Below are positions 1 to 64,000 of a DNA stretch of 64,000 nucleotides, piece by piece. The position numbers were made by a program, and so were the translations under genes. The stretch is taken from positions 124,001 through 188,000 of the forward strand of contig WSYJ01000158.1 of NCBI GenBank assembly GCA_020186115.1, read 5' to 3'. Below the pieces are notes generated by a model, which had not been told where the DNA came from, did not search any database, and worked only from the letters and a program-made list of their open reading frames with translations. Within the stretch, counting starts at the first letter, position 1, and each line of letters opens with the position of its first letter. The stretch is from Histomonas meleagridis (taxonomy: Eukaryota; Parabasalia; Tritrichomonadida; Dientamoebidae).

Positions 1-396
1 TTTGTTGTTAAAAGTATTTTTATTATAAATATTTTTTTTTAAATTAAAGTGATGAACATATCAGGTAATGCATTTTTAAATTGTAACCAGGAAAATATCT
101 GAGAAGGGTGAAATTTTGAGATCTTTCTTTGTGTTTCCCATAAATTTGCTGTTGAACAAAAACAAGAAGCCGTTTTATCTTATTCAAAGACCATTGTCAC
201 TTTTATTTCAAACCATTGGAATTTCTCTCTTTCATATCATATGATGAAATTTAGCGGTATTCTAGAACACTTTTCAAATTTGAATACTTAATTAACATGT
301 TGATTGCTAATTGCAATTCAATTTATCAAAAAAAGTTGGTCGTTCGAATTAATTCAATTTTGAATATGAAAACCGTTGTTCTCACCATATTGTTTT
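1..396. other. Intergenic region upstream of ankyrin locus 1
   Basis: I see no gene here. The only notable sequence is AACCGTT at 371-377, about 20 bases before the first ATG of the next gene. The same kind of Myb-like site precedes many genes in the window. The left edge may hold the end of a neighbouring gene's untranslated region, but nothing supports a coding sequence. Confidence 0.5.
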
Positions 397-1771
397 ATGT
401 CGAAACAAGGGATTACAAATCAAGAAAATTCTTTAAATAAGGTAAGCAAATCTAATTACATGGAATTACTAACTTCACTTGACAAAATCATATTTAATTT
501 AACTGAAGAAAATATTGAAACTTCAATTCAACAAACAATGAAATTATTCGATTTAACTTTCCCATATTCATTTAATACCGTTATATGCAATTTAGTTTTT
601 TCTTCATTTTGTTCTCAAAAATCTTTATTTGATAAATATTTGAATTATTTACTCCAACTTCAAAAGAGAGAAGGAGAAATTGACAAAAACATCAAAATCA
701 TTGATATTTTCGTTAAATGTATCATTAAAAATAAAACACAAGAATCATATTATTTAATTGAGAAAATGATTGAACAAAATTTAATTGATGCAAAGCATTA
801 CTAAAAATATTAAATCGAAATATTTTGCACATTATAAAACAGAAAAAGAATTCAATGATATATTCACTGGCTTTGGTTTTAAAAATCCATTTGAGAATAA
901 ATTTTTAGGTAATTATAAAGAAATCTCAAAAAACAATTTCGAGCTTCATAAGAAATATGTTAAAGAAGGAGTTAATTCAAATGAAATTGCGAAAATAATT
1001 CGGAATGATGATATTGAAAAACTTCAAGAAATATCATCGCATGTTAATTTTGATTTTAATCAAACGATTGCACCATCAATATATGAAAGATGTGACTTTA
1101 TTAATAAAGAAAATGTTTCATTAATTGATTATGCAGCATTTTTTGGATCAGTTAAATGTTTTAAATATTTACTTATGAATGACGCTAGATTATTTTTCAC
1201 AGGTAAATATGCAGTTGCAGGTGGAAATGAAGAAATCATTCATTTATGTGAACTAAATCATTCATCATTTGAAGGTGCATATGAAACAGCAATTAAGTTT
1301 CATCATAATGATATCTTTAAATATATTTATGATAATAAATTAGAAAAATTGGATGAAACCAATCAGCAAAGTTCTGATGGTAATTCTTGTAAATCGCCAT
1401 TTGGTAGTTTTTCTTTTTTTGGAAATAGATTTCAAAATCAAACAAATTTTGGAAGCTTTGGAATATCTTCTATGTATAGCAGATTTAAATCTGAAACTCC
1501 AACAACGAATATAAATGATTTGAGATATTTTTGTGTTGATAGTAGTAATTTTGAAATTTTATCATATTTAGAAGAAAAAGAAGTGAAAATTAATGATTCT
1601 ATTATTAATGAATCTGCTAAAAATGGTAATTTGTATCTTGTTAAACATTTTCTTATAAATAATCAAATTCCAAAAAATATTTTGGAGTTTGCTATTGGAT
1701 ATGGAAATGTTGAACTTATTATATATCTTTTAGAACAAGAAGGAATTGATATTAATGCAACAGATGTTTAA
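397..1771 (+). pseudogene. DUF3447/ankyrin protein, N-terminal part, frameshifted (locus 1)
   Basis: This is the N-terminal region of a trichomonad DUF3447 ankyrin protein. The start is the ATG at 397, 20 bases after an AACCGTT site; paralogues in the window begin similarly with a short polar leader. The first frame (397-804) has the alpha-helical leader with IIFNLTEENIE. The second frame (from about 800) carries IRNDDIEKLQEI, SLIDYAAFFGSVKCFKYLL and GKYAVAGGNEEIIHLCE, the DUF3447 signature, and one ankyrin unit ending in GIDINATD. The two frames overlap around 785-804. Paralogues read straight through this point, so a small indel has split the gene. An FG/GF-rich insert lies at about 1355-1510. 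The reading frame ends at 1769-1771, just inside the first spacer. The gene is probably broken, unless the indel is an assembly error. Confidence 0.75.
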
Positions 1772-2105
1772 TTATGTTGTTTAAATTTTAAATATTTGAT
1801 TTGATATTTTGAAACAATATTTGGAACTTATTTGAATTATTTAATACAGCACTTATGTTTGCATCTAAAAATGGTTACACAGAATTGGTTGAATTGCTTT
1901 TAAAAAAAGGAGCAAATTGTAATGAAGAAAATCTTCATTTTAATGATTTAAAATAATTTACTTTAAATGCTTGAAATTCGTTATCATAAAATAAAACTTA
2001 TATGCATAATTTGAAACAGCACTTCATTTGGCAGTTGAACATAATAGAATTGAAATCGTTAAAATTCTTTTAGCTCAAAAAGGCATTGATATTAACCCAA
2101 TAAAT

Positions 2106-2305
2106 GTTTATTTTTTTGATTTTATATTAATTTTAACAATTTGTTATATGTTTTAATGTTTTGGAATTAATTTTAATGATTTGAAATTTGTTATAAAAAT
2201 TTGGAATTTGTTTCAAATTTTTAAAATTTGTTATAATAATTTTATGTTTATTACAAAAATTTGAAATTAATTTATATGATTTGGTATTTTATACACACAT
2301 TTAAA
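2106..2305 (+). repeat. 20-bp periodic AT-rich spacer, 10 units
   Basis: Exactly 200 bases between two ankyrin modules, made of ten degenerate 20-base units resembling ATTTATTTTAATAATTTGAT. The phase is kept throughout, with substitutions but no visible indels. Confidence 0.75.
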
Positions 2306-2395
2306 ACACCGCTTCATTTGGTAGTTCAACACAACAATATTAAAATGGTTAAATTACTATTAAAATATCCTGAAATCAATATTAATGCATCAAAT

Positions 2396-2895
2396 GTTTG
2401 TTTTTATTGTTTACTATTCATATTACATATTTAATGTTGTTATTTAAAATTTGATATATATTTTTATAATTTGAATTTTTTTCAAATGTTTTTGGGTTTT
2501 TCTAATCAAATTAATGTTTATTTTGACAATTTGATATTTACTTTTATAATTTGAAATTTACTTTTATAATTTGATATTTACATTTATAATTTGACGTTGG
2601 TTTGACCAATTTTATATTTAATTTAATCTCTTCCGATTTATTTTTATAATTTAATGTTTATTTTGCAAATTTACTGTTTATTTTAAAGATTTGAGATTTA
2701 TTTTGAATATTTGATATTTGTTTCACCAATTTGAAATATATTCAAATAATTTTATGTTTGTTTTTATAATTCATGATTTATTTGAATGTTTTTGTATTTG
2801 TTTTAATAATTTAAAGTTTGTTTGGATGATTTTATGTTTGTTTTATTGATTTTATATCCATTTTGATCATTTGGAATTTGTTTTCTTAATTTGAA
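2396..2895 (+). repeat. 20-bp periodic AT-rich spacer, 25 units
   Basis: Exactly 500 bases between ankyrin modules. Successive 20-base units share a pattern of TTGATATTTA followed by TTTTTATAAT, differing mostly by substitutions. The clearest stretch is 2531-2600. Stops occur in the frame of the flanking modules. Confidence 0.8.
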
Positions 2896-2985
2896 ACACC
2901 ACTACATTTAGCAGTTAAGAACAATAATATAGAAATAGTCAAATTACTTTTAGAGCATGAAGAAATTAATATTAATGCAAAAACA

Positions 2986-3527
2986 ATTTCTATATTTAAT
3001 TTTTATATATATTCCAATAATTTAAAAATTTGTTTTAATATAATATTGTTTGTATTAATAACTTAAAATTTATTTTATTAGTTTGGAATTAATTTTAATA
3101 GTTTTGGGATTATTTTAATAGTTTGTAATTCGTTTTAAAAATTTAAGATTTATTTGTATAATTTCCAATTTATTCCAATAATTTGAAATATATTTTGAAT
3201 ATTTTATATTTGCTTAGACAATTTGGCATTTATTTGATTAATTTTATGTTTATTTTCAAGATTTGGTATATATTTTAATGATTTCAAATTTTTTTCATGA
3301 ATTTGATGTTAATTTTTATAATTTTGGATTTCTTTTGTTAATTTGTAATTTATTTAATATTTTTAAAGTTTGTTTTCACTATTTTATATATGTTTTATGT
3401 ATTTAGAATATGTTTTTATAATTTTCAATTTATTTTAAGTATTTATAGTTTGCTTAAATAATTTTATATTTATTAAACAAGTTTGAAATTTATTCGAATG
3501 ATTTGGAGTTTATTTAATATATTTAAA
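2986..3527 (+). repeat. 20-bp periodic AT-rich spacer, about 27 units
   Basis: A 542-base spacer. From about 3061 to 3520 the units follow each other in strict 20-base register, with the pattern TTTGGAATTTATTTTAATAA and many substitutions. It separates two ankyrin modules, as the other spacers do. Confidence 0.8.
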
Positions 3528-3618
3528 ACACCTCTTCACATTGCAGTTAAAAAATAATAACATTGAAATCGTGAAATTACTTTTAGCACAAAACAATATT
3601 AATATTAATGCAATGAAT

Positions 3619-3901
3619 TTTTATTTTACTAGTTTGATATTTATTTAAAACATAATTTAAAATTTCTTTAAACAATTGGAAATTTATATTAATATTTTCA
3701 TGTTTAACATAATGATTTAGATTTTATTTGCATATTTTAAAATTTGTATTCATAATTTTTTGTTTATATTTATGATTTGAAAATTGTTTTAACAATTTAA
3801 AGTTTGCTTTAGTGATTTGAAATTTATTATTTGAATTTTATATTTCTTTACCATATTTGGAAATTATTTTCATTATTTGGGAATTATTTTATTAATTTCA
3901 A
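3619..3901 (+). repeat. 20-bp periodic AT-rich spacer, 14 units plus 3 bases
   Basis: A 283-base spacer of degenerate 20-base units between ankyrin modules five and six. The length is 14 x 20 plus 3, and the same extra 3 bases recur in other spacers of 63 and 83 bases. Confidence 0.7.
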
Positions 3902-3991
3902 TCACCATTTCATTTAGCAGTTAAATATGATAACATAGAAATTGCCAAATTACTTTTAGAACATGAAGGAATTGATGTTAACGAAAAAGGT

Positions 3992-4330
3992 ATTTCTTTT
4001 AAATATTTGACATTCATTTTAATAATTTTATGTTTATTCCAATGATTTGGTATTTATTTTCAGTGTTTAGAATTCATTTTATTCATTTAAAGTTTGATTG
4101 AATGTTTTGGAATTTGTTTAAATGATATGATAATTTTTTTATGAACTTAATGTTTACTAAATTTATCTGGAATTTATTCTAATAATTTGACATCTATTTT
4201 GTTAATTTTATATTCATTATAATAATTTAAAATTAATTATTTGTTTTAAACTTTATTTTCAAAATTTTATATTTCTTTTAATTGTTTTATATTTCTTCTA
4301 ATGATTTGGTATTTATTTGAATAATTCCAA
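3992..4330 (+). repeat. 20-bp periodic AT-rich spacer, about 17 units
   Basis: A 339-base spacer, one base short of 17 x 20. The 20-base register is clear from about 4030 to 4220 and then slips slightly near the A/T-rich end. Confidence 0.65.
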
Positions 4331-5310
4331 ACTCCATTACATATTGCAGTTAGGAATGATAATTTAGAAATGGTTAAATTACTTCTTGAACAAGAAGGAA
4401 TTGATGTTAATGCAAAAACTATTTACTTTATCTATATCATATTTATTTTAATAATATGATGTTTATTTATGTAAATTTATATTAATTTTTCATACTTAAT
4501 ATTTATTATAATAATTTAATAAAAACATTTATTTCAATAATTTAGAATAATTTAACTTAAAAACTTAAAACAGCATTTTATATAGCAGCTAGAAATAATA
4601 ATATAGAGATATTGAAATTACTTTTGGAACAAAAAGATATTGATATAAATGCAGATTATTTTTATTTTGATAATTTAAACTTTATTTGAATAACTTGGCG
4701 TTAATTTTGATTATTTTATACCCCATTAATGATCGCATTTTTATTTGGTTACACAGAAGTTGTAAATTTACTTCTTGAACAAGAAGGAATTGATGTTAAT
4801 GCTAAAAATATTTTTATGTTTTATTTAATATTTGTTTTAATTACTTAAAATTTCAAAATAATATTTGGAATTTATTGAAATTTTTTCAAACAATACTTAT
4901 TATAGCATCTAAAAAAGGGAAAAATCAAATTGTTGAATTACTTCTTAAAAAAGAAGGAATCGATATCAATGTTAAAGATATTTCCTTATTTTGTTTTATG
5001 TTTATTTTAGTATTTTAAAATTTCAAAGTGTTATTTGGAAATTATTTTAAATATTTCGAACAGCACTCATTTGTGCAGCTGCATATAATCGCATAGAAAT
5101 AGCCAAATTACTTCTTGAACAAGAAGGAATTGATATTGATGCTAAATGTGCTGTTAATTGTTCATATTAAAAATTTATTATTATAAAATAAAATATCAAA
5201 ATAATATTTGGAAATTATTTAAAATAAATTGGAATGCACTTATATATGCTACTAAAAAAGGTCACATGGAAATTGCCAATTTAATTCATGATAAATGTGA
5301 AGCAATTTAA

Positions 5311-6010
5311 AAAAAGTGATTCCACACTTTAATAAACAAAAAAGCAATAATTTTTATTTTTCATTCATAAAAATTAATAATGTTTATGATGACCTGTTTA
5401 TTGTTCTGATTCGTAAAAAGATAGAAGAAAAAGGTTTTTAAAAATATACAATTAATTGTTGATTATGGTTCATAAGCGAATTGATTCCAGACTTCATTTA
5501 CTTTAGTGTTTAAACTATGATTAATGAAAACCCAATCATTATTTTAAAAAAAATAGGTAATTAATATTTAATTAAGAAGATTAATTTAAATATTTAATAC
5601 CAAAAAATGAATAAATTTTTTGGTAAAAGCCAGTTGTTATTTTTATGAATTGTATAAAAAACGATCGTTATGACATTTTTTCTATATTTTATGTAATCGG
5701 TTTTGAATCCTTTCTTGCATCATTTTTATGCGACTTGAGGTTTCCTGGTTTCACTGATTTTGTACATTCATTTGTAATAAATTATGAAATAATGAATCAC
5801 CAATGTAAAGTTCCAGAAACGTGACTACACTTTTAATTAAATGCTAAAGTTATCATTGCATAATTTATTTTATAATACACATAATATTATTGTAATCATT
5901 AACATTTTAAATTGATGGAAATCCATTGAGAGTTATATTTTTTCACTAAGAGATTACGTTTAAAAATTTGGTCGCATGTTTACGGCGGGGAAGCCGTTTA
6001 CCGCAATAAA
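5311..6010. other. Intergenic region with promoter of the Uso1-like gene
   Basis: No gene seen. A palindromic AACGATCGTTA lies near 5650. Just before the next ATG (6011), AAGCCGTTTACCG at 5991-6003 is a good candidate Myb-like promoter element. Confidence 0.45.
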
Positions 6011-8461
6011 ATGAATTTCTTCAAATTTCTTGCACCTGAAGCAGAAGAAACAGATGAAGAATTTGTTGAACACAAAGTCAATGATTTAATAAATGGCATA
6101 AACGAAAAAGATACAATTATTGATTTATTACAATTTGCAAAAACTTATTCGAATTTAATTGGTTCTAACGCATGTCCAACGCTTATTCACAATCTAGATA
6201 AATACATTAAAGATGATAATGTTGTTTCTAACATTTTATTAATTTTGTCTAATTTGATTCAAGAAGAATCACCAACTTCTGTGACTAATTCTTTAAATAT
6301 TCTTGATTCTGAAGGATCTCTTAGCATTATTTCTACATGTCTTAAATCACAAAAGTCTTCAATTCGAGGACAAGCTCTTTCAATAATATCACGTTTAGTT
6401 AAACTTCAAATATCAAACATACAAAAATCATTTCTAGAAGACAATGATTTTAAGTCAAACTTATTATCTCTTGAAGAAGATTCATCTGAAATGATAAAAT
6501 CAAATTTTCTTTATTTAATTCCAGATTTTGTTAAAGACAATGAAACCGTTCAACAAATTTTCTCCTTTAATCTTATGGATTCACTTATTCGTGAAGTTCA
6601 ATCTGATCCATCCAAAATCATTCCTGTCATTTATTCACTTCTCCAAGATAACTTAATCACGCAAAAGATGTTTGTTGAGATGGGGCATCTTTCTATCTTT
6701 CTTCCATCGATTAAATTAAAAGATGATAAATCCATTCAATTACTTTCTATGCTTTTTTCATCGAATGATTCTTCGTCATTTCGGAAATTTTTGATTTCTT
6801 CGGGTTTATTTCAACCAGTCTTAGAGTATTCAACAGAACCTAATGAAAAACGATCTGATTTTCTTCGACTTTTAGGACTTTTCATCAAAGGAAATCCAGA
6901 ATTATGTTCGAAGCTAACAGAACAAAATGATTCCTTGGAAAAGATTTTAAACATTTCGATATTTTCTACTGATGAAAATGAACGTAAATCAGCTTTTTTT
7001 TGCATTGAATCATATCTCTTTAAATCATTAACAACATCGAATTCACTTTCGAACATAATATGTAAGAACAATGGAAACAAAACTTCATCATTATTAGGAA
7101 CATTTAATGAACATATCAATGAAGTTATTTCATTATTAAATATTTCATGTAGTTGTATATTAGCGAATCATGAAACGATTTTAATATTTTTCGGTCCTAA
7201 TTTACCAAACACAACAAAATGTTTTTTAACGTATGTAATCGATATTGTTTTAAATGTTAATGATATTAATTCGAATATTTTAATCAATGCGTTTCAATTT
7301 ATTTGTGGCACAATTTGGGAATCGACTTCAGCTACAACGCATTTTATTAAAACTTTATCGAATACTAAAATGAAAGATTCACAAACAGGTATAGTATTTA
7401 TATTAAAACTTTGTTCTACTGATTCACCACCATTAACACGAAAAATCGCTTCTTTATTACTTTTAGAATGTTTGTTATTTAAAGATTTGAATGAACCTTC
7501 TTTTAATGAATTAATAACAGCACTTAAAACAGGTCAAATAAAATTTGCACATTTAATATCAATTGTAAATGAATATTTAATTGATTTAAATAATTGTGAA
7601 CAAATTCTTTGGAAAGAATTTGCTCATGAATTAATACATTTAATAAAAAAGAATACTGATATCCTTTTAATTAATGAAGTTATACATAGTGATTCAGTAC
7701 AAATTGCTTCGTTAAAAAATACTATTGATAAGTTAACTAAAGAAAATATTGAGCTTACAACAGAAAAAGAAAAATTATTAAAAGAAACTGAATCACATTA
7801 CCAAGAAATAGAACGATTACAAAAAGAAAACGAAGATATTACTTCTGCTATTGAAATATTAGAAAATGCTTTAGCACGACAAGAAAATAATGATGAAAAA
7901 GTTAAGACTAATAAAGATTATGAAGAATTATTAAATATGTTTAATGAAAATGATACTGAACTTCGAAAACAAATACAAATTCTTCAAGAAGAAAATCAAA
8001 TTTTATCCGAAAAAGATAATAAAACAGAATTAATACAAGAAATTAATCAAATGAAAAAGAAAATTGATGAATTACAAAACGAAGATATTAAAATTCTTCA
8101 AGAAGAATTAAATAATCAAATTGAAATCCAAGAAGATTTAAATAATCAATTACAATTAACGCAAAAAATATCAGAAGAAAAACAAAGTAATCTTGAAAAA
8201 ACTGAAAATGAATTAGTTGAAGCTTATAATACACTTGATGAATTAAACGAAGAACTTCGAAAGAAAAAAGATAAAATTAAAGAACTCAAAAAATATTTAA
8301 ATGAAAATTCACAAAATGTAAATGATGAAAATGAAATTAAAGAATTACGTAATGAATATAATAATCAATTACATTTAATGGAAAAACTTAATCAACAATT
8401 ATTAGAAACACAAAAAATTTCGGATGAAAATAAAAAGAATTTACAAAAAACTGAAGATTAA
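6011..8461 (+). CDS. Uso1/p115-like vesicle-tethering golgin, N-terminal head and first coiled coil
   Basis: A protein of Golgi vesicle tethering. Residues 1 to about 560 form a helical armadillo-like head whose opening (VNDLINGINEK, then LLQFAKTYSNLIGSNACPTL) resembles the p115/Uso1 head. From about residue 570 it becomes a continuous E/K/Q/N-rich coiled coil. The start is the only sensible ATG, 8 bases after a GCCGTTTACC element. The frame stops at TAA 8459-8461, but the same frame stays open and coiled-coil straight after it for another 1192 codons. The stop stands where the preceding repeat has a Glu codon (GAA), so a single G-to-T change would explain it. The head assignment rests on resemblance by eye and is moderately sure; the coiled coil is certain. 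Confidence 0.7.
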   Translation: MNFFKFLAPEAEETDEEFVEHKVNDLINGINEKDTIIDLLQFAKTYSNLIGSNACPTLIHNLDKYIKDDNVVSNILLILSNLIQEESPTSVTNSLNILDSEGSLSIISTCLKSQKSSIRGQALSIISRLVKLQISNIQKSFLEDNDFKSNLLSLEEDSSEMIKSNFLYLIPDFVKDNETVQQIFSFNLMDSLIREVQSDPSKIIPVIYSLLQDNLITQKMFVEMGHLSIFLPSIKLKDDKSIQLLSMLFSSNDSSSFRKFLISSGLFQPVLEYSTEPNEKRSDFLRLLGLFIKGNPELCSKLTEQNDSLEKILNISIFSTDENERKSAFFCIESYLFKSLTTSNSLSNIICKNNGNKTSSLLGTFNEHINEVISLLNISCSCILANHETILIFFGPNLPNTTKCFLTYVIDIVLNVNDINSNILINAFQFICGTIWESTSATTHFIKTLSNTKMKDSQTGIVFILKLCSTDSPPLTRKIASLLLLECLLFKDLNEPSFNELITALKTGQIKFAHLISIVNEYLIDLNNCEQILWKEFAHELIHLIKKNTDILLINEVIHSDSVQIASLKNTIDKLTKENIELTTEKEKLLKETESHYQEIERLQKENEDITSAIEILENALARQENNDEKVKTNKDYEELLNMFNENDTELRKQIQILQEENQILSEKDNKTELIQEINQMKKKIDELQNEDIKILQEELNNQIEIQEDLNNQLQLTQKISEEKQSNLEKTENELVEAYNTLDELNEELRKKKDKIKELKKYLNENSQNVNDENEIKELRNEYNNQLHLMEKLNQQLLETQKISDENKKNLQKTED

Positions 8462-11400
8462 TTAGTTGAAGCTTATAATACTATTGAAGATATCAAACAA
8501 AAACTACAGAAGAAGAAAGAAAAAATTAAAAACTTAAAAAATATTAATAATAATAATAATAATAATAATAACGAAGAACAAAAAATGATTAAAACTTTAC
8601 AAAATAAAATAAAACAACTTCAAAATGACATTGAAAAACAAATTTCGCAAATTAATTTGTTAAAAAATCAAATTGATGAAAAAGAAACAGAAATTAAACA
8701 AATAAAATTAACAAGCGAAAGCGAAATTACAAATTTAAAAAATGAAATTCAAAAACTTCATACATTAAATAAAGAAAAAGAACAAATAATTGAAACACTT
8801 ACAACGAAAATAAATAATATTCAACAAGAAAAAGAGCAAAAAATTAATGAACAAAATTCAATTATTAATTCATTAAATGATAATATAAAAGAATTAGAAA
8901 AAAATAATAACTTAACAAAAGAATTACAAGAAAAAGAACTTTTGGAATTCGAATCAAAAAATAAAAAATTAAATTTGCAAATTAATGAGTTAAAAGAACA
9001 AATTAATTTAATTGCAAATAATCAACAAATCGAATCATCGAAAAAGATATCAGATTTAATCGATAAAAATAATGAACTTTCAAACAAAATACAAAAATTC
9101 GAAAAGCAAATCGAAGAATTAAATGATCAAAAAAGTAAAATACAAAATCTTCTTAATAATAAATATAATGAATTCGATAAACTTCAAATAGAAATTAAAG
9201 AATCGAATGAAAAAGTTGAAAAACTTTCAAATCTAAATGAAAATCAAAACCAAAAAATTAAAGAAAATAATAAACAAATCGAAAGACTAAATAACAAAAT
9301 CGAAGCATTAGAAAATGAACAAAAACTTAATAATAGTTCGAATAATAATAAAATTCAAGAATTAAATGAACAAATTAATATAAAAACTAAAGAAATAAAT
9401 AAATTTAAAGAAGATATTCAAAAAATTAAAGAAGAAAATCAGAATAAAGAACAACAAATTACAAATTATAAACAAAAAATTGAAGAAAAAGAAAAAGATT
9501 TAATAAAATTAGAAAAAAAGAAGCAAAAAATTATAAAATTTAAACAACTAATTGAAGAAAATAATAAGAAAATCGACGAAAAAGAAAAAGAAATTCAAGT
9601 TTTAAATGAAAAGTTATTAAAGTTAGAAAAAACATTAAAAGAATCAAATGAAAAACAAAATTTAGAAATTAATAATTCGAATAATGAAATAAGTAAATTA
9701 ATGAAACAAAACAATGAAATTCAACAGAAAAACAAAACGCAAAAAGAAGAAATTAATGAGCTCAAAAGTAAAATTAAAGTTTTAGAAGAAATTGAAGAAA
9801 AGCAAAAAAATGAAATTAAAAAATTAAAAGATTCAATTGATGAAATAAATGTACAAAATCAGAACTTAATCAATAAAAAAGAAGAACAAATTAAAGAATT
9901 ACAATGCGAAATTAAAGATTTAATTGAACAAATAAAAAATGATTCTGATTCTAAAAAGGAAATTATAAAAATATCTGAAACATATGAAAAAAATATTGCG
10001 CAACTTGAAAAGCAAAATGAAGAAAATGAAAACAAAATTAAAATAATTTTAGAGCAAAATCAAAAAGAAATTCAAAAAATACAAAATGAAAACGAAAATA
10101 AAATTAAAATAATTTTAGAGCAAAATCAAAAAGAAATTACGAAAATTCAAAAAGAAAAAGAAGCTGAAATAAGAAAAATACAAAATGAAAACCAAACAGA
10201 AATAGATAAATTGAAAAAAGACAAAGAAACAGAAATCGAAAAAATAAAAAATGAAAATGAAAACAAAATCAAATCAATTTTAGAACAGAATCAAAACGAA
10301 ATTATTAAATTTCAACAAGAAAAAGAAATAGAAATCAAAAAACTTCAACAAGAAAATCATAAAGAAATCAATAAACTACAAAAAGATAAGGAAATTGAAA
10401 TTAAGAAATTACAAAGTGAAAATGAAAGTAAAATTAAATCAATTAAAGAGCAAAGTCAAAAAGAAATTAATAAACTTCAACAAGAAAAAGAAACAGAAAT
10501 AATAAAAATACAAAGTGAAAATGAAAGTAAAATTAAATCAATTAAAGAGCAAAGTCAAAAAGAAATTAATAAACTTCAACAAGAAAAAGAAACAGAAATA
10601 ATAAAAATACAAAGTGAAAATGAAAACAAAATTAAATCAATTAAAGAGCAAAGTCAAAAAGAAATTAATAAACTTCAACAAGAAAAAGAAACAGAAATAA
10701 TAAAAATACAAAATGAAAATGAAAACAAAATTAAGTCAATTTTAGAACAGAATCAAAAAGAAATTAATAAACTTCAACAAGAAAAAGAAACAGAAATTAA
10801 CAAAATGCAAAATGAAAAAGTTTATTATACAAATGAAATAGAGAAATTACAAAACAATAACAAAACAAAACTTGATAAACTTCAAAATGAATTAAATTTA
10901 AAAGTCGAAAATGTTGGCCAAATAATTAATGAAAAAGAAGAAGAAATCAAAAGACTCGAAGAATTACTCAACAAACAGAAAACAGAATCGCAAAATGAAA
11001 TCAAAGAAATGACTCAAAAATTCGAAAACAACATAATCAAACTTGAAAAAGAAAAAGAAAACAAAATTCAAACAATTGAAAAAGAAAAAGAAGAAGAAGT
11101 TAATAATAATCAAATTCAAATTTCAAATCTTAAAAAGTTATTATCCGAAAAAGATAAAACAGAGGAACAATTAAACAAGAAAATCATCAAAGAAGGAAAA
11201 ATAATTTTATCATTGAAGAAACAAATCGAAAGTTATGATAAAGCAGAAAAAGAACAAATTTCTGATGAAAACGAAATCACGAAATTCCAAAATCAAATTA
11301 AAGAAAATGAAACCAAAATAAATCAACAACAAAAATTGATTAATGTACTAAAAAAAGAAAACAAGAAACAAAACATTGAAATCATTGAACTCCGTAAATG

Positions 11401-12037
11401 GATTGAAGCTAAACAACAACAACAACAAAATAATAATAACAAAACGCAAAACGAAAAAATTCTTCAAATAGAAGAAATTAAACATTTGAATCAAATAATT
11501 AAAAATCAACAAAATGATTTAAATCAATTTCGTTTAATTGTTGATAAATATAATGAACAAAAAGTAAAAATTAAAAAGTTAACATCAATACTTAAGAATA
11601 CATTGCAACAAAACGAAATAATTCGAAACGAAAATGAAACATTAAAAAATAAAATTGAAACACTTTCAACTGCACCAACACAAGAAGCAATGATACAATC
11701 GTTACTTAGAGATAATTCTTCCAAATCTAAACAAATATATGAACTTCAACAACAAATTGAAACACTTAAAAACTCAAAACATTCAAATGATAAACAAAAA
11801 ATTGAACAACTAAAAGCAAAATATGAAAAGAATCGAAAAGTTGTAATCGATGCATTAAATTTAAGTGAGAAATTCCAACAGAAAACAGAAATAACATTAA
11901 AAGAAAATGAAGAACTGAACAGAAAAGTCGAAATTCTGGAAATGCAACTGAAGAATGAAAAAGAAAAAAATAAAATCCTAAAAGAAAAACATTCTGCAGC
12001 ACTCAGATTGATTGGAGAACTATGGCAGAAGAAATGA
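8462..12037 (+). CDS. Uso1/p115-like golgin, C-terminal coiled coil (after in-frame TAA)
   Basis: The same frame as the gene before it continues from 8462. The first ATG is at 8585, after a run of Asn codons, and the frame ends at TGA 12035-12037. It encodes about 1190 residues of almost unbroken coiled coil, very rich in Glu, Lys, Gln and Asn, including a tandem array of 33-residue units near 10.36-10.8 kb. The last ~100 residues are less repetitive and end in LRLIGELWQKK. Golgins of this type are long rods that bridge vesicles and Golgi membranes. Read with the upstream half it would make one protein of about 2,000 residues. If the TAA is real, this half is untranslated or starts internally at 8585. 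Confidence 0.65.
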   Translation, partial: LVEAYNTIEDIKQKLQKKKEKIKNLKNINNNNNNNNNEEQKMIKTLQNKIKQLQNDIEKQISQINLLKNQIDEKETEIKQIKLTSESEITNLKNEIQKLHTLNKEKEQIIETLTTKINNIQQEKEQKINEQNSIINSLNDNIKELEKNNNLTKELQEKELLEFESKNKKLNLQINELKEQINLIANNQQIESSKKISDLIDKNNELSNKIQKFEKQIEELNDQKSKIQNLLNNKYNEFDKLQIEIKESNEKVEKLSNLNENQNQKIKENNKQIERLNNKIEALENEQKLNNSSNNNKIQELNEQINIKTKEINKFKEDIQKIKEENQNKEQQITNYKQKIEEKEKDLIKLEKKKQKIIKFKQLIEENNKKIDEKEKEIQVLNEKLLKLEKTLKESNEKQNLEINNSNNEISKLMKQNNEIQQKNKTQKEEINELKSKIKVLEEIEEKQKNEIKKLKDSIDEINVQNQNLINKKEEQIKELQCEIKDLIEQIKNDSDSKKEIIKISETYEKNIAQLEKQNEENENKIKIILEQNQKEIQKIQNENENKIKIILEQNQKEITKIQKEKEAEIRKIQNENQTEIDKLKKDKETEIEKIKNENENKIKSILEQNQNEIIKFQQEKEIEIKKLQQENHKEINKLQKDKEIEIKKLQSENESKIKSIKEQSQKEINKLQQEKETEIIKIQSENESKIKSIKEQSQKEINKLQQEKETEIIKIQSENENKIKSIKEQSQKEINKLQQEKETEIIKIQNENENKIKSILEQNQKEINKLQQEKETEINKMQNEKVYYTNEIEKLQNNNKTKLDKLQNELNLKVENVGQIINEKEEEIKRLEELLNKQKTESQNEIKEMTQKFENNIIKLEKEKENKIQTIEKEKEEEVNNNQIQISNLKKLLSEKDKTEEQLNKKIIKEGKIILSLKKQIESYDKAEKEQISDENEITKFQNQIKENETKINQQQKLINVLKKENKKQNIEIIELRKWIEAKQQQQQNNNNKTQNEKILQIEEIKHLNQIIKNQQNDLNQFRLIVDKYNEQKVKIKKLTSILKNTLQQNEIIRNENETLKNKIETLSTAPTQEAMIQSLLRDNSSKSKQIYELQQQIETLKNSKHSNDKQKIEQLKAKYEKNRKVVIDALNLSEKFQQKTEITLKENEELNRKVEILEMQLKNEKEKNKILKEKHSAALRLIGELWQKK
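10365..10815 (+). repeat. 99-bp tandem repeats inside the golgin coiled coil
   Basis: A 33-residue unit (INKLQQEKETEIIKIQ, then NE/SE, then KIKSIKEQSQKE) is repeated. The string AAGAAATTAA falls at 10461, 10560, 10659 and 10758, spaced exactly 99 bases apart. Copies are nearly identical at DNA level, which suggests recent tandem duplication that kept the reading frame. Confidence 0.85.
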
Positions 12038-12459
12038 TAGAGTATATAAATATTTTTGTAAATTTATTTTTTTATTATAATGAGAATTAAACTGTGAATT
12101 GTCTCAAACATGATAAAACAGACAAAAAAATCAGCGATCTCATCCAGAAAATCACTAATAGGAAAATTTCCCTCCAGAAATTTAATTTTTCTTCCCGGGA
12201 TTGTTTTAAATTGAATCAATAAATTCGAGTTCCATGATAGTTTCCAAAAAAAATCACATGCCTTATATATACTTGCATGATTTCCCCGAGTTCCAGCCCA
12301 ATTTTTAAATTTTTTGGTGAAGAGATCCTTACAAAAATTCATTATCAAAATTGATTTACTGTTATACAAGTATTTTAACTGTTGGATATCACCTCTTTGC
12401 TTTGGCACTTTTGTGGTTCAGAAAAAAACGTTATGAAACATTAACGTTTAATTTTTGGA
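12038..12459. other. Intergenic region with kinesin promoter
   Basis: It separates the golgin from the kinesin gene. AACGTTATG at 12427-12435 and TTAACGTTTA at 12441-12450 lie within 35 bases of the kinesin ATG and are probable promoter elements. A 114-codon reverse-strand frame is present, but nothing supports it as a gene. Confidence 0.45.
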
Positions 12460-14523
12460 ATGTCCTCGCGCGAAGCAGTAAAAGTTGCTGTTAGACTTCG
12501 TCCAATGAATTCCAAAGAAATAGCAAAAGGTTATAAACAAGATTTGAGGATAGATCAGAAAAATGCAAGTGCATATATTACAAATCCGCAAGGAACAGAA
12601 GTACAATTTACATATGATTTTGCATTTCCTGATAATTGTTCACAAGAAGATATTTATGAAATCACGGCTGCACCTATAGTTAATAGTGTTTTAGAAGGAT
12701 ACAACGGTACAATTTTTGCTTATGGTCAAACAGGTACAGGTAAAACCTTTACTATGGAAGGCGATACCAAAGGTAAAAATCGAGGTATTGAATTTCGTGC
12801 CTTTGAACACATTTTTGATTATATGACAGCAAATTCTGATTCTCATAAATTTTCCATAACAGCCACATACGTAGAACTTTACAACGAGCAAGTTCGTGAT
12901 TTATTAGTTCCAGCTGATAAAGTATCCAATTTAACAATCCATGAAGATCCAGCAGCCGGCTCATTTTACATCAAAGGAGTATCCTCACGTAACATACAGA
13001 CCATGGACGATCTATTAAACCTTCAAGCCGAAGGATCCAAGCATCGAACCACACGCGCTACCAATATGAATGAGGACTCATCACGTTCACATGCGATATT
13101 GTCAATAGTCATTGAGACATTAACACAAATCGAAGGTGGACAACATGTTCGTAAAGCGCGCTTAAACTTAGTTGACTTAGCAGGATCCGAACGTGCATAT
13201 AAAACAGGTGCAGAAGGCCAAGGGCTTAAAGAAGGCGCATCGATTAACTATGCGTTAATGATATTAGGTAATTGTATCTCAGCTTTGACCACTCGTGGCC
13301 ATCATCATATTCCATATCGCGACTCATCGTTAACTAAGTTATTACGTGATTCACTTGGCGGTAATGCTAAGACATTAATGATTGCAACGTTAGGTCCTGC
13401 TGATTATAACTTTAGTGAATCATTAAGCACATTACGTTATGCTGAACGAGCCAAAAAAATCGAAAACAAGCCTAAAGTTAATATGGATCCTAAAGATGCA
13501 CTTCTAATGAAGTATCAAGAAGAACTTCAAATGTTACAAGAGCAATTAAAGAACGGCGGAAATGGAGGCGCAATAAATCGCGCGCCTACAGAAGAAGAAA
13601 TTAAAGAAATGGAAAAGAAACTTGAAGCGCAACGTAATCAATTAGCACAAGCGTCACATTTAGCACAAGAAGAACGTGATGCATTACAAAAGAAACTTGA
13701 TGAACGAAAGAAGAAAATCGAACTTGAGAAAGCGAAACAAAGTAAATTCCTTGGAAGGTTACAAGAGTTAAACAAGTTTTTAGTTGGCGGAAGTCAGAAA
13801 CTTATGGAACAAACGAAGAAGAATGAAGAAGAAATTAATGCAATTAAAGAGAAATTAAAGAAAAGAGAAGAAAGAGCATTACAAATGGAAAAAGAACTTC
13901 AAGAAAAGAAACAAAAGAAACATCAAATGATTGAACAATGTAAAACAATTAATGAGAAAGTTACATTAATTAATAATAAGTTCCATGAAACTGTACATGA
14001 ATATAAGAATTTAAAGGCGAAGAAAGAAGAAGTACAAAAAGCTTTTCAAGAAGACTCTGAACAACTTGCGTTACAAATCGATTTGTTGAATCGACAAGTC
14101 GAAAGTTATAAATTAATTTTGAAGAATTTCGTTCCGAAAAACGAAGTAAAACGTATTAAGAAACAAGCTGTGTATAACAAAGAAACTATGGAATGGGAAT
14201 TACATGAAAAAGATAAAATACAATTGACAAAACAAGTTATATCTTTGGAAAGACCAAAATCTGCAATAGGAGCAGTCCATCCAACTGCAGAAAAGTTGAA
14301 AAACTCGAAAAATAATTTGCAAATTAATAAAGTTATAATGACCCCAAACGAGCCGCCGTCGTTCTTGAAAATAGGCCCAAGAATTATAAACATGGACGGA
14401 ATAGAAGAGGAAATAGAGGCGGCGTTTGAAGATGACGATGAAACGGGTTTCTCTGTGGATATACCACAGGAATTACCAGGAATCGCATCAAATAAATTCT
14501 TAAGAATACAAAAAAGTAAATAA
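12460..14523 (+). CDS. Kinesin-2 family motor (KIF3/KRP-like)
   Basis: A plus-end microtubule motor; kinesin-2 drives anterograde intraflagellar transport in flagellated cells. The N-terminal motor (about 6-335) has the P-loop GQTGTGKT at residues 89-96, switch I NMNEDSSRSH at 202-211 and switch II DLAGSE at 239-244. The neck reads ENKPKVNMDPKDALL, typical of the kinesin-2 family. A coiled-coil stalk follows to about residue 560, then a globular tail ending in a basic segment. The 687-residue length fits a kinesin-2 motor subunit. The start lies 10 bases after a TTAACGTTTA element. It could be the KIF3A- or KIF3B-type chain; I cannot decide which. Confidence 0.92.
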   Translation: MSSREAVKVAVRLRPMNSKEIAKGYKQDLRIDQKNASAYITNPQGTEVQFTYDFAFPDNCSQEDIYEITAAPIVNSVLEGYNGTIFAYGQTGTGKTFTMEGDTKGKNRGIEFRAFEHIFDYMTANSDSHKFSITATYVELYNEQVRDLLVPADKVSNLTIHEDPAAGSFYIKGVSSRNIQTMDDLLNLQAEGSKHRTTRATNMNEDSSRSHAILSIVIETLTQIEGGQHVRKARLNLVDLAGSERAYKTGAEGQGLKEGASINYALMILGNCISALTTRGHHHIPYRDSSLTKLLRDSLGGNAKTLMIATLGPADYNFSESLSTLRYAERAKKIENKPKVNMDPKDALLMKYQEELQMLQEQLKNGGNGGAINRAPTEEEIKEMEKKLEAQRNQLAQASHLAQEERDALQKKLDERKKKIELEKAKQSKFLGRLQELNKFLVGGSQKLMEQTKKNEEEINAIKEKLKKREERALQMEKELQEKKQKKHQMIEQCKTINEKVTLINNKFHETVHEYKNLKAKKEEVQKAFQEDSEQLALQIDLLNRQVESYKLILKNFVPKNEVKRIKKQAVYNKETMEWELHEKDKIQLTKQVISLERPKSAIGAVHPTAEKLKNSKNNLQINKVIMTPNEPPSFLKIGPRIINMDGIEEEIEAAFEDDDETGFSVDIPQELPGIASNKFLRIQKSK

Positions 14524-15294
14524 AAATATTTTTAATGAAATTTTTATGTTTCAACAAAATAAAAAATATTTTTTTTTATACTATTTCATTTCATTGTTTG
14601 TGTTTGGATACCAAATGAAAAATCGACATTCATAGAACATGTCTATAATTTTCTATGAAAAAGTCGGTTTTTAAGTCGAAATTAATCTTATTGTTGTAAT
14701 ATTTGGCCGGCTGATTATGTACACAAAAAATTTTCAATGGTTTATTATGATGAAAAAACTAATTTTGCGCAAAATCAATAAAATTGTTCAAAAGATATTT
14801 AAATACATATGCTGGTTAATGTTATGTCAAAAAGAAAGTCATATTTCGAGAAACCTATTTGAATCTAAAATTCGTTAATAAAAAATTCAATCCATTTTGA
14901 TCATCTTATGAATTGAGAAGATAATTGGTTGGAACTATAACGGCTTACGATTAAATGCTATTCAATTATAAACTTTATCAAGTTGCCTATTTATCTTTCA
15001 TTTCATTATATATGTAATTAATTAGATTTTCAAAATAAATAGAGTTTTTCATTTTGGATAAAAAATCTATCAAAATGTACAGGGTGTTACGATCGTTCTG
15101 ATTCAATAATCACTAAACAGCACAATTAATGTGCCTCGGTGGGCAGCAATCTGATGAAAAACACTACAAATTAAATATTAATGTCTGTATTAACTTCATG
15201 ATTTATTGAGACAATGTAAATTTTCTATAACTTACCATAAATGATACAAAATGAGATTCCAACTTCAAATGATATGTAAACATCTCAAAATTTA
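14524..15294. other. Intergenic region between kinesin and ankyrin locus 2
   Basis: I find no coding frame or RNA gene. GATCGTTCTGATT at 15091-15103 recurs near 62499, upstream of another gene. A short GC-richer patch at 15131-15160 has no structure I recognise. Confidence 0.4.
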
Positions 15295-16536
15295 ATGAAA
15301 AAAAAGGTTTTTCTAATTTCATTTTTTGTAATGGGAAGTTTTCAAAGTCAAACAAATAAAACCTACGAAAATCTCCAAATGTGTAAGTGCCTTGAACAAA
15401 TCATTTTTGAATTAAATGATGATAATATATTGGAAACAGTGGAAGCAACATTAAAATATTTTGATCAAGAAAATTCATATTCATTTAATCTTATCATTTG
15501 TTCAATTACGTATTCATATTTTGTTAAAAAAGGCTTTTGTGATATATGTTTTGAATATTTGAAAACTCTTGAAATAAAAGAAAATGAAATTTATAGTAAT
15601 TTGAATGATAAAATCAGAAATATTTTTGTTACGTTTTTAGAGAAAAAATATAATACACAAGAATCAAATTATCTTTATGAAAAGTTGCTCCAAAACAAAA
15701 CTATATCAATTAATCCAGAAATTTTAAAAAACAAAAGAACACCATATTTTTCACATTATATTTCAGAAGGAAAATATAATGGAAATTACAAAAGCTTTTA
15801 TGACAATATAAAAGAATTAAAAAAGAATGATTGGGAACTTCATAAGAAATATATTAACGAAGGACATAATCCAAATGAATTAGCTAAAATAATTCGAAAT
15901 GATGAAATCGAAAAACTTCAAGAAATGTCATCACTAAAAAACTTTGATTTTGATCAAATAATAAAACCATCACTTTATGAAAGATGTTCATTCATTAATA
16001 CACAAAATGTTTCATTAATTGATTATGCAGCATTTTTTGGATCAGTTAAATGTTTTAAATATTTAATTATGAATAATGCAAAAGTAGAAAACACAGGAAA
16101 ATATGCAGTTGCAGGTGGAAATGAAGAAATCATTCATTTATGTGAACAAAATCATTCATCATTTAAAGGTTCATATGAAGCAGCAATTATTTTTCATCAA
16201 AATGATATCTTTAAATATCTTTATGAAAATAATATTGAAAATTTTAATAATTTAAAAAAATTAGGGAAAAAATGTATTGAGTTTTTTGCTTATGAAATTT
16301 TCTCATTTTTATTAGAAGAAGGAATGGAAATCAATAAAAATATAATTAATGAATCTGCAAAAAGAGGAAATTTGTTTCTTGTTCAAAATTTTTTGGAATA
16401 CAACAAAATTCCAGACGATTTTTTGTTTTATGCTTTGGAATCATATAATTTAGAACTTGTAAATTTTATTATTAGACAAAATGGATATGATATTAATGAA
16501 AAAAATGTACATTATTTTGTTTTAAAGTATATTTAA
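15295..16536 (+). CDS. DUF3447/ankyrin protein, N-terminal part (locus 2, intact frame)
   Basis: An intact 413-codon frame of the trichomonad DUF3447 ankyrin family. It has the helical leader (CLEQIIFELNDDN), LAKIIRNDEIEKLQEMSS, SLIDYAAFFGSVKCFKYLI, GKYAVAGGNEEIIHLCEQNHSSF and then ankyrin-like units up to GYDINEKN. Paralogues start near the second in-frame ATG at 15331 (MGSFQSQTNK), so that may be the true start; the first gives an extra hydrophobic 12-residue leader. The frame ends about 10 codons inside the first AT-rich spacer, and eight clean ankyrin modules follow in other frames. Ankyrin proteins bind other proteins; the target is unknown. Confidence 0.8.
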   Translation: MKKKVFLISFFVMGSFQSQTNKTYENLQMCKCLEQIIFELNDDNILETVEATLKYFDQENSYSFNLIICSITYSYFVKKGFCDICFEYLKTLEIKENEIYSNLNDKIRNIFVTFLEKKYNTQESNYLYEKLLQNKTISINPEILKNKRTPYFSHYISEGKYNGNYKSFYDNIKELKKNDWELHKKYINEGHNPNELAKIIRNDEIEKLQEMSSLKNFDFDQIIKPSLYERCSFINTQNVSLIDYAAFFGSVKCFKYLIMNNAKVENTGKYAVAGGNEEIIHLCEQNHSSFKGSYEAAIIFHQNDIFKYLYENNIENFNNLKKLGKKCIEFFAYEIFSFLLEEGMEINKNIINESAKRGNLFLVQNFLEYNKIPDDFLFYALESYNLELVNFIIRQNGYDINEKNVHYFVLKYI

Positions 16537-16586
16537 AGTATTTATATTCGAGTTTAAAACTTTGGCTTTATTTTTTGATATTTTTG

Positions 16587-17957
16587 ACTCCACTTATTTG
16601 GGCTTCTTGGCATAATCGTGTAGAAATAGTTAAAATACTTCTTGATCAAAAAGGAATTGATGTAAATGCTAAAGCTATAAATTTATTTTATTTTATGTTT
16701 GGTTTAATGATTTCAGAATATTTCAAAATAATTTTTGGAAATTATTTAGATTATTTTGTACAGCACTTATCTATGCATCTTGTAATGGTAACATAGAAAT
16801 CGTTAAATTACTTCTTGAACAAAAAAGAATTGATGTAAATGCTAAAAATATTCATTTGTTTTATTTTGGATATATTTTAATAATTTGATATTTCAAAATA
16901 ATATTTGGAAATTATTTAAGATATTTGAAACAGCACTTATTTTAGCATCTCGAAATGGTCACACAGAAATAGTTAAATTACTTCTTGAACAAAAAGGAAT
17001 TGTTATTAATGCTAAAGATAAAATTTCTATGTTTTAATTTGGATTTATTTTAATAATTTTTTATTTCAAAATAATATTTGGAATCTATTTAAATTATTTA
17101 AAACAGCACTTATTCACGCATACGAAAATGGTCATACAGAAATAGTTAAATTACTTCTTGAACAAGAAGGAATTGATATTAATGCTAAAGATGATATTAA
17201 TTTTGATAATTTGATATTTCGAAATAATATTTGGAAATTATTTGAGATATTTAAAACAGCACTTATGTGGGCATCTACATATCATAAAATAAAAATCGTT
17301 AAATTACTTCTTGGGCAAAAAGGAATTGATGTTAATGCCAGTGATAAAATTTATTTGTTTTATTTTGGATTTATTTTAATAATTTAATATTTCAAAATAA
17401 TATTTGGAAATTATTTAAATAATTTAATACAGCATTTATGATGGCATCTTGGAATGGTCATACAGAAATAGTTAAATTGCTTCTTGAACAAAAAGGAATT
17501 GATATTAATGCTAAAGATGATATTAATTTTGATAATTTGATATTTCGAAATAATATTTGGAAATTATTTAAATTATTATGGACAGCACTTATGAAAGCAT
17601 CTTGGAATGGTCACACAGAAATAGTTAAATTACTTCTTGAACAAAAAGGAATTGATATTAATGCTAAAGATATTTCTTTGTTTTATTTAATATTTATTTT
17701 AATAATGTTCTATTTCGAAATAATATTTGGAAATTATTTAAATTATTTAAAACAGCACTTATGAAAGCATCTGAAAAAGGTCATACAGAAATAGTTAAAT
17801 TACTTCTTGAACAAAAAGGAATTGATATTAATGCTAAAGATATTCATTCGTTTTATTTGAATTTTGTTTTAACAATTTAATATTTCAAAATAATATTTGA
17901 AGATTATTCAATTTATTTTATAAAGAAATTATGAGAGCATCTAATAAACAGAAATAG
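16587..17957 (+). other. Eight ankyrin modules with 63/80/83-nt spacers (locus 2)
   Basis: Modules of 30 codons begin at 16587, 16760, 16930, 17103, 17256, 17429, 17582 and 17752. All eight are stop-free and read like TALMKASWNGHTEIVKLLLE followed by QKGIDINAKD. Spacers, including the one before the first module, measure 80, 83, 80, 83, 63, 83, 63 and 80. Two 63-base spacers are fully open in frame, so 17438-17764 forms a two-module frame. Modules and spacers at 17.1-17.9 kb are nearly identical, which points to recent duplication of the 170-base composite. A degraded ninth unit ends the array near 17957. No UBR box or tail follows. Confidence 0.75.
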
Positions 17958-17960
17958 AGA

Positions 17961-18306
17961 TATGCTTATCAAAAAAACTCATAAACTAATATAGACTTTA
18001 CACAGTCAATAATTAGGATGTTGGTTCTTCATTATATAAAAATAATTATTTAAATCATAACCTGCAACCGCAGAAAGGCTTACTAAACCCTTCAGTTTTT
18101 GAATATAAATTCGACAATTTTTCATTCAATTTTGATTCAATCATAACAAAGCAACTTTTGTAAAAACGATCAAATTCATCTCAATCATCTTACAAAAAGT
18201 TGTTTCACAACATCCGATTTTAACAAGCTTTGTTCCGTTCGTTACAGTCCACTTTTCAATGAATTGAAAGCCGTTATGAATTTTGACAAGAAGTCAAAAA
18301 AGGAAA
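17961..18306. other. Intergenic region with SMP-gene promoter
   Basis: No gene seen. AAGCCGTTATG at 18268-18278 lies about 30 bases before the ATG chosen for the SMP protein and matches the Myb-like element found before other genes. Confidence 0.45.
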
Positions 18307-19773
18307 ATGATTTCGTCCATTTTATTTTTCATATTTGGAGTCATCATAGCAATACTCCTTGCTGTTATTATTATACTTCTAGCTTTCCCATTCCCAAAGG
18401 ATCGGAACAAAATAGTTAAAAACGAAAAGAATACAGTAACAAAAGAAATCGACGAAACAGCTCATTGGGTGAATCACATACTCAAAAATGTATTAAAAGG
18501 AATAGACATTAGTACACACCTCCCAACTATTCTTCAAAAATCTTTCAACGAACAATATAAACCAGATCCAAAAAACACAATCCAAAGAATCTCAGTTGTA
18601 GAAGCTTCAATGTCATCTAAGCCACCAATCTTCCAAGATGTACATACAATTGATGGAGAAGATGGAACAGCTACTTCCACACTTGGAATCAAATATGATT
18701 CCGAAATTGTAATCGACCTTGATATTGAGTGCCTTATACCTATGCTTGGAGTTAAAACCATTGGAGCTATTGCTAAAGTCACCAAGATAGATGGTTTTGC
18801 TGATGTATCAGTTCCATATGAATACGGTCCAATTGTAATTAAGTTCAGAAATGGCACACAAATAGACATAGATGTTGCAATGCGCTTTGGTCAAACAGCT
18901 ATTGGCACAGCAAATCTCGGTTTTGTATGGAAAGGCATTCAGAAATTAGTTGTTGCAATGCTCAAACAAATGCCATATCGCATCGAATTTCCATTTGAGA
19001 AATATGCGGCAACAACTGCTGAAGAAGAAGAAGAAGAAAAGCATGAGGAACCTAAGGAAGAAGAGAAAGAAGAAAACGCTGAAGATGTCAGCGCATCAAA
19101 AGACGATAAAGACGCATCAGACAAGTCCGATGAAAATGAAGCCGATAGCGACAAGGAAGAGTCAAATAAGTCTGAAGAAAATGAAGCGAAGTCCGAAGAG
19201 GAGTCAAAAAAATCTGATGAGAATGACACAAATAGTGATAAGGAAGAGTCAAATAAATCCGAAGAGGAATCAAAAAAATCTGACGAAAGTGCATCCAAAA
19301 GCTCCGATGACAAATCTGATGATGAAGAGTCAAATAAGTCTGAAGAAGTCACTGAGCGTAGTGTATCAATTGATCCAGCCGAAGGTGTCGTTCCTGATGA
19401 CACAACGTCAAATAAGTCAAAGATCAGTGCGACAGCGTCACTCCTCGGTAGCATATTACAACTCGATGCTGATGACCTCGACGAAAATGGAGAAGAAGAT
19501 GACGAAGTTGTATATGATGAAGTTAAGTCTACTGAGAACACATTGGACGTAGCAGCAACGCAAGTTAAAGTGACATCAACAGAAGTTACAACTGTTACAA
19601 CGAATGAAGTTAGCACCGCAACTGCATCTGTGAGTGTGCATACAACTGTTGAGCAAAAAGAAGATGGAACAGTGCACACAACAGAAGAAAAGAATGTAAA
19701 TGCTTCTATCGAACATTCAAAGGATACAACAATACAAAAGGAGAATTATACAAAGGTCGAAGAGATTAAGTAA
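18307..19773 (+). CDS. Membrane-anchored SMP-domain protein with acidic tail
   Basis: A probable lipid-transfer protein of membrane contact sites. From the ATG at 18307 the protein has 488 residues. A strong N-terminal transmembrane segment (about 4-28) is followed by a region (about 50-225) resembling the SMP fold of TEX2/Nvj2/E-Syt proteins: ETAHWVNHILKNVLKGI, a central EASMSSKPPIFQDV and the strand GPIVIKFRNGTQIDIDVAMRF. Residues about 240-350 are an acidic, repetitive Glu/Asp/Ser/Lys tract with NKSEE and KKSDEN repeats, followed by a Thr/Val-rich end. No C2 domain is seen. The frame is also open upstream to a TTG at 18283, but there is no ATG there. The SMP call rests on pattern similarity and is moderately sure. 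Confidence 0.65.
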   Translation: MISSILFFIFGVIIAILLAVIIILLAFPFPKDRNKIVKNEKNTVTKEIDETAHWVNHILKNVLKGIDISTHLPTILQKSFNEQYKPDPKNTIQRISVVEASMSSKPPIFQDVHTIDGEDGTATSTLGIKYDSEIVIDLDIECLIPMLGVKTIGAIAKVTKIDGFADVSVPYEYGPIVIKFRNGTQIDIDVAMRFGQTAIGTANLGFVWKGIQKLVVAMLKQMPYRIEFPFEKYAATTAEEEEEEKHEEPKEEEKEENAEDVSASKDDKDASDKSDENEADSDKEESNKSEENEAKSEEESKKSDENDTNSDKEESNKSEEESKKSDESASKSSDDKSDDEESNKSEEVTERSVSIDPAEGVVPDDTTSNKSKISATASLLGSILQLDADDLDENGEEDDEVVYDEVKSTENTLDVAATQVKVTSTEVTTVTTNEVSTATASVSVHTTVEQKEDGTVHTTEEKNVNASIEHSKDTTIQKENYTKVEEIK

Positions 19774-19886
19774 ATAACACATTTATGTGAATATATATAA
19801 TGTTTTAATAATAAATTTAAACATGAAAAAAAAATGAAATATTTAGCGATTATCATTTTTTATAATAACTGAAATTTGTTTTCAGT

Positions 19887-19958
19887 TCCGGCTTCGTTCA
19901 TCGGTTAGGATATACGGTTCTCATCCGTGCGAGCGGGGTTCGACTCCCCGAGCCGGAG
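19887..19958 (+). tRNA. tRNA-Glu (anticodon CTC)
   Basis: A complete 72-base cloverleaf without intron. Acceptor TCCGGCT pairs with AGCCGGA. The D-arm GTTC/GGAT has loop ATCGGTTA. The anticodon stem TACGG/CCGTG encloses TTCTCAT with CTC at 19920-19922, reading the Glu codon GAG. The T-stem CGGGG/CCCCG has loop TTCGACT, and the discriminator base is G. Box B, GGTTCGACTCC, is intact. Confidence 0.97.
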
Positions 19959-19959
19959 A

Positions 19960-19966
19960 TTTTTTT
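19960..19966 (+). terminator. Pol III T-run terminator
   Basis: Seven T residues begin two bases after the tRNA discriminator base, as expected for RNA polymerase III termination. Confidence 0.85.
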
Positions 19967-20324
19967 ATATTTTTAGAGTTGGTGACCATCGATTGTAAAC
20001 CATTATAACCGCAATGCATTAACGGTCGACTTGGGCATGCTGAGATAAAAAATTTTTGCTTGGTTCAATTTATTATATATCTCATTCGATTAAACATGTG
20101 CATTCAAATGTATTCGGTTTTCAAATCTAATATTGAATTCGTGATCAATTTTTTGAGAAAAAGGCAATATCTAATTTCGAAAACAATTTAAAAAATGAAA
20201 TTGTTAACAATTCTTACTATGCATCATATAAATTTGTTTTTAAGTGCAAGATGATTCGCGTTTTTCAATAGAATTTTCCATTTATATATATTTTTTTTAA
20301 ATAATTATTATAAAAGTTATTTTA
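19967..20324. other. Intergenic region after the tRNA
   Basis: No gene is evident. A less AT-rich patch near 20000-20045 contains both TATAACCGC and TTAACGGTCGAC, which look like the promoter elements of this window. Both neighbouring genes have their 3' ends nearby, so these sites have no obvious gene to serve. Confidence 0.4.
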
Positions 20325-23300
20325 CTAGTAATAAGTTCCATTAGTTGTCATTTGGAAGAAGTCGTAAATCCAAGTTGTCTTTGATTCCAAACTTTCTTTG
20401 ATAGTTGTTCCTATCGCATTTAACAAGTCAGCTCCTCTTAGTTCCAAGAAGAGTCTTTTTCTGAGGTTTACAAACGAGTTTTGTGTAAAGCATGGAAAAC
20501 CAGCGTTAACCATCAGCTTAGCGATTGCCTCAATTTCATCGAATCTTGATCTAATGGCTATGAAGCATTGAGTATATAATTGCTTAAATTGTTTAAATTC
20601 AGGTGCAGTTGTACTACCTCCCATTAATTCCACCATTTCATTTGTTAGTTTAAAATGAGCTTTTTCGATACCTCCTGCAGGAGTAATATCGAAAATGAAT
20701 CCGAAGTCGATATGTAATATATGTCCATCATCATCGATCATAATATTTGCGTTATGTCTATCTTTAATTTGGAATATATAACATAATAATGAATATGGTG
20801 CCATACTTAATATGAAGTTTTGTTGTGCCTTATTAAATTCACTTGTACCAATTTGTCCATATTTATATACGTAATAACTCAACAACTTCTTTGGGAACTC
20901 TTTACCTATTTCATGTCTCGATTTTGCGTTTGTAATACATTCGATAACACCACGTTCATTACCTGTTGCTATAACTTTATATGGTTTCATGTAACATTTA
21001 ATTCCGGCCTCTTTAAATATACGTAAAAACTTATCAATGAATTGGATAATCATTGAGTCCATTCGTACGTCATCTTGAATTTTGAAGATACATCCGAAAC
21101 TTTGTAATGGTCGATAACGTGAAATATTTATATTTGTTGAATTATTATTATTATTATTATCATCTTTAATCACTTGGAATTTAATTAACATCGGTACTTT
21201 GGCATGTGATTTAAGTGGTATTGATTCAGATGAAATTATTGATATTATTTTATATTCGGGATTTGTCGGTATATATAAATCATTTGGGATTTCAATGGTA
21301 TTAAGTCTTTTAATTAATTCTTCTTTACGATGTTCTGGTGTTATAGGTAAAAGTTGTTGACTAATTTTATCAAATGTTTCTATCATTCCCATTTCATGTT
21401 CATAATGTTCTCGTTGTTCTTCAGTCATATTTGCTAATATTTTACCTTCGACTTTAGGTAATATTAATGGTAAACTATCACGTATAGATACATTTGATTT
21501 TTCACAATTTATATTCCATAATAAATAATGTGAAAATAATTCATTTTGTTGACAATATTCATATAAGAAATGTCGTAAACATTTAGTGTTATCAAATCGT
21601 AATGATTGGACTAAGTTTGGTATATATTGAATGATTTCTTCTTCTTTAAATTGTTTAAAACATCGTATTAAATAATTAGAAGCCATTTTATTATTTAATA
21701 CTTTTGGTACTAATAATACTATAGCACTTGAAGGTGGTAATAATTGATATAATACTAAATCATTTTCTTTAATCCGACCAATGGTAGAAGCTATACGTGT
21801 ACAAAATGCTAATTTATAAGGGAATTCTTGTATTAAATTATTTAATGTATTCGTAATTAAATCAGGTAATAATAACATCTCCGAAATTGCTGGTATAATT
21901 GATGGACAATATTCCCAAAATAATGGAACTAATGGAATGACATCATTTAGACGAATTACTCCAACGTTATTAACTTTTTCCATTTCAATTAATTCGGGAT
22001 GATTTTCATTAGGTGACATATAACCAATAAATAATGTATATAATTGATATAATGTAAATGATATAATTTTTCGTAATGATTCAAATAACTTTGGATTAAT
22101 ATTTAACATATTATTATTGTTGTTTAAACGTATTAATATTTGCGCTAATTCATTCGAACATGAAAATTCATTGAGGATTTTGTTGGTATCAATTTTAATA
22201 TTTAATGATAACTTTTGGAAATTAATAGAAATATCATTAAATATTAATATTAATAATTTTAAGTCATCTTTTTGTATATATTTAAAAATTGTTGGTGAAG
22301 TTTTTAATGTAATAATTTTTAATAATGATTTAATATATAATATAATAGCTTTATCATATAAAAATAATCCAAAACTCTTTTTCTTAATTAATGTTGAAAT
22401 GAATAAACATAAATGTAATAATGCTGATATAGCACCAGGTTCTTCAATTAAATCTAAATCTGAAATTGATGAAATTATTTTTACTACTTCATTAATATTT
22501 ATATCAATATATAATTGTTCTAATAAAAATTTAAGTGTCGCTTTTTGGAAATTAATTATTGATTCATCATATTTAGTTGAAAATATTCCTTTTAACTTCT
22601 TCGCATATATTACAAATTTAGAAATTAAATTATCATTTAAATGTTTTAACATATTCGAGTTATATGATGCTATATGTGACCAAGATATTAACATTGATTG
22701 AATTTCGGCATTTAAACATAATAAATTTGGTATTAAATTAATGTTTTCTGTTTCTGTGATTTTATAAGATAATGAAATTATTCGTTCATCAATACTTTGG
22801 TTTTGTAATATTTGTTCAATTGTAGCTTGTCTAGAAATACATAAAAAATATGGTTTAACAGTCATTAATTTAATAAAATCATCTTTACAATCATTAGGTA
22901 ATAAATCAATGATTTTTGAAATAGATGATAATGAATCATTATGTAACATTTGACCATTTTTAGGAATAAAATAATGGGTCAAATAAGCTAAGAATAAATT
23001 CGGTGAATAATAATATGAACGAATAATTTTTTCCCTTAAAATTGTTTTATATTTTTCTAATCGATCAGGTGCTATTTGTTCAATATTATTATAACTTTTT
23101 ACAAACGCTGAAATAGTTTCATGTGAAAACAAAATCGCCGAATTCTCATTAAAAAATGGACCAATACAATTCTCGACAATTTCTAAGAATTGTGGATTTA
23201 ATCCATGATATTCTAATATTAAACGAACAGCAAAATTCTTTATAGCTGTTTGTTTCTCTTCACAATCAAGTAATGATAAACTTTTTTGAAAGATATTAAA

Positions 23301-24479
23301 AAATGGTACAATAATTGCACTTAAACATTGTGAAAATGTTTCATTATACATTGATTCGAAATAGATAAAAATGGTCGAAAAATCACCAGACATTGCTCGG
23401 ACCTTTTCATGTACGACAATGGAATATAATAATACACTTTCTTTAACATTACAATTCGCCGTAATAGTCTTAGATGGTATTGATGGAACAATTTGATTAA
23501 ATCGATTACCAATTATAACACTTGTAATGTTCGATAATTGTGGTATAGTTTGAAATAATGATTCGACCATTTTTAATGCGTTTTGATAATTCATTATTCC
23601 GGCAACCATTGGTAATGGATCCATTTGTTTTGCAATTAATATTAACTTATCGGTACATTGTGGAAATGTGTTAACAATATCACCAAATAATATTATAAGT
23701 GTGATCCAAAATTGTTGTATTAATAAACTATTCTTAGGTAATAATTGGATTGCTTCTGATATAACTGGTAATAATAAATTTACATATCCATGATATATAG
23801 TTTGCGTAGTAACATTTTGTAAATCTAAATGTGGAAACATAATTGGGACAATATATTGAATAAATGTTAATATAATTTCTTGCGCTAAAAGTTTACCATT
23901 TTGTTGTAATAACTTCTTATGGATATATAAACGTACTAAATCAAGTAAGGTGCTGTTAAATGTTCGGAAGAAAAAAATGTCAAGTGATTTGGATGCTTTG
24001 GAATTGGTGGGGAAAAAATTTACAAGCATTTTACAAAGATTCATTTGAAATAATCGAATTTTGTCGTTGGGTACATGCCGATAAATGTCTGGAATTGCTT
24101 TAATTAAACCATAAAATCGATCATCTGTTGAATGTGTATCATGAATCCCTGGAATAATTTCAAAATCACTAAGCTCCCCAGATGCTAACCTTGAAAATGA
24201 AATTGAATTCATTAATTCTTGTGAATTTTTCATTGAATTAATAAAAAATTGTATTATGTCATTTTTGACTGAACTAGATCTAGTCATATGTATTAGTTCA
24301 GCAAGAGCAAAATAAGCACTTGAATCATTACAATTTCTTGTATATTGATCAATATTATTTCCTGTTGAAATTTCAATATCTGGTAATTTGGATTCATCAT
24401 CTCTAATAAGTTTGAATACAGGAAATTCAAGGGTTTCTATATTTCGTTCTTCTGAATTTAACTGGAAACAATCCAGCAT
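20325..24479 (-). CDS. Phosphatidylinositol 4-kinase type III alpha (STT4/PI4KA-like)
   Basis: Makes PI4P from phosphatidylinositol, mainly at the plasma membrane. The 1384-residue protein has a long helical N-terminal region of about 1,000 residues and a C-terminal lipid-kinase domain. The ATP-binding strand reads KVPMLIKFQVI. The catalytic loop DRHNANIM lies around residue 1240, followed by ILHIDFGFIFD and KLTNEMVELMGG, all close to the PI4K-alpha pattern rather than PI3K or TOR. The end, with the membrane-binding helix region, is complete and stops with TAG. It is shorter than animal PI4KA (about 2,100), mainly in the N-terminal scaffold. It is transcribed divergently from the HECT gene across a 239-base gap. 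Confidence 0.93.
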   Translation of the reverse strand: MLDCFQLNSEERNIETLEFPVFKLIRDDESKLPDIEISTGNNIDQYTRNCNDSSAYFALAELIHMTRSSSVKNDIIQFFINSMKNSQELMNSISFSRLASGELSDFEIIPGIHDTHSTDDRFYGLIKAIPDIYRHVPNDKIRLFQMNLCKMLVNFFPTNSKASKSLDIFFFRTFNSTLLDLVRLYIHKKLLQQNGKLLAQEIILTFIQYIVPIMFPHLDLQNVTTQTIYHGYVNLLLPVISEAIQLLPKNSLLIQQFWITLIILFGDIVNTFPQCTDKLILIAKQMDPLPMVAGIMNYQNALKMVESLFQTIPQLSNITSVIIGNRFNQIVPSIPSKTITANCNVKESVLLYSIVVHEKVRAMSGDFSTIFIYFESMYNETFSQCLSAIIVPFFNIFQKSLSLLDCEEKQTAIKNFAVRLILEYHGLNPQFLEIVENCIGPFFNENSAILFSHETISAFVKSYNNIEQIAPDRLEKYKTILREKIIRSYYYSPNLFLAYLTHYFIPKNGQMLHNDSLSSISKIIDLLPNDCKDDFIKLMTVKPYFLCISRQATIEQILQNQSIDERIISLSYKITETENINLIPNLLCLNAEIQSMLISWSHIASYNSNMLKHLNDNLISKFVIYAKKLKGIFSTKYDESIINFQKATLKFLLEQLYIDININEVVKIISSISDLDLIEEPGAISALLHLCLFISTLIKKKSFGLFLYDKAIILYIKSLLKIITLKTSPTIFKYIQKDDLKLLILIFNDISINFQKLSLNIKIDTNKILNEFSCSNELAQILIRLNNNNNMLNINPKLFESLRKIISFTLYQLYTLFIGYMSPNENHPELIEMEKVNNVGVIRLNDVIPLVPLFWEYCPSIIPAISEMLLLPDLITNTLNNLIQEFPYKLAFCTRIASTIGRIKENDLVLYQLLPPSSAIVLLVPKVLNNKMASNYLIRCFKQFKEEEIIQYIPNLVQSLRFDNTKCLRHFLYEYCQQNELFSHYLLWNINCEKSNVSIRDSLPLILPKVEGKILANMTEEQREHYEHEMGMIETFDKISQQLLPITPEHRKEELIKRLNTIEIPNDLYIPTNPEYKIISIISSESIPLKSHAKVPMLIKFQVIKDDNNNNNNSTNINISRYRPLQSFGCIFKIQDDVRMDSMIIQFIDKFLRIFKEAGIKCYMKPYKVIATGNERGVIECITNAKSRHEIGKEFPKKLLSYYVYKYGQIGTSEFNKAQQNFILSMAPYSLLCYIFQIKDRHNANIMIDDDGHILHIDFGFIFDITPAGGIEKAHFKLTNEMVELMGGSTTAPEFKQFKQLYTQCFIAIRSRFDEIEAIAKLMVNAGFPCFTQNSFVNLRKRLFLELRGADLLNAIGTTIKESLESKTTWIYDFFQMTTNGTYY

Positions 24480-24718
24480 CTAACCTGCCCCAAAAAATTT
24501 AAATTTATATTCAATTCGGCATAAATATTTCAAAAAAAGTGCGTTAATTATTCCAAAGAAAAGTGTTACCACTTTTTCAGAGATTAATATAAGACGATAT
24601 CGGTTTGATGTTTGACTTTGGCTATTTAAATTAGAAAAACTGGTCGGCTTAACTAAACGGGTTCCAGAATTCGTTCGGAACGGTTATTATTATTCTTGTT
24701 CTATCTTAACGGGCATTA
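24480..24718. promoter_or_regulatory. Divergent promoter, PI4K-alpha / HECT ligase
   Basis: A 239-base region between two head-to-head genes. AACGGTTATT at 24679-24688 and TTAACGGGCATTA at 24706-24718 directly precede the HECT ATG. A weaker TTAACGC-type site on the opposite strand near 24541 faces the PI4K gene. These match the recurring Myb-like element; the function is inferred. Confidence 0.5.
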
Positions 24719-26845
24719 ATGAATGAAGAAAACATCATGAAATGCTTTGAATATCAATTTATAAATGGTTGCAACCTAATAAAATGTCAAAATATACAAT
24801 GTAGGAAATGTTCAGATTTCATTCTAAAGGCAGTTTCAAAGGAAGAACTTAAATCATATGCAAAAAAATACGCAATCCTTTATCAAAATAAGTCAAGTAT
24901 TTGTGACCATTTGCCAAGGCATGTCTTAGAACCTAATGTTTCAATTATACATGAACAATTTAAAAATTTTGTATTATTTTTTATTGATACTCAATGTATT
25001 AAAACACGAGAAGTAATCACTTGGATTCGACGTATTTTTGATGATATATCTTTGTTTTCAGAAATGCTTCTTTCCAACGAAAAACCTTTATCACATTCTA
25101 ATTCAGCTATTGATGATAACTTAATGAAAGAATTTTCATCTAAAATATCATCAATAAGTCAATTAAATGCGGTTCTTCTTGATTGTATCAATAAAATTAA
25201 GGATGATCTTCTTAAAGATTCAGAAATTGATAATGATCTTTCTAAAATTCGAGCACTTCTTCTTCTTTTTTACTTCCCTGCTATTCTTACGCCTCAATGT
25301 CACTCAAAAATACTTAATCCAATCCTTAAAACAATATCAGAATTTCCATCTCATACTATAAAATATATTACAAATTGGCTTTCTAAACTTCCTTTTCTCC
25401 TACGGCAAGTAATTGGTTCTGTTCATTTTTCGATATCAATGTATTTTGCACTTAATGCTAAACCATCAATTCATTCATCATTTATTTTCCAAAACTTAAA
25501 AGTTTTATCCACACTTCATACTGCCAATGAGCTTCAATATGATCCATTTCCACCTTCATTATTATATAATCATCATATTGATGAACAAATTGATATTGAA
25601 GATGAACTTGAAATATTTAATACTAATAAGCCTCAGAGTATTCTAACATATCCATTTGCACTTTCAATACAAACTAAATCAGATGTCTGTAAAACAGAAT
25701 CTCATCGTTTGATGGGAGTTGTCGCATTTCACTCATTGCTTCTTAACGTTCTCACGTCAAACGGTCAACGCATCAATGATAGTTCAATGTTTTTAACTCT
25801 TCATGTACGTCGTAACCACTTACTTGAGGACTCTATTAATCAATTCATGAGAAAGGATGCTTTTTCATTTTTGAAGAAGTTAAAAGTTGAATTTGATGGT
25901 GAAACTGCTGTAGATGTTGGTGGTCCATCAAGAGAATATATGTATTTAATGGCAGAGCAATTGTTTTCACCAGATATGGGTATGTTCGTGATTAAGAATG
26001 AAAAATATTGTTGGTTTTCACAATGTACATTTGAAACTCAACAATCATTTTTCATTTCTGGTATTATCGTTGGACTTGCTGTACATAATTCTATTGTTTT
26101 ACCGATCCGATTTCCACTTGTTTTGTATAAGAAATTAATGACACCAAAAAAACCACTTAACCTCAGTGACCTAGCATCACTTGACCCTGACATTTATAAG
26201 AGTTTACGTAGTATTCTCGATATGAGGGCAAATGGTCAAGATATATCTGATTTGGAACTTACATTTGATACAACGATTGACAGATTCGGAGTGATGGAAA
26301 CTGTTCCAATCGCTGAAGGAATGGGTGGAGTCCTTGTTACGAATGATAACGCAAAACTTTATGTTAAGTCATATGTCAAATATTTACTCAAAACCAGTAT
26401 TGGGAAACAATTCCGATGGTTTAAGAAAGGGTTTGAATTTGCGTGCCAAGAACCATCTTATAAATTATTGGAGCCGAAAGAATTAGATATAATTGTAAGT
26501 GGTGAAGAAGTCTTAGATTGGGATGCATTACAAAGATGTGTTACATATTCTGATGGATATACTTCTGAATCAAAGGAAGTCAAATGGTTTTGGTCTATTT
26601 TTAAGAACTTTTCTCAAGAAGAGAAATTGATGTTTCTGAAGTTTACAACGGGCACCGATAGGGCGCCACTTGGCGGTTTGGGAAATATGAACATTGTTAT
26701 CCAACGAGGTGCTGATCCTAATCGATTACCTGTATCACACACATGCTTTAATACATTTATTTTACCAGAATATAAAAGCAAAAATGTGATGAAGGAAAAA
26801 ATTATGGATGCAATAACACAGACTGAAGGATTTGGTATTGTATAA
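24719..26845 (+). CDS. HECT E3 ubiquitin ligase, UBE3A/E6AP-like
   Basis: Transfers ubiquitin from an E2 through a thioester on its own cysteine to substrates. Residues about 5-65 contain four cysteines in the pattern GCNLIKCQNIQCRKC, then a later Cys and His, like the AZUL zinc finger found in UBE3A. The HECT domain fills about 340-708 with DGETAVDVGGPSREY and the catalytic loop SHTCFNTFILPEY; the active cysteine is residue 676. The last residues, EGFGIV, match the usual hydrophobic HECT tail. The 708-residue length is a little short of human UBE3A (about 850-870). The ATG follows TTAACGGGCATTA directly. Confidence 0.92.
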   Translation: MNEENIMKCFEYQFINGCNLIKCQNIQCRKCSDFILKAVSKEELKSYAKKYAILYQNKSSICDHLPRHVLEPNVSIIHEQFKNFVLFFIDTQCIKTREVITWIRRIFDDISLFSEMLLSNEKPLSHSNSAIDDNLMKEFSSKISSISQLNAVLLDCINKIKDDLLKDSEIDNDLSKIRALLLLFYFPAILTPQCHSKILNPILKTISEFPSHTIKYITNWLSKLPFLLRQVIGSVHFSISMYFALNAKPSIHSSFIFQNLKVLSTLHTANELQYDPFPPSLLYNHHIDEQIDIEDELEIFNTNKPQSILTYPFALSIQTKSDVCKTESHRLMGVVAFHSLLLNVLTSNGQRINDSSMFLTLHVRRNHLLEDSINQFMRKDAFSFLKKLKVEFDGETAVDVGGPSREYMYLMAEQLFSPDMGMFVIKNEKYCWFSQCTFETQQSFFISGIIVGLAVHNSIVLPIRFPLVLYKKLMTPKKPLNLSDLASLDPDIYKSLRSILDMRANGQDISDLELTFDTTIDRFGVMETVPIAEGMGGVLVTNDNAKLYVKSYVKYLLKTSIGKQFRWFKKGFEFACQEPSYKLLEPKELDIIVSGEEVLDWDALQRCVTYSDGYTSESKEVKWFWSIFKNFSQEEKLMFLKFTTGTDRAPLGGLGNMNIVIQRGADPNRLPVSHTCFNTFILPEYKSKNVMKEKIMDAITQTEGFGIV

Positions 26846-27065
26846 TTTTATGTAATTGACTTTATATATATAATAAATTATTACTTACGTATAATTTTTT
26901 AATATTGGACAATGATCTTTACTTTGAGAATTGACAATGTTTTTGGTTTCAATTCATTATGATCGTTGTTAAAAGAAAAATGTGATAACGGTCGATTTTT
27001 GTGACTTTCACTTTTTGAATTTGTTTTAATCGTACTGAAAGTTTCTCTCTTTTCTTCACATAAAA

Positions 27066-28499
27066 ATGCTAATTTTCGCAATCTTTTTAAATATATTTTT
27101 ACAAAGTGACAGAATTAAAATGGCTAAAATCAAGAGCGCATTTTATGAGGCATGGGTTGGTTATAAAAAATGTGCTTTTGGTTATGATTTCCTTAAACCA
27201 ATATCTTGCACTGGCGAAAACTGGATTAATGCTTCTCTTACTTTGATTGATAGCTTAGATACACTTTGGCTGATGGGGCTTAATCATGATTTTGACGATG
27301 CCGTTTTTTATCTCGAAAATTATTTTGAATACAATGCATCTGGTGCAGTTTTCGAAATGATAATTCGTGTTGTTGGTGGCCTTTTATCAGCTTATCAATT
27401 GTCTGGTCGTCAATCTCTCTTAACAATTGCAGAAGAATTTGCTAGTAAGCTTTCTTCTTCTTTTGACACTCCCACATCACTCCCAATACCCAACATAGAC
27501 ATAGCCACAGGCAAAGCCACTACATGGGCCTGGGCTCCACGTTCCACATTTTTATCACATGCCGGATCTTTAGCACCCGAACTTTTAACTCTTGCACAAC
27601 ATACAGGTAATGATCTTTTCTTTAATATTTCCAACCATGTTCTTCAATTTTTCTTTCGACAACAAAGTTACAATGGTTTATGGCCACTTAAAATCGACTT
27701 TTCAACTGGATTTTTTGGTGATTTAGACCTCAGTTTTGATGCATATGGCGATTCCTTTTATGAATATCTTCTTAAATTATATATTCTTACTGATGGCCAA
27801 TGTCGTAAATGTGAAGAACTTTACTTAAATGCGATCCATGGGATGGAAGAATACCTTTTACGCGATGGCCAAAACGGCGCATATGTTAGTTCTGTTAAAT
27901 CCGGAATTAATGTTGAACGCATTACTCATTTGTCATTCTTTATACCCGGGATGTTAGCCCTCGGCTCCCGATACTTTAACCATGACGACTTAAATCTTGC
28001 TATAAAAATGTGTAACATATCATCCAGGTGGCATTCTTCTACTCCATCAGGTTTAATTGGCGAAGAAATGCATTTCATCAATGGATCGATATATTTAACT
28101 GATGTGAGGTATAGACTTCGACCTGAGTTTATGGAAAGTCTTTTTTATTTATATAGATTTACCGGTGACCACGTTTGGAGGGACATTGGTTGGAAACTGT
28201 TTAAGAATATAATAAAACATTGTAAAGCCGCAAATGGGTTTGGAGAACTTAAAAACGTCGAAAGACCCGAATTAGGTGTAAACGATATTCAAGATTCGTA
28301 TTTGCTGTCGGAGACATTCAAATACGCATATCTGCTGTTCAGTAACTCGAGCTTTGTGCCGTTGAATAAATACGTGTTTACTACAGAGGCACATCCATTA
28401 AGGAAATTGGACCAAAAATGGATGGAAAGTAAGTTCGCAAATGTGTACGGGTTTAGGCTGAAGAAAGCAAAGAAAAAAGCAAAGAAAGAAGAGTTGTAA
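27066..28499 (+). CDS. GH47 class I alpha-1,2-mannosidase
   Basis: Trims mannose from N-glycans in the ER or early Golgi. The 477-residue protein starts with a hydrophobic signal or anchor (LIFAIFLNIFL). It then has the family blocks YEAWVGYKKCAFGYDFLKP, LIDSLDTLWLMGL, MIIRVVGGLLSAY, DSFYEYLLKLYIL, LSFFIPGMLALGSR and YRLRPEFMESLFYLYRFTGD, with TTEAHPL near the end that fits the calcium-binding Thr of the family. The end is lysine-rich. A TAACGGTCG element lies about 80 bases upstream. EDEM-type proteins are related, but the compact length and the intact RPEFMESL block favour an active processing mannosidase. Confidence 0.9.
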   Translation: MLIFAIFLNIFLQSDRIKMAKIKSAFYEAWVGYKKCAFGYDFLKPISCTGENWINASLTLIDSLDTLWLMGLNHDFDDAVFYLENYFEYNASGAVFEMIIRVVGGLLSAYQLSGRQSLLTIAEEFASKLSSSFDTPTSLPIPNIDIATGKATTWAWAPRSTFLSHAGSLAPELLTLAQHTGNDLFFNISNHVLQFFFRQQSYNGLWPLKIDFSTGFFGDLDLSFDAYGDSFYEYLLKLYILTDGQCRKCEELYLNAIHGMEEYLLRDGQNGAYVSSVKSGINVERITHLSFFIPGMLALGSRYFNHDDLNLAIKMCNISSRWHSSTPSGLIGEEMHFINGSIYLTDVRYRLRPEFMESLFYLYRFTGDHVWRDIGWKLFKNIIKHCKAANGFGELKNVERPELGVNDIQDSYLLSETFKYAYLLFSNSSFVPLNKYVFTTEAHPLRKLDQKWMESKFANVYGFRLKKAKKKAKKEEL

Positions 28500-29011
28500 T
28501 TTAATTGTTTTAGTTTGTAAAAAATGTTTTTGTTAATAACAATTTTTTTACAAGAATGCTTGAGCTAACATATATTTATATATTATCAAGAAGAGGAAAT
28601 TGATTTTAGAGAAACAGTAATATGTGTTTGATTACTTGAAAATGTGATTACAAAGTAAATGATTAATGAATGATGATCTCAACATGTAAAGGGTTTTTCT
28701 ATGTTTCTTGTAACCATGTTTATTCAATATCTCAGTTTTCTGCACTAATGTTGAACAGTAAAAATATTTCCAAATATTAAATTTTGATAGTAATTAATAG
28801 ATTAAATACGATAGCTTTTTATTAATGTTACTTTTTAACCTCTCAATAATATTTAAAAACATTCATTTGTTAATCTAACTCTTTTTTAACTGGTATTCTA
28901 TATTTTAATAAAAGAAATTCAAAAGCCTTGAGTCAATGTTATATAAAAACCTATGGAAATTTACTGTTTTGGAATCCGTTACCACCTTGAAGGTTATGGC
29001 ATTAAAAATTA
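28500..29011. other. Intergenic region upstream of ankyrin locus 3
   Basis: Nothing coding is seen. TCCGTTACC at 28975-28983 is a promoter-type element 29 bases before the ATG of the ankyrin gene. Confidence 0.45.
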
Positions 29012-30278
29012 ATGTCTCAAGATCATTCCAAAAACACAGATTTTAAGAACCAGTCAATTATGGAATTACTTCATTCACTTGAACATATCATATTTAATTT
29101 AAGTGAAGAAAATTTTGAGGAGTCCATTGAAAGAACTATGAAGTTATATGATTTAAAGTATCCATATTCATATAATTTGACATTAATTCATTTAGTCTAT
29201 AATGCATTTTGTTCCAAGAAGGATATAACTAATATATATTTCAAATATGTTGAACAAGTTCACATAAAAGAAGAAGAAATAAACAAAGATAATAACGATG
29301 TCATGGATCTTTTTGTCAATTATATAAGTAATATATATACACAAGAATCATATTATATAAAAGATAAAATGATTGAGCAAAACCTGTTTGATAAAAATAA
29401 AGCAGCAAGAATCAAAACATTCTATTTTTCACATTATAGAACCAAAGGAGAAAATATGCAACTTGAAACAAAAGGACCAGTGTATTCATTTTTTGGTATG
29501 TTTTTTGTTGAAGATCCATTAAAAACATTTTTAATATCTAATTATGAAGAACTTTCAAAGAATGATTGGGAACTTCATAAGAAATATATTGAAGACGGAG
29601 ATAATACAAGTGAAATTGCAAAAATAATTCGAAATGATGAAATCGAAAAACTTCAAGAAATATCATCACAAAATGATTTTGATTTTAATCAAACAATCAA
29701 AAAATCAATATATGAAAAATGTTCATTTATTAATAATAATGATGTTTCTTTAATTGATTATGCAGCATTCTTTGGTTCAAGTGAGTGTTCATTAATTAAA
29801 TGCTTTAAATATTTGCATATAAATGGTGCTAAGATAAAGAACACATGGAAATATGCAATTGCTGGTGGAAATTTAGAGATAATTCATATATGTGAACAAA
29901 ATATTAAAAAAATTCAAAAGCTCTTTTGAAACAGCAATTGAATTTCATCAAAATGATATCTTTATGAAAATAAATCGGAAAAATTTGATGAAATTAATTC
30001 AGAAAATGTTAATGATTTTAAAGATATTTGTATTACAAATGGGAATTTTGAAATTTTATCATTCTTAGAAGAAAAATTTGAGAAAACTGATGAAAGTATT
30101 ATTAATAAATCTGCAAAAAATGGAAATTTATATCTTGTTAAACAATTTCTTTAAAATAATCAAATTCCAAAAGATATTTTAGTATATTCAATACAATCAA
30201 ATAATTATGAACTTGTTAATTATTTCATTGAACAAGAAGGAATTGATATTAATGCTAAAGATATTTATTCATTAAATT
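29012..30278 (+). pseudogene. DUF3447/ankyrin protein, N-terminal part, decayed (locus 3)
   Basis: The same family as loci 1, 2 and 4. The frame runs from the ATG at 29012 to 29929 and carries HIIFNLSEENFE, IAKIIRNDEIEKLQEISS and VSLIDYAAFFGSS. It then breaks in an A-run near 29910. Homology continues in another frame (SSFETAIEFHQNDIF), shifts again after about 29964, and hits an in-frame TAA at about 30152 where paralogues read FLINNQIP. The unit ends with GIDINAKD at 30262. With two frameshifts and one stop this copy is very probably a pseudogene, although its promoter-like site is intact. Confidence 0.75.
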
Positions 30279-30353
30279 TGTATTTATTCTAATTTTTGTT
30301 TTAATGTTTTAATATTTTGTAATAATATTTCAAGATTAATTAAATATTATAAA

Positions 30354-31599
30354 ACAGCATTAATGATCGCATTTGCAAATGGTCAAATTGAAATAGTTAA
30401 ACTAATTTTTGAACATGGAGGAATTAATATTAATGATAAAGATATTGATTTCATATATTTAAAATTTATTATAAAAAATATTATGTTTCAAAAAATTAAT
30501 TGGAATTTATTTTGATTATTTGAAACAGCTCTTATGGGATCATATAGAAATGGACATTTAGATATATTCGAGTTACTTCTTGAACAAAAAGATATTGATA
30601 TTAATACTATTGATATTTATTTATATCATTTGTTGTTAATTAGAAAATGTTTTGTTTCATCATAACATATGGAATTTCATTATAATATTTTGGACATTAT
30701 TTATGAGGGCATCAGCAAATGGTAATATTGATGTTGTTAAAATACTTCTTAAGCAGAAAAACATTGACATTAATGAGAAAGTTTATTTTATTTATTCAAT
30801 TTTTGAATTATAAATTTAATATTTTAATATAATATATGGAATTCATTCATATTATTTTATAATGCATTTTTATTAGCAGCAGAAAATGGTCAAAAAGATG
30901 TTCTTGAATTACTTATTGAAAAAGGAGTTGATATCAATTCAAAAGATATTTATTCATTTTATTTAATATTTATTCTAATAACTTAGAATTTGAAAATAAT
31001 ATTTGGAAATTGTATATAATTTTTGAAACAGCACTCATGAAAGCTTCTGAAAAAGGATGTGTTGAAATTGTAAAATTCCTTCTTGAACAAAAAGGAATTG
31101 ATATCAAGAATTTGTTGTTATTATATAATTTTTATTTCATTAATTTAATATTTCAAAGTATTATTTGGAAATTTTTTATATTATTTCAGACAGCACTTAT
31201 TTTAGCAACAGCATTCAATCGCATAGAAATATTTAAATTACTTCTTGAACTTGAAGGAATTGATTAAAATGCTAAAGATATTTCTTTGTTTTACATGAAA
31301 TTTATAATAATAATTTTGTATTTATTAAAAAAGCATGGAGTTTAATTAAATTATTTAACACCGCACTTATTTTAGCAATATTAAATCGTAATCTAGAAAT
31401 AGCTAAATTACTTATTCAACATAAAGTAGTTGATGTAAATGCTAAAAATTCTAAAGGGCAAACACCAATTATTATTGCAGCTGCTAGAAACGAAGAAGAT
31501 ATTGTTAAAATGCTTCAACAAAAAGAAGGAATTAAATACACACAAAAAGAATTAGATGATGCATCAAACATTTTCCAAAATAGTTTTAATGATTCTGAT
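30354..31599 (+). other. Seven spaced ankyrin modules plus one unspaced module (locus 3)
   Basis: Modules begin at 30354, 30525, 30694, 30861, 31028, 31190 and 31360. Six are clean; the sixth has TAA at 31265-31267 where ATT is expected. Spacers measure 91, 81, 79, 77, 80, 78 and 80, that is, close to 80 but drifting, unlike loci 2 and 4. The final boundary has no spacer: it reads NAKN, then SKGQ, then TPIII. This shows the normal four-residue ankyrin linker that is missing from the spaced boundaries. A linker leads on to the UBR box. Confidence 0.7.
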
Positions 31600-31852
31600 G
31601 GCCAGGCCAGGCCATTGCACATTTGAGAGCACAGGATTCAAACATGTATATCATAATCGCATATACATTTGCCAAACATGCAAAATTTTATATCCATATG
31701 GAAGTATTTGCGAAGAATGCGCAAGAGTGTGTCACAATGGGCATGATGTAATTCAAATGGTGCCAAAGAATGGTGAAAGTTATTATTGTGACTGTGGAGC
31801 AGGTGAATGTCTTTTCCCATGCAAACTTATGCCAAAGAAACAAAATGCATAA
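31600..31852 (+). pseudogene. UBR-type zinc finger, C-terminal end of ankyrin locus 3 (out of frame)
   Basis: From about 31612 the frame encodes a UBR box: HCTFESTGF, YICQTCKI, CEECARVCHNGHD and CDCGAGECLFPCKL, with the Cys/His pairs that bind zinc. UBR boxes recognise N-terminal degrons or act in ubiquitin ligases; the sequence is closest in spacing to UBR4-type fingers. The ankyrin frame before it is shifted relative to this one, and the junction is GGCCA repeated three times at 31600-31614. A very similar finger ends locus 5, so this is the family's own C-terminus. Confidence 0.7.
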
Positions 31853-32391
31853 ACAAAAAATCCAATTTTTTTTAAACCAACATAGAATAATTTACAGAAA
31901 TTTAGTTATACTGCTGATATAAGCTGTATCACACGTTTTTGATCATGTTTCTAATGTCTTCGAATTGTTATTAATAATCCATCTGTCTTTTTTAATAAGG
32001 ACATGAAGTTTCATATCAAAGGTCTTCTCTTGAAATTTTTGTTTCAGCATAAATTATACAAATAATATAATGGAATATTTGTATTATCTTTTAACCTTGA
32101 AGTGAAGGTACTTTTTCGTGCCCTAGAATTTTCAAGTACAACGATTATTAATAATCAATATTAATATTGTTAAAAAACATTTCAAATATGAATGATTTGA
32201 CTCTCTTCTATTTGACGATTATATTGCATTCAAAATATTATTAAACCAAATATATTCAAAATTGAGATTTCTCAATCGATTTATAGTATGATTCAAAAGA
32301 TGTGTATCGTAGTATGGAAAAGGTTAATCACTGATTCAAAATTCCTTATCAACCATTCAAATTTATCGTACACCATTAGCCATTTCTTTTT
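31853..32391. other. Intergenic region before the acyltransferase gene
   Basis: No convincing gene is present. Short frames overlap the start of the next gene. No clear AACCGTT-type site is close to the ATG at 32392, so the true start of that gene could be slightly different. Confidence 0.4.
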
Positions 32392-33639
32392 ATGCTTCGT
32401 TCATTGGTTGGCTTTGAAACTAAATTTGCAAATCCTATTGTTTCAAATTTTATGCAACTTGCGATCAAGTTTGATAATACAAAGTCTGTTCGTAAATCTC
32501 TTGACAATTTCCAAAAGATATTTGTTGGACTAAGAACAAGCGTTGTTAACAACAATTTCATTAAAAACAGAAAAGAGAATGAACCTATAAAATTACCTCT
32601 TTGGATCCAAGACTGTAAAACTGCATGTGAATGGATCTTGAAAAACCACACTCCAGATATTACTCATTCTCTTGCTAACATTGCTTTCAATGATAATATA
32701 GTTGTTGTGAATTCTTGTCATGCAGTCAGTGATGGAGGTTTCTTCATTAATTCATTAAAACATTGTCTTGATGACATTGATACAAAAGTTGACATAACAA
32801 TTCCACCAATAGAAGTGCTAAAAGATGTCTTTAGTGAAGCTTATAAAATGAAACCTGAATTATATCCATTTGACAAATGCAGCTATACACCTCTTGAACT
32901 CAAACATCCACATCTCCATCCAAAGGGCAGTCCAGCCACTACAATTGAAGACCAATTTCCAGTCGAGAAATTAATGTGTTATGATCCGAAAACAAAACGA
33001 CCAAAAAGTCTCACAGAATCACTTCATGTGTCACTTTCACTTGCATTAAACGCAATGAAAAATGACATCCATATGCCTCTTGCCATGCCATTAGTGTATG
33101 ACATGAGACGATTCAATCCAAATCCAAATGTTAATTGGCAACATGGAAATTTTGTCTCTGTTTTAAACATCGCAACAAACGTAAAAGAGAATATGACAAT
33201 TAACGAAATATTTGGATTGATAAGAGACGAAATGAATCGAAGTGGTAAACATCACGTCGCATATGCAGTCGATAATAATTCATATACACCATTACCGGAA
33301 ACAATATTTGGCACTGTTTCTAACGCTGGTCCAATTAGAATACATAAGCCAATTGTCGATTTCCATATTCAGGCAAGATATGTTCCATCAGATGAATTCC
33401 AAGATGACGGAGCAAATGGAGCTGAAATTGCACTGTTTTCGCTTTCAAAGGTTTTCGATGATCGAAATATTTTGTTCACATCATTTAATTATAGACCAAC
33501 CGCAATACCTGATAAAAAGGCACACATAATTAAAGACTCGATAATGTATTTCCTTAAGGAAATTCCACTGGATACAAAATACAAAGAAGCTTTCGATTCA
33601 ATTAAAAACTTACAAAATAAGTTGGATAAACAATATTAA
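32392..33639 (+). CDS. HxxxDG acyltransferase (condensation/alcohol-acetyltransferase-like fold)
   Basis: A 415-residue protein with the motif CHAVSDGGFF around residue 110, the HxxxDG active site of CoA-dependent acyltransferases (BAHD, alcohol acetyltransferase and condensation-domain superfamily). A second conserved-looking stretch, FGTVSNAGPIRI, near residue 305 fits the strand that completes the tunnel in this fold. No signal peptide or membrane helix is seen. The substrate cannot be told. Paralogous families in other eukaryotes acetylate alcohols or make wax and phenolic esters. The N-terminus starts close to the expected first helix; an upstream exon or another start is possible because no promoter-type site precedes this ATG. 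Confidence 0.7.
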   Translation: MLRSLVGFETKFANPIVSNFMQLAIKFDNTKSVRKSLDNFQKIFVGLRTSVVNNNFIKNRKENEPIKLPLWIQDCKTACEWILKNHTPDITHSLANIAFNDNIVVVNSCHAVSDGGFFINSLKHCLDDIDTKVDITIPPIEVLKDVFSEAYKMKPELYPFDKCSYTPLELKHPHLHPKGSPATTIEDQFPVEKLMCYDPKTKRPKSLTESLHVSLSLALNAMKNDIHMPLAMPLVYDMRRFNPNPNVNWQHGNFVSVLNIATNVKENMTINEIFGLIRDEMNRSGKHHVAYAVDNNSYTPLPETIFGTVSNAGPIRIHKPIVDFHIQARYVPSDEFQDDGANGAEIALFSLSKVFDDRNILFTSFNYRPTAIPDKKAHIIKDSIMYFLKEIPLDTKYKEAFDSIKNLQNKLDKQY

Positions 33640-33930
33640 GTTTTATAGAATAAATAAATAATTTGATATATTAATGTATTAGTTATTGTTGTCTTAATTC
33701 TTATTGAAGTTCATAAAGTAAATATTTTTGATCATTTTTTCTGTAAAATTTTCCTAAACTATCTTTTTAATGCTTGTGGTGTACTTGGTTTCTGACCAAA
33801 TCTGTGAGAAATTAAATAAAAATTTTTTCAATACAAAATTTTCCTACTTAAAAATTAAGGAATATTTGCTAGTTGTTTTTACTTTCTTCATCTATCTCTT
33901 GTAATCACCTTTTCTTTGGATAACTTCCAA

Positions 33931-34896
33931 ATGTATTTTCCATTCCGAAAGAGCATTAAACAGGGTGCCCAAAAAATTTGGCTTTGCAAACTTATGAGTC
34001 AATCTTCTATTAGTGAAGAAGAAGAACAAAATGAACAACATGTAAACATAAAACCAACTATATTAGTTAACTTTTATATTCAAATTACTGGATTAACAGA
34101 TGGAAATGCGTCTCACTTAATTTTTTTGGTAAACCCAACTATAATGGCAAATATATCCAGTTTGTTTAGAAGAAAATTTATGGAAGATGGAATAAAATCA
34201 AATAAAGTATTAATTGAAGGTTTTATAAATCCAAATGGAATTAAGACACCTCTACATATATATGATATATTTTTCAAGCTTTCTATGGGACAATTTGTTT
34301 CATTTGATTTAGATGAATTTTTCCAATTACTCAAACTTGCTCATTATTTTGAGAGTCCATTTATTATTAAAAGGCTTCTTAAGTTCGGACAAATTAATCA
34401 TTCAAGTTTGCTAGGCTCCCAACGAAGTGGTAATTTTATTGAAATACCACAAAAAGAATCATCAATTCTCCTCCGTGAATTGGATCAAAGTTTTCTTCAT
34501 TTGCCTTCGGTTGAAAAAATATCCATCTTTCTATGTGATATATTAACAGACATATCTCCATTTAGTAAATTTTTGAAACAGAGAATGTGTACACTTTCGC
34601 CTCAAGACATCATCAAAATGCTTCTCAGCAATTTTTGCAATTGGCCGAAAACAGAAATATTTGAACAATTTGTAATTTATTATGTTGAACAATCCGCAAA
34701 GAAATCAATGAATATTTTCTCAAAAGCTTGTAAACTATTTAAGTTTGTTAATTTTAAGTCAACAAGCATGTATAACCTCGAGAAAATTCATTCTTTGCTT
34801 CATGGAAAAGATCGCTCACAGCCAATATATGAGTATTGCGCATTTCCCGATTTTGAAAAAATTTATAAATCTCGAAAACATGATATCTTAAATTAA
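33931..34896 (+). CDS. Unknown protein, possibly BTB/POZ-like
   Basis: I do not recognise this gene. From the first ATG (33931) it encodes 321 residues. After an acidic SISEEEEQNEQ stretch there is a segment (about 50-150) with the flavour of a BTB domain: ASHLIFLVNPTIM, then PLHIYDIFFKLSMGQFVSF and LLKLAHYFESPFIIKRLLKF. The C-terminal half is helical and resembles BACK-type regions only loosely. The ATG at 33994 (MSQSSISEEEE) is an equally good start. No membrane segments. It lies 120 bases before MCM3 on the same strand. Confidence 0.6.
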   Translation: MYFPFRKSIKQGAQKIWLCKLMSQSSISEEEEQNEQHVNIKPTILVNFYIQITGLTDGNASHLIFLVNPTIMANISSLFRRKFMEDGIKSNKVLIEGFINPNGIKTPLHIYDIFFKLSMGQFVSFDLDEFFQLLKLAHYFESPFIIKRLLKFGQINHSSLLGSQRSGNFIEIPQKESSILLRELDQSFLHLPSVEKISIFLCDILTDISPFSKFLKQRMCTLSPQDIIKMLLSNFCNWPKTEIFEQFVIYYVEQSAKKSMNIFSKACKLFKFVNFKSTSMYNLEKIHSLLHGKDRSQPIYEYCAFPDFEKIYKSRKHDILN

Positions 34897-35019
34897 ACAT
34901 AAATCATATTTAGAATATTTATTTTTTGTTTTAAATTGGATTTTTTAGGTGAAAAAAAAGAAAAAATTGTAAACGGTCTCCGTGACGGTTTCCGCAATTG
35001 TAAACGTACTGCAATTTTT

Positions 35020-37239
35020 ATGACTGAGCAAGTAACTCAATTCTATCAGCTTAGTACAATAGAAAGCGAACAGAATCGTGATGAATTCATCCAGTTTTTG
35101 GATGGAACTTCAAAGAATTTATCAGATGGAAATTATCGTGATTTGATTGAGAGAACACTCAAAGCCAATAAGAAGCGTGTTATTGTTAACCTTGATCACT
35201 TCAAAGATTATGATCAAAATTTAGCTCAAAATCTCATTCGAGAGCCAAGAAAATATCTTGAACCTCTTGAAAATGCAGTTAATCAATTTGTTAGCAATAT
35301 TGGTCTTTCGCAAACAGCAAAACTATCAGTAGGTATAACTGGGTCACTTGGAGAAAGGTGTGTAACTCCTCGTAAACTTAGTTCCAGATTTCTTACTCAG
35401 CTTATTTGTCTTGATGGTATTGTTACCAAGACATCACTTGTTCATCCTAAGCTTCAAACAGCTGTTCAATATTCAGAACAATCTGCAACACATTTTTCAG
35501 TTCGTCAATATTATGATGCTACATCACTGAATGAACTTCCTTCTCGTGTTGCTCTTCCAACCACAGACATTCAAGGCAATCCTTTAGAGATGGAATTTGG
35601 TCTTTCTACGTTTGTTGATCGACAATTAATTACAATCCAAGAACGTCCAGAAACCGCACCAGCCGGACAAATGCCACGTAGCTGCGATGTAATCCTTGAA
35701 AACGACCTTGCGGACACCTGTAAGCCAGGGGACCGAGTGAAAATATATGGAGTCTATCGAATCATGTCTGGTCGACTTACATCGAATCCCACCGGCATTT
35801 ACAGGGCCCTTGTCATTGCCAACAATGTCGAAGTCACAAATCAATCGCAAGGTGTTGAACTTACAGATGATGACATTAGTGCCATTCGTCGGGTCTGCAA
35901 AGAGAACGAAGATAACATCATTGACCTTCTTGGCAGCTCATTAGCGCCATCAATTTGCGGTCATCTAGAAACCAAGAAAGCTCTCATGGCGATGTTAGTT
36001 GGGGGCAATGAGTGTAATCTCGCAGATGGAACGCACATCAGAGGCGACATCAATGTGCTAATGGTTGGCGATCCATCCACCGCCAAATCGCAACTGCTAC
36101 GTCGCGTAATGTCCGTTGCGCCATTAGCAGTGCATACGACAGGCCGCGGGTCATCAGGCGTCGGACTTACGGCATCAGTCACATCTGATCCCGAAACAGG
36201 CGAACGACGACTCGAAGCAGGCGCAATGGTAATTGCAGACCGCGGCGTTGTGTGCATTGATGAGTTTGATAAAATGGACGAAACAGATCGAGTTGCCATC
36301 CACGAAGCGCTTGAGCAACAAACAGTTACAATCAGCAAAGCAGGAATCCATACTTCGTTACATGCGCGATGTTCAGTTGTTGCTGCAGCTAATCCTGTTT
36401 GGGGCACGTATAATCCATCGAAATCTCCAATGGAAAACGTTGGTTTACCTGATTCATTATTATCACGTTTTGATTTGTTATTTATTGTTTTAGATTTACA
36501 TGATCCACAAGTCGACGCGACAATTGCTGATCATGTGTTGAGGTCGCATCGATGGAGAGGCCGTATCTCCGAAGTTAATAATGGGGTATATATCCAAGCT
36601 GATCCATTATTACATGGAAATGACCAAACCGAATTATTGACGATCGATTTCTTAAAGAAATATATTGTATACGCAAAGAAATTACAGCCCGAATTACAAC
36701 AAAGCGCTATCGATAAATTGGTATCGGCTTTCGCCGATTTGAGAGCTATCGGCAACAGAAAAACTCAGCCGATAACGCCGAGAGCATTCGAGACGTTAAT
36801 ACGGTTATCGACGGCTCACGCGAAGTTGAGGTTATCCGAAAAAGTGACAGACGTCGATGCCGATGAAGCGATTGCTTTATTGAAGTATGCGATTTTTGGT
36901 GATGTAGAAAGCGAACAAAAGAAGAAAAAGAAGAAGAAATCAAGTAAAAAGAGCAATAAAGAAGAAATAATCGAAGAAAAAGAAGAAGTGAAAATTGAAA
37001 GTAGAAAACCAAAACAAAAACAAAAAATATCATTCGAAGAGAAAAATAATAAAATGATGGAAGTGGTGAGAAAAATTGCGTCGCTTTCAACAGATCAAAT
37101 GTCAATTGAAGAATTTATTAAGTTGGTTGAGAAGGAACAGGGATTCGCGCCGAATAAAGACGATGTAAAGAAGTTTATTGCGGATCATTCAGATAATGTA
37201 ATGCTCGATGAAAAAGAGAAAAATATATTTTTCTTCTGA
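35020..37239 (+). CDS. MCM3: DNA replication licensing factor MCM3
   Basis: A subunit of the MCM2-7 helicase loaded at origins. I chose the ATG at 35020 (MTEQVTQFYQL) because the frame upstream has only a TTG, and AAACGGTC at 34971-34978 plus GACGGTT near 34984 precede it. The protein has 739 residues. The AAA+ core has the MCM Walker A GDPSTAKSQ (about 349-357), Walker B CIDEFDKM (about 411) and arginine finger SRFD (about 481). AAANPVWGTYNPSKSPMENV and HVLRSHRWR are MCM3-type blocks. A Lys/Glu-rich linker (about 630-680) precedes a C-terminal winged-helix-like end. Confidence 0.95.
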   Translation: MTEQVTQFYQLSTIESEQNRDEFIQFLDGTSKNLSDGNYRDLIERTLKANKKRVIVNLDHFKDYDQNLAQNLIREPRKYLEPLENAVNQFVSNIGLSQTAKLSVGITGSLGERCVTPRKLSSRFLTQLICLDGIVTKTSLVHPKLQTAVQYSEQSATHFSVRQYYDATSLNELPSRVALPTTDIQGNPLEMEFGLSTFVDRQLITIQERPETAPAGQMPRSCDVILENDLADTCKPGDRVKIYGVYRIMSGRLTSNPTGIYRALVIANNVEVTNQSQGVELTDDDISAIRRVCKENEDNIIDLLGSSLAPSICGHLETKKALMAMLVGGNECNLADGTHIRGDINVLMVGDPSTAKSQLLRRVMSVAPLAVHTTGRGSSGVGLTASVTSDPETGERRLEAGAMVIADRGVVCIDEFDKMDETDRVAIHEALEQQTVTISKAGIHTSLHARCSVVAAANPVWGTYNPSKSPMENVGLPDSLLSRFDLLFIVLDLHDPQVDATIADHVLRSHRWRGRISEVNNGVYIQADPLLHGNDQTELLTIDFLKKYIVYAKKLQPELQQSAIDKLVSAFADLRAIGNRKTQPITPRAFETLIRLSTAHAKLRLSEKVTDVDADEAIALLKYAIFGDVESEQKKKKKKKSSKKSNKEEIIEEKEEVKIESRKPKQKQKISFEEKNNKMMEVVRKIASLSTDQMSIEEFIKLVEKEQGFAPNKDDVKKFIADHSDNVMLDEKEKNIFFF

Positions 37240-37491
37240 ATAAAATGAAAACTAAAATTTTAATTTAAATACTAAAAAAGTTTCTTGTGAAGAAACAGAA
37301 AATTTGTAATATAAATTTTTACATATTCATTACAAAATAAATCAAAGATTTAACACATAAAGTTTATGTAAAATTATATTCATAAAATGTGGTAAAAGTA
37401 TTCAGACTCATAATATTGCGCAAAGATATATGACGATGGCGATCTCCAATCAAGGAGATATTAGGGTGAACATATTCAATCTTAATCTTAT

Positions 37492-37725
37492 CATCAGAGA
37501 AAATTAATTATAATTTAAGTGATGATAATATTGATTTATCAGTTCAAGAAATTATGAATTTATTTGATGAAAATATAATAACTTTTTGTTATATTCTATG
37601 ATTGCATCTAGAGAAGGTTATATAAAGGTAGTTAAATTACTTCAAAGAAGAAAGATTTAATACTAAAGGTATTTATTTGTCTAATTTAAATTTTATTTTA
37701 ATAATTTAATGTTTCAAAGATGTGC
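37492..37725 (+). pseudogene. Relic of a DUF3447/ankyrin gene
   Basis: At 37499-37599 one frame reads KINYNLSDDNIDLSVQEI, clearly the helical leader of the DUF3447 family. It then runs, after a shift, into a single ankyrin module (MIASREGYIKVVKLLQ) at 37599-37665 and a truncated AT-rich spacer. The whole DUF3447 core between them is missing, so this is an internally deleted remnant. It shows that the family has inserted or duplicated at a sixth place in the window. Confidence 0.75.
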
Positions 37726-37995
37726 GTGTTTTTCTATTTCATTCGTTATAACAAGCTCCTTTTTAAAAATTCAATGGTTCGAACTGTGAGAATTTTTTTG
37801 ACGGTGACGACATTTTTATTTTAGCTCCTATCGTTTATCGTTCTTAAATAAACGGCGCCCTCACTTTTTGAATATATTGTTGCGGGGGTCTTAACCCAAG
37901 TTTGACTAAGAAAGAAAGTTCTAATTTGAAGAGATAGATTGAATAGTTTATATTGATCAATTTGAATGTAACGTTCATACAAATTTCCAATTACG

Positions 37996-38952
37996 ATGGA
38001 AAATCGCATCACTTTTCATATTGGATCTGATGATTACCTTGGCAAAATCAAAATCAATTTCTTAAAATCACCAGTAGCCTTCAATCAAATAATGTCCGTA
38101 CCATTTCAAAGCAAAAAAGCCACAAAAGGTAATCCATCGATCAATATTCAGATTACACCAGACATTTTATCACAATTTCCTAGTTGCTTTGATATAGAAA
38201 AGTATTTTAAGCACACTATTACATTTCTTGAGTTCAATCCCCCATTACCACCTGGATATGTCAATAGTACGCTTTCATTTTATGTTTTCGATAGAGAAGA
38301 TGGAGGTTGTGCACGTCGTGTTCCAAGAGATTGTAACAATGATAACTTTGGCATTAAAGTCAAGTTTCCTATTTCCCAAATATCGCCAACTGGATATACA
38401 CCATTTTTAACATTTAATGCGAATACTATTCAAACACATTTTTGCACAGACATTCAATTTTATTATGTACCTGTTGTTGAAATTCTTGATAATTATTGTG
38501 GAGTAGTAACATTAAAATGTCTTTCATTTGATGCCATCGGTAATAGTTCGCCAATGATCTTATTCCAAGATGTTTTCCAATTTAATGGCAAGGACATAAA
38601 AAGTAGTCAATATTATCTTCATGTATCAGACAGCGCTTCAAATCCAACTAACAAAGCTAGACTAGGTAACATTAATGTAGCGCGTCATGGAGATAGTATA
38701 ACTTATTCACAATTCAATAACTTGTTTGTATTTGGCGATGCACTCAAAGCGCAAGTATTAAAGCCCGAAATATGTAATAGAAAACTTTTCCATCGCTTAG
38801 AACTAAATGTAAATCAAGCTATCACTATTGAACATGCAGCATTGCATCATAATCGAAAGGAGCCTGAAAATATCATTTTATTTGGTGATTATCAATCTAT
38901 ATCCGGTTGCCCACTTGATTTAGGTGTTGAAGCATATGATGATAAATTCTAA
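37996..38952 (+). CDS. TerD-like protein, N-terminal part (ends at an in-frame TAA)
   Basis: A 318-codon frame from ATG 37996, which is preceded by TAACGTTC at 37969-37976. The first ~290 residues are beta-rich and not recognised by me. The last residues, GCPLDLGVEAYDD, look like the opening strand of a TerD domain. The frame meets TAA at 38950-38952, but the same frame continues open after it for 157 codons with the rest of a TerD-like domain. So this is either a nonsense mutation, a readthrough stop (the next base is C, the weakest context), or a sequence error. Confidence 0.55.
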   Translation: MENRITFHIGSDDYLGKIKINFLKSPVAFNQIMSVPFQSKKATKGNPSINIQITPDILSQFPSCFDIEKYFKHTITFLEFNPPLPPGYVNSTLSFYVFDREDGGCARRVPRDCNNDNFGIKVKFPISQISPTGYTPFLTFNANTIQTHFCTDIQFYYVPVVEILDNYCGVVTLKCLSFDAIGNSSPMILFQDVFQFNGKDIKSSQYYLHVSDSASNPTNKARLGNINVARHGDSITYSQFNNLFVFGDALKAQVLKPEICNRKLFHRLELNVNQAITIEHAALHHNRKEPENIILFGDYQSISGCPLDLGVEAYDDKF

Positions 38953-39426
38953 CCAAGAGGAAGAGTTTGTAATAATTATGATTCTGCTTTAGATGGAACT
39001 ATTGAAAGGAAAATAGACTATGATAAGAGATTTAATCATTTGGTTGATATTGGTAAGATCTACATTGAGATAAAATTAGGTAAACTTCCGCCATTTATAA
39101 GATATTTAATGGTCGGTGTCGCACAATACAATAACATGGAGTTCCCAATGAAAAAAGGAGGATTCTTCAAATTATATGATATGGAATTGTTCGAATATAT
39201 GAATTTCACGGTAAGAGAAAAAGGTTCGGGATGTGCAGTCATGATGTCCGTGTTATGGAAGATGGATAATGGAAAATGGGCTTTCTTACCAATGCATAAA
39301 TCATTTAAGATACCTCTAACTGAAAAAGAAAAAGGATTACCGCCATTGTTCGAAAGAACGAAGAAATATTTAGAAGAATCAACGTATTTGGAAGAAATGA
39401 AAGCTGCAATGGATAAATATTATTAA
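38953..39426 (+). CDS. TerD-like protein, C-terminal part (same frame as the previous entry)
   Basis: Continues without any shift from the TAA at 38950-38952. It reads RVCNNYDSALDGTIERK, then KIYIEIKLGKLPPFIRYLMVGV and ends with GKWAFLPMHKSF. This follows the TerD/TerE plan: a calcium-binding beta sandwich with an internal duplicated strand order and a WxF near the end. TerD proteins are stress-related in bacteria and occur in scattered protists; the role here is unknown. The first ATG after the stop is at 39040, inside the domain, so independent translation would give a partial fold. It ends 1431 bases after the gene start, giving about 476 residues if read through. Confidence 0.5.
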   Translation, partial: PRGRVCNNYDSALDGTIERKIDYDKRFNHLVDIGKIYIEIKLGKLPPFIRYLMVGVAQYNNMEFPMKKGGFFKLYDMELFEYMNFTVREKGSGCAVMMSVLWKMDNGKWAFLPMHKSFKIPLTEKEKGLPPLFERTKKYLEESTYLEEMKAAMDKYY

Positions 39427-39742
39427 TTAATCACATTTATTTTTAAGATTGAATATTATTTTGGAAATAGAAAGTTTTTCGATTTTTTTTTTTTTTTAAT
39501 TAAAATGAGTTTGTTAAGAGATCTGTTAACAACATTTTTTTCATTGATAAAAGTGGAAATGTGTAGATCAGTTGAAGAAATTTCTTAATATCTCGAGTGA
39601 CATTAATAGTTTTTTGTAAACTTTATAGAAATGCATGGGAGTACGTTAAATATGCTCGAAAAGTGCTCTATCGGAAATAGAAAAAATGATTTGAAAAAAG
39701 TGTCGTGGATTTGAACGTTAAAATATATCCATAGTTTTGCAA
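39427..39742. other. Intergenic region with DCP2 promoter
   Basis: No gene. GAACGTTAAAA at 39713-39723 lies about 20 bases before the ATG of the Nudix gene. Confidence 0.4.
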
Positions 39743-40456
39743 ATGGAAACTCATTGTCAAAAGCCAAGAACATTAAGCACAGCTCATGCAGAAGAATTAT
39801 TTGCAAGGTTCTTCCTAAATGCACCACAAGAAATGCTATCAACTCCTCTTGATTTTTGTATTCTCCTTGAAAATGCATTTTATTATTATCATGATTATAT
39901 GATCCATCAAAGGGCTTCACCTAAAGCATTTAAAAACTTTGCTAAAATCTTTTTAAAAAAAATTCCAGAATTTTCAAATCTTGTTCCAGAAATAGACTCA
40001 TTAATTAAAATCCATGAAAACCATAGATTTTCTTCTAACGCAGCTGGATGTATTTTATATAATTCTTCACTTACACGTGTCATTGTTGTTCATCATGCGA
40101 TCAAACCAAATTTTTTTTCGTTTCCGAAAGGGAAAATGGTAGAAGGTGAGTCATATATTGAAGTAGCTGCACGTGAAGTTCTTGAAGAAACTGGTATTGA
40201 TGTATCTGGATTAATTAATGACGATCTTACTTTTACATATTCCAGAGAAAAAGGATCCATAGTACACATGTTTCATGTTCTGGGTATCCCTGATGATACT
40301 AAGCTTGAAACGCCTTCACCACTTGAAATATGTAAAGTCCGATGGGTAAATATTGAAAATATTGGAAAAGAAAAGGATTACTATCCTGATAACCCAACCC
40401 AAAAAATGCTTCCTCAGATAAAGAGTTTTATTGCTTCACAGAAAGAAAATTTGTAA
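39743..40456 (+). CDS. DCP2: mRNA-decapping enzyme DCP2 (Nudix hydrolase)
   Basis: Removes the m7GDP cap from mRNA to start 5' decay. The start is the ATG at 39743; the frame extends 2 codons upstream only to a TTG. The protein has 237 residues. An N-terminal helical regulatory domain (about 10-85) precedes Box A-like FSFPKGK and the Nudix box GKMVEGESYIEVAAREVLEE followed by TGID (about 129-151), with the metal-binding REVLEE. A short Box B-like end follows. There is no long disordered C-terminal tail, unlike the yeast protein; DCP1-binding elements cannot be judged by eye. Confidence 0.88.
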   Translation: METHCQKPRTLSTAHAEELFARFFLNAPQEMLSTPLDFCILLENAFYYYHDYMIHQRASPKAFKNFAKIFLKKIPEFSNLVPEIDSLIKIHENHRFSSNAAGCILYNSSLTRVIVVHHAIKPNFFSFPKGKMVEGESYIEVAAREVLEETGIDVSGLINDDLTFTYSREKGSIVHMFHVLGIPDDTKLETPSPLEICKVRWVNIENIGKEKDYYPDNPTQKMLPQIKSFIASQKENL

Positions 40457-40691
40457 ATGTATTTAAAGTGATTTTTTTCCTTTAATCAAAGCCGAATTAT
40501 GCTTATGAAAATGTTAATTAAATTACTTAATAAAAAGTTTTCGTGATGTTTTTTGTCAACTTAAAAAACATCAAATAAACTGTCCTTTGTAAAGAAATTA
40601 TTTTTATAACCAAAACGTTTATCTTTATTTATTATAATCCGAGTTGTTTATGCCTCTATACCGCATTTTTTAAATTAAACTTATGCAAGTT

Positions 40692-41534
40692 CTAAAAGAA
40701 AAATGGGTTGTAAATGTTGCGAAGTTGTGAAGTTTCTTGTGGATTATTCCTTAAGATTTTCCTTTTCTTTTTAGATTGAATGCCTTCCGTTTGAGTACTA
40801 ATGTCAATTTTCTGCTTATTCGAAGTTTTATGTATTGTTTCTTTTTGCTTTTTTCCAGCAATAGGTTTTGATTGTTCATGAATTGTTTGCTCAATTATTT
40901 GAAAAACCTCTTCACCACCAATACATAATTTTACTTGTTCATTATATAATTTGTCAATTCTTTGAAAGGCTTCTTCACCACCAATACATAATTTTACTTG
41001 TTCATTATAAAACTTACCTTTTTTTTGGAAGATTTCTACACCAAGGCATAATTTTAGATGTTTATTCTCCACAATTTTTTGTTGATTTTCTTCATTCATA
41101 TCATTAGAAAATTTTAATTGTTCACTATTGTTTTGTATCATCTTTTGTTGGTTGGTTTCTCTTTCCACAAGTGGTTTTGTTTGTTCGTTTTTGTCTTGAA
41201 TAATTTTCGTTTGATTTATTTCTCTTTCAATTATAAATTTTGGCTGCTCGTTATTCATTTCTATTTTATGTTGATTATCTTCTTTCACAGCATTCGGAGA
41301 TTTTGTTTCTTCATTATTTAATGAAATTTTTTGCTGATTAGTTTCTTTTCCCAGAAGTAGTTTTATTTGTTCATTATTGTCTTGTACAGTTTTTGGTTTA
41401 TTTTCTTCTTTCGCAATACCAATAAGTTTTGGTTGTTCATTGCTTTCAGAGAATGGTCCGCTTAAACCTTTTGGTGAAGCAGTAATTCTATTTCCAAATT
41501 GGTAATATTCTGGTTGATATCTATATGGAACAGG
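40692..41534 (-). CDS. C-terminal repetitive tail of ankyrin locus 4 (last exon)
   Basis: An open minus-strand frame of about 280 codons with no ATG near its beginning, starting PVPYRYQPEYYQFGNR at 41534. It is rich in Glu, Asn, Gln and Lys and built of degenerate units of 20-25 residues around NNEQxK and NQxKI, with two near-identical copies of YNEQVKLCIGGEE. It ends in a basic segment (SKKKRKILRNN) and TAA. It joins in frame to the last ankyrin module across a 39-base intron-like sequence, so I read it as the final exon of the gene beginning at 43955. The paralogues at loci 3 and 5 instead end in a UBR box. Confidence 0.6.
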   Translation of the reverse strand, partial: PVPYRYQPEYYQFGNRITASPKGLSGPFSESNEQPKLIGIAKEENKPKTVQDNNEQIKLLLGKETNQQKISLNNEETKSPNAVKEDNQHKIEMNNEQPKFIIEREINQTKIIQDKNEQTKPLVERETNQQKMIQNNSEQLKFSNDMNEENQQKIVENKHLKLCLGVEIFQKKGKFYNEQVKLCIGGEEAFQRIDKLYNEQVKLCIGGEEVFQIIEQTIHEQSKPIAGKKQKETIHKTSNKQKIDISTQTEGIQSKKKRKILRNNPQETSQLRNIYNPFFF

Positions 41535-41573
41535 CTAATAAGTTAATAAACTATAAATGATTTTAATAAATAC
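41535..41573 (-). other. Putative 39-nt spliceosomal intron
   Basis: On the minus strand this stretch starts GTATTT and ends ATTAACTTATTAG: a 5' splice site, a TTAAC branch-like motif and a terminal AG. T. vaginalis introns use GTATGT and ACTAACACACAG, which is similar in plan. Removing it joins NDF to PVPYRY in frame (phase 0), bypassing an in-frame stop. It is the only conventional-looking intron I found. Confidence 0.6.
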
Positions 41574-42525
41574 GAAATCATTTAAGAAAATATTTTGTTC
41601 TCTCAATTCATTTATGCGTTGCTCAAGTAATTTCACTATTTCTTCATTACCATTAGCTCTTGCTTTATCAAGTGGTGAATTAAATTATTTAAATAGTTTC
41701 CAAATATTTAATCAAAATTCTTTATATTTTGTAATAATATTATATAAAGCATATAAACAGTTGGAGTAAAAACATTAATTTCCTTTCTTTCAAGAAGCAA
41801 TTTAACAATATCAGCATGATCATTTTCACATGCCCATAAAAGTGCTGTACTAAATATTACAAATAAATTCCAAATTAAATTTAAAAATTCCAAATAATTT
41901 TAATAAATTTTAAGCAAAAAGAAATAATATTCCGATAATTAACATTAATCTCTTTTCTTTCAAGAAGTAATTTAACAATTTCTGTAGCACCGCTTTGAGC
42001 TGCCAAAATAAGTGGTGACCAAAATAAACAAAACAAACGCAAACACTGCATAAAAAACACCGAAATTGAAAAAGATACTCCAATTGAACAAAATAAGCAT
42101 TTGAAGCATTAATATTAATATCTTTATGCTCAAGAAGTAATTTAGCAGCTTCTGTACACCTATTTCTAGCTGCTATCAAAAGGGCTGAAAAAAATATTTT
42201 ATATAATCAAAAATTATATAAAAATTTGAAATAGTTAAAATAAAAGTTAAACGTAAAAAGTAAACATCTTGTGTATTAACATCAATTCCTTTTTCTCCAA
42301 GAAGTAATTTGACTACTTCATAATTATTATATTGTGATGCTAAAATAAGTGCTGTACTCAATAATTTTATAGAATTCTAAATATAATATTGAAACATTAC
42401 ATAAATAAAACAAAATCTATAAATGAAAAATAAATATTTCGATCGTTGATATAAATTTCATTATGTTCAAGAAGTAACTTTACTATTTCTTTATAATTGT
42501 TTATTGATGCAATCATAAGTGCTGA
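41574..42525 (-). other. Six ankyrin modules with 80-nt spacers (locus 4)
   Basis: On the minus strand, modules begin at 42525, 42355, 42188, 42018, 41848 and 41678 and are all free of stops. Spacers, counted from the DUF3447 part onward, are 80 (42526-42605), 80, 77, 80, 80 and 80 bases. One spacer (42019-42098) is much less AT-repetitive, yet is exactly 80 bases. The last module (SPLDKARANGNEEIVKLL) runs to NDF at 41574 and then into the intron-like sequence and tail exon. With an intact N-terminal frame, clean modules and near-constant spacers, this is the best-preserved locus. Confidence 0.75.
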
Positions 42526-42566
42526 ATATAATAATTTAAATAATTTTCATATATTTAATTAAAAAA

Positions 42567-43955
42567 TTATATTAATGAAATAAAATCTATATTAAATAAT
42601 TGAACATCTTTTTTGTTAATATTTTTAATGTTATATCCCGTTTGATCAAGAATATATTTTACAAGTTCAAAATTACCTGATTCTGATGCAAAAATTAAAA
42701 TATCGTTTGGAATTGAATATTTTTGAAGATAATGTTTCACAAGATATAAGTTTCCGATTTTAGCTGCTTCATTGATAATATATTTATCAATTTGCATAAC
42801 TTCTTCTTCCAAAAATGAGAGAATTTCATAATTACCATAATTATTACAAACTACCCATAAATGATTATACTTTTTTGGAAATAATTTTGTAAGAGGAATT
42901 GTATGGTACTTGGCGACACTTCCTCTAAATCCTAGAAAATTCATATCATTATCATATTGTTCATGTTGTATTTTAACATCTTCATCGATTATTTCTAATT
43001 TATTTTCATAAATATATTTGAAAATGTCATTTCTATGAAACATAATTGCTGGTTCATATGCATTATCAAATTTAACATGATTTTGTTCACATAAATGAAC
43101 AATTTCAATGTTTCCTCCTGCAACTGCATATTTACCAGTATTATCTAATTTAGCGTTATTTAATAATAAATATTTAAAACATTTTATCGATCCAAAAAAT
43201 GCAGCATAATCAACCAATGAAACCTTCCATTTGTTAATGAATGAACATGTTTCATATAAAGATGGTTGAATTGCCTGATTATAATCAAAATTAGTTTGTG
43301 AAGATATTTCTTGAAGTTTTTCTACATTATCATTTCGTATTATATTTGAGATTTCTGATACATTAATTCCTTCTGCAATATATTTCTTATGAAGTTCATA
43401 ATCATTAGCTATAAGTTTATCATAATTTTCTTTAAAATATCCACTAAATGAATCGCTATAATAATCTGTTTTATTTTCTTCTTCTGTTTTATAATGTGCA
43501 AAATATTTTGATCGAATTTTATTTGTAATATTTGAATCAATTAATTTCTGCTCAATTAACTGATTAATTAACCACCAAGATTCATGTGAGTTGATTCCTA
43601 ACAAATATTTACTTAAAATATCAATGGTCTTTTCACTGCTATTTATTTCCTCTTCCTTTGTTTGGAGTATTTTTATAAAATTTATGTATAGTAAACCTTT
43701 ATTTTTTTGTGAAATAAATGAAGAATATATTAAATTACATATAATAGAATTTAATGAATATACTGTATTTGAATCTACAAATTTTAGTACTTGCTCTATT
43801 GAGACATCCAAATTTTCTTCTGTTAAATCAAATATGATTTGTTCCAGATCATATAGAACTTGCATATTGGGAGATTTCGCCTTTGCGATGATATCTTTTT
43901 GATCTGATGAATTTCCTGTGCATGCTGATTCTTTTTTATTGTTATTGGAACTCAT
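42567..43955 (-). CDS. DUF3447/ankyrin protein, N-terminal part (locus 4, intact frame)
   Basis: An intact 462-codon frame starting MSSNNNKKESACTG. It has the helical leader (LEQIIFDLTEENLD), ISNIIRNDNVEKLQEISS, SLVDYAAFFGSIKCFKYLLL, GKYAVAGGNIEIVHLCEQNH and an ankyrin-like end NIKNINKKD, then stops 15 codons inside the first spacer. A variable insert (about 330-375) replaces the FG-rich insert of locus 1. TAGCGGTTATGA at 44004-44015 (TAACCGCTA on this strand) is the promoter-type element. Downstream are six ankyrin modules and a repetitive tail. The family is thought to be cytosolic; its partners are unknown. Confidence 0.85.
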   Translation of the reverse strand: MSSNNNKKESACTGNSSDQKDIIAKAKSPNMQVLYDLEQIIFDLTEENLDVSIEQVLKFVDSNTVYSLNSIICNLIYSSFISQKNKGLLYINFIKILQTKEEEINSSEKTIDILSKYLLGINSHESWWLINQLIEQKLIDSNITNKIRSKYFAHYKTEEENKTDYYSDSFSGYFKENYDKLIANDYELHKKYIAEGINVSEISNIIRNDNVEKLQEISSQTNFDYNQAIQPSLYETCSFINKWKVSLVDYAAFFGSIKCFKYLLLNNAKLDNTGKYAVAGGNIEIVHLCEQNHVKFDNAYEPAIMFHRNDIFKYIYENKLEIIDEDVKIQHEQYDNDMNFLGFRGSVAKYHTIPLTKLFPKKYNHLWVVCNNYGNYEILSFLEEEVMQIDKYIINEAAKIGNLYLVKHYLQKYSIPNDILIFASESGNFELVKYILDQTGYNIKNINKKDVQLFNIDFISLI

Positions 43956-44500
43956 TTTTGTATATCGAGATGATTATTTTATTTTTGTCAAGGTGACTTA
44001 ATTTAGCGGTTATGACTATTTCAAAAAATTCGTAACGGAAAAATAAAGTTAAGAATTTGCTTTGAAAAAATAAGGTAGTCAAATGACAAATTTCGATGAT
44101 GCCGAAGCTTGTTCATAAGTGTAATTTAATGGGGACGCAAAGATACAAATGTTAAGGTCGATGTTATTTTTTCATCGAACTCATTATTTTCATAATCAAA
44201 TTTTACTGAATCAATTTTCGTTTCACATAATAAAATCTTCATATTCTTATAATATATTTTAATAAAAAGCAAATAATATAAAAAATGTTTTTGTAAAGAC
44301 ATAAAAAATTAATTGTATGCTGTTATTCTTCGCAATTTTGGAAACTTCTTATTCCAAGTAATATTACTTAGATCTTAAACACTAAAAATATTATAAGAAT
44401 CAAAATAACATAAATTCTCAACAGAAAATAAAAAATCATAATTTTATTTTTAACTTAGTATTTATCAAAACAAATATAAGTATTATATACATGTTTATTA
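43956..44500. other. Intergenic region, promoter of ankyrin locus 4
   Basis: It contains the TAACCGCTA element about 50-60 bases upstream of the locus 4 start. The rest is AT-rich sequence leading to the 3' end of the glycosyltransferase gene. No further gene seen. Confidence 0.45.
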
Positions 44501-45532
44501 TTACTGAGGTTTGCATAATTCAGGATGCTTTAAATTTTCAAAATAAAAATGAACATTATCATCCTTAACAGCAAAAATTTGTTTCGATGTTTTTATAATT
44601 TCATTGATACCGCCTTCAACATGATGATGTAAGAAAACCACATTATTAAGTGGACCATTAAACACACCGCAATGATATAAATTTTTAGGGTATTCTACTT
44701 TAGGACAAGTTTGTATATCACTAAAATTATTTTTTTCTATTCTCTCTAAATCTTCTTGTCGAAATGGATGGCCCAAAAAACTTAAAGATGTTGCATCGAT
44801 CATAGTAATATTTAACTTCTTTAAAAACTCATCATGACAAACATCCTCAGGAAGTTTACAATTAAATATTATATTTTCATATATTGGAAGCATTAATTCT
44901 ACTGCTTTCCGTGAATAAAGATATCCGACTCCGCCTTGAAGAAATCCTAATGTTTTTGGATGTTTAACACAACAACCAAGAACAACTGGTTCTTTTAAAG
45001 GATCATATTCTTCTTCTATTGATTTATAAAATGATTCTAAGCGCTCTAAATTAATTGTATTATCATCAGTACTTCGATGAACCCATCGATAGTTTGTTTC
45101 ATAATAAAAATATGAAAGTCCAAAATATGATTTTCTAAAAATATCAATACTTTTCCGATTGTATTCTCCATGTGGTATAATTTTAGATGCTATTATTGCG
45201 TATTGTTGTGGTACTTTAAGATTTAATATGTCGTCTTTATTCGTTTGAGTTGTCTTATTAACACTACGCCAATCAAGATATATAGCTTTATAACCATGCA
45301 TTTGATTTAAATCATTGACAAAGTAACGAGACATCTCTTTTGGTTTGTTACTTTTTGGCATTGTGATGATGAGAAATAGTATTTTATTTATGTAGCCAGT
45401 TACGTTTTTATGTGTTTTGATTTTTATTGTCGTATATGTAATGTTATAATTCAATTTTAACATAGAATTGAAATTCCAAAGCCCCATTAAAAATAGAATG
45501 AGGTATAACACACGCAGGTAGTGCTTTGGCAT
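44501..45532 (-). CDS. GT31-like glycosyltransferase, type II membrane protein
   Basis: A probable Golgi glycosyltransferase of the Fringe/core-1 synthase group. I start at the ATG at 45532 because it puts a membrane anchor (YLRVLYLILFLMGLW) at the N-terminus, giving 343 residues; the frame is open further to 45742, but that part does not look coding. The catalytic region has YRWVHRSTDDN in the place of the DxD metal site, then LGFLQGGVGYLYSRKAVEL and LPEDVCHDEFLKKL, the GGxGYxxS and ED blocks of GT31. The metal motif is DDN rather than DDD. Acceptor and sugar are unknown. Confidence 0.72.
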   Translation of the reverse strand: MPKHYLRVLYLILFLMGLWNFNSMLKLNYNITYTTIKIKTHKNVTGYINKILFLIITMPKSNKPKEMSRYFVNDLNQMHGYKAIYLDWRSVNKTTQTNKDDILNLKVPQQYAIIASKIIPHGEYNRKSIDIFRKSYFGLSYFYYETNYRWVHRSTDDNTINLERLESFYKSIEEEYDPLKEPVVLGCCVKHPKTLGFLQGGVGYLYSRKAVELMLPIYENIIFNCKLPEDVCHDEFLKKLNITMIDATSLSFLGHPFRQEDLERIEKNNFSDIQTCPKVEYPKNLYHCGVFNGPLNNVVFLHHHVEGGINEIIKTSKQIFAVKDDNVHFYFENLKHPELCKPQ

Positions 45533-46150
45533 TTCTAATTGAATTGGAATTGTTGGTCTGTTTTTCAAAATTATTGTGCAAAAATGGGCCAGTATCACCA
45601 GCCTCTGAATAATTGAAATAAAATTGGCTGAGTTAACAAAAATTAAATTGAATACATTTGAACACTTTACATAAACCCCTATCAAAAAAGGAAAATTTTT
45701 ACGGGCCATCCCGTCACTTTTCAGAAGCCGAAAAAACCACATAAAGATGTTCCAAAAAATTTATTTACTGACCGAAAAGCTTTTTCCAAAAACTATGGGA
45801 TACACCTTGTTAGAAATCAAATGCATTGAATAAATTCCTAATATAGTCCCTATATCTTGATATTAAGCTCGTGTTTTATAGTAATTGAAAGATCTTAGCG
45901 GTTATTTCATTGAAATTTGATTTTTTTTCAGGCAAAATTAACGATAAATTTCAGGCAAAATTCACGATAAATTTCATTTGATTAATTTGGTATTTTTCAT
46001 TCCCAATCGAATGTCATTAAAAATGCTCTTTTTAATTATTGAAGCTTCTAAATGTTATAAACATCTACATAATTATAAAAAATATATTTACGTATTTTAA
46101 ATTTTAATATATTCATTTATCCATATGCTAACGAAACATAAACATTTAAC
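45533..46150. other. Intergenic region with a duplicated regulatory-type sequence
   Basis: It lies between the 5' end of the glycosyltransferase gene and the 3' end of the next minus-strand gene. It contains TAGCGGTTATTT at 45896-45907 and a 23-base tandem duplication just to its right (45926-45971). Weak coding-like frame up to 45742 belongs to the glycosyltransferase reading frame. Confidence 0.45.
45926..45971 (-). repeat. 23-bp tandem duplication with TAACGATA site
   Basis: Two adjacent copies of a 23-base unit that contains TTTCAGGCAAAATT and then AACGATAAA or CACGATAAA; they differ at one base. The first copy contains TAACGATA, identical to a Myb recognition element described in T. vaginalis. 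It lies upstream of the glycosyltransferase gene, so a regulatory role is plausible but unproven. Confidence 0.65.
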
Positions 46151-48226
46151 TTAATCTTCTTTTGTATCCACATCCTCTTCATCCGGCATTGGTTCGAAAT
46201 GGACATCGAATCCTTCTTCTATATTTTTATTTTTATTAGTTTTCAAGCTATTTACAGATGGTTTGAAGCTTGAAATTTTTTCCTCTGGACTTCTGCAGCA
46301 GCAACAACAACATTTGAACCATTTATAGCAACAACTTCTTAATATCAAAGACGACAAGAAGAACAAAACATAACCCACCAAAATCAATGGCAAATATGGC
46401 TTCACGTTATCAAACAATTGTACGTAATGATTAACATCAACGATTTTCTTATTATCGAAATGAAATTCGTTCGACCAAGTTTTACCATCCAATGAAATCG
46501 ATATGAATTCTTCATCTATTTTAAGCGTATATGGAACTTTACACTCAAGTGTTTTACTTTCGATATCTAATGCCTTTGCTTGGATAATGGTAAAATTACC
46601 AAACTTACAAAGTCCAGTGTTTGGAAGATGTTGAAAATCGTTTTTGAACTTTATGATCGCGGAGTTACTAAACATCGACTTCTCGACTGATTCAATAATT
46701 GGGAAATTCGAATCATTGTTTATTTTGTGTTCTTTGTCAGATATAATTTCTGTCGCTTCAGATATCGTATCGTCGTCAAAATCAGATTTCGTTTTACCAT
46801 CATCAATTTCTTCTTTCTTTTTGGTGTTACTCGTTTTATTTTCATCAATAGTTTTGTTCTTTTTATTTTCAGCATCAAATATAAAATCGTCAATGTCGCC
46901 TTTCTTTTTGGTGTCATCTGTTTTTTGTGTTTTATCCTTTTTCTTATCAAACATAAAATCATCAAAATCAAAATCGAAGTCATCTTTCTTTTTCTTATTA
47001 ATTGTTTGATCTTTATTTGTTTTCTCGTCATATATTACATCATCTTTTTTCTTATCTTTATTCGTTTTGTTCTTCTTCATATCGTCAAACATAAAATTAT
47101 CAAAATCAAAATCGAAGTCATCTTTCTTTTTCTTATTAACTGTTTTATCACTATCTATTTTCTTATCATATATTACATCATCTTTTTTCTTATCTTTATT
47201 CGTTTTGTTCTTCTTTATTTCATCAAACATAAAATCACTAAAATCAAAATCGATTTCATCTTTCTTTTTCTTATTAACTGTTTTATCACTATCTATTTTC
47301 TTATCATATATTACATCATCTTTCTTCTTATCTTTATTCGTTTTGTTCTTCTTTATTTCATCAAACATAAAATCATCAAATTTAAAGTCATCTAAGTCAT
47401 CTTTCTTCTTTTTATTCGATTTCTTATCATCGAAAATAAAGTCGTCAAGTTTAAAATCATCGGAATCTTTCTTTTCATTACCTAATTTTTTACCTTTTTT
47501 CTTATTGTTATCAAACATAAAATCATCAAATTCGAAGTCACCTAAATCTCCTTTTTTATCTTTGTCTGCTTTTTGTGTCTTCTTTTCATCCATAAAATCA
47601 TCAAGTTTGAAATCATCAGAATCTTTCTTTAATTTTTTCTTATTGTCATCAAACATAAAATCATCAAATTGAAAATCGTCCGAAAATTCTTTTTTTCTTT
47701 TCGATGTTTTACCTTTGTCAAGATCAAATATAGAATCATCAAATTTAATATCATCTAGATCTTTTTTCTTTTTCTTTTCATTTCCCGCCGTGTCAAACAC
47801 AAAGTCATCGAATTCCAAATTATTTCCTTTCTTCTTTTCATCGTCAAAATTTAAATCATTTTGTTTTTGAGTTCTTTTTGGATTATTAAAATCATTAGGA
47901 AATGGTGGGCCAATATCTTTCTTCTTGTTATAAATGTATGCACCTCCATTTTGTAATAAAGTCAATTTTTTATTAGGAATAATATCTTCCTTTTGAATTG
48001 AGTTTTCTTTTTTTATACCGGAAATTTTTGGCCTCTTTTCGCTTTTATTGGTATTTATTTTGTCTTCAAGTTCTTTCATGATTTCTTTTTGGGAATTAAT
48101 CTCTTCATATTGTTTCTGTGAAATTTTTCCTTCTTTATGGACTTTAAATTCAGTGTTAGCTCTTGTCTCCTCTGTGAGTGAATTTCTTGATAATGGTACT
48201 GCAATACAAAAAAGGAGGAAAAGCAT
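46151..48226 (-). CDS. Type I membrane protein with FDDFMFD repeats and an IPT/TIG-like domain
   Basis: From the ATG at 48226, which sits 5 bases after an ATAACGTTCG-type site, the 691-residue protein opens with a signal peptide (MLFLLFCIAVPLS). The frame reaches 48316, but that adds a second hydrophobic stretch. About 12 copies of a DFxFDDFMFD motif alternate with lysine-rich linkers; part of the array (about 46.95-47.4 kb) repeats every 138 bases. Near residues 530-590 a segment with LCKFGNFTIIQAKALD and ISISLDGKTWSNEFHF resembles an IPT/TIG domain. A transmembrane helix (about 605-628) is followed by CCYKWFKCCCCCC, a likely palmitoylation cluster, and an acidic tail. The function is unknown; surface exposure is inferred. 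Confidence 0.65.
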   Translation of the reverse strand: MLFLLFCIAVPLSRNSLTEETRANTEFKVHKEGKISQKQYEEINSQKEIMKELEDKINTNKSEKRPKISGIKKENSIQKEDIIPNKKLTLLQNGGAYIYNKKKDIGPPFPNDFNNPKRTQKQNDLNFDDEKKKGNNLEFDDFVFDTAGNEKKKKKDLDDIKFDDSIFDLDKGKTSKRKKEFSDDFQFDDFMFDDNKKKLKKDSDDFKLDDFMDEKKTQKADKDKKGDLGDFEFDDFMFDNNKKKGKKLGNEKKDSDDFKLDDFIFDDKKSNKKKKDDLDDFKFDDFMFDEIKKNKTNKDKKKDDVIYDKKIDSDKTVNKKKKDEIDFDFSDFMFDEIKKNKTNKDKKKDDVIYDKKIDSDKTVNKKKKDDFDFDFDNFMFDDMKKNKTNKDKKKDDVIYDEKTNKDQTINKKKKDDFDFDFDDFMFDKKKDKTQKTDDTKKKGDIDDFIFDAENKKNKTIDENKTSNTKKKEEIDDGKTKSDFDDDTISEATEIISDKEHKINNDSNFPIIESVEKSMFSNSAIIKFKNDFQHLPNTGLCKFGNFTIIQAKALDIESKTLECKVPYTLKIDEEFISISLDGKTWSNEFHFDNKKIVDVNHYVQLFDNVKPYLPLILVGYVLFFLSSLILRSCCYKWFKCCCCCCRSPEEKISSFKPSVNSLKTNKNKNIEEGFDVHFEPMPDEEDVDTKED

Positions 48227-48419
48227 AACAATAACGTTCGATTTGCAAATCAGAGTTTTACGACAAAACAATAAAACGACGATACAAAAACCGATACTTA
48301 AACGTTCCTTCCCCAATCATTGGCGCCATTCATTTTCAATACCATTTGCAAGGAAATGTGAGGTGACCATCGAAGTATTCAAAAAGAGGGAAATAGAATG
48401 AATTTTGATCGTTGTTTCA
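48227..48419. promoter_or_regulatory. Divergent promoter, repeat membrane protein / 14-3-3
   Basis: Head-to-head gene starts lie 193 bases apart. ATAACGTTCG at 48231-48240 is next to the minus-strand start and GATCGTTG near 48407 precedes the 14-3-3 ATG by about 5 bases. Both fit the recurring Myb-like element. Confidence 0.45.
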
Positions 48420-49130
48420 ATGGATCAAGAAAGAAAAGATATTTCTTTCATAGCACGGCTATACCATGAAATTTTTAGACAAGATGATGCAATCGAATGC
48501 ATCAATAAGCTTGCGTTTCGTTATCCTGATTTTGATGAATCTGAATTAAACTTGTTTTTTTCAATCTATAAAGATTGTTTTGATTCTCTTCGTCAAACAA
48601 TGAAAACATTAAAACATTCACAGAAAGTTGAATTCAAAGCAAAACATCGTCAAAAATGTATGTTATTACAAACACATTTACAGAAAACATATGAAAAATT
48701 TGTAGATCTGGTCGAAAAATTTTGTGACATTATTGACAACAATCTTTTTAAAGCCGCTACTTCCCCAAGATCAATTGCATTTTTACAGAAAACGAAAGCT
48801 GATGCTTACAGATATCTTTCCGAATGCAGTCCAGCTGATTCTGTTCAACAAAATATCAAAAAATCAAAGGAATTGTACGCTCAAGCAATGGAAACATGCG
48901 AACAATCCCTGCATTCATACGACTCATTATGCATGGAGACTGTTATGAATTTTGCGGTATTCGAGCATCAACATATGCAAGAGAGAGAAAAGGCAATTGA
49001 GCTACTAAAAAATGAAATTGATAAGATCAAACAAATTCCGATTGATGAAATGGATGATGAACAAAGAACAAATATAATGAAAGCTCTAAGCATCATGGAA
49101 ACAAATTACAGTGCTTGGACCGGAAAATAA
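48420..49130 (+). CDS. 14-3-3 protein (divergent)
   Basis: A phosphoserine/threonine-binding adaptor. The 236-residue protein is all helical with the family's order: an opening acidic helix pair, LFFSIYKDCFDSLRQTMKTL where the family has the AYKN helix, AFLQKTKADAYRYLSEC (the KMKGDYHRYL block), ETVMNFAVFEHQHM (the LNFSVFYYE block) and the end MKALSIMETNYSAWTG (the LLRDNLTLWT block). Length is close to the usual ~245. The phosphate-binding RY pair is present in YRYLSE; the first basic residues are shifted, so phosphopeptide binding may differ. The start is the ATG at 48420; upstream is only a TTG. Confidence 0.85.
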   Translation: MDQERKDISFIARLYHEIFRQDDAIECINKLAFRYPDFDESELNLFFSIYKDCFDSLRQTMKTLKHSQKVEFKAKHRQKCMLLQTHLQKTYEKFVDLVEKFCDIIDNNLFKAATSPRSIAFLQKTKADAYRYLSECSPADSVQQNIKKSKELYAQAMETCEQSLHSYDSLCMETVMNFAVFEHQHMQEREKAIELLKNEIDKIKQIPIDEMDDEQRTNIMKALSIMETNYSAWTGK

Positions 49131-49377
49131 TTTTTTTTTTTGTTTCTTGAACGTTTTTTTAATATTATTTCTGATAATAAAAATCGCTCTTACAAAAATA
49201 TTTGTTGATGTTAAGAAGTCGCTAAGAGGCTAGGGAAAGTATAAAATGAGAAATCCACTGGTTTATCAATACTAAAAACATTAAATAACATTATTTACAA
49301 ACTAAATGTTTAGTTTGGCTTTGACAGTTTCCAATTTTAATTCAATAGAAACAGTTATTAACCGTTTATGGCAAGTT

Positions 49378-50352
49378 TTACTCATTTGAATCATTTTCCC
49401 CTTCATAATGTTTTGCAGCTTGTTGAGCATCCTTGAATGGTTCGCAAAGCTTTTTAATGTAGATTGTTTGTTCAGAGAAAAAGTTTTTGAACCAAGGATG
49501 ATCAAGAGCTTCAGCAGCTGTTATTCTTTTAATGGAGTCCATTTCCGTCATTTTCATTATTAAATCCTTTGCTTCATCTGATAGATTATATTGGTTTAGA
49601 AATTCAGAACTTATCCCTTTTAGTATCATTATATCTCTTAAATTTTCATTTTCTTGGTTAAAGGGGATAGCTCTTGTTAAAATATATATCATGAGAATAC
49701 CAGCAGCCCAAATATCAACTGGATATGAGTAATTATCTCCTTTGACAATTTCAGGAGCCCAAAAACAAGGAACGCCACATTTCCAACTGATAGCAGCTGT
49801 CCCATCTTCCATAAGAGAAAGCCCTGTCAAACAAATTTGCGGATAATTATTAGCGTTTGATATGAGAACATTAGAAGGATTGACGTTCCGATGGACTAAA
49901 AATTTTTGATGGATAAACTTAATAGCATTTAAAACCTGATACATGATTAGGCATGCTTTTCCTTCTTCAAATTCTTGCCCATATGAGACACACTGGAAGA
50001 TGTCTTGATCTTTCAGGTCAGTTACAATACCAAAATACGTGCCATCTTCGGATACAATTATATCAAGCGCATGAATAATGTGAGAACAGTCCATGCAAAG
50101 TTGCATAGCATTGATTTCGTTTTGGAAAAAAATATTGTTTGGGTGTTGATTTATAACAAACTTTATGGCAGCTAAGCATTGTTCATCATACAAAGCATAA
50201 AAAACCTTTGCGTAAGATTGATCTTGCTCTTGATCCTGATCCAAAAGATCTTGTTGATCATCATTTGAAAAGTAATCAATTCTTTTGATCTTTTTGTCAT
50301 GTATGCTTAGGTATTTTTTTGTTTTTGGTCCAAATTTGATTGGAGGTAACAT
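49378..50352 (-). CDS. Protein pseudokinase (CAMK/STE-like fold)
   Basis: A 324-residue protein with a full kinase fold but broken catalytic motifs. The beta-3 lysine (AAIK, Lys64) and a candidate helix-C Glu (79) are kept, and the activation segment ends in FWAPEIV (199-201), followed by SYPVDIWAAGILMIYILT and a normal C-lobe. The HRD Asp is replaced (HRNVNPSN, 154-161, Asn156) and the catalytic-loop Lys is also Asn. DFG is replaced by TGL (176-178), so the metal-binding Asp is lost. The glycine loop is not recognisable: a DQ-rich stretch stands there. It is likely catalytically dead and a scaffold or allosteric regulator. Upstream AACCGTTATA and AACCGATAAC sites are probable promoter elements. 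Confidence 0.85.
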   Translation of the reverse strand: MLPPIKFGPKTKKYLSIHDKKIKRIDYFSNDDQQDLLDQDQEQDQSYAKVFYALYDEQCLAAIKFVINQHPNNIFFQNEINAMQLCMDCSHIIHALDIIVSEDGTYFGIVTDLKDQDIFQCVSYGQEFEEGKACLIMYQVLNAIKFIHQKFLVHRNVNPSNVLISNANNYPQICLTGLSLMEDGTAAISWKCGVPCFWAPEIVKGDNYSYPVDIWAAGILMIYILTRAIPFNQENENLRDIMILKGISSEFLNQYNLSDEAKDLIMKMTEMDSIKRITAAEALDHPWFKNFFSEQTIYIKKLCEPFKDAQQAAKHYEGENDSNE

Positions 50353-51026
50353 GCTTCCTGGAAGAATTTGAACGAAATGTCATTTTTTAACAAACCGATA
50401 ACATCCTGTTTTCGAAATCAAAACCGTTATATTTAAAACGAATTTGAATTGTATAACCGATCAAATCACAAAATAATTTGACAATAATTTGCCATGATTT
50501 TAAACTTTGAAAAATTAAAGATATGAAAAATTTTCACATCAAATATTTCAACACAATTAAAATTTTTCTTTTTAAAATTAATGATAAAATTTTCGTATCA
50601 ATGGTCATTTGTGCTTCATCTCATAGATAATTATTTTCAAATAGAAATACTTACAAAAGTTAAGGAAATTATTATACATGATAATTATAGAAAAAATATA
50701 AATGTTTAGATCAAGAAAATTAAACAAGAAAATTCATGTGCTTAGATTAACACAATAAACAAAAGCCAGAATGTAAATATTTTGTCATTTAATAGGTTTA
50801 TTTTTTTTTGGAATGTTGGTACGAAATGGTCTCACTTTTACTCACACCACTTTTTGTATAATTTACATAATCGGGCACTCAAAAGAAATAACCGTCGCTA
50901 TACTCATATTTTTTCAACACAATATTTTGACAACTAAAATTAACCAAAAAATCCATTATGTCAAAATATCGATATCTTTTCAATAGTTTACGTCATATAT
51001 AAACCATTCAATTAAGCTAAAAAGAA
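50353..51026. other. Intergenic region between pseudokinase and ankyrin locus 5
   Basis: It holds AAACCGTTATA at 50421-50432 and AACCGATAAC at 50393-50402, which face the pseudokinase start. The ~200 codons expected at the 5' end of the locus 5 ankyrin gene are absent here. Confidence 0.45.
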
Positions 51027-51857
51027 ATGACATCACAAAATAATTTTGATTTTAATAAAAAAATTGAGCCATCGCTTTATGAAAGATGCTCATTTATAAA
51101 TCAAGGAAATGTTTCATTAATTGATTATACAGCATTTTTTGGATCAATTAATTGTTTTAAATATTTACTTATGAATAATGCAAATATAATAAACACAGGT
51201 AAATATGCAATTGCAGGTGGAAATATTGAGATTATTCATTTATGCGAATAAAATAATTAATCATTTGAAGATGCATATGAAACAGCAATATTGTTCCATC
51301 AAAATGATATCTTTTATTATGCTTATGAAAATAATTTAGAATATCGATATTTGAAATGTGCTCAATCCAACATGTCCTGGGGGGACCTACCTAATCAACA
51401 ATTAGGTTATCCTAAGTTCCCTCAAAACATTAATGGATGGGAGGTATATTCAAAAAAACACAATGGGGAAGTTCATCAGCAAATAATAATAATCAAAATT
51501 CGGGGTGGGGAGATCCATCTACATCACAATGGACAAACTCTCCTTGCGCATCACAGTGGAAAGATACCAGTTTAAGTTCTTCCAAAGCACGAAAACGTAT
51601 TACATTAAGTTTATCGTGCATTACAAGTGGAAATTATGAAATCCTTTCATTTTTAATCAACGAGGGAATGGAAATCAATGAGAATATGATTAAAAAAGTG
51701 ATGGTAATTTATGTCTTGTAAATCACTTTCTTGCAAATAAGCAAATACCAACTGATGTTTTATTATATGCTTCTGAAACAGGAAACGTCGAACTTGTTAA
51801 ATATATTCTTAATAAAAAGGAATTATATGGATATAATATCCAAGAAATTCATATGCT
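51027..51857 (+). pseudogene. DUF3447/ankyrin protein, truncated and broken N-terminal part (locus 5)
   Basis: It starts in the middle of the family's conserved region (SQNNFDFNKKIEPSLYERCS) and lacks about 200 upstream residues. It then has SLIDYTAFFGSINCFKYLLM and GKYAIAGGNIEIIHLCE before in-frame TAA codons at 51249 and 51258, where paralogues have Gln and Ser. A frameshifted, Trp/Gly-rich insert (SWGDL, TQWGSS, SGWGDP, SQWKDT) lies at about 51370-51575. The family sequence resumes with GNYEILSFLINEGMEI in a third frame. It is a decayed copy. Confidence 0.8.
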
Positions 51858-53271
51858 TTGTTTAAAGCTACAATCATGAAATCATTAGAAAATAGTAATA
51901 ATGAAATAATTAATATACTTATCGAGCAAGAAGGAATTAATAATATCAATGATTTGATTTATTTGCATTGCTTAAAATTTGTTTTAAATATTTCAAGTTT
52001 TAATCAAAAATTTGAAATTTATTTTAAGAATTTCAGGCAACACTTGTAAATGAATTGGATATGTATCATACTAAAATGCTTAAATTACTTTAGAGGAAAA
52101 AAATTAATATTAACTTTCAAGGTATTTAATTCGATATTTTGGAATTTGATTTTATCATAGAAAATTTATATAAATTATTTAATAAAACAGCACTCATAAT
52201 TGCAGCTAATAAAGGCTATACAGAAATTGTTAAATCATTTCTTAAACAATCAGATATTAACATTAATTCCTATAATTTTTTTTCAATATGTTTATGATTT
52301 GCATAAATAATTTCATATTTCAAAATTAAATTATTTGAAACTGCACTCACACTTGCAATTAAAAGGTTATATAGAAATAGTTAAATTACTTCTTGAACAA
52401 GAAGGAATAGATATTAATTGTGGAAATATTCCAAAATAATATTAGGAATTTATTTAATTGATTTAGTGGAAGGATTGTTCAAACACCTAATGGTAGAACA
52501 ATGGTTTCAAATGAATCACCACTTCTTTATTTGTACGATATAAAACTACTTTTTATGTATGCAATATCAAAAGATCATTTAGAAATAGTTAAATTGTTTC
52601 TTGAACAACATACAATTAATATTAATGTTAAAGATAATATTTAATTTATTGATTTAAAATTTATAATATTTTTTTTTTGAATTTGTTTATGTGATATAAA
52701 ACTGCTTAAATGCATGCTGCATCAAAAAGTCACTTAGATATAGTTCAACTATTTCTTGAATATGAAGGAATTATTAGAATTGATATTGGTGATGTTTAAT
52801 TAAGTAATTTTTTGTTCTATAATAATATTTAATGTTTATTTATATTGTTTAAATCAATTTTTATTTTAGCTATAATAAATGGTCAAACAGAAATCGTTAA
52901 AATATATATTAAACAAAAAGGAATTTATAGTTTGAACCAATATATATATATATATATATATATATTAATAATTTGAAATTTCATTCAAATATTTAGAAAT
53001 TATATATAATGTTTAATGCAGCACTTATTTTAGCATCATTAAATGGTTCTATAGATATTGTTAAACTACTTCTTGTACAAAAAGGAATTGATGTTAATGC
53101 AAAAACTGTTGATTTAAAATGCTTGCTACATATTTTATTGATTTAAAATATCAAAATAATATTTGGAAATTGTTAATTTTATTTAAAACAGCACTCATGC
53201 TTGCATATGAATTTGGTCATATTGTAATAGTTAAATTACTTCTTGAACAAAAAGGAATTATTAATATTGTA
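51858..53271 (+). other. Decayed ankyrin modules and spacers (locus 5)
   Basis: Ankyrin-like units are recognisable at about 51860, 52190, 52340, 52545, 52710, 52868, 53012 and 53188. Several have stops or shifts: for example, two bases are missing in the unit at 52340 near AAAAGGTT. Two spacers still have the family lengths: 63 bases at 52277-52339 and exactly 80 at 53108-53187. A (TA)n tract of about 25 bases occupies 52941-52966. The last unit (TALMLAYEFGHIVIVKLLLE) joins without a spacer, through NIVDNNGKK, to the linker of the UBR box. Confidence 0.65.
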
Positions 53272-53625
53272 GACAACAATGGTAAAAAATTCACTAATGA
53301 ACTTGACTCAAAGGATGAAATTAACACATTACCTAAAATCCGAGATGAAAATAATCAAAGAGATAATTTCATACCAGGACATTGCACATTTGAACAAGCA
53401 GGTTACAAATTTGTACAACATAACAGGTTATACACATGCAAAACGTGTATGAAAAATTCAAGAAATAATTTATGTTTTTGTGAGGAATGTGCAAAGGTAT
53501 GCCATAAAGGGCATGACGTGAGGGTAAAATCCACCAGACAACAAGGCTTTTGTGATTGTGGAGCTGGATATTTCCTACATCCTTGCAAGCTCAATCCAAA
53601 ACACCACGAAGTTAATGAAGAGTGA
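53272..53625 (+). CDS. UBR-type zinc finger, C-terminal end of ankyrin locus 5
   Basis: An open frame (already open from 53119, through the last ankyrin module) with a linker and then a UBR box: GHCTFEQAGYKF, YTCKTCMKN, CFCEECAKVCHKGHDV and FCDCGAGYFLHPCKLNP. The cysteine and histidine order matches UBR boxes, which bind N-degrons or form part of ubiquitin ligases. This end is intact although the rest of the locus is decayed. The last ankyrin module and the finger are in one frame here, which proves that they belong to one protein family. Confidence 0.75.
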   Translation, partial: DNNGKKFTNELDSKDEINTLPKIRDENNQRDNFIPGHCTFEQAGYKFVQHNRLYTCKTCMKNSRNNLCFCEECAKVCHKGHDVRVKSTRQQGFCDCGAGYFLHPCKLNPKHHEVNEE

Positions 53626-54032
53626 TATATTTTATCATAGCAGAGGGAAAAAATGATAATCAAAGAGTAAATTCTTCATGAATGAAGCATGAAAATTTTC
53701 TAAAATATGAATGAATTAAATTTTAAATTTATATTCATATGGATTTGTTAATTTATTTTTCAAAATTATTCTGCTATCGATTGTTGAGTTACATCATTTA
53801 ATATTAACTTTTTCCTATATTTCACATAAAATAGTTACTGCATTTTCATGAAAATTTTCGATTTGAATATTAGCTGTTTTATCTTGTACCGGCTTATCAT
53901 GATCGTAATTAATTGAAAATATTTTCTTATATTATTTGGCCATATAACACAATATTGAATTTCTTTTGATCGGCAATGTGAGGGTATTAAGTACCAAAAT
54001 TTTTGAGAAGTTAATTTTTTGAGAATTTATAA
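53626..54032. other. Intergenic region before the giant USP gene
   Basis: No gene seen. No clear AACCGTT element lies close to the ATG at 54033; TACCGGCTT near 53888 and GATCGGCAATG near 53970 are weaker candidates. Confidence 0.4.
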
Positions 54033-57000
54033 ATGAAACCAAAAACTAAGCACATAACAATTACATATGATGAATGGAAAACAGAAACCCTCATGTCAAT
54101 TCATAATCATACTCTTAATCCTTCATATTATGAACAATTGCTTAAATTAATTAAGGATTTTACAAATAATCAAACTCTTTCACCTCCACTTACAGAGCGC
54201 GGGCCTGACTTTGTAGATTCTTATTCTCCTTTAATAATTGAAGCAATTCTTTCACAAGATCATTTATCATCAACATCACGTTCACAATATCTTGCAATTC
54301 TAAAGCAATATGTTTCTCTCCTTTCAGTACTTATACTTTCAGAGTATAGTAATTTTATAGAAGCAGCTTCACAAATTATCAAAAATCCTCGATCTCCGTT
54401 TTATTGTATTGTTACTCATAGTATGCTTCAGCTTAGTCCAACAACTTCAGCATATGAAGAAATTTTAATGACCTTTGTTAATTCAAATGTTCTTGATAAT
54501 ACCATCTTAATTATAAACACAATGCAAACTATTCCATTTCCAAAGATCAGACAAATCACATCAATATTTAGCTCATGTTCAGCATTTTTTGAGCCATTAA
54601 AAATGCAATCCTTAATACGCATGATCTTAAATAAAGTTTTTGAGTTCATCCAAACCCAAAAATTAAGGGAAATAAATGAAAAAGAAATCGATTCAGCAAT
54701 AAATTCATTATTAACTCTTGATCGATCTGAAACCATTCAACGAGAAATCTATTCAAAGTATATTAAATTTTTAATGGACTTAATTAATGTTGATAACTTA
54801 TCAAAACAATTCTCAGCATTAGGCCTAATTAAAAAATCTCTTAAAAAATCGCGAGATGTAGTTTCTAGATTTTTAATCCAATATAAATTTGTGGATTATT
54901 TTCTTCAAAAAGGAATTCACTCTGAACTCATCACCGACTTTTGTGAGGTTTACAGCGATCTCATTCAATTTTCATATGATTCTGAGCAATTGAAAAAGAT
55001 ATGGGAGATGGCATTACAACAAGGCTCTAATGATAAATATATTAATGGGCTATATAAAATCATTACTAATATGCCAAGTTTAAATCCATTTTTCTTAATC
55101 ATCATTGAAGGAGATCAAATTCCAGATTCGATTTTACCATTTTTAAGGAAAATTTCATTTAAATGTCCATCAAATATTAAGCCACAAATCTTTAATAAGT
55201 TATATAACTTATATTTAGAAAAATCGGAAAGAAGATCACAATCATTAATCTCTACATTAGATATGTATATTGAGAAAAGCGACAAAAACTTTTGTAAAAA
55301 CTTACAAAAGAAATGTTTAAAGAACATCCAAAACAATGAGAACATTGACTTATCGATTAATTTATTAAACAATTCATTTGTTAAGCTCAAACAAAAGAAA
55401 GCAAACAAATTCTTTAATTTAATTATTAAAAACATAGAAAACATTAATACTGATAATGATAATGATATTTTAAATGTATTAATAAAAATTTTACGAAGTT
55501 TTAAAAACGAATTATCAAAAGAAGACTTTGATAAAATCCAAATACTTATGAAGAAGATGATAACGAATCATAAAATTAATGAAGTTTGTCAATTTTATCG
55601 AGAATTATTTGATCAGAAATCAACTCCAAATAATTTATTAAGTAATGAAATGACATTACAAATATTTGATGATTTATGTTCATTAAATTATAATGAAGGA
55701 ATCTTTTCATTAATACAAGAACTTTATTATCAAATTAACTTCAAAAACAAAACAAATTATGGAATCAAATCATTATGGAAATTATTAAAGAATACAAATG
55801 ATTCATTAGATGTAATTAATTATATGATTCGATTATATATTAATTCGAATCAAATTAATGATTTCATTAAAGAATGTTCAGAAGATTTTAATAATCGAAA
55901 TTTATTATTAGCAATTAATCAATTAATACATTATGTTGAAGATGGTTCATTAAATCCAAAACCTAAAAATAAGTTTTATTTTGAAAATGAATATTATTTA
56001 ATACATTTATATGGTTCATTTGAAATGGAATTAAAAGTTATTAATGATATTAGTTTCCATGGATTTATACGACAAGTTTCTGAATTAATGAATATCAATG
56101 AATATTCATTAGAATTTTATGTTGGTGATGATATAATTTATCAAGATAACTTTAATTTATCGCCTGATATGAATATACGAGTAAATATTATTGATACTAA
56201 ACCTAAAGATAATAATTTAACAAAAATTATTCCAACTGAAATATTATTTAATAATTATCAAGAACAATTATATGATATAATGATTGAAAATAATGAGTTA
56301 AGTGAATTCGTATTAGATATATTAAATCAAATGCCAACATTAAAAAGTCAATATGATAAATTAAATGAATATGAATGGGATGAATTCATGTGTATTGATT
56401 CACCATTTTTATTTTTATATCGAATGAATTTCATATGTAATTTATTCTTAAAGAATCAAAATGATTTCATTAAAACTTTTTATAATACGAATGGATTAAT
56501 AATATTTTTAAACATTTTAATTAATGTATCACAATCAATATTTGATATTGATAAAATTATTTTGTTGATTAAAATGGAACAATTTTTATTATCGAAAATT
56601 CCATCGAAAGAAATTAAAAAAGAAACTTTTGATCAATTCGATGAATTAATTCCAACTTTATTACAATGGATTCAACAAGTTGCGAATGATTCTAATAATG
56701 AAGAAATCGATGATGATAATAAACAAAAGAACATAAATCTTTGTAATGAATTAATCACATTTTCATTTAATTTCAAAGATAAAATCATTGAATATAAAGA
56801 AGAATTTAATGATTTAATTAAAGCAACAATATTCCATAACTCATTAGAAATTAGAACAAAAATTTGTGATATTTTAACTAAGAAACAAGAAAAACTTTTA
56901 ATATCTTTAATACCTTTAGCTAAAAGTTCAAAATCTGAACAATTCTTTAAAGTTTTCATAAAGATCATTAAGAAAACAAAGAATTCACAAACAATTTGGG

Positions 57001-60000
57001 ATATATCAGTTAAATCTTTATATAAATATTATTTAATGCCTAAAGATGATAATATAATAAAAATATTAACATTTAAAACTCCGTCGTTAATATATTTACA
57101 TGGATTAATTAACATATTAAATTTATTAATAGATAAAATGAATGGTAAAATACCAAAAATTAAGAAATTATTCGAATTCTTAATTAACGATATATTATTT
57201 AACTCTTATAAATATTATCAACCAACTAAAGATTTGTTTAATTTATTAATAAAATTAATAAACATTAAACCTAAATTATCAAAAATTTTAAATCCGAAAT
57301 TAGCAACAATACAAAAATTCCATATTGAAAAAGATAATATTGAATTGTCATTACCTAAACATCTTAGAGGTATTAGAAATTTAGGTTCTACTTGTTATAT
57401 TAATTCTACAATTCAACAATTATTTAATATCGATGAGTTCAAAAACCGCATTTTGCATTCAAATTTTGAGGAGAAAGATTGGTTTTACGAATTTCAATAC
57501 ATTATTGCAAAACTGCTACTTTTCCCATCAAAATATATTGACATCTCCAATTTTACTACTAAATGGCATGGATATGATGGGGAAATCATTAATCCTCATG
57601 TACAACAAGACTCAGTTGAGTTTTTACAATTATTATTAGATCGATTAGAAACTAAATTTGAATTTATTAAAGATTTATTTACAGGTATAATTAAACATAC
57701 AATAGTTGGAGTGAATGAACAATTCGAAACTATCACAAAAGAAACATTTAATATCTTTCCAGTCGAAGTTAAGAACCATAATTGTTTAGAAGATTCATTA
57801 AAGTTCTTTTTAGAGCCCGATCATTTCGATTATATCATTGAGAACAAAAAGAACAAAAAAATCGAAGCTTTAAGATATCATAAGATCGAGAAAGCACCAA
57901 AAATATTAATAATACATTTAAAACGTTTTGAATTTAATTTATCAACAAATGTACGTGAGAAAATCAATGATTATTTCATATTCCCAATGGAATTTAAGTT
58001 AAATAATTTAATGGATAATACACAAAATGATACAATTTATGATTTATATGGAGTTGTACAACATACAGGTACAGCACAAGGCGGACATTACTTTAGTGAT
58101 GTAAGAAATGATAATTTAAATCAATGGTTTTGTTGTAATGATACAAATGTTAAAAGAATTAATGGAAAGAAATTACCGAAAGAAGCAGCTGGTGGAATGA
58201 AATATGTTAATATGATTGAAGATTATTCTGGTAAATCAGAAAAACGAAAAATCGAAAATAGTTGTAATGCTTATTTATTATTTTATAAATTACGAAATAC
58301 AAATGATGAAGAAAATAATGAAATTGATATTAACCCTAAAATTTTAGATCGATTAATTAATGAAATTAAAGAAGCAATATTAAAACAAATTTCATCACAA
58401 CCAGAATTCTTAGATTTAGCATTAATGAATTCAAATGAAGATGGTTCTTCATCGGAATTTATTTATTCACATTTAATTAATCAAATTAGAACTACAAATT
58501 TCGACGTAGCTAATAAAGCATTAGAAAAATGTTTACAATTTTTAGATAATAATAAATTTTCATCTTTTATCTTATCAAAAGAAAATGATTTCCTTGAATT
58601 TATAATATTTAATAAAAATGTTAAAAGTAAAGAAATATATAAATCATTAATCTTTAAAGCATTTGAAAATGCGGATGGAAAAACTATTGATAAATTTTAT
58701 CAATTTATCTCCGACTTTTTATTAATAAATTCGAATATTTTATTAGAGAACTTCCATTCGATTCCTGACATATTTGATATCTTTGAGAAAATAATACCTA
58801 AGATACAAAACATTGAAAGTTTTGTTTCGATATTCATGAATTTCATTACAAATCAATTAACGGAATATTCAGAATCACATAAAAACGAAAACATATATCA
58901 AAAAATCGACTTAAAGCCAATGTTTAATATCTTAAACTCCATTAAATTTAATGAATCAGCATTAGAGACATATAATTCATTTATCTTTAAAGACAAATCA
59001 TTAATCCAATTAATAAATGTTAATACATATTTTGATTCATTAAGTTTATTAATATCGAAATTATTAAACAAAGACTCGACAAAAGATTTTATTAATTATA
59101 TCAAAAATAATTTCATTGATATCTCTATACCAACGTTATCTAAATTCTTTATCATTTGTTTATTAAAAGAAGACTCGAATTTAATAAATGAATTTTTGGA
59201 TGTTATGAACTCTTTTAAAGAAAAGAAATATTCGATGTTCTTTAATACATTATCTGATATGAATCCTACGAAATATACAAAAGTTTTCATCAAGAATTCA
59301 TTTAATTGGATTCAACGCTTTTTATTATCAATCGAAAAAACAGAACGTGAATCATTCCAATGTTATTTATATGATTTATTCCCAATGTTTCCACGTAATG
59401 TTAATCTTCAACAAGAAAACAATAATTTACCAAATGAAGATTTACATCTTTTATTTAATAATTTAATAAATTTATATCAAATCAATGTAAAAATTTCGGA
59501 ATATATTACTAAAAATGATAAAAAATATACTGTTGAAAACTATACAACTAAAACTTATTTCGATACATTAAAATGGGTAACATTATCAGGTAATTATAAA
59601 GATGAATTAAATGAAAAGAATTCGATTTTCATATCATCAATTAAAAACTATTTAATGTTACCAGTCATTGAGAAATATCCATTAAATCATTTAATCGATT
59701 TCTTTTATGATGTATATAAAGAACAATTCTTCGATGTTATCCCATTAACTAAAGTGATCAGTATATATGAGAAAGGTAAACCTTCATTACAAACTTCATT
59801 ACGATTTTTATCATTAAATTTCCCAAATGATACAATTTCATTATTCATAAAAAGTAATTTCTTTAATACGATAATTGAGAATGGATTAATCGAACCATAT
59901 TATCAACAAATCAAAACATTTATTATTAATGTAATCGAAACAAAGCCGGATAATATCAAGAAAATATTACAACAATTATGGAGTGAAAGATCTTTAAATC

Positions 60001-60977
60001 ATAACATAAGTACAAATAATATAAACTTTTATGATTTAACTTCATATTTAATTATTAATAATCAACAAGCGTTAACATATTTTGAAAATGAAATTTTACC
60101 AATTTTCGCATTTCGATTTTGTCGGAAACCAAATTTATTTATTGCAAAAATATTAAGTGATTTTAACAATAGTTATTTAAACAAGAATAAAAACAAAACA
60201 AATATTTTCGGCACATCTAAATCCAAAAATTTATTTAAGAAATATCAAAATGAATTCTTTAATCCGAAACAAGTTTTAATTTTAATAACAAAGCAAACAA
60301 ATGGTACACATTATTTATCCGCTTATTATGATTTATTAGAATCATTTGTTCTGTTAAATAACTCTTTTATTAATGTCATTTATGAATTCCTTTATAATAA
60401 AAACAAATCAATAATCGAAAAATTGTTTCCGAAATCAGAAGCGTCAAAGTTTATATGTTTCATATGTATGAATTATGATAACAAAGAAAAATCAATTTCT
60501 TTATTATTAAAGAATTTCATGAATATTCCAACATCTGATTATAAATCAATAACATATTTCTGTGATGCTATAAACAAATTAATACCGAAAGATAACTTCG
60601 AATTAAATAATCAAATCGAAATGATGCTAAAGAATAACTTAATGACGTCAACTGATTTAAGAGTATTTAATGATACTGTAAAAAATGAAATATTAGAAAG
60701 ATGTTCCCCAAATACTTTAATAGCTTTGTTGGATAAAATTCAAAGGTTAATAGGAAACACTATAAGAAATGCAATCGTAGACCCAACAAAAGAAAAGTTA
60801 ATCGATGTCTCGAATGCAATTGATAATGGTTATAAGTTCATGATGCAAATAGCAGCTTTGGTGGAAATGAAAATGCCGGCTATTAACGTGCCGAAAACAG
60901 AGTTGGATACATTACAGGGATTATATGAATCTTTCGAACTAAGTGATTGTATAGAGAAATTATTCGAAATTTTCTAA
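54033..60977 (+). CDS. Giant ubiquitin-specific protease (USP9X/USP24/USP34-like)
   Basis: Cleaves ubiquitin from proteins. The 2314-residue protein is built of helical armadillo-like repeats on both sides of a central USP domain (about 1112-1430). A ubiquitin-like fold lies at about 650-720 (YLIHLYGSFEMELKVI, then EFYVGDDIIYQ). The Cys box reads RNLGSTCYINSTIQQL with Cys1121. The His box reads GTAQGGHYFSDV with His1352, then the usual Asp/Asn-bearing WFCCNDTNVKRI. QQDSVEFLQLLLDRLE is the standard second block. The zinc-binding CxxC pairs of the fingers are missing. A single uninterrupted frame of 6.9 kb fits an intron-poor genome. Confidence 0.92.
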   Translation: MKPKTKHITITYDEWKTETLMSIHNHTLNPSYYEQLLKLIKDFTNNQTLSPPLTERGPDFVDSYSPLIIEAILSQDHLSSTSRSQYLAILKQYVSLLSVLILSEYSNFIEAASQIIKNPRSPFYCIVTHSMLQLSPTTSAYEEILMTFVNSNVLDNTILIINTMQTIPFPKIRQITSIFSSCSAFFEPLKMQSLIRMILNKVFEFIQTQKLREINEKEIDSAINSLLTLDRSETIQREIYSKYIKFLMDLINVDNLSKQFSALGLIKKSLKKSRDVVSRFLIQYKFVDYFLQKGIHSELITDFCEVYSDLIQFSYDSEQLKKIWEMALQQGSNDKYINGLYKIITNMPSLNPFFLIIIEGDQIPDSILPFLRKISFKCPSNIKPQIFNKLYNLYLEKSERRSQSLISTLDMYIEKSDKNFCKNLQKKCLKNIQNNENIDLSINLLNNSFVKLKQKKANKFFNLIIKNIENINTDNDNDILNVLIKILRSFKNELSKEDFDKIQILMKKMITNHKINEVCQFYRELFDQKSTPNNLLSNEMTLQIFDDLCSLNYNEGIFSLIQELYYQINFKNKTNYGIKSLWKLLKNTNDSLDVINYMIRLYINSNQINDFIKECSEDFNNRNLLLAINQLIHYVEDGSLNPKPKNKFYFENEYYLIHLYGSFEMELKVINDISFHGFIRQVSELMNINEYSLEFYVGDDIIYQDNFNLSPDMNIRVNIIDTKPKDNNLTKIIPTEILFNNYQEQLYDIMIENNELSEFVLDILNQMPTLKSQYDKLNEYEWDEFMCIDSPFLFLYRMNFICNLFLKNQNDFIKTFYNTNGLIIFLNILINVSQSIFDIDKIILLIKMEQFLLSKIPSKEIKKETFDQFDELIPTLLQWIQQVANDSNNEEIDDDNKQKNINLCNELITFSFNFKDKIIEYKEEFNDLIKATIFHNSLEIRTKICDILTKKQEKLLISLIPLAKSSKSEQFFKVFIKIIKKTKNSQTIWDISVKSLYKYYLMPKDDNIIKILTFKTPSLIYLHGLINILNLLIDKMNGKIPKIKKLFEFLINDILFNSYKYYQPTKDLFNLLIKLINIKPKLSKILNPKLATIQKFHIEKDNIELSLPKHLRGIRNLGSTCYINSTIQQLFNIDEFKNRILHSNFEEKDWFYEFQYIIAKLLLFPSKYIDISNFTTKWHGYDGEIINPHVQQDSVEFLQLLLDRLETKFEFIKDLFTGIIKHTIVGVNEQFETITKETFNIFPVEVKNHNCLEDSLKFFLEPDHFDYIIENKKNKKIEALRYHKIEKAPKILIIHLKRFEFNLSTNVREKINDYFIFPMEFKLNNLMDNTQNDTIYDLYGVVQHTGTAQGGHYFSDVRNDNLNQWFCCNDTNVKRINGKKLPKEAAGGMKYVNMIEDYSGKSEKRKIENSCNAYLLFYKLRNTNDEENNEIDINPKILDRLINEIKEAILKQISSQPEFLDLALMNSNEDGSSSEFIYSHLINQIRTTNFDVANKALEKCLQFLDNNKFSSFILSKENDFLEFIIFNKNVKSKEIYKSLIFKAFENADGKTIDKFYQFISDFLLINSNILLENFHSIPDIFDIFEKIIPKIQNIESFVSIFMNFITNQLTEYSESHKNENIYQKIDLKPMFNILNSIKFNESALETYNSFIFKDKSLIQLINVNTYFDSLSLLISKLLNKDSTKDFINYIKNNFIDISIPTLSKFFIICLLKEDSNLINEFLDVMNSFKEKKYSMFFNTLSDMNPTKYTKVFIKNSFNWIQRFLLSIEKTERESFQCYLYDLFPMFPRNVNLQQENNNLPNEDLHLLFNNLINLYQINVKISEYITKNDKKYTVENYTTKTYFDTLKWVTLSGNYKDELNEKNSIFISSIKNYLMLPVIEKYPLNHLIDFFYDVYKEQFFDVIPLTKVISIYEKGKPSLQTSLRFLSLNFPNDTISLFIKSNFFNTIIENGLIEPYYQQIKTFIINVIETKPDNIKKILQQLWSERSLNHNISTNNINFYDLTSYLIINNQQALTYFENEILPIFAFRFCRKPNLFIAKILSDFNNSYLNKNKNKTNIFGTSKSKNLFKKYQNEFFNPKQVLILITKQTNGTHYLSAYYDLLESFVLLNNSFINVIYEFLYNKNKSIIEKLFPKSEASKFICFICMNYDNKEKSISLLLKNFMNIPTSDYKSITYFCDAINKLIPKDNFELNNQIEMMLKNNLMTSTDLRVFNDTVKNEILERCSPNTLIALLDKIQRLIGNTIRNAIVDPTKEKLIDVSNAIDNGYKFMMQIAALVEMKMPAINVPKTELDTLQGLYESFELSDCIEKLFEIF

Positions 60978-61478
60978 AAATAATTTTTGTATTCTCTTGA
61001 AAGATATAGGGGCTAAATATTTTATGAACCCCTTTAATTTAACCATTTACTCAATAAAAGGAATTTTTTCATTTTTATTTATTTGTGTTGAAGTATTCCC
61101 CTCTTCATCCATTCTTCAAAGACATTTTGATACTCTTCAAAACTTACGGTTTCCCATCAGCTTAAAATGAATGATTTTGGGTCATGTTCATCTTTTATCT
61201 TTTTATTTTCTATATATTTTTTCATTCTTCCAAATAATCAAAAGTTGCGAATCATGTGATTTTTTAAAAAATCCTTCTCAAATTTGGTTTCTATGTTTTA
61301 CGTTTTTTGACATTAAAATTTCTGAAAATTTATTATAATATGTCAATGAACATCCATTATTGAGTTTATTCCTAAAATTCATTCAAAAAATAGAATAAAA
61401 ACTAGTAAAAATTACTTTACTCATCACCTTGATTAAATATAGCAGCATTATTTTCGGTATAACTTGGTTGATACGTAT
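60978..61478. other. Intergenic region with possible missing tail of the neighbouring membrane protein
   Basis: Mostly AT-rich sequence. On the minus strand, 61417-61482 encodes a 21-codon frame from ATG to TAA (MNTYQPSYTENNAAIFNQGDE), which looks like the cytoplasmic tail of the membrane protein just upstream but is in another frame. Confidence 0.4.
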
Positions 61479-62021
61479 TCATTTGTTGTTTATCTTTTTA
61501 TATATATATATATATAAGAAAACTCCGATCATTATTAATATGATTACAACTACTACAATCGCTGAAATTATTATAGCAGAACTTTTCATTAAACCTGTTT
61601 TATCGTAAGAAATGTTATCGGTTGTTCCTGGCAAATGTGGTGCTGATGTTAAATTTACATTGATACATGTCATAACTTTATCCTTTAATGTATTAACTTT
61701 ATTTGAACAAAATGCTTTTAATCGTGAATTTTCTCCATTAAAATCTTCAATGCTTAAATTGAAATAAATTAATTTTAGATAATCATTGCAATTAGTCAGA
61801 TTAAAATATGAATTATCTGTACAATAAATTTCATTTGTAGAACCAATATAATTATTAATATCATTCTCATTTTCAGTTAGCATATAATTCATGATAATTT
61901 GTTGAGGTTTAGAAATTAATGTATTTGTTTCGATTTTAGGAATTCCTCTTAAATAATAATTATATATAATATTTTTATGATTGAAAATTGTATCACTTAT
62001 TAACGAAATATTTGGTTCCAT
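61479..62021 (-). CDS. C-terminal fragment of a type I membrane protein, unknown
   Basis: I do not recognise this protein. The 180 codons hold an extracellular-looking part with four or more cysteines and many N-glycosylation sites (NLTNC, NLSIE, NLTSA), then a strong transmembrane helix (about 147-172) and a short basic tail. There is no signal peptide, so it is probably the 3' end of a larger gene whose 5' part is missing. The end of the helix is encoded by a (TA)9 tract at 61499-61516, where slippage would change the frame; just beyond it a tail-like peptide lies in another frame. Trichomonad surface proteins such as leishmanolysin-like or BspA-like proteins end this way, but no domain supports either. 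Confidence 0.45.
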   Translation of the reverse strand: MEPNISLISDTIFNHKNIIYNYYLRGIPKIETNTLISKPQQIIMNYMLTENENDINNYIGSTNEIYCTDNSYFNLTNCNDYLKLIYFNLSIEDFNGENSRLKAFCSNKVNTLKDKVMTCINVNLTSAPHLPGTTDNISYDKTGLMKSSAIIISAIVVVVIILIMIGVFLYIYIYKKINNK

Positions 62022-62597
62022 ATAAATAACATGTTATTTGTATTAATTTTACTTTTAATCGTAGTTAAAGTAAATACTTTTACTTGAACAAAAATGTGTT
62101 AGCAATACAAAAAGAAACGAGAAAAATTCCATAATTTGTTTTGTGTAATTTATATGTTGATTGATAAAAAGCTAAACAAAATTTTTTGTTTTAGAAAATT
62201 AAATTACATGCTTGCTTGGTAAAGCACACCACAATGAAATGGAATGCGAAGCATTTCAATGGAATTGTGTAGTGTGTGCGGAATGTCATGATCAATCCAA
62301 GTCAATTTTATAACATTAGTAAAAATTTTTATATATATCTTGGTTTTGTGGCATTTTTGGGCTTTAAGATCACTTCTTTTTTGGGCTTAATTCAGCGCCT
62401 TAATTCTTAAATATCTTTAAAAATCTTTGTCAAGGGAAGAATAAAAAAATTTACATATTTCGTTTTGAATAGTTTATCTCGGAGAAAGAATGAGATTTGA
62501 TCGTTCTGATTATTTTTGAGGTTTATTGCAAAAAGTGTTAATTTTTTGTGGAAGTTAAAAAGTAGTCAATCATCAAAAAAGAGATCTTCTCAAGCAG
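62022..62597. other. Intergenic region with hairpin and promoter-type site
   Basis: It contains the structured segment at 62214-62301 (separate entry) and GATCGTTCTGATT at 62499-62511, identical to a site at 15091. No coding frame is evident. Confidence 0.4.
62214..62301. other. Long imperfect hairpin
   Basis: GCACAC and ACAAT (62224-62235) can pair with ATTGT and GTGTGC (62264-62279), with a small bulge. Inside, GAAATG (62236-62241) pairs with CATTTC (62252-62257). Outside, CTTGG (62215-62219) can pair with CCAAG (62297-62301). The segment is visibly less AT-rich than its surroundings. It might be a small structured RNA, but no known family fits. Confidence 0.45.
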
Positions 62598-63866
62598 ATG
62601 AAAAACTATTCCCCTAAATTCAACATCCTTAATTTCGTTTTCAGCAGAACCCCCTGTTCCACTATGGTTGGATTTATTGCTCTGCTTTTTATCATTAGCT
62701 TATTCGGAAAATTTTATAAACAAGGTGATAATTACACAAAATTTATTTTACCAAATTTTCTAGAGAATGAAACATGTCCAGAGTGTAACGCAATATCAAA
62801 CATAAAGACATTTTTTATTGGAAGTGAGTTTCGAATACAATATAATTTTGAAAAATCGGATTTTTCAGACCAATATTGGAGATTTTTTCGTGTTTTTGTT
62901 GATGGTACTTTTCTGTCTCATGAAGTTAGGGCATCAAACCACACAAGTATTTCACGACTATCTGAAAATATCCAAACAATTTCCTTTGAAATGATGCAAG
63001 AAGGAAATGTTTCTGTTCAGGTGTGGTGCATTGACAAGCATATAACCACAGTTAGCGGGTATGTCACCTCTGACGATGGATTTCCTCAATCAAGTTTCAT
63101 CAATCAAAATCATCACATCACAAATGTTTGCATCAACGAATCAAATTTCATCCTTTTAACCTCAAGTGTGACTAATCACCTAAAAAGTAATATCTATCTT
63201 GGTGATGATGTAACATTTGTTCAAGAAAATTTTTCTTCATTTTCGCAACGAACAAAAACGTATTCCAATGTTTTGATGCTGTCCAATGAAAATTTAAGTG
63301 AAATGAATTTTTTAGATTTTTTCGAATCTGTTCTTGTTCCATCTTTTTTTGGCTCACGTAATGGTAAATCGATTATCTTTGCTAGGAATGATATTGATTA
63401 TAACATTTTAAATCTTGTGAATAAGGTTTCGAATGGGAAATTAATTAAAAGAGATAATATATGTTTTAAAAACCTAAAAATTAGTAAAAGAGATGATAAA
63501 ATAATTGGAGGAATACGCTTCCAAATGATAGTTAATAGAACGCAATTTTCTATTAATAAAACAAATATAATTTTTACAAATAATATAGAAATAGATGGAA
63601 ATAATTCCGATATAGAAAGCTTAAAATATGAAAACTTTAGTGATTTAATCATGAAAATATCAATGGCCAAAGCTTTCGTGACTGTAGATGATAATAATTT
63701 GGTTTTAGCTGGAATTTGGTTGAAAATTGATGCTCCAATAATTGTAATACAAAAAGAACATGAGAAAAACGAAAGTAAAGCTCTAAAGTACTTAAGAGAA
63801 GCAAATAAAAAACTGGTGCTCCTTGATCATATACCAAAAAGAATTGAACTGGAGCAAATCGTTTAA
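62598..63866 (+). CDS. Type II membrane protein, possibly GT61-like glycosyltransferase
   Basis: A 422-residue protein with a short cytoplasmic N-terminus and one signal anchor (MVGFIALLFIISLFGKF, about 23-40), followed by a luminal domain with several N-glycosylation sites and paired cysteines (CPEC). The C-terminal half, with VLVPSFFGSRNGKSIIFAR, KISKRDDKIIGGIRF and MAKAFVTVDDNNLVLAGIW leading to APIIVIQ, has the order of blocks seen in DUF563/GT61-type glycosyltransferases, but the usual HGAGL motif is not there. I am unsure of the family. GATCGTTCTGATT lies about 90 bases upstream. A 134-base tail of non-coding sequence follows to the window end. Confidence 0.5.
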   Translation: MKNYSPKFNILNFVFSRTPCSTMVGFIALLFIISLFGKFYKQGDNYTKFILPNFLENETCPECNAISNIKTFFIGSEFRIQYNFEKSDFSDQYWRFFRVFVDGTFLSHEVRASNHTSISRLSENIQTISFEMMQEGNVSVQVWCIDKHITTVSGYVTSDDGFPQSSFINQNHHITNVCINESNFILLTSSVTNHLKSNIYLGDDVTFVQENFSSFSQRTKTYSNVLMLSNENLSEMNFLDFFESVLVPSFFGSRNGKSIIFARNDIDYNILNLVNKVSNGKLIKRDNICFKNLKISKRDDKIIGGIRFQMIVNRTQFSINKTNIIFTNNIEIDGNNSDIESLKYENFSDLIMKISMAKAFVTVDDNNLVLAGIWLKIDAPIIVIQKEHEKNESKALKYLREANKKLVLLDHIPKRIELEQIV

Positions 63867-64000
63867 TATTCGGTATTTTGTTATATATAAAGAATTTTTG
63901 AAATAAGTTATCTATTTTAACATTAATGTTAATAAGAAGAAGTTCTATAAAATTTTTTGGATTTTTCATAACGAATTTGAAAACAGAGTTCAATATATGA

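What the first reader, a model, noticed from the sequence alone, without database searches (positions are those of the whole stretch)
1766..53271. Ankyrin modules in five loci are split at one exact point by spacers of fixed or quantised length (80 nt)
Counting from the end of the last NAKD-type codon to the start of the next TALM-type Thr codon, spacers measure exactly 80 bases in at least 14 cases over five loci on both strands. Others are 60, 63, 77 or 83; long ones are 200, 283, 339, 500 and 542. The 80-base spacers align without gaps. One (42019-42098) has lost most of the sequence pattern but is still exactly 80. Random decay or ordinary introns would not hold one length at one codon position. 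I know of no described element that does this in trichomonads. Possible readings: a non-standard intron class with a length ruler, DNA elimination, or programmed recoding.
Basis: seen in the sequence. Interest (0 to 1): 0.95.

Follow-up and report, generated by a model that had tools for sequence, protein, structure and literature searches.

The report
Seventeen-base inserts split ankyrin loops codon-by-codon
In the poultry parasite Histomonas, members of a large family of ankyrin-repeat genes appear to be interrupted, codon by codon, by inserts of exactly 17 bases that fit no described intron class and would have to be removed or skipped for the protein to be made.

Summary
The window lies in Histomonas meleagridis. 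In the window plus 25 fetched loci, 166 of 230 inter-module spacers are exactly 80 nt. The ruler is 17, not 80. An 80-nt spacer is four units of [17 nt + one codon]: D-[17]-x-[17]-x-[17]-G-[17]-x-T-A-L. Read across the 17-mers, the codons give the ankyrin loop D-x-x-G-x-T. In 153 such spacers the four codons hold 0 stops of 612 (about 38 expected from columns) and Gly at position 3 in 133. The other three are hypervariable, like module residues 5 and 8. Two related genes show the ladder itself: loops of 12, 29, 46 and 63 nt, that is 12+17k, side by side, besides two exceptions of 30 and 65. Genome-wide, 3,292 places match an element-bearing loop (control 0); codon 4 is a stop in 4 of them. Elements lack AG ends, the trichomonad branch site and codon periodicity. 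Best reading: 17-nt intervening sequences removed from the transcript by a non-canonical, length-ruled process. No RNA was available; removal is inferred.

The parts
15295..16536 (+). Open N-terminal DUF3447/ankyrin frame of the 16.5-kb gene; coding up to the Asn codon at 16504-16506, then runs into the first element
   Evidence: ORF; Pfam PF11929 44.8 bits; junction
16507..16586 (+). 80-nt spacer at the DUF3447 junction: four 17-mers (16507-16523, 16527-16543, 16547-16563, 16567-16583), loop codons K,I,G,L
16677..16759 (+). 83-nt spacer (four 17-mers + five codons; placement of the extra codon ambiguous)
16850..16929 (+). 80-nt spacer, loop codons W,D,G,E
17020..17102 (+). 83-nt spacer, codons K,W,F,G,K
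17193..17255 (+). 63-nt spacer: one 17-mer absent, three 17-mers, codons D,D,G,K
17346..17428 (+). 83-nt spacer, codons K,W,N,G,N
17519..17581 (+). 63-nt spacer, codons D,D,G,W
17672..17751 (+). 80-nt spacer, codons N,S,G,K
17842..17921 (+). 80-nt spacer, codons E,N,E,Y, followed by a short last piece ending in a stop
42567..43955 (-). Open N-terminal DUF3447/ankyrin frame of the minus-strand gene; coding up to 42606, then runs into the first element
   Evidence: ORF; Pfam; junction
42526..42605 (-). 80-nt spacer, codons R,N,E,Y
42356..42435 (-). 80-nt spacer, codons R,N,R,S
42189..42265 (-). 77-nt spacer: four 17-mers, three codons N,Q,D
42019..42098 (-). 80-nt spacer with strongly diverged elements, codons G,G,C,W
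41849..41928 (-). 80-nt spacer, codons K,G,G,S
41679..41758 (-). 80-nt spacer, codons N,R,G,N
41535..41591 (-). C-terminal junction: three 17-mers separated by codons R and I
40692..41534 (-). Last piece of the minus-strand gene: open for 280 codons to the stop
1766..1845 (+). 80-nt spacer, codons K,D,G,N
2106..2305 (+). 200-nt array: ten 20-nt units, ten codons, no stop
2396..2895 (+). 500-nt array: twenty-five 20-nt units, 25 codons, no stop
31450..31461 (+). Element-free loop (12 nt, S,K,G,Q) in the last repeat of the 30-kb locus

Best explanation
The spacers are chains of 17-nt intervening sequences with one codon between neighbours. The codons are the four (sometimes 3 or 5, in arrays 10 or 25) residues of the ankyrin loop D-x-x-G-x-T. 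SHOWN from sequence: the 17+3 lattice and its length; the ladder 12, 29, 46, 63, 80; near-absence of stops and codon-like behaviour at the lattice triplets; no codon periodicity in the 17-mers. INFERRED: the 17-mers are cut out of the transcript before translation, by a process that recognises weak end signals (about RTTT at the 5' end, TTT at the 3' end) and a fixed length of 17. It is not GT-AG splicing as described for trichomonads, though a derived spliceosome is not excluded: the three single-element loops found all start with GT. Arrays grow by tandem duplication of element plus codon and shrink by exact loss of a 17-mer. The product is a family of ankyrin proteins with a diversified surface.
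For: Stops in the four triplets 0 of 612 (38 expected from columns). Of 127 distinct 80-nt spacers with flanks, 0 have a stop in the loop codons; 28 (counted from base 21 only), 68 and 126 have one in the three continuous frames. L3 is Gly in 133 of 153. L1, L2 and L4 have amino-acid diversity 0.82-0.88, as do module residues 5 and 8 (0.84, 0.88), which have no flanking element. All pairs of bases within L1, L2 and L4 are dependent (0 of 500 shuffles reach the observed value). Elements show no codon periodicity (0.145/0.118/0.128) and are most conserved at positions 2-3 and 15-17. Two other genes of the genome hold loops of 12, 12, 12, 63, 46, 29 nt (L035) and 12, 29, 65, 30, 12, 29 nt (L036); the three 29-nt loops read A-E-G-[17]-R, I-S-K-[17]-N and K-N-G-[17]-K before T-P. 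Genome: 3,292 element-bearing loops, control 0; GGA to codon 4 is 17 nt in 3,107 places and 18 nt in 17; codon 4 is a stop in 4 of 3,292. 148 of 150 scored DUF3447 domains have no stop.
Against: No RNA, protein or ribosome data were available. Three-base exons between 17-nt introns are hard to reconcile with any known spliceosome. No structure in the spacers (MFE z 0.21 against mononucleotide shuffles, 25 of 120 spacers). Module dN/dS is about 0.92, which alone would fit weak constraint. Some dependence crosses the codon edges: L4's first base with the base before it (0 of 500 shuffles reach it), L3's third base with the next (0 of 500), L1's third base with the next (3 of 500). Two of 153 units with an 80-nt spacer have a stop in the module, and the module scan penalises stops. 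In L036 spacers of 30 and 65 nt break the ladder. All element-bearing genes seen are ankyrin genes, so a general machinery is not shown.
Confidence: 0.6

Rival explanations
1. Translational bypass: the mRNA keeps the 17-mers and the ribosome skips each one, decoding one codon per 20 nt in the arrays.
For: Fits the fixed length, the codon lattice and the lack of splice signals equally well.
Against: In described hopping (recalled) the take-off and landing triplets match. Here the triplet before the landing codon is mostly TTT while the codon before the element is usually hypervariable. Up to 25 successive skips would be needed. No structure seen.
Confidence: 0.13
2. DNA-level elimination: the assembly shows a precursor genome and the expressed copies lack the elements.
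For: Would explain precise removal without splice signals.
Against: None of the 27 element-free pattern hits has the ACAGCACTTAT start of the 3,292 element-bearing loops. Element-free loops do exist in the family, but in the two hits fetched (of 27) they sit in genes that also carry elements, so they are not processed copies. Boundaries are not TA-bounded: codon 3 is usually GGA followed by AATT. No nuclear dimorphism is known in parabasalids (recalled).
Confidence: 0.08
3. Silent or relict arrays: a satellite-like 170-bp repeat with no protein product, the codon pattern being inherited.
For: Tandem homogenised 170-bp units; module dN/dS about 0.92; two of five window loci are visibly decayed.
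Against: Loop stops 0 of 612 locally and 4 of 3,292 at codon 4 genome-wide. Hypervariability sits at the ankyrin surface positions. 148 of 150 DUF3447 domains without stops. Mixed genes with 0-3 elements per loop keep open frames around single elements.
Confidence: 0.12
4. The spacer, or its last 60-63 nt, is translated as a 21-residue linker in the downstream frame.
For: 63-nt spacers are in frame and 26 gaps in metagenome ORFs read through them (21 residues).
Against: 28 of 127 distinct 80-nt spacers have a stop in that frame; L028 has TGA in successive units where the loop codon reads Glu. No codon periodicity. 20-nt arrays and 29- or 46-nt spacers cannot stay in frame.
Confidence: 0.05
5. 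Ordinary GT-AG spliceosomal introns of about 68-80 nt spanning the spacer.
For: Trichomonads have type A introns of 56-196 nt (PMC12316389); some junctions read CAG; several 17-mers begin with GT.
Against: First base A in 95% of 80-nt spacers; no ACTAA-type branch motif in the consensus; removing the whole spacer would drop the hypervariable codons and the Gly. Single elements of 17 nt exist.
Confidence: 0.02

Closest known systems
Trichomonad spliceosomal introns, types A and B (T. vaginalis, T. stableri)
   Same: Short, T-rich elements in a parabasalid; type B are 23-28 nt of nearly fixed length (PMC12316389, passages read); some 17-mers also start with GT
   Different: They have GT/AG and a fused ACTAA branch site, one (rarely two) per gene; these are 17 nt, lack AG and the branch site, and come in chains with one-codon exons
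Nonconventional introns of euglenids and diplonemids
   Same: No conserved GT-AG borders, unknown removal mechanism (abstract starts of PMC6221363 and PMC4770533, seen in a listing)
   Different: Those bring their ends together by stable RNA structure; here no structure was detected and length is fixed at 17
Translational bypass elements (phage T4 gene 60; byps of yeast mitochondria; recalled)
   Same: Non-coding stretch between codons, no splice signal
   Different: 17 nt, nuclear, thousands of copies, chained, no matching take-off and landing codons
Ultra-short ciliate introns (about 25 bp in Paramecium, PMC5014332 abstract start; 15 nt in Stentor, PMC6679479 passage)
   Same: Extreme shortness
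   Different: Those are spliceosomal introns of many genes; these lack the borders and leave 3-nt exons (contrast in exon size recalled)
Ankyrin repeats with a randomised surface (DARPin design positions; recalled)
   Same: Hypervariable residues fall at D-x-x-G-x-T and two helix positions
   Different: Here it is natural diversity and three of the five variable codons are fenced by elements

Membership tests
DUF3447-ankyrin protein family | PF11929 match plus ankyrin repeats | tested here: met
   44.8 and 35.9 bits over cut-off 26.9, Ank_2 matches
DUF3447-ankyrin protein family | Loop D-x-x-G-x-T/S-A/P-L as four residues | tested here: met
   Loop codons give it; contiguous in L035 and L036 loops and in P0027, P0031
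GT-AG spliceosomal introns of trichomonads | GT at 5' end, AG at 3' end | tested here: not met
   Consensus begins ATTT and ends TTT. Three single elements begin GT and end TTT, TTT, TTG; one element at 41551-41535 is GT..AG
GT-AG spliceosomal introns of trichomonads | ACTAA branch site fused to the 3' end | tested here: not met
   Absent from the column consensus; motif from PMC12316389
GT-AG spliceosomal introns of trichomonads | Length at or above the reported minimum of 23 nt | tested here: not met
   17 nt
Euglenid nonconventional introns | Structure joining the two ends | tested here: not met
   MFE z mean 0.21, sd 0.81, whole 80-nt spacers only, 25 of 120
Translational bypass elements | Matching take-off and landing triplets | tested here: not met
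   TTT before landing, variable codons before take-off; criterion recalled
Translational bypass elements | Element present in mature mRNA | not testable with these tools
   No RNA reads
Internal eliminated sequences | TA dinucleotide at both boundaries (Paramecium; recalled) | tested here: not met
   GGA followed by AATT at most codon-3 boundaries
Internal eliminated sequences | Element-free copy of the same gene exists in DNA | tested here: inconclusive
   No hit with the ACAGCACTTAT start among 27; 2 of 27 examined and these are mixed genes; minor forms could be lost in assembly

The most novel reading that the evidence does not exclude
A previously undescribed class of intervening sequence: thousands of 17-nt elements without GT-AG borders, counted by length, that interrupt ankyrin genes between successive codons (up to 25 in a row) and are removed or skipped one by one, by a machinery other than the known spliceosome or a strongly altered one.
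Probability: 0.7. Interest if true: 0.97.

Novelty: categorically new. Interest (0 to 1): 0.93.

Why it matters
If the 17-mers are removed, they are shorter than the shortest trichomonad intron in the paper consulted (23 nt, PMC12316389), lack its splice signals, and leave exons of a single codon. That would need a processing or decoding activity not described in the papers I found. Genes with 0, 1, 2, 3 and 4 elements per loop make the gain of such elements directly traceable. It would also uncover a large, apparently diversifying protein family in a poultry parasite, which continuous-frame annotation would cut at the first element.

Tried and rejected
Whole 80-nt (or 68-nt) GT-AG introns: rejected on borders, on the loop codons and on single 17-nt elements. 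Translated linker: rejected on stops and periodicity. Codon-cassette shuffling between identical 17-mers as the source of diversity: not needed, because module residues 5 and 8 are as variable without flanking elements. RNA structure: none (the last loop of that script crashed and was rerun). A free-length dynamic parse gave 17 as the commonest length (541 elements in 185 short spacers, 110 in 20 long ones) but was noisy, because element could follow element without a codon. Its reversed control also peaks at 17 (81), since reversal keeps the 20-nt period; shuffling removes the peak (13). It counted 15 stops in 817 codons and 18 in 502 (reversed control 52 in 644, shuffled 87 in 754), partly from misparsing. 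Fixed-lattice reading of long arrays, drifted ones included, gives 4 stops in 153 codons against 17.5 expected. Counted from the 5' end, the 542- and 286-nt spacers are out of register for most of their length and the 149- and 339-nt ones near their 3' end, with stops in the first three named.

First version corrected: I had read the 27 element-free hits as foreign to the family. Two of them, fetched, are in ankyrin genes that also carry elements, one of them with a DUF3447 domain (C46); the other 25 were not examined. I had also argued that the ENA proteins come from another organism because of 46-54% identity. N-terminal frames of the two window genes match their best other fetched H. meleagridis loci at only 46-55%, and P0018, named H. 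meleagridis, is at 36%, so their origin is undetermined. The module word KILVEQ, in 13 of the ENA proteins P0070-P0127, is in 0 of 267 modules here, which hints at another source.

Elements outside ankyrin genes: of 5 isolated pattern hits fetched, 5 lay in such genes or a remnant. DNA for the ENA proteins: none found in two collections. An exact copy of P0016 was not returned from its own genome (best 69%, 99 of 2,719 candidates scored): unexplained, perhaps the first-look cap.

Literature: 10 searches. Titles and abstract starts listed there name no such element in Histomonas. Passages only were read in PMC8529796, PMC11978803, PMC6679479, PMC12316389 and PMC10063853.
Full report
WHERE IT IS. 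The window is G000:C93:124001-188000 of a 43,276,120-base, 121-contig assembly. Contig C120 is 3,384,422 bases long, exactly the largest contig published for the virulent Histomonas meleagridis strain (PMC8529796, Table 1, passage). That paper reports 573 introns in that strain, at most one per gene, and its main text does not contain the word ankyrin (passages only). H. meleagridis is a parabasalid of the Dientamoebidae.

THE OBSERVATION. A position-specific scan for the 30-residue ankyrin module in the window and 20 fetched 10-kb loci found 242 modules, and 153 consecutive pairs lie exactly 80 nt apart. With 5 more loci there are 267 modules and 230 spacers under 800 nt: 166 of 80, 13 of 63, 10 of 83. 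The fetched loci were chosen by DNA similarity to one window locus or by an element pattern, so these fractions are not an unbiased genome average. In the window itself 14 spacers are exactly 80.

WHAT THE SPACER IS. The 153 aligned 80-nt spacers have columns that are mostly 90-98% conserved, except at triplets 18-20, 38-40 and 78-80, while triplet 58-60 is mostly GGA. The four triplets are 20 nt apart. Each follows a 17-mer: ATTTATTTGTTTTATTT, ATTTATTTTAATAATTT, ATTTCAAAATAATATTT, AATTATTTAAATTATTT in consensus. Read across the 17-mers they give D-x-x-G-x-T-A-L, the ankyrin loop. With 30 module codons this makes a 34-residue repeat. The same four-residue loop is contiguous in DUF3447 proteins from other sources, for example P0027 and P0031.

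THE LADDER. Two further genes of the same genome, fetched because one search found element-free loops in them, show intermediate states. L035 has, among the loops measured, 12, 12, 12, 63, 46 and 29 nt; L036 has 12, 29, 65, 30, 12 and 29 nt. So zero, one, two and three 17-nt elements occur side by side, giving 12+17k. The three single-element loops read A-E-G-[GTTTTTCTAATTAATTT]-R, I-S-K-[GTATATTTTTAATGTTT]-N and K-N-G-[GTTTGTTTTGTGTTTTG]-K, each followed by T-P. Placement rests on the loop consensus; for the longer loops several placements fit. The 30- and 65-nt spacers do not fit the ladder. All three single elements begin with GT and none ends in AG.

TESTS OF THE CODON READING. (1) Stops: 0 of 612 triplets in the 153 spacers, about 38 expected if the three columns of each triplet were independent (9.0+10.8+1.9+16.5). 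Sliding the register by one base gives 232 stops in the 120 distinct spacers; some other registers also give none or few, because the 17-mers are uniform. (2) Residues: L3 is Gly in 133 of 153. L1, L2 and L4 are mostly N, K, E, D, Y, R, W, G or Q, with amino-acid diversity 0.82-0.88. Module residues 5 and 8 are equally variable (0.84, 0.88), the other module residues less so (0.60 or below; 140 distinct units). (3) Within L1, L2 and L4 all pairs of bases depend on each other, with no shuffle of 500 reaching the observed value. The base before L1 or L2 is independent of its first base. Dependence across the edge is seen before L4 (0 of 500), after L3 (0 of 500) and after L1 (3 of 500). (4) The elements show no codon periodicity in any frame (0.145/0.118/0.128) and are most conserved at positions 2-3 and 15-17. 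(5) Of 127 distinct spacers counted with their flanks, 0 have a stop in the four loop codons, against 28 (downstream frame, from base 21), 68 and 126 in the continuous frames.

QUANTISED LENGTHS. 63 is 80-17: one element is missing but its codon stays, for example at 17193-17255, reading D,D,G,K. 83 is an extra codon. 100 (L009) is an extra 20-nt unit. 200 and 500 nt (2106-2305, 2396-2895) are 10 and 25 units with no stop in 10 and 25 codons. Among 153 units at the 3' ends of 20 long spacers, drifted ones included, stops are 4 against 17.5 expected. The minus-strand gene at 40.7-44.0 kb is the best independent case in the window: its 27 elements have diverged widely, yet all are placed by a 17-nt lattice, every loop codon is sense, and the last piece stays open for 280 codons to 40692.

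GENOME SCALE. ATTT-NNN-ACAGCACTTAT occurs 3,292 times, its reversed control 0. The L4 codon is a stop in 4 of these (TRA 4, TAG 0); applying the sample rate of 16.5 in 153 would predict about 350, an extrapolation. A GGA lies exactly 17 nt before the L4 codon in 3,107 places, 18 nt in 17 and 16 nt in 116, with control 0 for each. The 16-nt hits can all be re-read as a codon xGG followed by a 17-mer beginning with A, so they do not show 16-nt elements. An element-free loop pattern gives 27 hits, none with the ACAGCACTTAT start; that pattern misses many loop spellings, so element-free loops are undercounted. The pair pattern RTTTRTTTN5ATTTN3RTTTRTTT gives 1,736 hits against 13 for the control. 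At about four per loop this suggests more than 10,000 elements, which I infer and did not count. Of DUF3447 domains, 148 of the 150 scored (of 1,695 candidates) have no stop inside.

OTHER SOURCES. ENA proteins of unnamed origin head the homologue lists (P0001-P0015, P0070 onward). Whether they come from another organism is undetermined. Their frames fit the same lattice. Of 64 ORF ends found within 40 residues of a module-like end among the 189 proteins, 9 lie exactly 12 residues after it, as expected if a stop forms from the last T of element 2 and the first bases of loop codon 2; 10 lie 1 residue after it. There are 37 in-frame gaps of 21 residues, of which I dropped 11 by eye as false hits inside the DUF3447 domain; the other 26 are 63-nt spacers, and in 22 of them the last residue is W, Y, E, R, Q or K. 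P0103, P0111, P0119 and P0120 read through and re-enter the next module in a shifted frame at a distance that I count by hand as 80 nt. The same list has 36 four-residue gaps.

MECHANISM. What is shown is that the lattice triplets behave as codons and the 17-mers do not. What follows by inference is that the 17-mers are absent from the product. I favour removal from the transcript (0.6). Ribosomal skipping (0.13), silent arrays (0.12), DNA elimination (0.08), a translated linker (0.05) and ordinary GT-AG introns (0.02) are less likely. The elements lack AG ends and the ACTAA branch site that trichomonad introns carry, and are shorter than the 23-nt minimum reported (PMC12316389, passages). That single elements begin with GT leaves room for a derived spliceosome. 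Spacer folding is no better than shuffles. Module dN/dS near 0.92 (1,005 pairs of a random 1,500) shows no strong purifying selection overall, which I read as diversifying surface residues averaged with conserved ones; it could also mean weak constraint. How 3-nt exons could be handled is open.

KNOWN OR NEW. None of ten literature searches listed a paper whose title or abstract start describes this. It works like a chain of minimal introns, but each of the four described classes considered (trichomonad spliceosomal introns, euglenid nonconventional introns, IESs, bypass elements) fails at least one defining feature that I tested. I therefore rate it categorically new, with the reservation that RNA evidence is missing.

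Noticed in passing
window 53119-53625 (+), and by eye about 31600-31850 (+): A UBR-box zinc finger (PF02207) follows the ankyrin repeats in two loci (Pfam match tested only for the first), suggesting a DUF3447-ankyrin-UBR architecture.
   Followed up: partly
L028, spacers at 5410-6090 (+): A run of five consecutive units has Glu (GAA) instead of Gly at loop codon 3, which would be a TGA stop in the read-through frame.
   Followed up: partly
L035 (G000:C46:3800-6300) and L036 (G000:C74:367500-369500): Mixed genes with element-free and element-bearing loops; the single elements start with GT, unlike the ATTT consensus of the large arrays. A possible early stage of element gain.
   Followed up: partly
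window 376-1771 (+): The N-terminal DUF3447 frame of the first locus is split into two overlapping ORFs, so this copy may be decaying although its 25-unit array has no stop.
   Followed up: no
L031, about 1640-1900 on the minus strand: A short remnant of an element-bearing ankyrin repeat lies directly beside an LRR-like gene end.
   Followed up: no
L032 (minus strand): A subfamily with a different element consensus, ATATGTTTTAATAATTT, keeps the same 17+3 lattice in loops of varying unit number.
   Followed up: partly
G000 versus P0016: The deposited H. meleagridis protein P0016, from a contig of the same length as C120, was not returned at full identity by the genome search (best 69%).
   Followed up: no
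window 8585-12037 (+): A 1150-codon open frame in very A-rich, low-G+C sequence (AT skew 0.42-0.51).
   Followed up: no
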